Source: Caulobacteraceae bacterium (lineage in GTDB: Bacteria > Pseudomonadota > Alphaproteobacteria > Caulobacterales > Caulobacteraceae). From it: a stretch of 39,784 bases of DNA. Shown here in pieces: positions 1 to 39,784 of this stretch (the first letter of the stretch is position 1; every line of letters begins with the position of its first letter). The stretch spans positions 19,382 to 59,165 of the forward strand of contig PLRV01000054.1 in the NCBI GenBank assembly GCA_003164925.1. The letters run 5' to 3'. The notes under the pieces were generated by a model. The model was given only the letters and a program-made list of their open reading frames with translations, had not been told where the DNA came from and made no database searches. Position numbers and translations under genes: made by a program.

Positions 1-448
1 TCAGCCCACGCTCCATGACATAGAGCTCGCCGTCAAACTCGCGCACCTCCTTGCCCTCGGCCACCACCGTGCCAACCCCGGTTCTGGTGAAGAACGCCGG
101 AATGCCCGCGCCGCCCGCGCGGATGCGCTCGGCCAGGGTGCCTTGGGGGTTGAGCTCCAACTCCAGTTCGCCGGACAAATAGAGCTGCTCGAACAGCTTG
201 TTCTCACCCACATAGGACGAAATCATCTTGCGGATCTGCCGGTTGTTGAGCAGCGCCCACAAGCCGAAGCCGTCGGCCCCGCAATTGTTGGAGACCACCG
301 TCAGGTTCTTCACACCCGATCGCAGGAGCCCCTTGATCAGGTTCTCCGGGTTGCCCGACAGGCCGAAGCCTCCGGACATGACGGTCATGCCGTCGAACAG
401 AACGCCGTCCAAAGCCTGGTCGGCGTCAGCGTAGACTTTTTGGCTCAT
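1..448 (-). CDS. scoA: Succinyl-CoA:3-ketoacid CoA-transferase subunit A (partial, C-terminus beyond window)
   Basis: The minus-strand frame is open from an ATG at 448 to the window edge and gives about 149 residues of a family I CoA-transferase alpha subunit. It reads [13 protein letters not shown] at the start and has the glycine-rich stretch [12 protein letters not shown], then [22 protein letters not shown], and [21 protein letters not shown] followed by TRTGVGT and VAEGKE. These are typical of the ScoA/AtoD/PcaI group and closest to ScoA as I recall it. The enzyme moves CoA from succinyl-CoA to a 3-oxoacid in the cytoplasm. The B subunit, which carries the catalytic glutamate, should lie just left of the window. 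It could supply the 3-oxoadipate:CoA step missing from the hydroquinone pathway at 5.4-13.3 kb, but that is inference. It is divergent from the flavoprotein gene at 547, with a 98-bp gap between them. Confidence 0.85.
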
Positions 449-546
449 GCCTCTTCCTTGAATCTGCGGAATGACTTTGCCCAGACAGCCGACAAATTCA
501 ATCGTCGCTATCGCCTGCGCGAAACATTCCATGGCAAAAACGATCC

Positions 547-1140
547 ATGAGCGAGTTTGCGCCAGCCCCCGTGTCCGCTTCCGGCCTGCTGCTCGTCATG
601 GCGCATCCGGCCATGGAGCGCTCGCGGGCCAACCGAGCCATGGCCGAAGCGGCTAAGGATCTCAAGGGGGTGACGCTGGTGGACTTGTACGAGTCCTATC
701 CGGACTTCGCTATCGATGTGCGCGCCGAGCAAAGGCGTCTGGCGCGGCACGCCGCTGTGGCGGTGCAGTTTCCAGTCTACTGGTATTCGACCCCCGCCCT
801 GCTCAAGGAGTGGTTCGACCTGGTGTGGCTGCACGGCTTCGCTTACGGGAACGGGGGCACGGCTCTACAGGGCAAGCGGATGCTGGTCGCCTGCTCCACG
901 GGCGGGGACGAGGCGTCCTACCGTCCGGCCGGCCAGCACCGCTATCCGATCACGGACTTCCTCAAGCCCCTGCAGCAGACGGCGGCCCTGTGCGGCATGC
1001 AATGGCTGGAGCCCTTCGTGCTCCACGCCTCGGCCAACAAAAGCGAGGCCGCCCTCGCCCGCGAAGCCAAGACCTATCGCCGTCGCCTCATTCCCTTAGC
1101 CGGCCTTGGGGCCAGCGACGCGGCGGGACCCTTGCCATGA
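547..1140 (+). CDS. NAD(P)H:quinone oxidoreductase of the KefF/MdaB flavodoxin-like family
   Basis: A 197-residue protein with the flavodoxin-like fold of the KefF/KefG/MdaB family. [23 protein letters not shown] is the N-terminal FMN-binding beta-alpha unit, [17 protein letters not shown] is the conserved FPxYWYSxPAxLKxWxD segment, and [17 protein letters not shown] is the distal part of the flavin site. Proteins of this group reduce quinones with NAD(P)H and, as KefF or KefG, act as cytosolic partners that activate Kef potassium channels. Its stop overlaps the ATG of the Kef gene (ATGA at 1137-1140), so translational coupling is expected and a KefF-like ancillary role fits. Some residues of the C-terminal tail ([12 protein letters not shown]) look non-conserved. 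Confidence 0.88.
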
Positions 1141-3056
1141 GCGGGCATTCGCTGCTGCTCCAGGCCCTGGTCTATCTGACGGCTGGCGTCGTCTCGGTGC
1201 CTGTGGCCAAGCGGCTGGGCCTGGGCACGGTGCTGGGCTACCTGATCGCCGGCCTGCTGATCGGCCCTTACGCGCTGGGCCTGGTCGGCCAGCAGGCGGA
1301 TGTGATGCGCTTCGCCGAGTTCGGCGTGGTCATCCTGCTGTTCCTGATCGGACTGGAGGTGCGTCCGGCTCTCCTGTGGAGTTTGCGCGGCGCCATCTTC
1401 GGCCTGGGGGGCGCTCAGGTCCTGGGGGTCGCCGCGGCGTTGGCGCTCGGCGCGGCGATGCTTGGCCTGGACTGGCGCAGCGCCATCGCCGTGGGACTGA
1501 TCCTATCCATGTCCTCCACCGCCATCGTCCTGCAGATGCTGGAGGAACGCGGCCTGCGCTCCAGCCCCACCGGGCGGGCGGCTTTTGGGGTGCTGCTGCT
1601 GCAGGACCTGGCGGTCATTCCCCTGTTCGCCATCCTACCCCTGCTGGCGACAGGCGCGTCGGCGCATCAAGGGCAGGCGCATCAGGGCTCGGGCGCCTTC
1701 GCCAACGCCCCGGCTTGGGCGCAGGGCCTGGCCATTCTGGGCGCCGTGGCCGTGGTGGCGGGGGGCGGACGCTACCTGACCCGGCCGATCTTCCGCTTCA
1801 TCGCCGCCGCGCGGCTGCGCGAGATCTTCACCGCATCGGCTCTGCTGCTGGTCATCGCGGTGGCCGCCCTGATGGAAATGGTCGGTCTATCGCCGGCGCT
1901 GGGCGCCTTTCTGGCCGGGGTGGTCCTGGCTGAAAGCGAGTTCCGGCGAGAACTGGAAACCGATATCGAGCCATTCCGGGGGCTGCTGCTGGGCCTGTTT
2001 TTCATCACGGTCGGGGCGAGCATGGACCTGCGCGTCCTTCTCGATCAGCCGTTTATGCTGTTCGGGGCGGTGCTGGGGGTGATGAGCATCAAGGCCCTGG
2101 TCATGTATGGCTTGGGCCGCGCGGCGCGTCTGCCCCGCGGCGAGGCCGCCCAGACGGCGGTGATGCTGTGTCAGGTGGGCGAATTCGCCTTCGTACTGAT
2201 CGGCTTTGTCGCCTCCGGCCGGGTGATCGGCCAGGGCCTTGCCGCCTTCCTCACCGCCGCCGTCGCCCTGTCCATGGGCTTGACGCCCCTGGCGGCCCTG
2301 GCCTTCGACCAGCTCGCCCAGCGCTGGCGCAACGCCCGCCCGCGGGCCGCGCCCCAGAACAAGCCGTTCGACGACAGCACGCCGGACGCCATCATCGCCG
2401 GCTTCGGGCGCTTCGGCCAGATCGCCGGACGCCTGCTGACCGCCAACGGCTTCTCCACCGTGGTGCTGGACTCCAGCATCGAGCAGGTGGAGACCCTGCG
2501 CCGGTTCGGCCGGCGCGTGCACTATGGCGATGCGACGCGGCTGGACCTGCTGCGCCAGGCCGGCGCCGCCAAGGCCAAGCTTCTGGTGGTGGCCATCGAC
2601 GACCGGGACGAGGCCTCGCGCCTGGTGGAAAGCGCCAAGGCCGCCTTCCCCGGCTTGACCATCCTGGCTCGGGCCTGGGATCGGCGCCACGCCTACGACC
2701 TGCTGCGCAACGGCGCCGACGCGGTGGAGCGCGAGACCTTTGAATCCGCGCTCAAACTGGGCGTGCGGGCCCTGCACGCCCTGGGCTTTCGCGCCCATCG
2801 GGCTCACCGCGCCGGCAGCCTGTTCCGCCAGCATGACTTGCGGGCCTTCAATGAACTGGCTCCGGTGGCGGGCGAGGAGGAACGCTATATCCTGGCGGTG
2901 CGCGACAGCCAGAGTACGATGGAGCGTCTGCTTAAGGCCGACCTGGATCGCTTAAGGCCCGACTATGTGGACGAGGCATGGGATGTGACCGGCCTGAACG
3001 ATGAACTGGCTGGCCGAGGCGACGCCTCCCCCGAAGCGAGCCCGCATGAGCGATAG
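1137..3056 (+). CDS. Kef-type K+/H+ antiporter (CPA2) with TrkA-N domain
   Basis: About 639 residues. I chose the ATG at 1137 because it overlaps the upstream stop and begins at the first membrane segment. An in-frame start as far up as 810 exists, but it would lie inside the previous gene. The first ~390 residues form a cation:proton antiporter membrane domain with GYLIAGLLIGP, FGVVILLFLIGLE and the FGVLLLQDLAVIPL motif, and about 12 hydrophobic segments. A linker leads to a RCK/TrkA-N domain (DAIIAGFGRFGQIAGRLL, a GxGxxG-type nucleotide site) near residues 415-540. The family exports potassium in exchange for protons, giving protection against electrophiles in gamma-proteobacteria. It is the middle gene of a flavoprotein-kef-gmhB string and overlaps gmhB by 11 bases. 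Whether glutathione adducts gate it cannot be told. Confidence 0.9.
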   Translation: MSGHSLLLQALVYLTAGVVSVPVAKRLGLGTVLGYLIAGLLIGPYALGLVGQQADVMRFAEFGVVILLFLIGLEVRPALLWSLRGAIFGLGGAQVLGVAAALALGAAMLGLDWRSAIAVGLILSMSSTAIVLQMLEERGLRSSPTGRAAFGVLLLQDLAVIPLFAILPLLATGASAHQGQAHQGSGAFANAPAWAQGLAILGAVAVVAGGGRYLTRPIFRFIAAARLREIFTASALLLVIAVAALMEMVGLSPALGAFLAGVVLAESEFRRELETDIEPFRGLLLGLFFITVGASMDLRVLLDQPFMLFGAVLGVMSIKALVMYGLGRAARLPRGEAAQTAVMLCQVGEFAFVLIGFVASGRVIGQGLAAFLTAAVALSMGLTPLAALAFDQLAQRWRNARPRAAPQNKPFDDSTPDAIIAGFGRFGQIAGRLLTANGFSTVVLDSSIEQVETLRRFGRRVHYGDATRLDLLRQAGAAKAKLLVVAIDDRDEASRLVESAKAAFPGLTILARAWDRRHAYDLLRNGADAVERETFESALKLGVRALHALGFRAHRAHRAGSLFRQHDLRAFNELAPVAGEEERYILAVRDSQSTMERLLKADLDRLRPDYVDEAWDVTGLNDELAGRGDASPEASPHER

Positions 3057-3567
3057 CGTCCCCTCCCGTCCTGCCGCCTTCCTGGACCGCGACGGCGTGA
3101 TCAACGTCGACCTGGGCTATGTGCACCGCGTGGAGGATCTTGAGTATATCCCTGGCGTCGCGGCGGCGATCCGGCGGCTGAACCAGGCCGGCTATCTGGT
3201 GATCGTGGTCACCAACCAGTCCGGCATCGGCCGGGGCTACTACGACGAGGCGGCGATGGATGCGGTGCACAAGGCCCTGCGCGATATGCTGGCCCAGTCC
3301 GGCGCGGCCATCGACGCTGTCTACGCCTGCCCGTTCCATCCCGAGGCCGAGATTGAGCGCTACCGCCATCCCGACCATCCGGATCGCAAACCCAACCCGG
3401 GCCTGTTGCAGCGGGCCATGCGGGATTTCCCCATCGACCGCGAGCGCTCGTTCATGATCGGCGACAAGGACAGCGACATGGAGGCCGCACGCCGAGCCGG
3501 AGTCGCCGGTCATCTGTTCCAGGGCGGCGATCTGGACGCCTTTGTGCAGGAAATCCTTGCCGCCTAG
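3046..3567 (+). CDS. gmhB: D-glycero-beta-D-manno-heptose 1,7-bisphosphate 7-phosphatase (HAD family)
   Basis: About 173 residues from the ATG at 3046 (MSDSVPSRPAAFLDRDG). An in-frame ATG at 3001 would add 15 residues lying within the kef gene and is less likely. FLDRDGVINVD is HAD motif I with both catalytic aspartates. VVTNQSGIGRG is motif II, RKPNPG carries the motif III lysine, and MIGDKDSDMEAA is motif IV. The CPFHPEAEIERY segment is the GmhB loop, but the second cysteine pair (CxC) of the zinc-binding form is replaced by histidines and aspartates (RHPDHPDRKP). The enzyme dephosphorylates heptose bisphosphate in ADP-heptose synthesis for LPS. The stop TAG lies in the CTAG that begins a palindromic repeat. 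A histidinol-phosphatase-like role is a minor alternative. Confidence 0.85.
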   Translation: MSDSVPSRPAAFLDRDGVINVDLGYVHRVEDLEYIPGVAAAIRRLNQAGYLVIVVTNQSGIGRGYYDEAAMDAVHKALRDMLAQSGAAIDAVYACPFHPEAEIERYRHPDHPDRKPNPGLLQRAMRDFPIDRERSFMIGDKDSDMEAARRAGVAGHLFQGGDLDAFVQEILAA

Positions 3568-3632
3568 AGCACAAGGCGTTCAGGCGGAATCGCCTAAACG
3601 CCGAGTCGTGCTCCAGATTCAAATATAGAGCC
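3564..3632. repeat. GANTC-bearing intergenic palindromic repeat, copy 1
   Basis: A nested hairpin. The outer arms are CTAGAGCAC and GTGCTCCAG; the inner arms are GGCGTTCAGGCG and CGCCTAAACGCC around GAAT. GANTC sites start at 3587, 3603 and 3616, the same 16- and 13-base spacing as in the copy at 19165. The stop codon of gmhB is the TAG of the left CTAG. Intergenic repeats with conserved GANTC sites are known from Caulobacter and other alphaproteobacteria. Downstream, to about 3672, there is a further small inverted repeat (CCGAACCGG / CCGGTTCG). Confidence 0.8.
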
Positions 3633-3679
3633 TGATCCATGCCCCGAACCGGTCCGGTTCGAGGCGATCGGGCTCACAT

Positions 3680-4306
3680 CTAGCCAGCCTTCTTTTCGAA
3701 CGGCGCGCTGATGGTGATCTGCACGTCGTCACCGATCAACGGCGCGAATTTGCTCACGCCGAAATCGGTGCGCTTGATCTCGGTCGTAGCGTCGAAGCCT
3801 ACGGTATAGGCCTTGCTCATAATATTCAGACCGACCGCGCGGAACTTGACCTTCAAGGTCACCGGCCGGGTGACGCCATGGAAGGTCAGATTGCCGGTGA
3901 CATCGGCTGAGGCCGGGCCGGTCAGGAGCACCTGGGTCGACTTGAAGGTGATGGTGGGGAACTTGTCGGCGTCGAACCAGTCGGCCGCCTTCAGTTCGCT
4001 GTCGAGCACGGCGTTGGTGGTGCTGACCGAGGCGACCGGCACGGTGATGTCCACCGAGTCCGCAGCGGGGTTCCTAGGATCCAAGGTCGCCACGCCGGTG
4101 GGCCGAGCGAAATCGCCATACCACTCCGACAAGCCCATGTGGGACACCTGCCACAACACCCGCGCATGGCCGCTTTCCAGCACATAGGCTCCGGCCTGGA
4201 CGGTCAACGGGTCGTTGCTGATCGGCGGCGGTCCGCCCTGCGCCATGGCGGCGGCGGGCAGAACGAAGAGGGCCGCCACGAAGGCGGCGGATTTCAGGGC
4301 GCTCAT
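3680..4306 (-). CDS. YceI-family periplasmic protein
   Basis: A 208-residue protein with a clear signal peptide (MSALKSAAFVAALFVLPAAAMA, then QGG) and probable cleavage after AMA. The mature part is one YceI beta-barrel lipocalin-like domain: HARVLWQVSHMGLSEWYGDF, then DSVDITVPVASVSTTNAVLDSELKA with WFDADKFPTITFKS, and NLTFHGVTRPVTLKVKF, all characteristic. Members bind polyprenoid or other lipophilic ligands in the periplasm; their physiological role is poorly defined. The gene stands alone, divergent from the 2-oxoglutarate oxygenase gene at 4475, with a 168-bp gap between them. Confidence 0.93.
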   Translation of the reverse strand: MSALKSAAFVAALFVLPAAAMAQGGPPPISNDPLTVQAGAYVLESGHARVLWQVSHMGLSEWYGDFARPTGVATLDPRNPAADSVDITVPVASVSTTNAVLDSELKAADWFDADKFPTITFKSTQVLLTGPASADVTGNLTFHGVTRPVTLKVKFRAVGLNIMSKAYTVGFDATTEIKRTDFGVSKFAPLIGDDVQITISAPFEKKAG

Positions 4307-4474
4307 TGCAAGAACCTTCTCATGGTTAGGCCGCCAAACCCTCAGCGACCGGCGCGAACTATGCCCGGACGGAGGCGAACGGCAAGAGGTTTGTCACAGC
4401 TACTGTTGCATTTTTCGTGAAGGACTTTTGGCTGGGCCAGAGCCTATGCTGAGGGCCCCGACTCGGAACATCCC

Positions 4475-5434
4475 TTGAACGCTTCCCGCCCCCTTTCCGA
4501 TCCCGGCGTCATCGCGCCCGTCTCCCTGGCGCTGTATGCGCGCGATTTCGACGCTTTCGCACGGGCGCTGGGCCTGTCCTTCGCCCGCTACGGATTCGCC
4601 GTCGTCGCCGATCATGACCTGCCCGCGCCCCTGGTGGATGGCGCGCTGGAGCGGACCAAGGCCTTCTTCGCCCTCCCCGATGCGGTCAAGCGGCGCTACC
4701 ACATCCCGGGCGGCGCGGGCCAGCGCGGCTACACGCCCTTCGGCGTGGAGACCGCCAAGGACGCCCCACACAGCGACCTGAAGGAATTCTGGCACGTGGG
4801 CCGCGACCTGCCGCCCGGCCACGCCTACCGGACGCGGATGCCCGACAACATCTGGCCGCAGGAGATCGAGGGCTTTTGCGAGCAGGTGGGCGCCCTGTAC
4901 CAGGGGCTGGATGCGCTGGGCCTGCGCCTGCTGCGCGCCATCGCCCATTATCTGCATCTGGACGAGCATGCCTTCGACGGCGCGGTTCGGCTGGGCAATT
5001 CGATCCTGCGCCTTTTGCACTATCCGCCCGTTCCGGCCGATGCGCCCGGCGTGCGCGCCGGCGCCCACGAGGACATCAATGTCATCACGCTCTTGCTCGG
5101 AGCGGAAGAAGCTGGGCTGCAGGTGCTGACGCGCGAGGGAGTGTGGCTGCCGATCAATGCGCCGCCGGGCGCGGTGGTGTGCAACATCGGCGACATGCTA
5201 CAGCGCCTGACCAACCACGTGCTGCCGTCCACCACTCACCGCGTGGTCAATCCGGCGCCCGAGCGGCGCGGCGCCTCGCGCTATTCCACGCCCTTCTTCT
5301 TGCACTTCGAGCCGGACTACCTGATCCGCACCCTGCCCCAATGCATCGGCGAGGCCCGCCCGGACCGCTACCCCGAGCCGATCACCGCCGACGCCTTCCT
5401 TCACCAGCGTCTGCGGGAGATCAAACTAGCCTAG
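4475..5434 (+). CDS. 2-oxoglutarate/Fe(II)-dependent oxygenase, isopenicillin-N-synthase-like
   Basis: A 319-residue protein with an N-terminal DIOX_N-like domain (residues 1-130) and a C-terminal 2OG-Fe(II) domain. The iron facial triad is visible as H198-x-D200 (GAHEDINVITLL) and H255 (STTHRVVNP), with the 2-oxoglutarate-binding R269-x-S271 (RYSTPFFLHF). I use the TTG at 4475 as start because no ATG lies in frame before it. Homologues are annotated as isopenicillin N synthase-like proteins, usually hydroxylases of small molecules; the substrate is not evident. The gene ends two bases before the convergent aldehyde dehydrogenase gene. Confidence 0.88.
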   Translation: MNASRPLSDPGVIAPVSLALYARDFDAFARALGLSFARYGFAVVADHDLPAPLVDGALERTKAFFALPDAVKRRYHIPGGAGQRGYTPFGVETAKDAPHSDLKEFWHVGRDLPPGHAYRTRMPDNIWPQEIEGFCEQVGALYQGLDALGLRLLRAIAHYLHLDEHAFDGAVRLGNSILRLLHYPPVPADAPGVRAGAHEDINVITLLLGAEEAGLQVLTREGVWLPINAPPGAVVCNIGDMLQRLTNHVLPSTTHRVVNPAPERRGASRYSTPFFLHFEPDYLIRTLPQCIGEARPDRYPEPITADAFLHQRLREIKLA

Positions 5435-5436
5435 GG

Positions 5437-6933
5437 CTAGCGCACATAGAACGGCGGGATCTTGGCGTCGACATTGATCCAGACCGACTTGGCCTGGGTG
5501 TATTCGCGCATGGCTTCAAAGCCCATTTCCCGGCCATAGCCTGACTCGCCCACACCGCCGAAGGGCGAAGCGGGATGGACTCGCTTGTAACAGTTGATCC
5601 AGACCATGCCGGCGTGCAGGTGCTTGGCGAACCGGTGCGCGCGCGTCAGATCCTGCGTCCACAGACCCGAGCCCAGTCCGTAGGCCGTGCCGTTGGCGAT
5701 CGCGAGCGCCTCATCGTCATCGCTGAAAGTCGTCACCGAGACGAACGGTCCGAACACTTCCTCGTGCTGCACTCTATGGGCGGGCGGCGCCCGCACGATG
5801 GTGGGCTCGATGAAATAACCCCCGGCCAGATCCGGCCGGTCGGGGGCCTTGCCGCCAGAAAGGATCTCTCCGCCTTCGGTCTGCGCGATGCCGACATAGC
5901 TAAGCACCCGCTCATGGTGCAGACGCGAGGTGAGGGGCCCCATCTCTGTTTCGGTGTCGAGGGGGTCGCCAAGCCGTATGGAGCGCGCCAGGCTAACGAA
6001 CCGCTCCAGAAAGGCGTCAGCGATCTTCTCATGGAGGATCAGGCGTGAACCGGCGATGCACGCCTGGCCTTGATTATGGAATATGCCGAAGGCCGAGCCG
6101 CCGACGGCGGCAGGAAGGTTGGCGTCTTCGAAGACAATGTTGGGGCCCTTGCCGCCCAACTCCAGTTGCACCTTCTTCAGGTTGCCGGCCGACGCGCGCA
6201 CGATCGCCCGGCCTACGGCCGTCGAGCCGGTGAACGACACCTTGCCGATGTCGCGGTGATCGGCGATCCGCTGTCCGGCCGTATGGCCAAAGCCGGCGAC
6301 GATGTTGACCACGCCGTCAGGGAAGCCGACCGCCTGGATCAACTCGCCGATCCGCAGCGTGGATAGCGGCGTGATTTCCGAGGGCTTCATGACGACGGTG
6401 TTGCCGGCGGCCAGCGCGGGGCCGAGCTTCCAGCTGGTGAACATCAGGGGGAAATTCCAGGGCACGATCTGGCCGACCACCCCGATTGGCTCGCGCTCCA
6501 CATAGTTCAGGAAGCCGGCGTCGACCGGGACCACCGACCCTTCGAGTTTGTCGGCCATGCCGCCGAAGTAGCGAAAGCACAGCACCGTCCTGGGGACGTC
6601 GAGCGATAGGCAATCGCGCACCGGATGACCCGTGTTGGTCGCCTCGAGCCTGGCTAGGTAGTCCTTGTCGGCTTCGATCGCGTCGGCGAGTTTCAGCAGC
6701 AGGCGGCCGCGCTCATGCGCCGGCAACGCGGCCCAGGCAGGGCCCGCCGCCTTGGCCGCGGCCACGGCGCGATCGACATCCTCTTCACGGGCCTCGGCGA
6801 TGGATACGATGGTTTGGCCGTTGAACGGATTGATCACCGCGATCTCGCCGCCCGCCGCGGCGTCGACCCAGCGACCGCCTATGAGCAGACGGGTCTGTAT
6901 CTGGGAGGTGTCGACTGGAGCTAGTTTGGCCAT
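5437..6933 (-). CDS. Aldehyde dehydrogenase, probable 4-hydroxymuconic semialdehyde dehydrogenase
   Basis: A 498-residue NAD(P)+-dependent aldehyde dehydrogenase of full length. It has the Rossmann cofactor motif FTGSTAVGR, the general base in LELGGKGPN, the catalytic cysteine in FHNQGQACIAGSR, and EEVFGPFVSV with the C-terminal PFGGVGESGYGREMG. The family oxidises aldehydes to acids in the cytosol. It lies directly downstream of both hydroquinone 1,2-dioxygenase subunits on the same strand, so the expected substrate is 4-hydroxymuconic semialdehyde, giving maleylacetate. That assignment comes from context; the sequence alone fits betaine-aldehyde-type dehydrogenases too. A strong minus-strand hairpin with a U-rich tail lies between it and the dioxygenase gene. 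Confidence 0.88.
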   Translation of the reverse strand: MAKLAPVDTSQIQTRLLIGGRWVDAAAGGEIAVINPFNGQTIVSIAEAREEDVDRAVAAAKAAGPAWAALPAHERGRLLLKLADAIEADKDYLARLEATNTGHPVRDCLSLDVPRTVLCFRYFGGMADKLEGSVVPVDAGFLNYVEREPIGVVGQIVPWNFPLMFTSWKLGPALAAGNTVVMKPSEITPLSTLRIGELIQAVGFPDGVVNIVAGFGHTAGQRIADHRDIGKVSFTGSTAVGRAIVRASAGNLKKVQLELGGKGPNIVFEDANLPAAVGGSAFGIFHNQGQACIAGSRLILHEKIADAFLERFVSLARSIRLGDPLDTETEMGPLTSRLHHERVLSYVGIAQTEGGEILSGGKAPDRPDLAGGYFIEPTIVRAPPAHRVQHEEVFGPFVSVTTFSDDDEALAIANGTAYGLGSGLWTQDLTRAHRFAKHLHAGMVWINCYKRVHPASPFGGVGESGYGREMGFEAMREYTQAKSVWINVDAKIPPFYVR

Positions 6934-6967
6934 GGAGCCCTGATTTGTATTGCACGAAAAAGTAAAA

Positions 6968-6996
6968 AGCGGCGTCCGCCCAAGACGGACGCCGCT
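6968..6996 (-). terminator. Intrinsic terminator or attenuator between hqdB and the aldehyde dehydrogenase
   Basis: Perfect 11-bp arms AGCGGCGTCCG and CGGACGCCGCT (6968-6978, 6986-6996) with a 7-base loop. Read on the minus strand the stem is followed by a T-rich run (TTTTTACTTTTTCG), the form of a rho-independent terminator. It sits 12 bases after the hqdB stop and 35 bases before the dehydrogenase ATG, so it probably lowers read-through inside the operon. Confidence 0.8.
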
Positions 6997-7008
6997 GAGA
7001 TCGCCGCG

Positions 7009-8034
7009 TTAGAAGCTCACGGACACGTTCGGAGCCTGGCCGCTCGCGATGAGCCCCGGAAGCTTGGGCGAGGCGTTTTCCCAGACCAGCAGCATGGCCC
7101 GCTTGTCGGCGTGCCCCTTGTGGCGGATGTCGGCGGGCATGCACGAAACATCGCCCGCCTTGGCGATCACACGGGCGCGCGGCTTGCCGCTGAGCCCGTC
7201 CTTGATGTCCCACTGGATCTCGTCGGACAGGGTGATGAACCACTCGCAGCGGTCGTTGCCGTGGTCGACCGGCAAGGAGAACTCTTCCGAAGTCGGGCAG
7301 AACAGGCTGTCGCCGACCACCGAGCAGACCGACGGATTCCAGGTCACGTCCGAGCGGGACAGATAGTCGAAGAGGTTGTAGGCGCTGACCTCGCCTTCGA
7401 AACCGGGCTCGGCCTCGACGAGGGGGCGATCGGAAGGAACGTCCGCGAACATGCGGTTTTGGGGGAACCCGTTGTCATCGGTTCGCACCGGAGTGTCGCC
7501 GGGCAGACCGACCATGCGCCGGGCGGCCACGCGCGTGCGGGTTACCGCCTCGTCGTTGTTGCCGTTTTTCGAACCCCACGGCGTACCGGTCTCCATCGGT
7601 GCGGCGAATGGGTCGAACGAGGCGTTGGTCCAGTCGCTGATCATCGCCTTGAACAGCGGCATCAGCGCCTCACTGGCGAACCGCTCCGAGAAGTCGCGAC
7701 CGGCGTTGCGATAGGCGTCGTTGAAACGACCGGCGAACAGGGTGACTTCGCCGTAGTGGTTCACGGTGCCGATCACATCGTCGAAGTTGACGGTGCCGTA
7801 GAAGAAGCCCCAGGCCACGTCGCGCATCAGGGCGCGCAGGAATAGATCGATCGGCATGGTGTAGTTGCCGCCCGGCCACTCGATGCGGGCGAAGTATTCG
7901 TCGCGTTTAAAGGTGAAGCTTCCGGCCTGGAAGCCGCGGTAACCTGTCTGGTTGTCGATCGGCAGGATTTCGGTGTGGGTCAGAGCCGTGGAGTTTTGCG
8001 GGCGCGCGCTCGGCGCTTGTTCAAGCATGGCCAT
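7009..8034 (-). CDS. hqdB: Hydroquinone 1,2-dioxygenase, large subunit
   Basis: A 341-residue protein (about 38 kDa) that I recognise as the large subunit of the two-component hydroquinone dioxygenase (HapD/HqdB type). Distinct segments are DNQTGYRGFQAGSFTFKRDEYFARI, MRDVAWGFFYGTVNFDDVIGTVNHYGEVTLFAGRFNDAYRNAG, and a C-terminal cupin-like part with DHGNDRCEWFITLSDEIQWDI and ADIRHKGHADKRAMLLVWEN, which has several His/Glu candidates for Fe(II). The enzyme opens hydroquinone next to a hydroxyl group to 4-hydroxymuconic semialdehyde using O2. It lies 36 bases after the small-subunit gene. The size pair 38 + 18 kDa matches the described alpha2beta2 enzyme. Confidence 0.85.
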   Translation of the reverse strand: MAMLEQAPSARPQNSTALTHTEILPIDNQTGYRGFQAGSFTFKRDEYFARIEWPGGNYTMPIDLFLRALMRDVAWGFFYGTVNFDDVIGTVNHYGEVTLFAGRFNDAYRNAGRDFSERFASEALMPLFKAMISDWTNASFDPFAAPMETGTPWGSKNGNNDEAVTRTRVAARRMVGLPGDTPVRTDDNGFPQNRMFADVPSDRPLVEAEPGFEGEVSAYNLFDYLSRSDVTWNPSVCSVVGDSLFCPTSEEFSLPVDHGNDRCEWFITLSDEIQWDIKDGLSGKPRARVIAKAGDVSCMPADIRHKGHADKRAMLLVWENASPKLPGLIASGQAPNVSVSF

Positions 8035-8070
8035 GGTGTTGGTCCTCTGGATGGCTGCGGGCGAGCGCAG

Positions 8071-8571
8071 TTAAGCGGTCTGGCAGATGTCTGCCCATTT
8101 TTGGACCGTCAGCGGTCCCTCGACGGATTGGAACATGAGGCAAGCGGGCGCATCAGCGTGGAAACGGTAGGCGGATCCGCGGGGCAGCAGGCCTTGATGG
8201 CCACGGCCCAGCACCAGGCGGCCCATCTTGCGGCCGTCGGGATCGCCGTCGATGGCGCGCGCTCCCTGGCTGTCGGCCGGGGCATGGCGGGACGGATCGT
8301 CCAGTTTGACGAGATGGACCTCGACTTGGCCGTCCATGCACAGGACGAACTCGTCGTGGGCGCAGGTCGACCAGCCGGATGTCCCTTCGGCGCGGGCGAT
8401 CTCGATGACATATTCGAAGTTCTTGGCCACCGCGACCCGTTCGTACGGCGCGGAGGTGTTGGCGACTTCGAAGATATTGGAAAAAACGTAGTTCTTCGGG
8501 TTGTCATCGATGAGGATCACGCCGCCTTTGTCATAGTCCTGCAGCGATCCGAAACGCGTCTGGTATTTCAT
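8071..8571 (-). CDS. hqdA: Hydroquinone 1,2-dioxygenase, small subunit
   Basis: A 166-residue cupin-like protein (about 18 kDa). It begins MKYQTRFGSLQDYDKGGVILIDDNPKNYVFSNIFEVANTSAPYERVAVAKN and carries HDEFVLCMDGQVEVHLVKLDD and GHQGLLPRGSAYRFHADAP, typical cupin beta-barrel strands. It is the usual partner of the large subunit encoded next to it. The start at 8571 has a strong ribosome-binding site (AAGGAGGGAGAAGGAAC before ATG on the minus strand). It is the first structural gene after araC on the same strand, 193 bases downstream of it. The gap carries a short palindrome (8598-8611). Confidence 0.85.
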   Translation of the reverse strand: MKYQTRFGSLQDYDKGGVILIDDNPKNYVFSNIFEVANTSAPYERVAVAKNFEYVIEIARAEGTSGWSTCAHDEFVLCMDGQVEVHLVKLDDPSRHAPADSQGARAIDGDPDGRKMGRLVLGRGHQGLLPRGSAYRFHADAPACLMFQSVEGPLTVQKWADICQTA

Positions 8572-8597
8572 GTTCCTTCTCCCTCCTTTATCTGTAC

Positions 8598-8611
8598 GTC
8601 CGTTCGCGGAC
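8598..8611. promoter_or_regulatory. Palindrome GTCCG-TTCG-CGGAC before hqdA
   Basis: A perfect inverted repeat of 5-bp arms with a 4-base spacer, ending 27 bases before the hqdA ATG. The arms are those of the IclR-like operator found in the right part of the window, but the spacer is 4 instead of 5, so it may be a variant site, an AraC site or chance. The rest of 8572-8764 shows no other clear signal. Confidence 0.4.
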
Positions 8612-8764
8612 TGGGGGCTAGCGCAGCCGAGTTCAGCGCGGATCAGCGTCGCCGCCGCCGCCTATCTTGGGAGGGGATATTGACGCAGGGCCGCGCGACG
8701 GTCCTGCACGATGGGACCGCGCTTCTGCACGATCCGAGCGGGACGGGACGCAAATTACTCAGTT

Positions 8765-9679
8765 CTAAACGGCGCGCCGGAAACCAGCCGGGGTCATGCC
8801 GGTGAAGCGGCGGAACACCCCGGTCAGGTGTTCCTGGTGGGCGAAGCCGCAGACCAGCGCTACCTCGACGATCGGCATGGCGCCCTGCAGCAGGCGCTTG
8901 GCGCGCTCGACGCGCAGCTGCATCAGGCGCTGGTGCGGCGGAATGCCGACGGCGAGCTTGAACCGCCGGGCGAAATGGGTCGGGCTGAGGCCGCAAGCGA
9001 ACGCCATCTCCGGCAAGCTGATCGAGCGGTCGAGATTGGCCTCCATGAAATCCGTCGCCGTGCGCAATTGCTGGGCCGTCAGCCCGCCCCGCGCCGTCTC
9101 GCCGCGTGTTGAGGCGGGGCCGTGCTCACGCAGCAGGCGAGCGGCCAACGCTCGGGAAAGGTAGTCTGCATAGACGCCGGCCGCGTCGTCGCCGGCGACA
9201 AGCGCGTCGCGCACCCCCAGCGCCAGGCGTTCGGCAAGCAGGTCCGGTTCGCCCAGGCTCGGAAGGATGTCGGCGCGGCCGCTGTTGATGCCGAGGTCCT
9301 CGGCGACTTCCTGGACCAACTCGCGGCGCAGATAGATGTGCAGGCTGTCGAGCTCGCCTTCGAGCTGAACGCCGAAGTTGGCGCCGCCCGGCAGGATGAA
9401 GAGGCCGCCCGGCGGCACTATTCGGCGCTCCTCATGTGTGCCCAGACGTCGGCGTACGCCAACCGGTCCGTCGAGGTGCAAAACGATCAGGTGGTCCTGA
9501 ACCGCGTCGAAATCGGCATCGTAAGGCTGTTCGCGCTGCAATGAGGCGTAGATCGAGGTCCAGCCCAGATCATCGCTCCGGGCGATGATGCGGTGCTCGG
9601 GACGTTGGAGAATACCGTGAGTTTCCGCGACCCTGAAGGGTCGATCATGTGACAGCATCTCAGACATGTCTGCGATCAT
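8765..9679 (-). CDS. AraC-family transcriptional regulator
   Basis: A 304-residue protein with an N-terminal cupin-type effector domain (HLIVLHLDGPVGV, PPGGLFILPGGANFGVQL) and a C-terminal double helix-turn-helix of AraC/XylS type from about residue 200. LPEMAFACGLSPTHFARRFK is the first HTH and IVEVALVCGFAHQEHLTGVFRRFTGMTPAGFRR the second. It is the only regulator within the hydroquinone module and lies just upstream of hqdA on the same strand, so control of the hqd genes and probably of the hydroxyquinol genes is likely. Other in-frame ATGs lie at 9667 and 9658, so the start is uncertain by about 7 residues. A ligand cannot be predicted. Confidence 0.9.
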   Translation of the reverse strand: MIADMSEMLSHDRPFRVAETHGILQRPEHRIIARSDDLGWTSIYASLQREQPYDADFDAVQDHLIVLHLDGPVGVRRRLGTHEERRIVPPGGLFILPGGANFGVQLEGELDSLHIYLRRELVQEVAEDLGINSGRADILPSLGEPDLLAERLALGVRDALVAGDDAAGVYADYLSRALAARLLREHGPASTRGETARGGLTAQQLRTATDFMEANLDRSISLPEMAFACGLSPTHFARRFKLAVGIPPHQRLMQLRVERAKRLLQGAMPIVEVALVCGFAHQEHLTGVFRRFTGMTPAGFRRAV

Positions 9680-9700
9680 CGCGCATCTTAGCGCAGGAAT

Positions 9701-9723
9701 ACAATATTGTCGCCATTGTCGCC
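9701..9723 (-). promoter_or_regulatory. Tandem GGCGACAAT repeat and palindrome upstream of araC
   Basis: On the minus strand the sequence reads GGCGACAAT twice in direct repeat, the second copy running into the palindrome ACAATATTGT (9701-9710). It begins 22 bases before the araC ATG, in the short gap between the hydroxyquinol dioxygenase stop (9812) and araC. It could be part of the araC promoter or an autoregulatory site. No protein can be assigned. Confidence 0.35.
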
Positions 9724-9811
9724 GAATGGGGCATCGGGCCGTGGTCGAGGCGACGAGATCGATGTTCTGTCCGCCCTGCGAACATCTGTGGCAGGTATGG
9801 CGCGGCCTTGT

Positions 9812-10672
9812 CTAGATCCCGTCGAGCACGAAGGCGTGCTGGAGTGAGCGCCAAGGCCGGTCCAGGGTCCTGCCGTTGGGCGCCTGACCGGGGGGATGGC
9901 GCGGAAAGTCGCAAATGAGCGTGTCCTTCACGCCGAACACCGCGTCGGAGTCGAGATAGGCGCTGCCCCGCACAAACAGATGAGTCACCAGGGCGCTGTG
10001 ACCTTGCGCGCTGATCCTGAAATGCAGGTGGGCCGGGCGCCAGGGATGTCGCCCCGTCGCTTTCAGCATCTGACCGACCGGACCATCGTCGGGAATGGGA
10101 TAGGCGGTCGGCAGGATGGACCAGAACCGCACCTTGCCATCCGGGCCGGATGTCAGCCGGGCGCGCAGGAAATGTTCAGCGAGGTCTGGTTGTTGAACGT
10201 CGTAGAAGCCGTCGGAATCGCACTGCCAGACGTCGACGCTGGCGCCGGCGATCGGCTGGCCCTGCAGATCGCTGATCGTCACATCGACGTACAGCGGCTC
10301 GCCCGCCACTCCCCCCGAAATGTCCGCCCCGTCGGGAGCCGTGGGCGCGGTGTCCACGAAGAAGGGCCCCAGCACGGTGGATTCGGTCGCGCCTCCGGCC
10401 TGGCGGTGATTGATCGCGTCCACCAGCATCGACACGCCGAGCGTATCCGATAGCAAGATGAACTCCTGTCGCGACCCGCTGCACATGCGTCCAACATCGG
10501 TCAGGAAACCAATCGCGCTCAGCCATTCGTCGAAGGTGGGCTCGACCTCCTGCACGAAGGCGTGCAGCGACCGGGTGAGATGGGTGACGATGGCCTTCAG
10601 ACGCGGATCGGGCGTTTGGGCGAACCGATCGATGACGGCCTGGGTGATAGCGGACTCTTCGGGGCGGATCAT
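9812..10672 (-). CDS. Intradiol dioxygenase, probable hydroxyquinol 1,2-dioxygenase
   Basis: A 286-residue protein with an N-terminal dimerisation helix domain (residues 1-95) and the intradiol catalytic domain. The non-haem Fe(III) ligands are visible as Y157 (DSDGFYDVQ), Y191 (PTAYPIPDDGP), H215 and H217 (RPAHLHF). The length fits hydroxyquinol and catechol 1,2-dioxygenases. The enzyme cleaves 1,2,4-trihydroxybenzene to maleylacetate. Its ATG overlaps the stop of the maleylacetate reductase gene (10669-10672), and that pairing is the main reason to prefer hydroxyquinol over catechol as substrate. It gives the window a second entry into maleylacetate besides the hydroquinone dioxygenase branch. 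Confidence 0.9.
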   Translation of the reverse strand: MIRPEESAITQAVIDRFAQTPDPRLKAIVTHLTRSLHAFVQEVEPTFDEWLSAIGFLTDVGRMCSGSRQEFILLSDTLGVSMLVDAINHRQAGGATESTVLGPFFVDTAPTAPDGADISGGVAGEPLYVDVTISDLQGQPIAGASVDVWQCDSDGFYDVQQPDLAEHFLRARLTSGPDGKVRFWSILPTAYPIPDDGPVGQMLKATGRHPWRPAHLHFRISAQGHSALVTHLFVRGSAYLDSDAVFGVKDTLICDFPRHPPGQAPNGRTLDRPWRSLQHAFVLDGI

Positions 10673-11736
10673 GGGGCGTTCTCCGGCCGGACGCCCGCGT
10701 ACGCGTTTTCGAGCAGGCGACGTAGCCGGCCCGCTTCAAGTGGTTCGGGGTTCCAATAGGGCGCGCTGAGCACCAGATCGACGGCCCGATCGATGCCGTC
10801 CGCCGGCATGCCCAGCGACGCCAGCGACGCTGGAGCCTTCAGCGACCGGGCCAGGTCGAACAGGCCGCCCGGCGCATCCGACGCGCCGATTGCGCGGGCG
10901 ATCCGCTCCATGGCCTCGGGCGCCGCGGCGGCGTTGTAGGCCATCGCGTGCGGCAGCACGACCGTGTGGGTCTCGGCATGCGGCAGGTTGAACGCACCGC
11001 CCAGCACGTGACAGAGCTTATGATGCAAGGACATGCCCACCGAGCCTAATGTCGTCCCACAGGCCCATGCCCCGTAGAGCGCATCCGAGCGCGCATTGCG
11101 GTCGGCGGGATCGGCGACGATGGCGGGCAAGGCCTGGGCGAGCGCCCGCAGCCCGTCCTCGGCGATCATCGTGATCACCGGATTGGCTTCCCGCGCATAA
11201 AGACCTTCGGCGGCGTGGGCCATGGCGTTCATCGCCGAGGTGACCGTCATTGCGGGCGGCAGAGTCAGGGTCAGGTCGACGTCGTAGAGGATGACCTCGG
11301 GCAGGACCTTGAGCGTTCTCTGGGTGGTCTTCACGCCATTTTGGGTTTCGCCGAGGATCGGCGTGGCTTCGGAGCCGGCATAGGTCGTCGGAATCGCGAT
11401 CTGGGGAAGATCGGTGCGCAGGGCGATGGCCTTGCCAAGACCGATGGTCGATCCGCCGCCCAAGGCCACCAGGCAATCGGCTTGCAGACCCGAAGCGACT
11501 CGCATCGCGTCATCCGTGACGTCGACGGGCGTATGCATCGTCGCTCCGCAAAACACGCCCGCCGCGAGATCGCCGAGCATGGTTTTCAGCGCCTCGGCGC
11601 TGTCGGCCTGTTGCGGCGTCGACAGGAGCAGGGCGCGCCGACAGCCAAGCGCGGCGATTTCCGCGCCCAGCTGCGAGAGCGTGCCAAAGCCAAACGTCAC
11701 CTTGGCGGGAAGGGCGACATAGGAGAACGACTGCAT
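10669..11736 (-). CDS. Maleylacetate reductase (iron-containing alcohol dehydrogenase family)
   Basis: A 355-residue protein of the Fe-ADH superfamily. It begins MQSFSYVALPAKVTFGFGTLSQLGAEI, typical of maleylacetate reductases, with the nucleotide-binding ALGGGSTIGLGKAIAL, IPTTYAGSEATPILGET, and SMLHHKLCHVLGG-like metal region (MSLHHKLCHVLGGAFNLPHAETHTVVLPHA). It reduces maleylacetate to 3-oxoadipate with NAD(P)H in the cytosol. It is the first gene of a two-gene unit with the hydroxyquinol dioxygenase, translationally coupled by a 4-base overlap. Product flow continues to the thiolase gene upstream at 12060 once a CoA-transferase has acted. Confidence 0.92.
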   Translation of the reverse strand: MQSFSYVALPAKVTFGFGTLSQLGAEIAALGCRRALLLSTPQQADSAEALKTMLGDLAAGVFCGATMHTPVDVTDDAMRVASGLQADCLVALGGGSTIGLGKAIALRTDLPQIAIPTTYAGSEATPILGETQNGVKTTQRTLKVLPEVILYDVDLTLTLPPAMTVTSAMNAMAHAAEGLYAREANPVITMIAEDGLRALAQALPAIVADPADRNARSDALYGAWACGTTLGSVGMSLHHKLCHVLGGAFNLPHAETHTVVLPHAMAYNAAAAPEAMERIARAIGASDAPGGLFDLARSLKAPASLASLGMPADGIDRAVDLVLSAPYWNPEPLEAGRLRRLLENAYAGVRPENAP

Positions 11737-12059
11737 CAGGATGATCCGATTATGCGACGACGAGTCCGTGCGCCAGGGTCAGCAAGACCCCGGTGCGCCC
11801 CTTTGTTTCCAGATTCCGCAGGCTTGATTTCCAGCTCGAGCGTGGCCGTCATCAGCGCCTCCCTGGCGATTACGCCGTCTTTTTCGTATCGCGGCCGGCC
11901 TGACGACGAAAGCGTCGGGCGCGGGCGTGACCGGGAGCTTCCGAACGGTTTTGGAAGCCCGGTCCCGTATGGGCGTTGGCGTCAGCCTATGTCCTGCAGG
12001 ATGCGGCGGCGCCTTTTGCACAATTCCCGCGCTCCGCTCCATTTCAGCCGCCGGGGGCG
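11737..12059. other. Gene-free gap before maleylacetate reductase
   Basis: No credible coding region was seen in these 323 bases; the open frames here have shadow-like composition. It should hold the promoter of the reductase/dioxygenase unit. One inverted repeat is visible, GCTTCC (11937-11942) and GGAAGC (11953-11958) with a 10-base spacer. No copy of the GTNCG-N5-CGGAC motif was found in it. Confidence 0.5.
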
Positions 12060-13259
12060 CTAAACCCGTTCGAACGCCAGCGCGGCGCCCTGGCCGACCC
12101 CGATGCACATGGTCGCCAAGCCGCGGCGCCCGCCTGTCGCCTCGAGCTGGTGTAGGGCGGTTAGAACAAGGCGCGCGCCGGAGGCTCCGAGAGGGTGGCC
12201 CAGGGCGATCGCGCCTCCATTGGGGTTGAGGTGAGGGGCCTCGTCCGGCACGCCTAAGGCGCGGGCCACGGCCAGCGCCTGGGCCGCGAAGGCTTCGTTC
12301 AATTCGATTACGTCGAAGGCGTCGATGGCCAGGCCGAGGCGGGCGAGGAGCTTCTGCACGGCTGGTATCGGCCCCACGCCCATCACGCGGGGCGCGACCC
12401 CGGCCGCGGCATAGCCAAGGACGCGCGCGCGCGGCGTCAGTCCATGAAGTCGCACAGCCGCCTCGCTGGCGAGGATCAGGGCGGCGGCGCCGTCATTGAC
12501 CCCTGAGGCGTTGCCGGCGGTGACGGTCCCGTCCGCGCGCACGACGGGTTTCAGGCGGGCCAGAGCGTCCAGGCTGGTGTCGCGCGGATGCTCGTCGTCG
12601 CTGCAAAGGTGTGACTCGCCCTTGACCTTGAACTCGACCGGCGTGATCTCGGCCTTGAAGAAGCCCGCTTCGATCGCGCGGCGCGCGCGCTGCTGGCTGC
12701 GGAGGGCGAAGGCGTCCTGGTCGGCGCGGCTCACGCCGTAGGCGTCGGCGACGTTCTCGGCGGTCTCCGGCATGGAGTCGACGCCGTAGAGGGCTTTCAT
12801 CTTGGGATTGACGAAGCGCCAGCCGATGGTCGTGTCCTCCAGCTTGGCCGACCTGGAGAACGCCGTTTCGGCCTTGCCCATCACGAACGGCGCGCGGCTC
12901 ATGCTCTCCACCCCGCCGGCCAAGACCAGTTCGGCCTCGCCCGCCTTGATCGACCGCGCGCCAAGGGCCAAGGCTTCCAGTCCCGAAGCGCACAGGCGAT
13001 TGACCGTGACCCCCGACACCGTCTCTGGCAGGCCCGCCAGAAGCAGGGCCATGCGCGCCACATTGCGGTTATCTTCGCCGGCCTGGTTGGCGCAGCCTAG
13101 GATCACCTCGTCGATCTGCGCCGGATCGAGGTTGGGGTTGCGGCCGGCGAGGGTCTGGAGCGGGATCGCGGCCAAATCGTCGGCGCGCACCGACGAAAGC
13201 GCGCCGCCGTAGCGGCCGAAAGGGGTGCGGGTTCCATCGCACAAAAAGGCCTGGGGCAT
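12060..13259 (-). CDS. pcaF: 3-oxoadipyl-CoA thiolase
   Basis: A 399-residue thiolase II of standard length. The acyl-accepting cysteine is C90 in NRLCASGLEAL, the catalytic histidine is in GHPLGASGARL, and the second cysteine is in TMCIGVGQGAAL near residue 385. The opening CDGTRTPFGRYGGALSSVRADDLAAIPL is characteristic of PcaF/PaaJ 3-oxoadipyl-CoA thiolases. It splits 3-oxoadipyl-CoA into succinyl-CoA and acetyl-CoA. The gene is divergent from the region-(c) cluster, and the 356-bp space contains an inverted repeat (13302-13321) and an IclR-like site (13430-13444), so it may be shared by both modules. Confidence 0.92.
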   Translation of the reverse strand: MPQAFLCDGTRTPFGRYGGALSSVRADDLAAIPLQTLAGRNPNLDPAQIDEVILGCANQAGEDNRNVARMALLLAGLPETVSGVTVNRLCASGLEALALGARSIKAGEAELVLAGGVESMSRAPFVMGKAETAFSRSAKLEDTTIGWRFVNPKMKALYGVDSMPETAENVADAYGVSRADQDAFALRSQQRARRAIEAGFFKAEITPVEFKVKGESHLCSDDEHPRDTSLDALARLKPVVRADGTVTAGNASGVNDGAAALILASEAAVRLHGLTPRARVLGYAAAGVAPRVMGVGPIPAVQKLLARLGLAIDAFDVIELNEAFAAQALAVARALGVPDEAPHLNPNGGAIALGHPLGASGARLVLTALHQLEATGGRRGLATMCIGVGQGAALAFERV

Positions 13260-13301
13260 GGCAAGGCGTCCTCGTCATTAAATTATCGCGCGCGGGACGG
13301 C

Positions 13302-13321
13302 GTTTCGAAGTGATCCGAAAC
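13302..13321. promoter_or_regulatory. Inverted repeat upstream of the thiolase gene
   Basis: GTTTCG (13302-13307) and CGAAAC (13316-13321) separated by 8 bases, 42 bases before the thiolase ATG on the minus strand. The position and symmetry suit an operator. The rest of the 13260-13616 gap holds the 13430 site and a GANTC repeat, and no gene. Confidence 0.45.
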
Positions 13322-13429
13322 GTGGCCTTAGGCGCCGAAATCGATGGTGCTTTAGCCTAATTTTCCAAAGAGGGAAGCCGCGCGCCCTGGGCGTACGCTC
13401 GGCGGCGCCCCCCAAAGCGCGCCCATTTC

Positions 13430-13444
13430 GTTCGCCATGCGGAC
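13430..13444. promoter_or_regulatory. IclR-like operator, site 1
   Basis: GTTCGCCATGCGGAC, an exact match to the core GTNCG-N5-CGGAC. It lies between the divergent thiolase gene (171 bases) and the carboxymuconolactone-decarboxylase-like gene (172 bases). The distance to the latter is unusually long because a ~100-bp palindromic repeat lies in between. Confidence 0.7.
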
Positions 13445-13473
13445 AAGCGCTGCGCCGACGGCGGCGAGCCATG

Positions 13474-13575
13474 CTAGAACAGGTTGCGTTTCCACGGAAT
13501 CGCAGCCTGCTCTAAACCTTTGTTTGGGAGCGCATTTTATCCGAAAACCGGTTCCCACTTTTCGGAACGCGCTCC
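13474..13575. repeat. Double-hairpin intergenic repeat with GANTC site
   Basis: The first hairpin has arms AGAACAGGTTGCG and CGCAGCCTGCTCT with GAATC at 13497-13501. The second has outer arms GAGCGC and GCGCTC and an inner part of the form CCGAAAACCGGTTCCC then ACTTTTCGG. I recognise this as an intergenic repeat type common in alphaproteobacteria. It separates operator site 1 from the gene at 13617. Confidence 0.7.
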
Positions 13576-13616
13576 AAGCGCTTCAAGGCTGCAACCGTCA
13601 GAGAGAAGTCCCAACC

Positions 13617-14186
13617 ATGACTCTTGTCCATCAGCCCAGGATCGCGTCGGTGACATCGGAAGCGATGACCGAGGCGCAAAGATCGGTCGCCGCCGTCGTG
13701 GCGGCCGGACCCCGCGGTGGCGTGCGCGGGCCGTTCGCCGTCCTGCTGCACAGCCCTCAGGCGTTCGACGCCGCTCAGCGCCTCGGCGCCTATTTGCGGT
13801 TCGAAAGCGCGCTGCGGGCGGATCTTCGCGAGCTGGCTGTCCTGGTGACGGCGCGATTCTGGAAGCAGCCCTACGAATGGCGCGCTCATGCGCCCCTGGC
13901 CGAACAAGCGGGAGTCGATCCGCTAGCCATCGACGCCCTGGCGCATGGGCGCGAGCCCGCCACGCTGTCGGCGGATCAGGCTCTGGTCTGGCGATTTTGC
14001 GCGCAGCTTCACGCCAAGACCAAGGTCGATGATGCGGTCTTCGCGGCCGTGCAGGCGTTGATCGGCGAGGCCGGCGTCATCGATCTATGCGTGGTCTGTG
14101 GCTACTACGCCATGCTCGCCATGGTCATCAACGTGGCTCAAAACCCCCCCGGCGACGGCGCGCTTCCCTTCGAGCAGGAGCCCTAG
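13617..14186 (+). CDS. Carboxymuconolactone-decarboxylase/AhpD-like protein
   Basis: About 189 residues from the ATG at 13617; in-frame codons further upstream fall in the palindromic repeat, so I reject them. The all-helical CMD/AhpD-like fold is indicated by GPFAVLLHSPQAFDAAQRLGAYLRFESALRADLRELAVLVTARFWKQPYEWRAHAPLAEQAGV and by LCVVCGYYAMLAMVINV near the C-terminus. There is no CxxC pair, so a peroxidase role like AhpD is unlikely. A decarboxylase or isomerase role on a ring-cleavage product is possible but unproven. It is the first of three genes of this family in the window. The stop TAG falls in the CTAG beginning a 77-bp palindrome. Confidence 0.82.
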   Translation: MTLVHQPRIASVTSEAMTEAQRSVAAVVAAGPRGGVRGPFAVLLHSPQAFDAAQRLGAYLRFESALRADLRELAVLVTARFWKQPYEWRAHAPLAEQAGVDPLAIDALAHGREPATLSADQALVWRFCAQLHAKTKVDDAVFAAVQALIGEAGVIDLCVVCGYYAMLAMVINVAQNPPGDGALPFEQEP

Positions 14187-14259
14187 TGTGGCGATTCAGA
14201 AATTCGCCTGAGGCTTGTGGAGAGCGCGGAGCGAATTTCTGAATCTCAAGCCACGCTAG
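14183..14259. repeat. 77-bp palindromic element, copy A
   Basis: It begins and ends in CTAG. The left arm is CTAGTGTGGC then GATTCAGAAATTCGC; the right arm is GCGAATTTCTGAATC, TCAAG, then CCACGCTAG. It contains GATTC and GAATC. The stop codon of the preceding gene is the TAG of the left CTAG. The element could fold as a terminator-like hairpin or be a small non-autonomous mobile element. Confidence 0.8.
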
Positions 14260-14271
14260 AAATGTATGATT

Positions 14272-14348
14272 CTAGTGTGCTTTTTGGATCTGAAGTTCGC
14301 GCCTCGGTCTACCCAAAGCGCCGGCGAACTTCAGATCCAGCACACTAG
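14272..14348. repeat. 77-bp palindromic element, copy B
   Basis: Same length and same CTAG ends as copy A, 12 bases after it. Its arms are CTAGTGTGC, then GGATCTGAAGTTCGC, and the reverse complement GCGAACTTCAGATCC, then GCACACTAG. The core differs from copy A by several substitutions that occur in both arms and so preserve pairing. Confidence 0.8.
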
Positions 14349-14379
14349 CGCCGCCCCGCGGCGGGCAAACCGCCGGAGG

Positions 14380-14394
14380 GTACGCAGAGCGGAC
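14380..14394. promoter_or_regulatory. IclR-like operator, site 2
   Basis: GTACGCAGAGCGGAC, an exact core match, 119 bases before the ATG of the flavin monooxygenase gene at 14514. Apart from the two 77-bp palindromes, the 14187-14513 gap contains no other feature that I can support. Confidence 0.65.
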
Positions 14395-14513
14395 GGGCGG
14401 CGCCTGTTCCTTGTCATGGAAGGTCCGCAGCGGCGAGATCGGGGAGAACTCTTCAGCACCATGAAGAGCCATTGCCAGCGCCTCGGACGGCGCGAAACGC
14501 GAGCGAACAACCG

Positions 14514-15788
14514 ATGACAATCGCCCTAGAAACGCGCGCGCCCAATGCGCAAGTGGTGCTGCCGCAGCCCGAACCGGGGCTCACGCCTGAGCAGATCATT
14601 CAACGCGCTGTGGATCTGCGCCCCCTCCTGCGCGCCGATCAGGCGGAGACCGAGGAGCGTGGAGCCTACTCCCCGGAAATGCACGAGCGCTTCAAGCAGG
14701 CGGGCTTCTATCGGATTTTGCAGCCGAAGATGTTCGGCGGCTACGAGTTCGACCTTACGGTCTTCTCGAAGGTCATGGTCGAGATCGCCCGGGGGTGTCC
14801 GGGCACGGGCTGGTGCCTGACCCTGGCTTCAGGGCACGTCCTCAATGTCGCGGCGCTCTTTTCGCAACCGGCGCAGGCGAAGATCTTCGGAAGCGATGGG
14901 CATTTCGCCGCGCCGGCGCGCGGCATCCCTCAGGGCGTCGCCAAGCCGGTCGAGGGCGGCTGGCTCATCGACGGCGTCTGGGACTATTGCTCGGGCGTGC
15001 CCTATTCGACCCACGCCCTCGTCAGCGTTCGCATGGAGGGGGGCGCCGACGGCGGGCCGCCCCAGATCGGCGCGGCCATCGTGCCTCGGGCCGACTGGGA
15101 AATGCTCGACAACTGGGGCGATTTCATCGGCATGCGCGCCAGTGGGTCTAACAGCATACGGATCAAAAACGCATTCATCGCGGATGAATTCCTCGCTCGG
15201 CAAAATGTCTTCGACATGAAGATCGGGGATCTGCCGGGCTACAAGGTGCACGGCAATCCGCTCTATGCGGGCCGCATGTTCGGGTTCTTCCAGACCGAGA
15301 TCACTTCGATCATGGTCGGATTGGGATACGCCGCCGTGGACGAGTTCGAGAACATCATCGTGGCCAAGCAGAACTCCCCGGTCCCGGCCGGGCCGAACGC
15401 CAGCCTTGATGACTACCATCGCGCTCATGGCCTGGCGATGGGCCGGCTGGAGGCGGCCGCTCAAGCTTTGGACGGCGGCGCGCGCAGCTACGAAGCCTAT
15501 TGTCGTCGCGGCGTTCAGGATGTCCGGCTCTATACGGAGTCCGACGACATGCTGATCCAGGCGGGATTGCAACAGGCCGCCCGGCTGGCGTTCGAAGCGG
15601 TGGACCTGCTCTATTGCGCGGCGGGAACCAGTATCTCGGCCAAGAACGGCACCCGCATGCAGAGGTATTTCCGCGACGTCTCCATGGCACGCACCAATCC
15701 AGGATTGCAGTACGAACGTTCGGCCGCGCGGATTTCGGTCAACAGCCTCAGCGATCGTGGCGTGATTAAGCGCCCGGCCCGGGCCTGA
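14514..15788 (+). CDS. Group-D flavin-dependent monooxygenase (acyl-CoA dehydrogenase fold), oxygenase component A
   Basis: About 424 residues from the ATG at 14514. It has the acyl-CoA-dehydrogenase fold of two-component flavin monooxygenases such as C2-HpaH and HsaA. GAYSPEMHERFKQAGFYRILQPKMFGGYEFDL is the N-terminal helical domain, ARGCPGTGWCLTLASGH the flavin-site region, and DGVWDYCSGVPYSTH and NWGDFIGMRASGSNSIRI the beta domain. AAGTSISAKNGTRMQRYFRDVSMARTN is the C-terminal type-2 helix bundle. Such enzymes use reduced flavin from a separate reductase to hydroxylate phenols. No catalytic base for acyl-CoA dehydrogenation is apparent. The nearest candidate reductase is encoded at 34209. 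A second, related oxygenase is at 28185. Confidence 0.88.
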   Translation: MTIALETRAPNAQVVLPQPEPGLTPEQIIQRAVDLRPLLRADQAETEERGAYSPEMHERFKQAGFYRILQPKMFGGYEFDLTVFSKVMVEIARGCPGTGWCLTLASGHVLNVAALFSQPAQAKIFGSDGHFAAPARGIPQGVAKPVEGGWLIDGVWDYCSGVPYSTHALVSVRMEGGADGGPPQIGAAIVPRADWEMLDNWGDFIGMRASGSNSIRIKNAFIADEFLARQNVFDMKIGDLPGYKVHGNPLYAGRMFGFFQTEITSIMVGLGYAAVDEFENIIVAKQNSPVPAGPNASLDDYHRAHGLAMGRLEAAAQALDGGARSYEAYCRRGVQDVRLYTESDDMLIQAGLQQAARLAFEAVDLLYCAAGTSISAKNGTRMQRYFRDVSMARTNPGLQYERSAARISVNSLSDRGVIKRPARA

Positions 15789-15790
15789 GC

Positions 15791-15805
15791 GTTCGCAGGG
15801 CGGAC
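15791..15805. promoter_or_regulatory. IclR-like operator, site 3
   Basis: GTTCGCAGGGCGGAC, an exact core match. It begins two bases after the monooxygenase stop and ends 97 bases before the TonB-receptor ATG, so it should control receptor expression separately. Confidence 0.72.
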
Positions 15806-15902
15806 TGGAATCCAATGCGGATTGATGCGCATCGGTCCAGTCGCCACGTTCAATCGATCTAAATCTATCGCTCAGCGATTGAGAAAAAAAGGGGAGGGAC
15901 GA

Positions 15903-18218
15903 ATGGCTATTCATTCAAGGTATCGACGTTCGCTGTTACAGTCGGGCGCGGCGCTAGGATTGCTCAGCGGTCTGTTGATGGCAGGCGGCGCTGCGGCTCA
16001 GAATTCAGCGCCGAAGGCCGACGCGGCGAACGCCCCGGTCACGCAGCTTCAAGAGGTCGTCGTCACGGCCCAGTTCAGAGGCGAAAATCTTCAGAAGACG
16101 CCGCTGGCTATTACCGCAATCAACTCCAAGATGCTCGACGCGCGGGGCCAGGTCAACGTGACCGACATCGCCGCTAACGCGCCGAACATCACCATCACGC
16201 CTGGCGATGCGTCCTTTGGGCCGACGCCGGTTATCAGCATACGCGGCATTGGCGCGCATGATTTCACTTTCGCATCTGAGCCGGGGGTCGGCGTCTATAT
16301 TGACGATGTCTACCAGTCCACCTTGATCGGCTCTGCGATGGATCTCCTGGATCTGGACCGGGTGGAGATCTCGCGAGGACCTCAAGGGACCCTCTCGGGC
16401 AAGAACGCCATCGGCGGCACGATCAAACTCTATTCCAAGCCTGCGAATGGCGCGTCCGGCAATTACATGGACGCTGGATACGGCAGCGATAACCAGTTCG
16501 AACTCAAGGGTGGCGGCGATGTCACGCTGGCGCCCGACAAATTGTTCCTGGCTGGCGCCGCCAGCTATCACAGCGAGGACGGCTATCTAGATCGCCTCGA
16601 CTATGGCTGTCTGAATCCCGGCTCGGGAATCAAGGCCGTCACGACCGCGAGCAACTGCAAGCTGGGCGAAGAAGGCGGCTTTCACCATGCCGCAGGCCGC
16701 CTGAGTCTTCGTTGGCTGCCCGTAAACAACCTGGAAGTCGTTCTTACCGGAGACGGGCAATCCAACCGAGATGAGCCGGTAGCTTCCAGACTGATTGCCG
16801 CGCGAAATATTACGGGTACTGCCGCGACCAATTTCCCGCAGTTCATTACCAGCAGTAAATTCGTAAATTATTCAACATACAATACGCCTGAGGAAAACTG
16901 GACCGTCCCAGCCGTCAATAACGTCGATGCCGGCGGTATTGATGCCAGGGTAAAGTACACGCTCTCTCCAGATACTTCGGTAACATCGATCACCGCGGAT
17001 CGCGACTCCAACATCCGCTTTACGAGCGATGGCGGCGCCGATCCGCTGACGGCTGTGAATGAAGACAACAGGATTTCCAGCAATACGTTTACGCAGGAGC
17101 TCCGATACAACACGAAAATTCAGAATTTGGACCTGACTGCCGGCGGCTATTACCTGAACTTCAGGGGTACGCTCGGCGGCCGGTTTGATCTCGGTTACGG
17201 CCCGCCCGGGCCCCCGATCGGTTATACGGCGGACGACCGAGTGAACGGCGATACCGCAGCCGGCTTTGTTCACGGCGTCTATCATGTCACCGATAAACTC
17301 AATCTCGTGGCCGGCTATCGATATACCGATGATAGCAAAACCTACATTTTCAATAGAACGGCGACGACGGCCAACGGCACTCTGCCAGCTGGCGTTTCGG
17401 GAACGGTCGGTAAATACAACGGCGCCGTGAGCGATTATCGCGCGTCGATCGACTACCAGTGGACGCCGGCGCTAATGACCTACGCGACGTTCTCGACGGG
17501 ATTCCGGGGGGGCGGCATCAATCCCAGGCCGTTCACACCGGCCCAGATTGTTCCGTTCGGGCCAGAGTACCTGAAGAATTATGAGGCCGGCTTCAAGGCC
17601 GAACTGTTTGACCGCCGGCTTCGGCTGAATGTCAGCGCGTTTTACGACACCTATTCCGCCATCCAGATCGTAATAACCAACGGCTTTGGCGGATTTCCGC
17701 TGTCGGCCGTGCCCATCAACGCGGGCGACGCGGATATCGATGGCGTGGAAGCGGAGTTTGAATTTCACCCGATCACGAACCTCCAGATGGACGGGTCCGT
17801 TAGCTATCTGAAGTTTAACTACACCAACCTTTCAGCCGACGCGATCGCCTCGAACGTGACGAAAGGCGATGTGACGCCCTATACCCCCACCGCGAAAGCC
17901 AGCTTGGGCGTGCAGTACAGATTCCCGCTCGAAAGTGCAGGATCGATTACGCCGCGGGTGGACGTAAACTATCAGGGGTCACAGTATACGTCGGCGCAGA
18001 ATGAGCCGACTAATAACATGGCGGGATATACTGTATTGAACGGCCATATAAATTACCGTTCGGAAGACAATATGTGGGGCGTGTCTCTAGAGGTGGATAA
18101 CCTTACCAATCTGTACTATTATACGAACATCGACGATGGCCTTCAGGCGATTGGCACTGTGCTCGCCACGCCAGCCCGGCCCAGGACGTTCTTTGTTCGG
18201 ATGAGCCGGCGTTTCTGA
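15903..18218 (+). CDS. TonB-dependent outer-membrane receptor
   Basis: 771 residues from the ATG at 15903, preceded by the strong ribosome-binding site GGGGAGGGAC. A signal peptide (RRSLLQSGAALGLLSGLLMAGGAAAQ) is followed by the TonB box region LQEVVVTAQFRGENLQKTPLAIT. The plug domain has the motifs ISIRGIGAHDF, GVGVYIDDVYQS and LDLDRVEISRGPQGTLSGKNAIGGTI. The 22-strand barrel ends in a C-terminal phenylalanine (FFVRMSRRF). These receptors import large or scarce substrates across the outer membrane with TonB energy. In Caulobacteraceae and sphingomonads, members next to aromatic or steroid genes are often substrate importers. The gene has its own operator-like site and a strong terminator, which makes it a probable importer for the region-(c) substrate. 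Confidence 0.95.
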   Translation: MAIHSRYRRSLLQSGAALGLLSGLLMAGGAAAQNSAPKADAANAPVTQLQEVVVTAQFRGENLQKTPLAITAINSKMLDARGQVNVTDIAANAPNITITPGDASFGPTPVISIRGIGAHDFTFASEPGVGVYIDDVYQSTLIGSAMDLLDLDRVEISRGPQGTLSGKNAIGGTIKLYSKPANGASGNYMDAGYGSDNQFELKGGGDVTLAPDKLFLAGAASYHSEDGYLDRLDYGCLNPGSGIKAVTTASNCKLGEEGGFHHAAGRLSLRWLPVNNLEVVLTGDGQSNRDEPVASRLIAARNITGTAATNFPQFITSSKFVNYSTYNTPEENWTVPAVNNVDAGGIDARVKYTLSPDTSVTSITADRDSNIRFTSDGGADPLTAVNEDNRISSNTFTQELRYNTKIQNLDLTAGGYYLNFRGTLGGRFDLGYGPPGPPIGYTADDRVNGDTAAGFVHGVYHVTDKLNLVAGYRYTDDSKTYIFNRTATTANGTLPAGVSGTVGKYNGAVSDYRASIDYQWTPALMTYATFSTGFRGGGINPRPFTPAQIVPFGPEYLKNYEAGFKAELFDRRLRLNVSAFYDTYSAIQIVITNGFGGFPLSAVPINAGDADIDGVEAEFEFHPITNLQMDGSVSYLKFNYTNLSADAIASNVTKGDVTPYTPTAKASLGVQYRFPLESAGSITPRVDVNYQGSQYTSAQNEPTNNMAGYTVLNGHINYRSEDNMWGVSLEVDNLTNLYYYTNIDDGLQAIGTVLATPARPRTFFVRMSRRF

Positions 18219-18248
18219 CGCTTCAGGCCGTCACTTTTCAGTCCTTCC

Positions 18249-18280
18249 AAAAGGCGTCCCCAGCAATGGGGGCGCCTTTT
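18249..18280. terminator. Intrinsic terminator, possibly bidirectional
   Basis: Arms AAAAGGCGTCCCC and GGGGGCGCCTTTT around AGCAAT, with one bulge or mismatch, followed by T-rich sequence. It lies 31 bases after the receptor stop and 33 bases after the end of the convergent IclR gene, so it probably ends both transcripts. Confidence 0.85.
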
Positions 18281-18312
18281 CCCTTTATCGGGAAGTTGCG
18301 CTGCGTCTTGCG

Positions 18313-19104
18313 CTATTGAAGGATCGGCAGCACGGGTGGGTCGTTGATATCGAGCCGCTCTTCGATCCGGTTACGGGCCGTCAGCAGATGGGGCGTCAGC
18401 CAGGCGGCGGCTTCCGAATGGGGCATGGCGCTAGCGAGCCAGACGATGTTGATGCAGGCCAAAACCCGGCCTTCAAACCTTATGGGCGTGGCGATGGCGA
18501 TGCTGCTTCCGTCGGCCAGGTCCGGGCAACTGCTGACGCCGTCGCGACGTCCGACCTCGATGAGTTCCGCGATGAAGCTCTGGTCGCCGGCTCTGGCGGC
18601 GGCGGGATCGGGCGATGCCTTCAAGCCCTCGAGGATTTCCATTCTTTCGGCCTCGGGGCAATGGCTCAGATAGGCCCTGCCTAGGGCGCTCTCGAGCATG
18701 GGACGGCGACGACCGATGATGCCCGCTTCAAAAGACAGGGAGCTGATACGATGGGTGGAGTCGCAGATCACCATCGCGTCCCGATCGCGCACCGCCAAAT
18801 CCGAAGGCCACGCGATCTCCACCGTCAGCTGGGTCAGGATCGGGCGCGTCAGCGCCTCGATGGATTTGTCGCCGGCGGCGACCTGGTTCAACCGCCGCAC
18901 TTCGCTGGTCAGGCGAAACCCCGAGGTTGAGCGAGACTGGTACACCCAGCCGCGGTCGATCAGGGTGTCGAGGATGCGGTGGACGGTGGGACGCGGCAGG
19001 TCGAGTTTCTGGCAGATTTGGACGGGCGTGGCCTCAATGACGGTGTTCAGATACTGCAGAACCCGTAGCCCCCGGGCCAGCGAGCGGATTGACGCGTACG
19101 ACAC
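18313..19104 (-). CDS. IclR-family transcriptional regulator 1
   Basis: A 263-residue protein with an N-terminal winged helix (IRSLARGLRVLQYLNTVIEATPVQICQKLDLPRPTVHRILDTLIDRGWVYQ, residues 6-57) and a C-terminal IclR effector domain with LESALGRAYLSHCP and AIATPIRFEGRVLACINIVWLASAM. It resembles the MhpR-like subgroup. It is encoded in the same direction as, and downstream of, the lactonase/hydroxylase/VOC unit, with a GANTC repeat in between. It is one of two candidates for binding the palindrome repeated through region (c). No copy of that palindrome lies just upstream of this gene. Confidence 0.9.
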   Translation of the reverse strand: MSYASIRSLARGLRVLQYLNTVIEATPVQICQKLDLPRPTVHRILDTLIDRGWVYQSRSTSGFRLTSEVRRLNQVAAGDKSIEALTRPILTQLTVEIAWPSDLAVRDRDAMVICDSTHRISSLSFEAGIIGRRRPMLESALGRAYLSHCPEAERMEILEGLKASPDPAAARAGDQSFIAELIEVGRRDGVSSCPDLADGSSIAIATPIRFEGRVLACINIVWLASAMPHSEAAAWLTPHLLTARNRIEERLDINDPPVLPILQ

Positions 19105-19164
19105 GATCTAACCTCCGTCGCCGTCCGAGCATCACCGTGGCGGCGGCGTGATCGGGGCGCTACC

Positions 19165-19233
19165 CTAGAGCACGATGGGTTTAGGCGGAATCGCCTAAAC
19201 GCTGAATCGCGCTCTAGATTCAAGTGTGTAGAG
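19165..19233. repeat. GANTC-bearing intergenic palindromic repeat, copy 2
   Basis: The outer arms are CTAGAGCACGAT and ATCGCGCTCTAG; the inner arms are GTTTAGGCG and CGCCTAAAC around GAAT. GANTC sites start at 19188, 19204 and 19217, spaced exactly as in the copy at 3564. It lies in the gap between the IclR start and the lactonase stop. Confidence 0.82.
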
Positions 19234-19260
19234 CTGGGTTCAGACTTCGAGAGAAGCCAT

Positions 19261-20235
19261 TCAGCTCTGGACAGCACCATAACTCAACTCTGGGCGGCCA
19301 GACAGACCAAGCCCTTGTCCGTGTGGCGGACGTTCGTTCGGGGCCTGGTCGAGATGGCCAGTCGGGGCGGCCCAGTGCGCCAGAGCCGCGCCGGCGACGG
19401 GGGCGGTCAGGCGCGCCAGTCGATCCATCCGCAGCGATCCGATATAGATGGTCTTGAGGTCCGCGCCGCCGAAGGCCACGCTCGATGGGAAGTTGAGCAC
19501 ACGCCCCGATGGATCCTCCAGCAGGCGCTCAGCCCGTCCGTCGGGCGTGATGCGATGCAGGCCGTTGCGGGTTACTTCGGTCACCCACAAGCCGCCTTCG
19601 GCATCGAAGGCGATCCCGTCGACGATGGCGCCCTCGAACAGCGGCGCGGGGCCGTAGGGCTGTGGCGGGCCCAGACCGCCGTCCGCTTCGATCGGCATGC
19701 GCACGACGCGGCCAAGCGCCGATTCAGCCAGATAGGCCCATCCGGCGGCGCGATCGACGCGCATTTCATTGGGAAAGCAAAGGCCGTCCGCCACGATTCG
19801 AGCCTCTTGCCCCTCGAGTCGCAGGACATAGCCGTCCGGAATCGGGCGCTCGATGGCCAAGGATCGCGGTGCAACGCGGGTCGACACCGTGATCCAAAGA
19901 TCGCCCAGGTCGTCAAAGCAAACGAAGTTGACGGCTCCCAACGCCCGCCCGTCGAGTTGGTCGAGCACGACGGTCTCCGCGCCGTCCGGATCCAGCCGAC
20001 GAACCTGGCCCAAGGCGATATCGGCGATCAGCAAAGCGCCGTCCGGCGCCATGGCCAGGCCGTTGGCTACCCCGCCGGCGGCGCCGATCCGAATTTGCGC
20101 GCCGTCTGGATCGATGCGGGTCACGACGGCGCTTTCGTCGGACGTCCAGATCCGGCCCCCGGCCTCGACGAGGACGCACTCGGGACGGCGCAGATCACGC
20201 CCGACGAAGGTGACGTCGTCCAGGCTCAATCGCAA
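19261..20235 (-). CDS. SMP-30/gluconolactonase-family hydrolase
   Basis: A 324-residue six-bladed beta-propeller protein of the SMP-30/LRE family. The blades show repeated VxRIDPDGAQ-like strands. Likely metal ligands are the glutamate in RPECVLVEAGG, the asparagine in FPNEMRVDR and the aspartate in VDGIAFDAEGGLWVTE. Family members hydrolyse lactones. It overlaps the FAD hydroxylase gene upstream by 10 bases, so it should act in the same pathway, perhaps opening a lactone formed after ring oxidation. The substrate is unknown. The C-terminal ~25 residues (GQGLGLSGRPELSYGAVQS) are not recognisable as part of the fold. Confidence 0.85.
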   Translation of the reverse strand: MRLSLDDVTFVGRDLRRPECVLVEAGGRIWTSDESAVVTRIDPDGAQIRIGAAGGVANGLAMAPDGALLIADIALGQVRRLDPDGAETVVLDQLDGRALGAVNFVCFDDLGDLWITVSTRVAPRSLAIERPIPDGYVLRLEGQEARIVADGLCFPNEMRVDRAAGWAYLAESALGRVVRMPIEADGGLGPPQPYGPAPLFEGAIVDGIAFDAEGGLWVTEVTRNGLHRITPDGRAERLLEDPSGRVLNFPSSVAFGGADLKTIYIGSLRMDRLARLTAPVAGAALAHWAAPTGHLDQAPNERPPHGQGLGLSGRPELSYGAVQS

Positions 20236-21716
20236 AGGGCGTCTTTCAACCGAAGCGGAATCTGAGATGTGATCGCCTCCAGTTGGACCAAATCGTTGGC
20301 CACGCCCAGGATGTAGCGATCCGGACGGATGATCACCGCTTTCGCGCCCAGGCTTTCCAACCAGTCGGCGCCTTCGCCCTCCACCACCGTCAAGCCCGCC
20401 TGGCGCCAGAGGTCTCGGGTTCGCGGGGGGGCCTCAGCGCTGAAGCCTGGTTCGCACAGCAGGATGAAGCCATAGGGCGCCAGATCGTCCAGGCGTCGGC
20501 CGTCTTTCAGGCGCGGCTGGGCTGACAGCGACGCGGCAGGTCCGATTTCGCTGCGCGTCAGGCCCGGCCCAAGGCTGGGACGGACAGATTTTAGGAGCTG
20601 GGGACCGGTCCTCAGCGCCTCGTCGCGTTGGCGCGCCATTTCTGGATCGCGCTCCTGAATGATCGCGCCGATGCGATTGGCCTCGACGATAAATGCCGTC
20701 ACGTGCGGTTTCATTTCCGAGGGGTAGGTGTCGAGCAACCGCTCGTCGGCGAGCCCCTTGACTACCCAGGCGAGCTTCCAGCCCAGGTTGGCGGCGTCCC
20801 GCAAGCCCGCGCACAAGCCCTGTCCCAGGAAGGGTGGTGTCTGATGAGCCGCGTCCCCCGCGAGCAGCATGCGTCCCCGGCGCCAGCGCTCGGCGACTGC
20901 GGAGTTGAATGTGTAGACCACGGCGCGCTCGATCTCGGCGTCGCCCGGCGACACCCAAGGCGCCAGCAGGGACCAAACATGGCCGGGCTCGGCGAATCGA
21001 CTGGCGTCGTCGCCGGGGATCAGCATGACTTCCCAGCGCCGTCGCGCGCCAACCGCCTCGATATAGGTGATGGGGCGGGCGGGATCGCAGTATTGGATCG
21101 TGCCTTCGGGAAGCGCGGGCGCGGCGCCGTTGATGATCAGATCGACGACGAGCCACTGCTCGGGCTTATCGAGCACCTGAAGCTCGACGCCCATGACCGC
21201 GCGGACCGTCGAGCGCGCGCCGTCGCAGCCGACCACATAGCGCGCGCGGAAAGTTTGGCTCTGCTGCGCCGGCGAGCGCGTCAGTATGGTGACCCCATCG
21301 CGATCTTGCGACAGATCCTCCACCCGTTGACCCAGATGCAGATCCAGATTGGCGTGGCGCTGGGCGTTTTCGCGCAAGGCCGTTTCGAGCGCCGGCTGAT
21401 GGAAGCGATTACTGTCGCGCCAGCCCTGCCAGCCTTCCTCGACGGAGCGTGGCCAGTCGAGCAGCAGATCGCCCTGGGCGTTGACGAAACGCATGCGTGT
21501 GTAAATCCCCAGGGACGGTTCCAGCGTCTCGCTGACGCCGGCGTTCTGCAGGATGCGCAGGGCTTCGCCGTCGAGGTGTGTCGCCCGCGGCAGGCTATAT
21601 GGCCCGTCGAACGCGTCGAAGGCCACCACCCGCAGCCCCGATTGGGCGAGCAGGTTGCAAAGCGCCGCGCCCACGGGCCCCAGGCCGATCACGGCGACGT
21701 CGTACATCTCCGTCAT
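20226..21716 (-). CDS. FAD-dependent aromatic hydroxylase, MhpA-like
   Basis: A 496-residue group-A flavoprotein monooxygenase. VAVIGLGPVGAALCNLLAQSG is the ADP-binding GxGxxG motif, RYVVGCDGARSTVRAVMG the DG motif, and RMLLAGDAAHQTPPFLGQGLCAGLRDAANLGWKL the GD motif that contacts the FAD ribityl chain. A C-terminal thioredoxin-like extension (residues ~400-496) is present, as in MhpA and phenol-hydroxylase-type enzymes. It hydroxylates a phenolic ring using NAD(P)H and O2. It is flanked by the VOC gene 7 bases upstream and the lactonase gene overlapping downstream, giving a three-gene unit. A resorcinol or 3-(3-hydroxyphenyl)propionate hydroxylase is the nearest type; the substrate cannot be fixed. 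Confidence 0.9.
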   Translation of the reverse strand: MTEMYDVAVIGLGPVGAALCNLLAQSGLRVVAFDAFDGPYSLPRATHLDGEALRILQNAGVSETLEPSLGIYTRMRFVNAQGDLLLDWPRSVEEGWQGWRDSNRFHQPALETALRENAQRHANLDLHLGQRVEDLSQDRDGVTILTRSPAQQSQTFRARYVVGCDGARSTVRAVMGVELQVLDKPEQWLVVDLIINGAAPALPEGTIQYCDPARPITYIEAVGARRRWEVMLIPGDDASRFAEPGHVWSLLAPWVSPGDAEIERAVVYTFNSAVAERWRRGRMLLAGDAAHQTPPFLGQGLCAGLRDAANLGWKLAWVVKGLADERLLDTYPSEMKPHVTAFIVEANRIGAIIQERDPEMARQRDEALRTGPQLLKSVRPSLGPGLTRSEIGPAASLSAQPRLKDGRRLDDLAPYGFILLCEPGFSAEAPPRTRDLWRQAGLTVVEGEGADWLESLGAKAVIIRPDRYILGVANDLVQLEAITSQIPLRLKDALCD

Positions 21717-21723
21717 CGCGCGC

Positions 21724-22248
21724 TTAAAGCGGCCGAATTTGCTGGGCGATGCGCGGCGTCCAGACGCTCATCGGCTCGAACCCCGCCAAACCCCGGCACA
21801 GGGCTTCTGTTTCCGAGACCAGATCGGCCTCCGATTTGGTTAGATCGATTGCCGTGCGGAACGGCTGGGTGACGTACCAGGGCGTGTCGACATAGGCCTC
21901 GATCCGATTGCCCTCGGGATCTGGCAGGTAGACCGACCAGGCGATGCCATGGGTGACCGGGTCGAGATTGGGCATCTTGTCCTCGACGAACCGCGCGTAG
22001 ACGCGGCGAAGCTCAGCGAGAGTCTTGAGGCGAAACGACAGCTGGTTCACCAGCTTCGGCCCCTCCCCCTCCGGCCGTCCAGTGACGAGAACGAGCTGGT
22101 GGTGAGACGTCGGGTCGGTGGTCAAGAAGACGATCGACCGTTGTGGCCCCCGCACGATATCCGTAATGGCCAAGCCAAAATACTTAACGTAAAAATCCAA
22201 CATCTTATCGAAGTCTCTGACAAATAGACCGACGTGACCGACTTCCAT
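21724..22248 (-). CDS. VOC-superfamily protein, possible extradiol ring-cleavage dioxygenase
   Basis: A 174-residue protein with two VOC beta-alpha-beta-beta-beta modules. A 2-His-1-Glu metal triad can be proposed: H5 (EVGHVGLFV), H49 or H50 (TSHHQLVLV) and E117 (NRIEAYVD). The YLPDPEGNRIEAY segment is the standard VOC C-terminal signature. Single-domain VOC proteins with this triad include small extradiol dioxygenases and glyoxalase-like isomerases. As first gene of the unit with the MhpA-like hydroxylase, a role in opening the hydroxylated ring is plausible but is an inference. The start codon is preceded by AAAGGAGAACGCC on the minus strand. Confidence 0.8.
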   Translation of the reverse strand: MEVGHVGLFVRDFDKMLDFYVKYFGLAITDIVRGPQRSIVFLTTDPTSHHQLVLVTGRPEGEGPKLVNQLSFRLKTLAELRRVYARFVEDKMPNLDPVTHGIAWSVYLPDPEGNRIEAYVDTPWYVTQPFRTAIDLTKSEADLVSETEALCRGLAGFEPMSVWTPRIAQQIRPL

Positions 22249-22363
22249 GGCGTTCTCCTTTGCCTGGCGTCCTGTCGATCAGGTACGACTTGGCGGATCT
22301 TCCGACTTCGAAGGGGGAAATTCTATCGGCTTGGCCTGGCGTCTCAAGCCGCCGACGCAGCGC

Positions 22364-22378
22364 GTCCGCATCGAGAAC
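22364..22378. promoter_or_regulatory. IclR-like operator, site 4
   Basis: On the minus strand it reads GTTCTCGATGCGGAC, one mismatch from the core (GTTCT for GTTCG). It lies 115 bases upstream of the VOC gene start, the same distance class as the other sites. Confidence 0.5.
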
Positions 22379-22404
22379 GCTGGACGCAGAAACTGTTCAG
22401 GGCG

Positions 22405-23205
22405 TCATCCGCAGCCCGGCGCCAATCGGCCGTCGGAAGCGAGATCGCCGTCGCCGATCATCGCTGCTTCGATTGAAGCCCGTGCGCGCAGCAGGGCGGG
22501 GGCCAAGCTTTCAACGCCTTCGCGGAACGGGACGGCCTTGGCGATCCAGATGATGCTAAGGCACGCCAGCACGCGCCCGCCGCGGCGAACGGGCGCAGCG
22601 ATCGCGGCGGCGTTCGGGTAGGTTTGTCGGCGCTCGGTGGCGAAACCGTTGAGTCGCGCCGCATCGACAAATTCGTAAAATTCGGGGGTGCAGCGCGCGC
22701 TCGGGTTGACCGGGTCGCCGTGACGCTCAAGGTGTTCCAGGATAGCCGCGGCCTCCGCCGGCGGGCAGAAGGCCAGATAGGCGCGCCCGGCGGCGGTCAA
22801 AAGCATTGAGCGGCGCACGTCGAGCTCGATCTCGATGCAATAGGGATTGAGCGTGTGGGTCGTCTCGCGCTGGACCATGGCGTAGTTTTCGTACGTGCTC
22901 AGCTCGCAGGTCCAGGTCACTTCCTTTTGTAGTTCCAGCAGCGTCGGTTGGGCCGCCCAGATGGCCCAGGCCTGGTCGCTCAAGCCGTCGCTGAGGCCAT
23001 GGACGGCCAGGGTGGGGCGATAGACCTCGTCGCGCCCTTCGGAGACCAGTCCGCACTGATGCAGCGTCTGGAGAATCCGGAAGATCGCCGGCCGCGAAAG
23101 TCCGAAGCGCTTGGTGAGCTCGTTGCGACGCGCGCCGCCGGACATGCTCAGGTATTCCAGGACATCCAGACCTCGGCCCAATGCGCGAATATTGTCGTCG
23201 CCCAT
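22405..23205 (-). CDS. IclR-family transcriptional regulator 2
   Basis: A 266-residue IclR protein. The winged helix is IRALGRGLDVLEYLSMSGGARRNELTKRFGLSRPAIFRILQTLHQCGLV (residues 6-54), and the effector domain includes LLTAAGRAYLAFCPPAEAAAIL and AAIAAPVRRGGRVLACLSIIWIAKAVPF. It is related to regulator 1 (similar GRVLACxxIxWxA segment), and the two may be paralogues. It is divergent from the maleate-isomerase-like gene. The intergenic space holds one full palindrome (23435) and a tandem 82-bp repeat, which favours this protein as the autoregulated master of the local regulon. Confidence 0.9.
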   Translation of the reverse strand: MGDDNIRALGRGLDVLEYLSMSGGARRNELTKRFGLSRPAIFRILQTLHQCGLVSEGRDEVYRPTLAVHGLSDGLSDQAWAIWAAQPTLLELQKEVTWTCELSTYENYAMVQRETTHTLNPYCIEIELDVRRSMLLTAAGRAYLAFCPPAEAAAILEHLERHGDPVNPSARCTPEFYEFVDAARLNGFATERRQTYPNAAAIAAPVRRGGRVLACLSIIWIAKAVPFREGVESLAPALLRARASIEAAMIGDGDLASDGRLAPGCG

Positions 23206-23229
23206 GATTTCCTCCGTTCAGGTTCTTGG

Positions 23230-23386
23230 GTCCTGATCTGGGCGAACAATCGGCCCTGGTCGCTGGACTGTCAAACGCGTCAGACCGCGGCAAGGCCGCG
23301 TTCAGCACGATGTCCTGATCTGAGCGAACATTCGGCCCTGGTCGCGGGAGTGTCAAACGGGCCAAGATGCGGCGAGGGGCCGCGTT
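23230..23386. repeat. Imperfect tandem repeat, 2 copies, 82-bp period
   Basis: Copy 1 spans 23230-23302 and copy 2 spans 23312-23386. Both open with GTCCTGATCTG(G/A)GCGAACA, continue with TCGGCCCTGGTCGC, and then TGTCAAACG, and both end in a GGCCGCGTT-like segment. It is confined to the divergent promoter region of regulator 2 and the isomerase gene. Each copy carries GTCC...GAAC half-sites in the order GTTCGC-x-x-AGATCAGGAC on the minus strand, which may be degenerate binding sites. Confidence 0.85.
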
Positions 23387-23434
23387 TTGCGCTGTTTTCC
23401 CCCTAATCCATTGAAAGAAAATGCTTTGTCGCCC

Positions 23435-23449
23435 GTTCGCCAGGCGGAC
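23435..23449. promoter_or_regulatory. IclR-like operator, site 5 (best copy)
   Basis: GTTCGCCAGGCGGAC, the sequence closest to the consensus of all sites. It ends 101 bases before the isomerase ATG and begins 229 bases from the regulator 2 ATG. The remainder of the 23206-23550 gap is the tandem repeat. Confidence 0.75.
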
Positions 23450-23550
23450 GAGGTAAAGCGCCCCTTCCGGAAAGCCCGGGTGTTGTTGCATAGCCGCTTT
23501 AGCGGCTCGTCGCGGTCCGATGCGGCGGCGCTTTTCGGAAGAGACATGTC

Positions 23551-24297
23551 ATGGCCTCGCACGATCCGGCTCGCGGAAAGGGGTATGGTTGGCGCCTTCG
23601 CCTGGGGATGCTGTTGCCGTCGAGTAATCCCGTCGCCGAGCCCGAAGTTAACCGCATGTTGCCCTCCGGCGTGTCGCTTCACACCACGCGGCTCAAGCTC
23701 GCCGGCAGCTCGCCCGAACAGCTTCTCGGCATGACCGCCAAGGTCGAGGAGGCCAGCGAGCTGTTGGTCGACGCCGGCGTCGATCGGCTGGTGTTCAACT
23801 GCACGGCCGTATCGACCTATGACCCGGCGCAGGGCGAAAGTCTTCGTCAGCGCATCGAGTCCGTCGCACAGCGCCCGGCCACCAGCACCTCCGACGCTAT
23901 CGTCGCGGGCCTGCGGGCGCTCAAGGCTCGGCGCATCGTGCTCGTCACCCCCTATATCGAAGAGGTCAATGTCCGCGAGGTTGCGTTTCTCGCCCACCAT
24001 GGCGTCGAGGTGCTCAGCCAGACCGGACGCGGGCTGCTTGAGGGCAAGGCCATGGCCTCGGTCGAGCCCGGCGAATGGTACCGCGCCGCGATCGACCAAC
24101 GCGATCCGCAGGCCGACGCCTACTTCCTGAGCTGCACCGCCATTCGCGTGGCCGAGATCATCGCTCCGCTCGAACGCGACCTTGGCGCGCCGGTGATCAC
24201 GAGCAACCAGGCCATGACTTGGCACTGCCTCAGGGAAGCTGGGCTGCCGGACGATCAAGCCGGCTTCGGCGCGCTGTTCAGCCTTGGTCTCCCCTGA
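23551..24297 (+). CDS. Maleate cis-trans isomerase-like protein (Asp/Glu racemase superfamily)
   Basis: A 248-residue protein. GMLLPSSNPVAEPEVNRMLP is the opening of the maleate isomerase/arylmalonate decarboxylase group. Both catalytic cysteines of the racemase-type fold are present, C84 in VFNCTAVSTYD and C195 in FLSCTAIRVAEII. Arylmalonate decarboxylases keep only one of them, so an isomerase is more likely. Maleate isomerase converts maleate to fumarate, which would suit a pathway releasing maleate from a ring-cleavage product through an FAH-type hydrolase. It is a single-gene unit with operator site 5 upstream. Confidence 0.82.
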   Translation: MASHDPARGKGYGWRLRLGMLLPSSNPVAEPEVNRMLPSGVSLHTTRLKLAGSSPEQLLGMTAKVEEASELLVDAGVDRLVFNCTAVSTYDPAQGESLRQRIESVAQRPATSTSDAIVAGLRALKARRIVLVTPYIEEVNVREVAFLAHHGVEVLSQTGRGLLEGKAMASVEPGEWYRAAIDQRDPQADAYFLSCTAIRVAEIIAPLERDLGAPVITSNQAMTWHCLREAGLPDDQAGFGALFSLGLP

Positions 24298-24326
24298 ATT
24301 TCGCCTCGAACCTCACAATCGGAGCC

Positions 24327-24341
24327 GTTCGGCGGGCGGAC
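24327..24341. promoter_or_regulatory. IclR-like operator, site 6
   Basis: GTTCGGCGGGCGGAC, an exact core match, 93 bases before the TTG start of the thiolase-like gene. Confidence 0.68.
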
Positions 24342-24434
24342 GGGCCCAGGTTGGGGTTTGAGGCTGCGCCGGCGGTCTGAGACAGCGGTCCGGTCGGAGG
24401 CCACGAGCCCGAGAATCTCACGGGAGGCGGCAAG

Positions 24435-25589
24435 TTGAGCATCAAGGGCAAAGCCTTTATCGCGGGAGCCTACGAGCATCCGGGGCGGGACCTGCCGGAC
24501 CTGTCGGTGATGCGCATCCACGCCGAGTGCGCCATGGGAGCGCTGGGCGACGCGGGCCTGTCGCTGGGCGACGTCGACGGCTATTTCTGCAACGGGCAGC
24601 TCGGCTTTGGCGGCATATCCATGGCCGAGTACCTAGGCCTCTCGCCGAGCTACATCGACTCGACCTTCACCGGCGGGTCCTCCTATCTGGCCCATGTCGG
24701 CCACGCCGCCGCCGCGATCGCGGCGGGCAAGTGCAAGGTCGCGCTGATCACCCAGGGGGCCAAGGTTCGCGGCGTGGTGCGCGGCGCCAAGCTGGCGCCC
24801 GACACCCCCGAATACCCGTTCGAACACGTGTTCGGCGAGACCAACGCCGGCATCTACGCCCTGGCCGCCCGCCGCCACATGCACGAATTCGGCACCACCT
24901 CCGCGCAACTGGCCGCGGTCAAGGTCGCGGCGTCGGAATTCGCCCAGCACAATCCCAACGCCCTGTTGCGCAAGCGGGTCTCGATTGACGACGTGCTCAA
25001 CTCGCCGATGATCGCGGATCCCCTGCATCGCCTGGACTGCTGTGTGGTCACCGACGGCGGCGGGGCGCTGGTGGTCGTCGCGCCGGAGATCGCCAAGTCT
25101 CTCAAGCGGCCGAGCGTCAAGCTGCTCGGGCACGGCGAGGCGCTCAAGCACAGCGGCGATGGTCGCCCGGACCTGACCTATACCGGCGCCGTCTGGTCGG
25201 GACCGCGCGCCTTCGCCGAGGCGGGCGTCACGCCAGCGGACATCGACTACGCTTCGATCTACGATTCTTTCACGATCACCGTCCTGATGACGCTGGAAGA
25301 CCTGGGTTTCTGCAAGAAGGGGCAGGGCGGGGCCTATGTCGCCGATGGCGCGGCCCTGCGGCTGGACAGCGCCCTGCCGGTCAACACCGACGGCGGCGGT
25401 CTTTGCAACAACCACCCGGGCTATCAGGGCGGCCTCGTCAAGGTCGTCGAGGCCGTCCGCCAGCTACGCGGCGAGGCCAATCCCCACGTGCAGGTCAAGG
25501 ACTGCGCCCTGGCCCTGGCCCACGGCACCGGCGGCGGCATGTCGCGCATGGGCAGCGTCACATTGGTGCTGGGACGAGAGGACGCCTGA
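24435..25589 (+). CDS. Thiolase-like protein lacking the catalytic cysteine (Ltp2/PhlC-like)
   Basis: A 384-residue thiolase-superfamily protein from a TTG at 24435, with the ribosome-binding site GGGAGG 7 bases before it. Where thiolases have the acylated cysteine, this protein reads FTGGSSYLAHVGHAA (residues 78-92) with no cysteine, and the C-terminal CxG motif reads ALAHGTGGGMSRMGS. NNHPGYQGG replaces the usual NxxGG segment. DYASIYDSFTITVLMTLEDLGF contains the YD(S/C)FT motif seen in Ltp2-type aldolases. Such proteins pair with a DUF35 OB-fold protein and carry out retro-aldol or C-acyl transfer chemistry on acyl-CoA or acyl-aromatic compounds. It is followed 2 bases later by exactly such a partner and then by a CoA-transferase. 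Confidence 0.88.
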   Translation: MSIKGKAFIAGAYEHPGRDLPDLSVMRIHAECAMGALGDAGLSLGDVDGYFCNGQLGFGGISMAEYLGLSPSYIDSTFTGGSSYLAHVGHAAAAIAAGKCKVALITQGAKVRGVVRGAKLAPDTPEYPFEHVFGETNAGIYALAARRHMHEFGTTSAQLAAVKVAASEFAQHNPNALLRKRVSIDDVLNSPMIADPLHRLDCCVVTDGGGALVVVAPEIAKSLKRPSVKLLGHGEALKHSGDGRPDLTYTGAVWSGPRAFAEAGVTPADIDYASIYDSFTITVLMTLEDLGFCKKGQGGAYVADGAALRLDSALPVNTDGGGLCNNHPGYQGGLVKVVEAVRQLRGEANPHVQVKDCALALAHGTGGGMSRMGSVTLVLGREDA

Positions 25590-25590
25590 T

Positions 25591-26010
25591 ATGGACAGCA
25601 AGCTTCCGGCCCCCGCGCCGATCATCTCCGCCGACACCGCCGCCTTCTGGGCGGCGACCAAGAAGGGTGTTCTGCTGCTGCAACGCTGCGACGCCTGCCA
25701 GCGGACGATCTGGTACCCCAAGGCTTTCTGCAACGCCTGCGGCAGTCTCGAGACCACGTCGTTCGAGGCGAGCGGAGAAGGCGAAATCTACAGCTTCACC
25801 GAAGTTCACCGTGGCGAGACCGCCTATCGCGAAACACCCAGCTTCATCCTGGCCATGGTCGAGCTCGACGAGGGGGTCCGCATGCTGACCAACATCGTCG
25901 GCGCGGCGCCGGACGCCCTGCGTATCGGCCAGCGCGTTCGCGTGGTCTTCGATGATGCAGGGGAGTCGGCCGCACTTCCCCGTTTCCAGCCCGCCGACAA
26001 GGTTTCTTAA
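25591..26010 (+). CDS. DUF35 OB-fold protein with zinc ribbon, partner of the thiolase-like protein
   Basis: 139 residues from the ATG at 25591; longer in-frame starts overlap the previous gene and are rejected. The N-terminal helix (SADTAAFWAATKKGVLLLQRCDACQR) leads to a zinc ribbon with C-x2-C (CDAC) and C-x2-C (CNAC), followed by an OB fold (GEGEIYSFTEVHRG, PSFILAMVELDEGVRMLTNIVG, RIGQRVRVVF). These proteins form complexes with thiolase-like enzymes, as ChsH2 with Ltp2 and PhlB with PhlC. The start follows the upstream stop by one base, so equal expression is expected. Confidence 0.92.
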   Translation: MDSKLPAPAPIISADTAAFWAATKKGVLLLQRCDACQRTIWYPKAFCNACGSLETTSFEASGEGEIYSFTEVHRGETAYRETPSFILAMVELDEGVRMLTNIVGAAPDALRIGQRVRVVFDDAGESAALPRFQPADKVS

Positions 26011-26020
26011 GGACAGTTTT

Positions 26021-27412
26021 ATGGACAAGGTCTTTGCAAATCCGGCGGCGGCCCTAGAGGACGTGGCGGACGGGTCGTCTATCGCCATCGCCGGCTTTGG
26101 CGTCGGGCACTCCTATCCCAACAGCCTCGTGGTCGCTTTGCGGGACCAGGGCGCCAAGCGCCTGACGATCGTCGCCAATTCCCTGGGCGCGGGCGATCTC
26201 AAGCCCCAGATTCTCGTGGAAAACAATCAGGTCGATAAGGCCGTTCTGTCCTTTTCCGCACGGCCCGGCGTGGTCACGGCCGAGCAGGGGCGCATCGCCG
26301 CCGGTGAGATCGAACTGGAAATGGTGCCGCAGGGGATTCTCGTCGAACGGCTGCGCGCGGCTGGGGCGGGGCTGCCGGCCTTCTTCAGCCCGGTCACCGT
26401 GGGCACGCCCCTGGCCGAGGGCAAGGAGACGCGCGAGTTTGGCGGTCGCACCCATGTTCTCGAACACGCCCTGCCGGTCGATATCGCGCTGATCCGCGGC
26501 CATCGCGCCGACCGCCTTGGCAATGTCGAGTTCAGGGGCAGCAGCGCCCACTTCCACGTCAGCTTTGCCAAGGCCGCCCGCATGACGATCGTCGAGGTCG
26601 ACGAGATTGTCGAGCCGGGCGTGATCGCGCCCGAGCACGTGCACCTGCCGGGGATTTTCGTCACGCGCGTCGTCCAAACCACGACCAAATTTCCGCCTCC
26701 GTCCGGCCGAGCCGCACGCCGGGCCCCCGACAGCGCCCGCAACTATCTGGACAAACCGGCTCTAACGCGCTCGCAAATGGCGCGGCGGGCCGCCCAGCTC
26801 CTGCCCGACGACGCCTATGTCAATCTGGGATCGGGGCTGCCGACCCTGGTGGCCGGCCATATTCGCGAGCGGAATATCTTCCTGCACGCTGAGAATGGGG
26901 CGCTTGGCTATGATCTGCTTGAAGATCCGGCGCAGTTCGATCCGGACTATTTCGACGCCGCGGGCAGTTTCATCCGCTTACGCCCCGGCGGGGCGGTGTT
27001 CGAGAGCGTCTGCTCATTCGAGATCGCCCGCTCTGGCAGACTTTCGGCGGTGCTGCTGGGCGCCTATCAGGTAAGCCAGGGCGGCGATCTGGCCAATTGG
27101 AGCGTGCCCGGCCAGGTCGGCGGCGGCATCGGCGGGGCGATGGACCTCGCCAGTTCTGGCAGCCAGATGATCATCGTCATGGAACACCACGACAGCGACG
27201 GAAATCCCAAGCTGGTCGCCGAGTGCGCCTATCCGATCACCGCGCCGGCCTGTGTCGACATCATCGTCACCGATCTGGCGTTGTTGCGCCGGCAAGGGGA
27301 GGGGTTCTGCGTCACGGAGATCGTCGAGGGCTTCACTGCCGAGGACATCCGCGCCTTGACGCCGATCGCGCTTACCTTCGCCGACGATTTGGCGGTAATC
27401 TCCCGAAGCTGA
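26021..27412 (+). CDS. Fused alpha-beta family I CoA-transferase
   Basis: 463 residues from the ATG at 26021. Residues 1-220 match the A subunit (SSIAIAGFGVGHSYPNSL, GEIELEMVPQGILVERLRAAGAGLPAF, VGTPLAEGKETREF). A linker of about 25 residues follows (PPPSGRAARRAPDSARN), and residues 250-463 match the B subunit (VNLGSGLPTLVAGHI, HAENGALGY, VPGQVGGGIGGAMDLA). The catalytic glutamate that forms the acyl thioester is E291 in the AENG motif. It would activate an acid with CoA from succinyl- or acetyl-CoA, feeding the thiolase-like/DUF35 pair encoded immediately upstream. The substrate is unknown. It differs from the split ScoA at the left edge of the window. Confidence 0.9.
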   Translation: MDKVFANPAAALEDVADGSSIAIAGFGVGHSYPNSLVVALRDQGAKRLTIVANSLGAGDLKPQILVENNQVDKAVLSFSARPGVVTAEQGRIAAGEIELEMVPQGILVERLRAAGAGLPAFFSPVTVGTPLAEGKETREFGGRTHVLEHALPVDIALIRGHRADRLGNVEFRGSSAHFHVSFAKAARMTIVEVDEIVEPGVIAPEHVHLPGIFVTRVVQTTTKFPPPSGRAARRAPDSARNYLDKPALTRSQMARRAAQLLPDDAYVNLGSGLPTLVAGHIRERNIFLHAENGALGYDLLEDPAQFDPDYFDAAGSFIRLRPGGAVFESVCSFEIARSGRLSAVLLGAYQVSQGGDLANWSVPGQVGGGIGGAMDLASSGSQMIIVMEHHDSDGNPKLVAECAYPITAPACVDIIVTDLALLRRQGEGFCVTEIVEGFTAEDIRALTPIALTFADDLAVISRS

Positions 27413-27418
27413 TGGGCC

Positions 27419-27433
27419 GTTCGCGAGGCGGAC
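27419..27433. promoter_or_regulatory. IclR-like operator, site 7
   Basis: GTTCGCGAGGCGGAC, an exact core match, starting 7 bases after the CoA-transferase stop and ending 91 bases before the SRPBCC gene ATG. Confidence 0.72.
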
Positions 27434-27524
27434 GGATGGTGGGGCTGCATTGCCGGCTCCAGATGATCGGCTGAGAAAGACCTTACGACAACGAGCGCCG
27501 GCCGGCGAGCTCAGGGAGATAAAA

Positions 27525-27953
27525 ATGGAATTGAGTCAATCGGTTAAGCTGAATGCATCCGCCGCGGACGTGTGGAGCTATGTCAGCGACTTCTACAACT
27601 ACGCCGAATGGCAGCCGCATATCGCGTCGATCGAGCGTGGTGAAAAGGAAGGCGAGCGGGTCGTGCATATGAAGCGCGGCAACACCATTCTGGACCGCGT
27701 GGTCCAGCGCGACGAGGCTGGCCGCAAGCTGTCCTATGGCCTTGTGCCAGGCCAAGTGACCCCGCCTGGCGTGCCCAAGCTCGAAGACATGCTGGCCACT
27801 TTCGTGGTGGCGGACGCGGGCGGCAAGGCGCAGGTCAGCTACACGATCAGCGTCACCGTGCCCGAAGAGATCCGGCCGATGGCTGAAAAGGGCATCGGCG
27901 CCGATATCTCCGGCGCGTTGCAAGGCCTGAAGGATCGCTTCGGCGAAGTCTGA
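27525..27953 (+). CDS. SRPBCC (START/Bet v1-like) protein
   Basis: 142 residues from the ATG at 27525, with GGGAGATAAAA in front. It shows the SRPBCC pattern: ELSQSVKLNASAADVWSYVSDFYNYAEWQPHIASIERGE at the N-terminus, then a central beta sheet (DRVVQRDEAGRKLSYGLVPG), and a C-terminal long helix (DISGALQGLKDRFGEV). Members bind hydrophobic ligands or act as cyclases and aromatases; no catalytic residue can be singled out. It forms its own unit with an operator upstream and a terminator downstream. Confidence 0.88.
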   Translation: MELSQSVKLNASAADVWSYVSDFYNYAEWQPHIASIERGEKEGERVVHMKRGNTILDRVVQRDEAGRKLSYGLVPGQVTPPGVPKLEDMLATFVVADAGGKAQVSYTISVTVPEEIRPMAEKGIGADISGALQGLKDRFGEV

Positions 27954-27997
27954 TCATTGAACCGATGAAGTCGGCGCCGCCAGTATGGCTCGACGGG

Positions 27998-28030
27998 AAA
28001 AGGGGCGGCGCCTGAGGGCCGTCCCTTTTT
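27998..28030 (+). terminator. Intrinsic terminator after the SRPBCC gene
   Basis: Arms AAAAGGGGCGGC (27998-28009) and GCCGTCCCTTTTT (28018-28030) with a GCCTGAGG-like loop and one mismatch, 44 bases after the stop, ending in a T-run. Confidence 0.78.
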
Positions 28031-28057
28031 CATTTGCCGGCCGAGCCGCGGCGCGGC

Positions 28058-28072
28058 GTTCGCGCATCGGAC
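28058..28072. promoter_or_regulatory. IclR-like operator, site 8
   Basis: GTTCGCGCATCGGAC, an exact core match with a divergent spacer, 112 bases before the start of the second oxygenase gene, which opens a five-gene operon. Confidence 0.65.
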
Positions 28073-28184
28073 CGACCGGCGCGCCTGCCTGTTCGCCGGG
28101 GCTGGGTTCGGACACTGAAGGTCTGCTTCGGCGAAGGCGTGGCCAAGAACCACGTCGACGTTCACCGCATCTATCCGAAAGGGG

Positions 28185-29414
28185 ATGTCCATGATGGACA
28201 ATGCTTTGACATTGAAGCGCCAGGGTGAACTGGCCGTCCCCGAGCCCGATCTGACGCCGGCCGAGATGATCGCCCGCGCCACGGCGATGATCCCGACGCT
28301 GCGCGCGCGACAAGCCCAGACCGAAGCGGCCGGCCGCATGCTCGACGAGACCAACGCCGATTTCCTGCGGGCGGATTTCTATCGCGTCGTTCAACCGCGA
28401 CGCTTCGGCGGCTATGAATTCGATCTCGTCACCTACGGCAAGGTGATGATGGAGATCGCGCGCGGTTGCCCGTCCAGCGGCTGGGTCCTGGCCCTCACCG
28501 CGGGACATCCCATAACCCTGGCGGACTTCCCAGAGCGCGCCCAGATCGAAGCCTATGGCAAGACCGGCGACTACCGCTGTCCCTCGGTCGGCTCTCCGAT
28601 CCCGGTGACCCGCGAAGGAGACTCTTATCGCCTGAACGGCGGCTGGGACTACACGTCGGGCTGCGACATCGCCACCCATGTGATGGTCAGCGGCTTGGTT
28701 CCGCAGGACAACGGATCCTTCCAGGCGCGCCTGATGTTGGTGGACCGCGCCGATCTGGAGATTGTCGACAACTGGCGCATGATCGGCATGCAAGGGACGG
28801 GCTCGCGCCGGGTGGTGGCGAAGGATGTGCTGGTCCCCGAATATCGCACCGCGCCGATGGCCGTGTGGGGCGCGGCGACGGGAACGCCCGTTCACGCCAA
28901 CCCCATGTATAACGGCCGCAAGGCGTCCTATTTCGTCCTCGAGTTGGGCGCCGTCATCGTCGGCACCGCCAAAGGCGCGCTGGACCTGTACGACGAGATC
29001 TGCCGGACCAAGGCCATGCGTTTTTCGCCGCGCGAGAAGCTGTTTGAAAGCCAGGAGTTCCAGCTCTATTTCGGCCACAGCCAGGCCCTGGTGGACACCG
29101 CCGAGGCCGCTCTGCTGAGATCCATGGAGCTCTATACGGAAGCCTGCCAGCAGGGGCAGACCGGCGGCGATTTCACCGAAGAAACCGACCGTCGGATTTT
29201 CGCGATCGCCCAGCAGGCCGCACGGCTGGCGTGGTCGGCGATGGAAACCATCTTCACCACCGCCGGGACAAGTGTTGGGGCGGCGGACTCCATGCTGGCG
29301 CGCTACTACCGCGACGCGGCGGTTCAAAAGACCCACTTCGTCCAGCAGGCTTCGCGCACCGCCGTCAACGCCGCGCGGCTGCATTTCGGCCTTTCAGCCT
29401 TAACGCCGTTCTAG
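28185..29414 (+). CDS. Group-D flavin-dependent monooxygenase (acyl-CoA dehydrogenase fold), oxygenase component B
   Basis: 409 residues if started at 28185. ATGs at 28191 and 28194 are equally or more likely because AAAGGGG ends one base before 28185, which is too close. It is homologous to the oxygenase at 14514: FLRADFYRVVQPRRFGGYEFDLVTYGKVMMEIARGCPSSGW aligns with the same region there, as do GGWDYTSGCDIATH, NWRMIGMQGTGSRRV and TTAGTSVGAADSMLARYYRDAAVQKTH. It should hydroxylate an aromatic substrate with reduced flavin supplied by a reductase. It is the first gene of an operon running to 32349. Confidence 0.88.
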   Translation: MSMMDNALTLKRQGELAVPEPDLTPAEMIARATAMIPTLRARQAQTEAAGRMLDETNADFLRADFYRVVQPRRFGGYEFDLVTYGKVMMEIARGCPSSGWVLALTAGHPITLADFPERAQIEAYGKTGDYRCPSVGSPIPVTREGDSYRLNGGWDYTSGCDIATHVMVSGLVPQDNGSFQARLMLVDRADLEIVDNWRMIGMQGTGSRRVVAKDVLVPEYRTAPMAVWGAATGTPVHANPMYNGRKASYFVLELGAVIVGTAKGALDLYDEICRTKAMRFSPREKLFESQEFQLYFGHSQALVDTAEAALLRSMELYTEACQQGQTGGDFTEETDRRIFAIAQQAARLAWSAMETIFTTAGTSVGAADSMLARYYRDAAVQKTHFVQQASRTAVNAARLHFGLSALTPF

Positions 29415-29424
29415 GCCAGGCCCA

Positions 29425-30183
29425 ATGACCGCCGCCAAAGCTCCGAGCCTATCGCCCGACCAGTTGCGGGCCGAGTTCACGCGTCGGCGCGGGCGCTGGC
29501 ACGACGATTGGGAAGCGATCCTCGCCTTCTCGCCCCCGTACCTGGCCGCCTATCTTGAGCTGTCGGCCTATGTCGCCGACAGGGGCGCGCTGTCGCCGCG
29601 CCTGCGTGAGCTGATCTACGTGGCCACCAACTGCTCGCCCACCCACATGTTCGAGCGCGGCGTGCGCAACCATGCGCGCGAAGCCCTGGAGGAAGGCGCC
29701 ACACGCGACGAGCTGCTGGCCGTCGCTGCGATCGTCAGCGCTGTCGGCGGCCAGACCTTCGTGATGGGCGCGGCGGCCCTGGCCGCCTGCATTCCTGCGG
29801 GGGCGGCGAACTGTTCGGCTGAGGCCGAACAGGCGCGGGCGGACTATCGCGCCCTGTTCGGAGAGCTGTTGCCCGACGCCGAGGCCGCGATCACGCTTGA
29901 TGCTCAGTTCTATCAGTGCTGGCTGGATTTCGCCGCCGCGCCCCTGCAGGGCGGCGTCCTGCCGGCCAAGGAGGCGCATCTCATCGCCCTGGCCGCCTAC
30001 GCCCAGTGCACGCAGCTGAGCCGCGAGGGGGTTGAGCGCCAGGTGCGCGCGGCTCTGGCCGCCGGCGCCTCGTCCCAGGAGGTGCTGGACGTGTTCCGGC
30101 TGATCACCAGCATGGGCATCCACGCCATGGTGTTCGCCCTGCCGATCATCAACGAGCTGGCGCCGGAGGCAGCCAAGGCATGA
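29425..30183 (+). CDS. Tandem carboxymuconolactone-decarboxylase-family protein
   Basis: 252 residues with two CMD-like helical domains. Domain 1 is about residues 30-115 (YLAAYLELSAYVADRGALSPRLRELIYVATNCSPTHMFERGVRNHAREALEEGATRDELL) and domain 2 about residues 150-240 (QCWLDFAAAPLQGGVLPAKEAHLIALAAYAQCTQLSREGVERQVRAALAAGASSQEVLDVF). The AREALEEGAT and VRAALAAGAS helices are the family signature. The CxxC of AhpD-like peroxidases is absent. It starts 11 bases after the oxygenase stop and ends in an ATGA overlap with the hydrolase gene, so it is co-translated. Its chemical role is not known. Confidence 0.85.
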   Translation: MTAAKAPSLSPDQLRAEFTRRRGRWHDDWEAILAFSPPYLAAYLELSAYVADRGALSPRLRELIYVATNCSPTHMFERGVRNHAREALEEGATRDELLAVAAIVSAVGGQTFVMGAAALAACIPAGAANCSAEAEQARADYRALFGELLPDAEAAITLDAQFYQCWLDFAAAPLQGGVLPAKEAHLIALAAYAQCTQLSREGVERQVRAALAAGASSQEVLDVFRLITSMGIHAMVFALPIINELAPEAAKA

Positions 30184-30908
30184 CCGGACAGCCGCTTTCC
30201 TACGTCGCGCACGGCGTGACTTTCGAGGGGTATTACGCTGCGCCGCCAGGCGCCCGGGGAGCCGGGAGTCTGGGGGGCGTGCTGGTTGTGCCTGAAGCGC
30301 CCGGTCTTGGCGCGCACGTGAAGCGCCGCGTCGAGGCTCTGGCCCAGGCGGGATACGCGGCCCTGGGGGTGGATCTGCACGGCCAGGGCGCCCTGGCGGC
30401 CTCGCCAGATCAGGCCAGGGCTTGGGTCGGCGAGTTGAAGGCCGATCCGGCGCGGCTGATCGCCCGCTTGGACGCGGCGCTCGCCGCTCTGTCCAACCGT
30501 CCGGAAGTGGACGCCGGGCGTCTGGCGGCCGCCGGGTACTGCTTTGGCGGCTGGTGCGCCCTCGAGCTGGCTCGCGCCGGCCGGCCGTTGCGGAGCGTCA
30601 GCGTGTTCCATGGCTCGCTGACCAGCGTGCGCGGGGCCGAGGCGATCGCCGGCTCGGTGCTGGTCTGCACGGGCGACAGCGACCCGTTCGTCCCGATCGA
30701 TCAGGTCCTCGCGTTCCAGGCCGAAATGGGCGCGGCCGGCGTTGACTACGAGATCTGTCTCTATGGCGGCGTGCGCCACGGCTTCACCGACGCCGAGCTG
30801 CGTATGCCCGATCCGGCCTTCGGCTACTCGCCAAGGGGTAACGCCCACAGCTGGGCTTCATTCATGCGCGAGCTGGCCGACGCCGTCGGCGGGCCCGCCG
30901 ACGCCTGA
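30180..30908 (+). CDS. Dienelactone-hydrolase-family protein
   Basis: A 242-residue alpha/beta hydrolase of dienelactone-hydrolase type. It has the nucleophile C121 in AAGYCFGGWCA, the acid D166 in GDSDPFVP and the histidine H198 in GGVRHGFTD, with PEAPGLGAHVKRR giving the oxyanion region near residue 40. Members hydrolyse enol-lactones or related esters. The ATG overlaps the upstream stop. Together with the lactonase at 19261 it suggests that lactones arise in this pathway. Confidence 0.9.
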   Translation: MTGQPLSYVAHGVTFEGYYAAPPGARGAGSLGGVLVVPEAPGLGAHVKRRVEALAQAGYAALGVDLHGQGALAASPDQARAWVGELKADPARLIARLDAALAALSNRPEVDAGRLAAAGYCFGGWCALELARAGRPLRSVSVFHGSLTSVRGAEAIAGSVLVCTGDSDPFVPIDQVLAFQAEMGAAGVDYEICLYGGVRHGFTDAELRMPDPAFGYSPRGNAHSWASFMRELADAVGGPADA

Positions 30909-30924
30909 GCCAGAGGAGAGCAAG

Positions 30925-31773
30925 ATGGAATATGCCGACAAGGTTGTTCTGATCACGGGGGCGGCGACCGGCATTGGACGGATGACGGCGCGGCGTCTCG
31001 GGGCGTTGGGCGCCCGGGTGTTCATCGCCGACCTTTCCGAATCCGGCGCCCAGGCGGCGGCGCAGTCCGTGCCGGGCGGCCGGGCCGTGGGCTTGCGCTG
31101 TGACGTCACCCGCCAGGAGGACGTGGACGCCCTGCGCACGCAGGTCCTGGCCGCCGCCGACCGCCTGGATCTGATCATCAATAACGCCGCAAGGCCGCCG
31201 GTCAGTGGACCGTTCATGAGCGTCGGTCTCGACCAGTGGACCCAGGCGCTCGACGTCAATGTCCTGGGCTATGTGCGCATCATCCAGGCCTTTTTGCCCA
31301 CGCTGCTGGTGCAGGGCTTCGGCCGCATCGTCAACACCGCATCGGCCCTGGCGCTGCTGCCCGATCCCCCCACCCGCTTCATGGGCCCCTATATCGCCAG
31401 CAAAGGCGCGCAACTGGCCCTCTCCTACGGACTGTCGCACACGCTGGAAGGGACGGGGGTTGAGGTGTCGGTGTTCTGTCCGGGCCTGACGGCGACGGCC
31501 GAGCTGGCGGACGGCAAGGTCTCCGGTCTTCCGCCCGGAAGCCCGCCGCCCGAGGAGTTCGCGCGTGGCGTCCCGCAGCGGCGCGGCGTTCCGGCCAGCG
31601 TCGACCATGCGGTCGCCACTCTCCTGGCCGGCCTGGAGCGCGGCGATTTCCTGATCTGCTCGCAGGAAGGCTATCGCGCCGACCTGATCGAATTCGCCAA
31701 GCGGGGCTTGGATCCTCGGACCATCGTCGCCGAAGCCCTGGCCGAGACCGGCGGCGCGGCCAAGACGCGATAG
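30925..31773 (+). CDS. Short-chain dehydrogenase/reductase
   Basis: 282 residues from the ATG at 30925 (GAGGAGAGCAAG precedes it). An earlier in-frame start overlaps the hydrolase gene and is rejected. It is a classical SDR with the cofactor motif TGAATGIG (11-18), D60 in RCDVT, the NNAA motif, and the catalytic triad S140, Y156 and K160 (YIASK). An aspartate after the second strand (FIADLSES) suggests NAD(H) preference. It oxidises an alcohol or reduces a ketone of unknown identity. It sits between the hydrolase gene and a CMD-family gene in the operon. Confidence 0.92.
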   Translation: MEYADKVVLITGAATGIGRMTARRLGALGARVFIADLSESGAQAAAQSVPGGRAVGLRCDVTRQEDVDALRTQVLAAADRLDLIINNAARPPVSGPFMSVGLDQWTQALDVNVLGYVRIIQAFLPTLLVQGFGRIVNTASALALLPDPPTRFMGPYIASKGAQLALSYGLSHTLEGTGVEVSVFCPGLTATAELADGKVSGLPPGSPPPEEFARGVPQRRGVPASVDHAVATLLAGLERGDFLICSQEGYRADLIEFAKRGLDPRTIVAEALAETGGAAKTR

Positions 31774-31779
31774 GCGCGC

Positions 31780-32349
31780 ATGGCCAGAATTCCCTATCTG
31801 ACCCCTGCCGATCTGCCGCCCGGCGGCCCGATCCCCCTGATGAAGGCCAATATCACGCGCGCCGTGGCCAACAGTCCGGGCGCGGCTCGACTCGTGGCTG
31901 GCATGGGGGCCTATCTACGCAACGACAGCCCGCTTGATCCCAAGCTGCGCGAGCTGGCGATCCTGCAAGTCGGCTATACGACCCGGTCGACCTACGAATG
32001 GGCTCACCACGTCGAGATTGGCGTGCGCTTCGGCCTGACCGACGAGGATATCCACGCGGTGGCGCGCGACAGCGAGGGACAGGTCTCGCACCTGGATCCG
32101 CTCGCCAAGGCGGTTCTGGCCGCCGCGCGCGAAATGACCATCGACATGACGCTATCGGACGAGATTTTCGCGACGTTGCGCGCGGGACTGGAGCTGACGG
32201 CTCTGGTTGACCTCCTCGTCGCCATAGGCGAATACAACGGCTTGGTCAGGGTAATGGCGGCCATCGAGATCGATTTGGAGCCGGAATATCTTCCGTGGCT
32301 CGACCGGTTCCCGTTGCCGCAGACGCCGTCGCCCGTGGGCCGTCTCTGA
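31780..32349 (+). CDS. Carboxymuconolactone-decarboxylase-family protein
   Basis: A 189-residue single-domain CMD protein: LRNDSPLDPKLRELAILQVGYTTRSTYEWAHHVEIGVRFGLTDEDIHAVARDS is the signature helix pair, and TALVDLLVAIGEYNGLVRVMAAIEIDLEPEY ends the domain. It resembles the protein encoded at 13617 in length and in the tryptophan/histidine pair (YEWAHH against YEWRAH). It is the last gene of the operon that begins at 28185. Its role is unknown; decarboxylation of a ring-cleavage product is one possibility. Confidence 0.88.
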   Translation: MARIPYLTPADLPPGGPIPLMKANITRAVANSPGAARLVAGMGAYLRNDSPLDPKLRELAILQVGYTTRSTYEWAHHVEIGVRFGLTDEDIHAVARDSEGQVSHLDPLAKAVLAAAREMTIDMTLSDEIFATLRAGLELTALVDLLVAIGEYNGLVRVMAAIEIDLEPEYLPWLDRFPLPQTPSPVGRL

Positions 32350-32352
32350 TCC

Positions 32353-32367
32353 GTCCGCCAGGCGGAC
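32353..32367. promoter_or_regulatory. IclR-like operator, site 9 (perfect palindrome)
   Basis: GTCCGCCAGGCGGAC, a perfect 7-bp inverted repeat around a central A. It begins 4 bases after the CMD stop and ends 97 bases before the FAH gene ATG. Confidence 0.74.
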
Positions 32368-32464
32368 CATGCTCGCCCGACCCGCGCGACGGCTGGGCGC
32401 CGCTCTTAGGGTCGCGCGCTTAGTTGATATCAAGGGCCTTGCGCCTCGGTAGGGAACCAGTCTC

Positions 32465-33319
32465 ATGAAACTTCTCAGCTTCCAGATCGGCGGCGAAACC
32501 AGCTTCGGCCTGGTCAAAGGCGACAGAGTCGTGGATCTCAAGCGCCGCCTGGGCGGCCGGTTCGCGGATCTGCTCGCCGTGCTGCAGGCGGGCGCTCTGA
32601 AGGAGCTTGAACCCTACGCGGCTGGAGAAACGGACTACGCGCTTTCCGACATTACATTCCTGCCGGTAATCCCCAACCCAGGGAAGATTATCTGCATCGG
32701 CGTCAACTATGAGACCCACCGCACCGAGATCGGCCGCGATCCCAGCAAGAAGCCGATGGTCTTTGGCCGCTTCAATGACACTCAGGTCGGCCACCTGCAG
32801 CCGCTGCTGGCCCCGCCCGAGTCGATCACCTTCGACTACGAAGGCGAGATCGCCGTCATCATCGGCAAGGCGGGGCGGCGGATCAGCCAGGCTGACTCTT
32901 GGAGCCACATCGCCGGCTACGCGCCCTACAACGACGCCACCATCCGCGAGTGGCAGGGCCACACACCGCAATGGACTCCGGGCAAGAACTTTTACCATAC
33001 CGGCGGCTTTGGCCCCTGGATGGCCACGCGCGGCGAGATCGCCGATAACGCCGAACTGCACCTTTCTACCCGGGTCAACGGCATGGAAGTGCAGCGCGCC
33101 ACCAGCCACGAGATGATCTTCCCCATTCCGGAAATCATTGAATACTGCTCGACCTTCATTCCGTTGAACCCGGGGGACGTCATCGTCACGGGCACGCCTG
33201 GCGGCGTGGGCAATCGCCGCGAACCCAAGCTGTTCATCAAAGACGGCGACGTAGTCGAAGTTGAGATCACAGAGGTGGGGACCCTCGTAAATCCGGTGAA
33301 AGCCGAAATTCCGGCGTAA
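32465..33319 (+). CDS. FAH-family hydrolase/isomerase 1
   Basis: A 284-residue fumarylacetoacetate-hydrolase-fold protein. The metal ligands are the ExE in SITFDYEGEIAVIIGK and the aspartate in APYNDATIREWQ. IICIGVNYETHRTE and GDVIVTGTPGGVGNRREP are the other core motifs. Family members hydrolyse acylpyruvates, decarboxylate oxaloacetate analogues or isomerise ring-cleavage products. It is the first gene of a two-gene unit with the NADP oxidoreductase-like gene. A second, only moderately similar FAH gene lies at 35002. Confidence 0.92.
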   Translation: MKLLSFQIGGETSFGLVKGDRVVDLKRRLGGRFADLLAVLQAGALKELEPYAAGETDYALSDITFLPVIPNPGKIICIGVNYETHRTEIGRDPSKKPMVFGRFNDTQVGHLQPLLAPPESITFDYEGEIAVIIGKAGRRISQADSWSHIAGYAPYNDATIREWQGHTPQWTPGKNFYHTGGFGPWMATRGEIADNAELHLSTRVNGMEVQRATSHEMIFPIPEIIEYCSTFIPLNPGDVIVTGTPGGVGNRREPKLFIKDGDVVEVEITEVGTLVNPVKAEIPA

Positions 33320-33360
33320 ACGACGCGCTTGGTCATTCCATCAGAGTTAAGGAAGTTGTC

Positions 33361-33996
33361 ATGAAAGTTGGTTTTGTCGGCGCCGGACGAATGGCGCAGA
33401 TGCTCACGCCGCATCTCGTCGCGGCTGGGCACCAGGTGATCCTGACCAATTCTCGCGGGCCTGAAAGCCTGAAGGATCTGGTCGCCACGCTGGGGACGGG
33501 TGTTTCGGCCGCCAATGTCGCGCAGATGGTCGAGGCCGCCGATATCGTTGTTCTGGCCACGCCTTGGGGCAAAACCAAGGAAGCGGTGGCGCAGGCGCCC
33601 GTATGGGACGGCCGGATCGTCATCGATCCCACCAACAACCGCACCAAGCCAGGCCCCGATGGACTGATCGATATCGGCGGGCGTGGATCAAGCGAAGTGG
33701 TCGCCGAGCTGGTGCCCGGAGCGCAGTTGGTCAAAACGCTGAACTACGAGCCGATCCCGATCTATGGCCAAGGTTTGAGCAGCACTGAGCCCAAGGCCCT
33801 GTTCCTGGCCGGCGACAACGCGGCCGCCAAGGCCAAGGTTAGCGCGCTGATCGCTTCGCTCGGGGCCGAGCCCATCGATGTCGGCAGTCTCGCCGTCGGC
33901 GATCAACTTCTGAAGGGCGGCGGCGCCCTGGCGATGAAGATGCGGCTCCTTAAGCCCGATGAGGCGCGCGAACTGCTGTCAGCCTCCACGACCTGA
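33361..33996 (+). CDS. NPD-like NADP oxidoreductase (NADPH-dependent F420-reductase-type fold)
   Basis: A 211-residue Rossmann protein. KVGFVGAGRMAQMLTPHLVAAGHQV is the dinucleotide motif and NSRGPE supports NADP binding. DIVVLATPW, VIDPTNNRT and VKTLNYEPIPIYG are family signatures (coenzyme F420-dependent NADP oxidoreductase/NAD-binding 2 group). Alphaproteobacteria generally lack F420, so a different substrate is likely. It lies 41 bases downstream of the FAH gene and has the strong hairpin at 34056 after it. Confidence 0.85.
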   Translation: MKVGFVGAGRMAQMLTPHLVAAGHQVILTNSRGPESLKDLVATLGTGVSAANVAQMVEAADIVVLATPWGKTKEAVAQAPVWDGRIVIDPTNNRTKPGPDGLIDIGGRGSSEVVAELVPGAQLVKTLNYEPIPIYGQGLSSTEPKALFLAGDNAAAKAKVSALIASLGAEPIDVGSLAVGDQLLKGGGALAMKMRLLKPDEARELLSASTT

Positions 33997-34055
33997 GGCC
34001 TGTCGGCTCCAACCCGGGCGGCCGCGAGCCCGTTGAACGTTTCATAGCCAAGCGC

Positions 34056-34086
34056 CGCCCCCGCGATGGACCCCATCGCGGGGGCG
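34056..34086 (+). terminator. Strong hairpin, probable terminator
   Basis: Perfect 14-bp arms CGCCCCCGCGATGG (34056-34069) and CCATCGCGGGGGCG (34073-34086) with a 3-base loop, 59 bases after the stop. The following sequence (TTGTCGCG) has only a weak T-run, so its strength as a terminator is uncertain. Confidence 0.7.
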
Positions 34087-34106
34087 TTGTCGCGTCTGGC
34101 CTGGGC

Positions 34107-34121
34107 GTACGCCCCACGGAC
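34107..34121. promoter_or_regulatory. IclR-like operator, site 10
   Basis: GTACGCCCCACGGAC, an exact core match, 87 bases before the FMN-reductase ATG. Confidence 0.66.
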
Positions 34122-34208
34122 TGATCGCGAGCGCCGGTTGTTGCGCTCCTTCCGCCGCGCGACCTTTGCGCGGATCAACCAGATTGAATTCGTCGAAAAG
34201 GATGGGAC

Positions 34209-34868
34209 ATGAAACAGCCGGCCCGCGAACAGGGCGACGTGGCGCAAGCCATCGGGCGGAGCGCGGAGGATACGCGGCCGTTAATTGTCGGGATCGGCGG
34301 CGGGGCGCGCAACGGCTCGAGCACCGAGCGTGCGATGGCGTTGACCCTGGCGGCGGTGGAAGCCCTGGGCGCGCGCACGGAATTGTTCGGTGGCCAGCAG
34401 CTTTATCAACTGCCGCTCTACGACAATTCCCATAGCGTCCGCACGCCCGAGGAGGAACGCCTTCTCGCCGCCGTGCGGCGCGCCGACGGCTTCGTTGTGG
34501 GCACCCCGGCCTATCACGGCGGTGTGGCTGGCGTGGTCAAGAACGCGCTGGACCTGCTGGAAGACACCGCCCGCGATGCACGCCCCTATCTGGAAGGCCG
34601 GGCCGTGGGTCTGATCGTCACCGCCTATGGATGGCAGGCGACGGGCGTGACCTTGACCTCAATGCGCTCGATCATCCACGCGCTGCGCGGCTGGCCAACG
34701 CCCGTGGCGCTGACACTCAACGCCACGGGGGGGCTCTTTGACGAGACCGGTCGCTTCAAGGATGCGCGCTGCGACGAGACGGTTAAGCTGATGGCCGGCC
34801 AGATCATGCATTTCGCCGCGGCGGGACGCCCGGTCGAGCGGGCGACGGCGCTGGAGAACGCCGGGTAA
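34209..34868 (+). CDS. NAD(P)H-dependent FMN reductase (flavodoxin-like fold)
   Basis: A 219-residue protein with a ~25-residue variable N-terminus, then LIVGIGGGARNGSSTERAMALTLAAVEALG (FMN phosphate loop), DGFVVGTPAYHGGVAGVVKNALDLLE (isoalloxazine region) and AVGLIVTAYGWQ. It resembles SsuE/ChrR-type reductases. It could supply reduced FMN to the two group-D oxygenases encoded at 14514 and 28185, which have no other obvious reductase in the window. This pairing is inference. It is a single-gene unit with operator site 10 upstream. Confidence 0.88.
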   Translation: MKQPAREQGDVAQAIGRSAEDTRPLIVGIGGGARNGSSTERAMALTLAAVEALGARTELFGGQQLYQLPLYDNSHSVRTPEEERLLAAVRRADGFVVGTPAYHGGVAGVVKNALDLLEDTARDARPYLEGRAVGLIVTAYGWQATGVTLTSMRSIIHALRGWPTPVALTLNATGGLFDETGRFKDARCDETVKLMAGQIMHFAAAGRPVERATALENAG

Positions 34869-35001
34869 GGCGGCGATGGACGTCTACAAGCCGCCATCGC
34901 CGCTTCGTCGCCGTCCACGGCGACCGCCGCCGCGATCGCCGTGAGAAGGTCCTCCCCGTGTGACGATGGTCAGGGAGCGACCCGTTCGCAGATCCGCCCG
35001 C

Positions 35002-35856
35002 CTAAGGCTCGTTGACGAAGCGGTTCTCGATGTGGCCCAGGCCCGTGATCGTCACCCGCACGACGTCGCCTTCCTTCATGTAGCGGTCGGCGGCTATGCC
35101 GACGCCGGCGGGGGTGCCCGTGGCCAGGACATCGCCCGGCTCCAGGGTCATGACCTGGCTGAGGTAGGCGATCTGATCGTAGATGTCGTAGATCATGTCG
35201 CCCGTGGACGTCCGCTGGCGCTCCTCGCCGTTCAGCTCGAGCGTCATGGTCAGGTCGTGCGGATCTTCGATCTCATCATCGGTGGTCAGCCAGGGACCGA
35301 TCGGGCCGTGGGTGTCGAAGGATTTGCCCAGGGTGAAGGTGGGCGTGCGGAACTGCCAGTCGCGCGCCGTCACGTCGTTGCACACAAGGTAGCCTGCGAT
35401 AACCGAGCGCGCGTTTTCGCGAGAGACGTGGCGGCAGCGCTTGCCGATGACCACGCCCATTTCGGCCTCGTAGTCGACCCTGTCCGGCGCGGCCTTAGGC
35501 ACATGCACGTCCGAGTAGGGGCCGTTGATGCAGGTGACCTGTTTGTTGAACCACAACTGACTGGTCGGGAGGGGAACGCCGGCTGCCGCGGCTTCGTCCG
35601 CGTGGGCCTGGTAGTTCATACCGATCGCCAGGTATTTGCGCGGGTCGTCGATCGGCGCTTCCAGGGTCACCTCAGCGAGGGGATAGGCCGGGGATTGCGC
35701 GGCCTCAAGGGCGGGGCGAACCTCGTCCAAGCGCTCTAACAGCAGCCGCATCGAATCGCCGACGCCGGGAATGAGCCCGTCCAGGTCCACGACCGTTTCG
35801 CCGACGACCTTGCCCAAGCGTGTGCGCCCGGCCGCTGTAAATCTCGCCAATTTCAT
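35002..35856 (-). CDS. FAH-family hydrolase/isomerase 2
   Basis: A 284-residue FAH-fold protein on the minus strand. Metal ligands lie in DYEAEMGVVIGK (ExE) and LVCNDVTARDWQ (D). KYLAIGMNYQAHADEAA and TLEPGDVLATGTPAGVGIAADR are the core motifs, closest to the acylpyruvate hydrolase/2-hydroxyhepta-2,4-diene-1,7-dioate isomerase group. It is encoded divergently from the acetoacetate-decarboxylase-like gene. A candidate operator lies 30 bases upstream, so repression of this gene would be by overlap rather than at the spacing seen elsewhere. Confidence 0.92.
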   Translation of the reverse strand: MKLARFTAAGRTRLGKVVGETVVDLDGLIPGVGDSMRLLLERLDEVRPALEAAQSPAYPLAEVTLEAPIDDPRKYLAIGMNYQAHADEAAAAGVPLPTSQLWFNKQVTCINGPYSDVHVPKAAPDRVDYEAEMGVVIGKRCRHVSRENARSVIAGYLVCNDVTARDWQFRTPTFTLGKSFDTHGPIGPWLTTDDEIEDPHDLTMTLELNGEERQRTSTGDMIYDIYDQIAYLSQVMTLEPGDVLATGTPAGVGIAADRYMKEGDVVRVTITGLGHIENRFVNEP

Positions 35857-35886
35857 TCACTCTATCCTTCTCACGGGGGACGCCGC

Positions 35887-35901
35887 GTTCGCTGAGCTGA
35901 C
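35887..35901. promoter_or_regulatory. IclR-like operator, site 11
   Basis: GTTCGCTGAGCTGAC, one mismatch in the core (CTGAC for CGGAC), in the divergent region between the FAH 2 gene (30 bases) and the acetoacetate-decarboxylase-like gene. Confidence 0.42.
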
Positions 35902-35960
35902 GTGGTCACGCAGGCGCTTGCGAAAATACCTGACAGCGACCGCCCGCTTCGGTATTGACT

Positions 35961-35988
35961 AATTCGTACGGAATTGACTGTCTAGTCA
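35961..35988. promoter_or_regulatory. Twin inverted repeats in divergent promoter region
   Basis: AATTCGTACGGAATT (35961-35975, arms AATTC/GAATT) is directly followed by TGACTGTCTAGTCA (35975-35988, arms TGACT/AGTCA). TTGACT occurs on the plus strand at 35955 and TTGACTG at 35974, usable as -35 elements. A GntR-type operator is one possibility for the second palindrome. Confidence 0.5.
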
Positions 35989-36091
35989 TGGCTGACGGTC
36001 GCGCCGCTCGCAAAACGGGCGGGAAAATGAAGGGGGGCGGATTCCTTGATTCTCAGGCGACAATTCACCACGTCCCGCATGCCAGCAAGAG

Positions 36092-37045
36092 ATGAAGCGT
36101 GAGCGAGGCACTGCGCTTCCCTACGCCCCTTTAACCGACGAGATTATCGACATGACCTTTATTCCCAATCCCGGCTCGCGCTACAGGATGCCGATCATGT
36201 TCGGCCCCGCCCCCGGCCCGCGTCAAAATCCCGTGGGCAGGATGTGGACGGCCGAGGAATGCGGTCGGATGAATGCCGACTGGATGAAGATTGCCTACCG
36301 CACCGATCCGGCCAAGCTGGAGAAGTTGCTGCCGCCTGGGTTCAGCCTGCGCGGCGAGCCCATCGTTTCGGTCAGCTGCGCCTGGTTCCGCAACCTGTAT
36401 TGGCTGGCCGGGCGCGGCTATGGCATTCTGTCGATCGACTTCCCCGTGACTTACCAAGGCAAGACTGAGCGCATTGACGGCGCCCTGTGCCCGGTGATCT
36501 GGGAAGGCTCGCCTGACGCCATCATGACCGGCCGCGAGGAGTTGGGTTTTCCCAAGATGTTCGCACGCTTCAGCGAGATTGCCTGGGATGAGGCTGCGGG
36601 AACGGCGTCGTGCGACGCGGCCTGGTATGAACACACCTTCTTTGACATCACCCTGACCGATCTGGTCGAGGAGGAGAACCCGCAGAAGAAGCTTCCCGGC
36701 TCGGGCGGCGGCGCGCAGATGTATTACAAATACATGCCGCGTACGAGCGTCGGCGGCCGTGACGGCGCGGACATCGCTTACGTCACCACCTCGGCGGCGC
36801 CGGCCAGCAGCGGTGGGGCGGTGACCAATATCAATTTCGATGAGTTCGAGTTCCGCCGCTGGACCGGGAAAGGCGCGTTGAACTGGCATCGCGCCACTTT
36901 CGAGCAGCTGCCGCTGTCATTCCACGTCGTTAATGGCATGGCCGACCTTGACATCCTCGAGATCGTTGACGCTGAGATGGTCCGCTTTTCCGGTCCGGGC
37001 GTCGGCATCGCCATGAATTCGCACCGCGCCGTCGAACCGGCATGA
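36092..37045 (+). CDS. Acetoacetate-decarboxylase-like protein
   Basis: 317 residues from the ATG at 36092. The ATG at 36152 (MTFIPNPGSRYRMP, 297 residues) is a serious alternative, because the first 20 residues look non-conserved. The ADC fold is indicated by IVSVSCAWFRNLYWLAGRGYGILSIDFPVTYQG and GREELGFPKMFARFSEI. The Schiff-base lysine of acetoacetate decarboxylase is present in GFPK (residue 155 from 36092), but the following lysine that lowers its pKa is methionine here. The protein may therefore catalyse a related aldol or dehydratase reaction, or decarboxylate another oxoacid. It is followed by the aldehyde dehydrogenase gene 46 bases downstream. Confidence 0.85.
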   Translation: MKRERGTALPYAPLTDEIIDMTFIPNPGSRYRMPIMFGPAPGPRQNPVGRMWTAEECGRMNADWMKIAYRTDPAKLEKLLPPGFSLRGEPIVSVSCAWFRNLYWLAGRGYGILSIDFPVTYQGKTERIDGALCPVIWEGSPDAIMTGREELGFPKMFARFSEIAWDEAAGTASCDAAWYEHTFFDITLTDLVEEENPQKKLPGSGGGAQMYYKYMPRTSVGGRDGADIAYVTTSAAPASSGGAVTNINFDEFEFRRWTGKGALNWHRATFEQLPLSFHVVNGMADLDILEIVDAEMVRFSGPGVGIAMNSHRAVEPA

Positions 37046-37091
37046 CCCTGGGCGCCGGCTAACGATAACCACCCTTTGGGAGGACTGAACC

Positions 37092-38504
37092 ATGAACCTT
37101 CATTCCCCGACTTTCGACCGCCTCAATCCGGTTACTGGCGAGATCGCCACAACGGCGAAGGCCTTCACCGTCGCCGACGCCAACCGGGCGGCCGAGGCCG
37201 CCGCCGCCGCATTCCCTGTCTGGTCGGCGATGGGGCCGAACGCGCGGCGCGCGCTGCTCAACAAGGCGGCCGACGCCCTGGCGGGCAAGGCCGACAAGTT
37301 TGTCGACGCGATGATGGGCGAGATCGGCGCCACCGAGGGCTGGACTCGCTTCAACCTGATGCTGGCCGTCGGCATGGTGCGCGAGGCGGCCGCCCTTACC
37401 ACCCAAATCAGCGGTGAGGTGATCCCCTCGGACAAGCCCGGTTGCTTGTCCCTGGCGCTCCGCGAGCCGGTCGGCGTCATGCTCGGTATTGCCCCGTGGA
37501 ACGCGCCGATCATCCTGGGCGTGCGGGCGGTGGCGACGGCGCTGGCCTGCGGCAACACCGTGGTGCTCAAGGCCAGCGAGCAGTGCCCGCGCACCCACTC
37601 GCTTATCGCCGAGGCCTTCGCCGAGGCTGGCCTGCCCGAGGGCGCGGTGAGCATGGTGACCAACGCGCCCGCCGACGCGGCGGCCATTGTCGGCGCTCTG
37701 ATCGACAACCCGCATATTCGGCGTATCAACTTCACCGGCTCCACGGGGGTGGGAAAGATCATCGCCAAGCGGGCCGCGGAGCACCTAAAGCCGGTGCTGC
37801 TGGAGCTGGGCGGCAAGGCCCCGATGATCGTCCTGGAGGACGCCGACCTCGATGAGGCGGTCAAGGCCGCCGCCTTCGGCGCCTTCATGAACCAGGGCCA
37901 GATCTGTATGTCGACCGAGCGGATCATCGTCGTCGAGGCGGTCGCCGACGCGTTCGTGGAGAAGTTTAGGGCCAAGGTGGCGACCATGGCGGTGGGCGAT
38001 CCGCGCCAGGGCAAGACTCCGCTGGGCGCAGTAGTCGGCCGCGAGACGGTCGGCCATGTGATGTCGCTGATCTCCGACGCGATTGGCCAGGGCGCCGTCC
38101 AGGTCAACGGCGGCGAAGCCCACGGCGTGCTGATGCCGGCCCACGTCATCGACAAGGTGACGCCGCAGATGAAACTGTTCCGTGAAGAGAGTTTCGGCCC
38201 GGTCGTCGCCGTTATCCGCGCTCGCGACGAGGCGCATGCCATCGAACTGGCTAACGACACCGAATACGGCCTGTCGGCGGCGGTTTTCACCCGCGACACG
38301 GCGCGCGGCCTGCGCGTCGCCAAGCAGATCAAGTCGGGTATCTGCCACGTCAACGGCCCGACTGTGCACGACGAGGCGCAGATGCCGTTCGGCGGGGTGA
38401 AGGCCTCGGGTTACGGCCGTTTTGGGGGCCGAGCAGGGATCGACGCGTTCACCGAGCTGCGCTGGATAACCATTGAGACTCAGCCGGGCCACTACCCGAT
38501 CTGA
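37092..38504 (+). CDS. Aldehyde dehydrogenase, vanillin/salicylaldehyde type
   Basis: A 470-residue aldehyde dehydrogenase of full length. FTGSTGVGK binds the cofactor, LELGGKAPMIVLED contains the general base, MNQGQICMSTER the catalytic cysteine and EESFGPVVAV the second conserved glutamate. The C-terminal NGPTVHDEAQMPFGGVKASGYGRFGG is typical of vanillin and salicylaldehyde dehydrogenases. It would oxidise an aromatic or aliphatic aldehyde made upstream in the pathway. It is only distantly related to the dehydrogenase at 5437. The start follows GGGAGGACTGAACC, a good ribosome-binding site. Confidence 0.92.
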   Translation: MNLHSPTFDRLNPVTGEIATTAKAFTVADANRAAEAAAAAFPVWSAMGPNARRALLNKAADALAGKADKFVDAMMGEIGATEGWTRFNLMLAVGMVREAAALTTQISGEVIPSDKPGCLSLALREPVGVMLGIAPWNAPIILGVRAVATALACGNTVVLKASEQCPRTHSLIAEAFAEAGLPEGAVSMVTNAPADAAAIVGALIDNPHIRRINFTGSTGVGKIIAKRAAEHLKPVLLELGGKAPMIVLEDADLDEAVKAAAFGAFMNQGQICMSTERIIVVEAVADAFVEKFRAKVATMAVGDPRQGKTPLGAVVGRETVGHVMSLISDAIGQGAVQVNGGEAHGVLMPAHVIDKVTPQMKLFREESFGPVVAVIRARDEAHAIELANDTEYGLSAAVFTRDTARGLRVAKQIKSGICHVNGPTVHDEAQMPFGGVKASGYGRFGGRAGIDAFTELRWITIETQPGHYPI

Positions 38505-38586
38505 TCGGTCGGTGGAGGGCAGGCGATAACGGCTGATCCCAGCGCGTCGCCCTCCCTCAGTTGAAGGCGTACATCGATTGATTTGG

Positions 38587-38666
38587 TCGTTCATTATTGA
38601 CTTGGGGGTCAAGTCTGCCCGATGCGCCGGAAGGCGGCGGTCTTGACCCACTCGTTCATTTATGAC
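38587..38666. promoter_or_regulatory. Repeat-rich promoter region before the GntR gene
   Basis: Two near-identical direct repeats, TCGTTCATTATTGAC (38587-38601) and TCGTTCATTTATGAC (38652-38666), 65 bases apart. Between them lie the inverted repeat GACTTG-GGGGT-CAAGTC (38599-38615) and the pair GGGTCAAG (38606-38613) with CTTGACCC (38642-38649). The pattern suits multiple binding sites, possibly for the regulator at 38905. The rest of the 38505-38904 gap holds only the small frame at 38752. Confidence 0.5.
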
Positions 38667-38751
38667 CGAATAGTTCAGAGATATTTGCCGCTACGGTTGG
38701 AGGACGCCTGGGCGAGCGAGAGCGCGAGATGCGCGCCGACAGGAGGTTGTC

Positions 38752-38802
38752 ATGGGCAAAAGCTTTTTTCGGCCGGGGCGGGATTGTCCGCCGCGGGCGT
38801 GA
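38752..38802 (+). CDS. Possible 16-codon leader peptide
   Basis: MGKSFFRPGRDCPPRA, preceded by a full Shine-Dalgarno sequence (AGGAGGT, 38741-38747) 4 bases before the ATG. Nothing in it resembles a known leader. A one-base shift at the T-run would open a longer frame to 38891, so it could also be the relic of a decayed gene. Existence as a translated gene is doubtful. Confidence 0.25.
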   Translation: MGKSFFRPGRDCPPRA

Positions 38803-38904
38803 CGGTCGCCCTTGAACACGCCCCGATCCCGCTGCGCTTCCGTCCATACCATCGGGCGACGATCGGCTCGCCGTCTGTCGGCAGCGCATAGAAACGAACA
38901 TAGG

Positions 38905-39784
38905 ATGGAAGCTGGTTTTTCGCTTGTTGGGGAGCGCGACGACGCGCGGCGACGCAGCGCTTGCATGATTGGCGCTGAGACCCCGACCGGCAATCGCGCC
39001 CATGAGGCGGTGTTTTCCGTCGAGATGAACCTGCTGGAGCGGAGCTGGCCGGTTGGCGAATCGCTGGGCTCCCTGCCGGACGTGCAGAAGGCGTTGGGGA
39101 TAGGCCGTCCCGCCTGCCGGGAGGCCATTACTATCCTTGAGGCGCGCGGCGTGCTGGAAAGCCGCCGGGGTCCGGGCGGCGGCCTCTTCGTTCGCGCGCC
39201 GACCCTCGAAGACGTCGTGGGCGCGACGCTGATGTATCTCGCCCTGACCGGCGCCACGCAGGACTGCGTGCCGGAATTTCGTAGGGTGGTCTGGCGCATG
39301 GTCGTGGCTGCGGCGATCCAGCGGCCCCTCCCGATCCAGCCGGCCAACGCCCAGCTCAGCGAATGGGGTTTCGCCGTCGACCTGGCCGAAAGGCTCGGCA
39401 ACGGCGCCATGAAGGTGGCGGCCCAGCTTGCCGAGATGCTGGCCCGGATCTGCCAGGAGCCGGCGGCGCCGGCCCGCGACGCGCAGATCAACGCCGCCCT
39501 CCTGTCGCACGACGTGCAGGCCGCTTGGAGCCGGGTCGATGTGCTGGCCCAGTCGAATGGGCTCAATCCGCCGATGTTTGGCTTGGAGCTGGCGGAGCAA
39601 GGGCTGTCGCTGTCCGGTCGCAAGTCGGCCATGGCGCTGGCGGCGAGGATGGCCCGGGAGTTCCGGGACGGGCGCGGCGCTGTGGAAGCGGAGTGGGAGA
39701 CGGCCGAGCGCCTGGGCTACACCGACGCGGTGGTGCGTCAGGCGCGGCGCATCCTGCAGGACTTTGACATCGTGCGCTGCCGGC
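38905..39784 (+). CDS. GntR-family regulator, apparently with two winged helices (partial, C-terminus beyond window)
   Basis: The frame is open from the ATG at 38905 to the window edge, 293 residues. The first winged helix spans about residues 30-88 (LERSWPVGESLGSLPDVQKALGIGRPACREAITILEARGVLESRRGPGGGLFVRAP), a GntR/FadR-type domain. There is no clear FCD effector domain after it. Instead residues ~240-293 (SGRKSAMALAARMAREFRDGRG, then LGYTDAVVRQARRILQDFDIVR) look like the start of a second winged helix. It may control the aldehyde dehydrogenase unit or genes to the right. An alternative start at 38965 exists. Confidence 0.78.
   Translation, partial: MEAGFSLVGERDDARRRSACMIGAETPTGNRAHEAVFSVEMNLLERSWPVGESLGSLPDVQKALGIGRPACREAITILEARGVLESRRGPGGGLFVRAPTLEDVVGATLMYLALTGATQDCVPEFRRVVWRMVVAAAIQRPLPIQPANAQLSEWGFAVDLAERLGNGAMKVAAQLAEMLARICQEPAAPARDAQINAALLSHDVQAAWSRVDVLAQSNGLNPPMFGLELAEQGLSLSGRKSAMALAARMAREFRDGRGAVEAEWETAERLGYTDAVVRQARRILQDFDIVRCR

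Follow-up and report, generated by a model that had tools for sequence, protein, structure and literature searches.

The window, a 39,784-nucleotide stretch of a Caulobacteraceae genome, carries an aromatic catabolic cluster in which a short palindromic sequence recurs upstream of most operons. The cluster encodes two IclR-family proteins, IclR1 (22405..23205, minus strand) and its paralogue IclR2 (18313..19104, minus strand), retained next to it, together with an AraC-type regulator with an HTH_18 domain (8765..9679, minus strand). Both IclR proteins score above the Pfam cut-offs for HTH_IclR and IclR_C, and IclR1 and Amd are transcribed divergently here, as they are in those relatives that hold IclR1.

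Sites of the window and their distribution in the genome

The leftmost operator-like site is an exact match to GTNCG-N5-CGGAC on the minus strand (9769..9783), 89 bp before the AraC start at 9679. An exact plus-strand site at 13430..13444 lies 172 bp from CMD1 and 170 bp from the divergent PcaF. Further exact sites on the plus strand stand 119 bp before the flavin monooxygenase gene MoxA (14380..14394), 97 bp before a TonB receptor gene starting at 15903 (15791..15805), between the divergent IclR1 and Amd at 101 bp from Amd (23435..23449), 93 bp before a thiolase-like gene (24327..24341), 91 bp before a polyketide-cyclase-like gene (27419..27433), 112 bp before the HsaA-like operon (28058..28072), 97 bp before an FAA hydrolase gene, where the site is a perfect palindrome (32353..32367), and 87 bp before an FMN reductase gene (34107..34121). 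Another perfect palindrome (19317..19331) falls in the 3′ end of an SMP-30-like gene, 212 bp before IclR2. Two copies have one mismatch: one on the minus strand, 115 bp before the glyoxalase-MhpA-SGL genes (22364..22378), and one on the plus strand, 190 bp before an acetoacetate-decarboxylase-like gene (35887..35901), which is the weakest member of the set. The preliminary description had listed nine of the exact sites and both one-mismatch copies; all are present and the nine distances that it gave for 14380 to 34107 are correct, but it had overlooked 9769 and 19317, and the orientation of 22364 is corrected here to the minus strand.

Between 13430 and CMD1 lies a dispersed repeat (13490..13577, limits approximate) with 17 matches in the genome including itself; it takes up some 80–90 bp of the 172 bp, and about 80–94 bp would be left without it. 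Upstream of IclR1 there is a tandem duplication (23230..23377; 82-bp spacing, 83% identical).

The exact pattern has 13 strand matches in the window, falling at 11 distinct places, whereas 100 shuffles gave a mean of 0.82 and a maximum of 4. The preliminary description had proposed this comparison, and it came out clearly in favour of the motif. One-mismatch copies as a class are close to chance (36 found, 24.9 expected in the window). Genome-wide, with pattern matches approximating a weight-matrix scan, there are 68 exact matches at 57 distinct places, 11 of them in the window and 46 in the other 3.40 Mb. With 0.54 places expected, the window is enriched about 20-fold (Poisson P ~2e-11). Placement differs too: 38 of the 46 outside places fall inside genes compared with 1 of the 11 window places (Fisher 9e-6), the former being assigned by a rough gene caller and the latter by the gene list. 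Seven of the eight intergenic places outside, including position 39266 of contig C74, face no called gene start within 300 bp, and the eighth is a site before an MFS-like gene. The composite of site, N16 and TTG occurs exactly at six places in the genome, five in the window and one before the MFS-like gene; six composite matches are also found in 2 of 99 other genomes of the family. Measured against those 99 genomes the total number of matches is ordinary, and the clustering is the unusual part. The flanks of the copies have little in common except the site and the −35.

Promoter geometry and form of the putative operator

In the window, 7 of 12 sites are followed by a TTG triplet at exactly +16, as are 20 of 31 in the relatives; other offsets average 0.14 and 0.62 TTG, respectively. 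The 12 window sites, used also for the consensus, include 35887 and leave out 19317, whose orientation is undefined and which has no TTG at +16. Those with the triplet are 14380, 15791, 22364, 24327, 27419, 34107 and 35887, and those lacking it are 9769, 13430 (in either direction), 23435, 28058 and 32353. The 31 relatives' sites leave out the Agrobacterium vitis loci (L060, L063 and L070), the F420-type site of L069 and sites facing IclR2, MFS and CMD1. On the far side of HsaA in the relatives, facing MFS (the gene was verified for five of the six sites), all six displayed sites have TA at −10 by a 17-bp spacer, and CTG or ATG takes the place of TTG at +16. A −35-like TTG 16 bp downstream would place the site near −59, the geometry of a class I activator, and it is from this promoter geometry that we infer an activating role. 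MhpR of E. coli is an activator with a site near −58.

The putative operator has the consensus GT(T/A)C(G/A)C-N3-GCGGAC; the CGGAC arm lies on the gene side and hardly varies. The core of this consensus, GTYCRY-N3-RYGRAC, matches the group 1 IclR consensus GKTYCRYW3-4RYGRAMC given in PMC8222616, in agreement with the earlier likening of the motif to published 15-bp IclR palindromes; it deviates in the outer bases C0 and G16, in a middle rich in G+C and in the A at position 3. In the same source, the Corynebacterium glutamicum PcaR operator, GTTCGC-N3-GCGAAC, is a 6-N3-6 palindrome one base from the window's GTTCGC-N3-GCGGAC, and CatR is given with GTACGCAGAGCGTAC inside its site (PMC8222616). 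PcaR and the window cluster are alike in serving aromatic catabolism, but the window operator is asymmetric, with GCGGAC as its right arm. The IclR-family MhpR (3-(3-hydroxyphenyl)propionate) has a different operator, GGTGCACCTGGTGCACA (PMC8222616). Typical IclR sites have their centres between −20 and −80 relative to the start codon, according to the same text (PMC8222616), and the window sites lie farther away.

Conservation and the candidate regulator

In eleven orthologous loci, three of which belong to A. vitis strains, the site precedes the same genes by 71–124 bp. The loci on A. vitis plasmids and in Novosphingobium, Azospirillaceae and Acetobacteraceae resemble the window in having both IclR paralogues, the same operator positions and orthologous enzymes (47–80% identity to A. 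vitis). The gene-facing site is kept before Amd in 11/11 loci, HsaA in 9/9, MoxA in 9/9 and Glyox in 4/4 testable loci; a reversed site lies 150–194 bp upstream of IclR2 in 7 of 10 relatives. Sites within one cluster are not independent of each other. With a matrix built from the relatives' sites alone, the top ten window matches were listed sites (nine places), while 24327 ranked 14th, 35887 20th and 28058 24th, below unlisted places; the outside background loci were picked for holding matches, so no rate is drawn from them. For 24327 and 27419 there is no convincing counterpart in the relatives' loci, and for 32353 no gene-facing counterpart in seven relatives. The Amd-thiolase-OB-CoA transferase-cyclase genes have one convincing site in the relatives' loci compared with three in the window, which thus holds more operators than the relatives, where some of these genes form one operon.

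A single regulatory protein very probably binds the repeated site to switch on the breakdown of an aromatic compound. Our preferred reading, with a probability of about 0.65, is that a transcriptional activator of the IclR family, IclR1 being the likeliest, uses the sites as operators. This sequence-based reading draws on the group 1 fit, on conservation beside IclR genes elsewhere and on the fixed distance to a −35-like element at about two-thirds of the sites. An IclR dimer would bind the consensus with its CGGAC arm facing the gene; at many promoters the arm would end 16 bp before the TTG of the −35, with a weak −10 following 17 bp after the hexamer, and the protein, near −59, would recruit RNA polymerase in class I style once holding a pathway compound.

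IclR1 is favoured as the binder. Relative to 22 unique sites, the window consensus is shifted at position 3 (Fisher 0.005) and position 5 (Fisher 0.001), and a change in the IclR1 recognition helix (SRPAIF versus SRPTIY/SRPTVY) accompanies the shift. This helix-motif link comes from one lineage. A less likely reading is that IclR2 binds the operators as the activator and IclR1 has another role. IclR2 is found beside IclR1 in every relatives' locus uncut by a contig end, the two being co-conserved to an equal degree, its recognition helix, PRPTVHRIL, hardly varies, and nor does the CGGAC arm, and its gene has the reversed site in most relatives and the palindrome at 212 bp in the window. However, that upstream site is absent from 3 of 10 relatives while the IclR1/Amd site is present in all eleven, and the motif shift tracks the helix of IclR1, that of IclR2 staying the same.

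An IclR1-IclR2 heterodimer, with IclR2 on the CGGAC arm and IclR1 on the variable arm of the predicted, consistently asymmetric operator, is unlikely. The variable arm is mostly GTACAC and becomes mostly GTTCGC in the one lineage with the changed IclR1 helix. We know of no natural IclR heterodimers. In PMC8222616, the site given for P. putida PcaR is itself somewhat asymmetric, so asymmetry does not call for two proteins. Two co-conserved paralogues and an asymmetric operator make IclR dimerisation a testable question.

Rated lower again is repression, in which an IclR protein would block transcription until an inducer frees the DNA. Aromatic-catabolism IclR proteins often repress, according to PMC13273656, but at many promoters here the site stops 16 bp short of the −35-like element and leaves it uncovered, and both −35 and −10 are weak, as would be expected of activator-dependent promoters. 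Binding by the AraC protein, a product of the cluster whose own gene is preceded by a site, was rejected as highly improbable because no AraC match was found in the 11 site-bearing relatives' stretches (flanks up to 10–15 kb, some cut by contig ends); a same-family cluster, G033, has an AraC 76% identical and yet no exact site, and a different direct repeat is the better candidate for AraC. Just as improbable are a chance origin, a dispersed repeat and an RNA hairpin; they were suggested by the high G+C content and by arms that could pair in many copies, and were dismissed in view of the excess over shuffled sequence, flanks that share little and a site placement conserved across orders.

Neither IclR protein reaches the TIGR02431 (PcaR/PcaU/PobR) cut-off of 284.75 (IclR1 70.5, IclR2 90.6). 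Their best NCBIfam matches are PRK09834 models, which we take to be MhpR-like, with scores below cut-off (IclR1 169.9 of 299, IclR2 207 of 269). A search of the genome contigs with IclR1 alone gave no match, and the PDB, queried with the IclR1 alignment, returned nothing within an E limit of 1e-10. IclR1, the HsaA-like protein and the AraC protein are rare. At strict limits, besides the genome itself, IclR1 was matched in one of 200 genomes of the family and one of 385 of the class, the HsaA-like protein in 0 of 299 order genomes and the AraC protein in 0 of 398, G033 evidently lying outside both order sets.

Extent of the proposed regulon and the lower pathway

The predicted operator precedes eleven to thirteen units in this genome. 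These comprise the receptor, the monooxygenases, operons of the upper pathway and the AraC gene, and a distant MFS-Rieske operon is probably one more. The preliminary description had one of the two IclR proteins activating many units; by inference this extends to ten or more promoters, IclR1 being the likelier of the two. The MFS-Rieske operon, on another contig, was located by the motif alone; it has a complete site upstream and is a likely regulon member.

Neither an exact nor a one-mismatch site stands upstream of the maleylacetate reductase-dioxygenase operon or of the operon starting at 8571. An AraC-type direct repeat precedes both on the minus strand, TGCAAAA-N15-TGCAGG (11993..12020) before the former and TGCAGAA-N14-TGCAGG (8703..8729) before the latter. 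The AraC protein is likely a second-tier regulator, seemingly pulled into the IclR-type regulon, and would then probably drive the hydroxyquinol operons in a two-tier cascade. We have dropped the earlier idea that a single pathway is delimited by the sites, since the hydroxyquinol operons have the AraC-type repeat instead of the site, the AraC gene has an IclR-type site, and the MFS-Rieske operon lies on another contig. The dioxygenase and maleylacetate reductase, like AraC, had no match in the 11 relatives' stretches.

For an aromatic catabolic cluster found in several alphaproteobacterial orders, the analysis thus provides an operator, a promoter architecture and a regulon that can be put to the test; no description of this cluster turned up among the open-licence PMC papers that our searches listed. 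The G033 cluster has relatives of the IclR proteins, and the AraC-type direct repeat was not found there although its AraC is so similar. Sequences like AATCGATT stand before its IclR genes and MoxA and were considered as a diverged operator; a weak GGTCACAGCGCGGAC 121 bp before its FAA hydrolase gene, with no TTG at +16, was not counted.

The hydroxyquinol module of Sphingobium cloacae plasmid pSCLO_6 resembles the window in its AraC (45%), AraC-type direct repeat, aldehyde dehydrogenase, maleylacetate reductase, dioxygenase and thiolase. Unlike the window, it has no exact operator among its best-scoring places, and its IclR protein is only 28–31% identical.

Distribution and anatomy of the palindromic sites

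The window contains 13 strand matches of GTNCG-N5-CGGAC at 11 distinct places, against 0.82 expected. A pattern scan recovered the nine exact sites of the preliminary description (13430, 14380, 15791, 23435, 24327, 27419, 28058, 32353 and 34107) and its one-mismatch copies at 22364 and 35887, and added exact sites at 9769 (minus strand) and 19317; one-mismatch matches as a class are near chance in the window. Genome-wide (3,435,177 bases, 100 contigs) the motif occupies 57 distinct places, 46 of them outside the window, with a window expectation of 0.54 places (Poisson P 1.7 × 10−11). Of the 11 exact window places, 10 are intergenic; when the surroundings of all 46 outside places were examined, 38 lay within called genes and 8 did not (Fisher 9 × 10−6 for intergenic share), the calls coming from a simple codon-usage caller trained on this window. 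Per-genome totals are unremarkable: GTHCGC-N3-GCGGAC is equally or more frequent in many of 99 other family genomes, and two of these also hold six matches, as here, to a composite of site, N16 and the −35-like TTG. In family genome G026 the six composite matches are spread over five contigs. The sole special feature of the site's distribution is its clustering, not its genome total.

Ten window sites face a gene starting 87–119 bp downstream: the flavin monooxygenase MoxA (119 bp), glyoxalase (115 bp), the HsaA-like gene (112 bp), Amd (101 bp), the TonB receptor (97 bp, its start corrected by hand), FAA hydrolase (97 bp), the thiolase-like (93 bp) and cyclase-like (91 bp) genes, the AraC gene (89 bp) and FMN reductase (87 bp). 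CMD1 lies 172 bp from its site, with an intervening repeat of about 80–90 bp; this leader repeat (13490–13577) has 17 matches genome-wide, its own copy included. Across 12 sites, the CGGAC of the right arm is constant except at 35887 and the left arm is GT(T/A/C)CG, with a single GTTCT at 22364; the palindrome is extendable to a 6-N3-6 form, GTTCGC-N3-GCGGAC. Two imperfect hairpins with like ends were seen by eye between CMD1 and MoxA (14187–14350) and went unreported by a repeat search at ≥20 bp. Upstream of a decarboxylase-like gene, 35950–36000 carries TTGACTAATTCGTACGGAATTGAC, possibly a different operator.

Conservation and promoter geometry

Searching plasmids by tblastn found Agrobacterium vitis clusters with orthologues of most right-hand window genes (thiolase-like 80% identity, FAA hydrolase 74%, CoA transferase 73%, HsaA 71%, Amd 68%, MoxA 62%, IclR1 and IclR2 49% each). 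The window itself is a junction of a hydroxyquinol module (5437–13259) resembling Sphingobium cloacae pSCLO_6 and an A. vitis-like upper-pathway module (13430–34868). A profile search of genome contigs with an Amd alignment yielded ten loci, from MAGs of Acetobacteraceae, Azospirillaceae and Sphingomonadales and from A. vitis (two strains), Rhizobium, Agrobacterium, Xanthobacter and two Novosphingobium; adding locus L058 gave an 11-locus set with three A. vitis strains. Counting sites with exact CGGAC and at least 3/5 left-arm letters, 30–260 bp from the gene, a gene-facing site precedes Amd in 11/11 loci, HsaA in 9/9, MoxA in 9/9, glyoxalase in 4/4 testable loci and an F420-type gene in 4/10, all four rhizobial, with distances of 71–124 bp for these five genes. 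IclR2 has a reversed site upstream in 7/10 relatives. The thiolase-like and cyclase-like genes each show a single weak gene-facing match among 11 loci, and FAA hydrolase shows none in seven relatives' loci (four weak reversed matches). In the window, a good site precedes each of these three genes; the simplest reading is that operators were gained within a unit that elsewhere is one operon; operator gain in this cluster is probable. A matrix built from relatives' sites alone returned listed sites, at nine places, as its first ten window hits, and ranked 24327, 35887 and 28058 14th, 20th and 24th.

Alignment on the site revealed prominent T, T and G 16 bp past CGGAC. TTG occurs at this offset in 7/12 window sites (mean 0.14 at other offsets) and 20/31 relatives' sites, with 5 more at 15 bp; at the −10 place expected from a 17-bp spacer, A (24/43) and T (20/43) are enriched. 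In relatives, an MFS gene divergent from HsaA has a facing site of its own, and the MFS-facing sites shown (six loci, MFS homology seen in five) have TA at the −10 place in 6/6 and CTG or ATG at +16. A start about 7 bp further would put the site centre near −59, a class I activator position.

The predicted regulator

The predicted IclR-family regulon with class I-like promoters is well supported in sequence. The motif is a close fit to the IclR group 1 consensus, GKTYCRYW3-4RYGRAMC, of PMC8222616, whose table of the family gives GTTCGC-N3-GCGAAC for PcaR of C. glutamicum; a GTNCG-N5-6-CGNAC group is named in PMC13273656 as well.

IclR1 (22405–23205, minus strand) and its paralogue IclR2 (18313–19104, minus strand) fall into two supported clades (100/100 and 99/96), one window protein in each. 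IclR1 is the favoured binder because the site lies in the region common to IclR1 and Amd in 11/11 loci, and because the window's motif shift accompanies a change in the recognition helix of IclR1, not of IclR2. T3 occurs in 9/12 window sites against 5/22 unique relatives' sites, and G5 in 11/12 against 7/22; the IclR1 helix reads SRPAIFRIL in the window and SRPTIYRLL or SRPTVYRIL in relatives, whereas that of IclR2 is unchanged (PRPTVHRIL; PRPTIHRIL in one relative). This apparent co-change comes from a single lineage and falls short of proof. The AraC protein (8765–9679, minus strand) is an unlikely binder, having no match in the 11 relatives' stretches that carry sites. Upstream of IclR1, a tandem duplication (23230–23377; 82-bp spacing, 83%) lengthens the IclR1-to-site distance. 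In a same-family genome with a partly related cluster (G033, contig 11), AATCGATT-like repeats precede both IclR genes and MoxA, and are perhaps another regulator's site.

Extent of the predicted regulon

The preliminary description's IclR regulon spanning several units is sustained as a prediction. Upstream of the lower operons, which start at 8571 and 11736, IclR-type sites are absent in both exact and one-mismatch form. The predicted regulon exceeds the one or two adjacent operons described as general in PMC8222616, a paper that also gives regulogs with as many as 55 gene groups; it is ordinary in kind.

Both lower operons are preceded by an AraC-type direct repeat, TGCARAA-N14/15-TGCAGG (8703–8729 and 11993–12020). 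With N13-16 the pattern has three genome matches, two in the window and one within a gene on contig C95, a count that tests specificity only, since the pattern was drawn from these same sequences. In S. cloacae a similar repeat lies upstream of the homologue of the first gene; a looser pattern also matches inside an IclR gene of the S. cloacae plasmid and finds no match in G033. These repeats, together with the 9769 site before the AraC gene, which is without TTG, suggest a cascade in which a site-controlled AraC would act on the lower operons.

The composite GTNCR-N5-CGGAC-N16-TTG has six exact genome places, five in the window and one on another contig (C74:95257–95290). There, within C74:92000–98000, the complete operator and −35 spacing lie 135–168 bp upstream of an MFS-like gene, the next gene being Rieske-like; none of 30 window frames scanned with Pfam was an MFS. 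These putative names come from similarity only: the MFS-like protein is 38% identical to the annotated MFS transporter of the A. vitis cluster, and the Rieske-like protein shows 48% identity with the Rieske protein annotated in the hydroxyquinol operon of S. cloacae.
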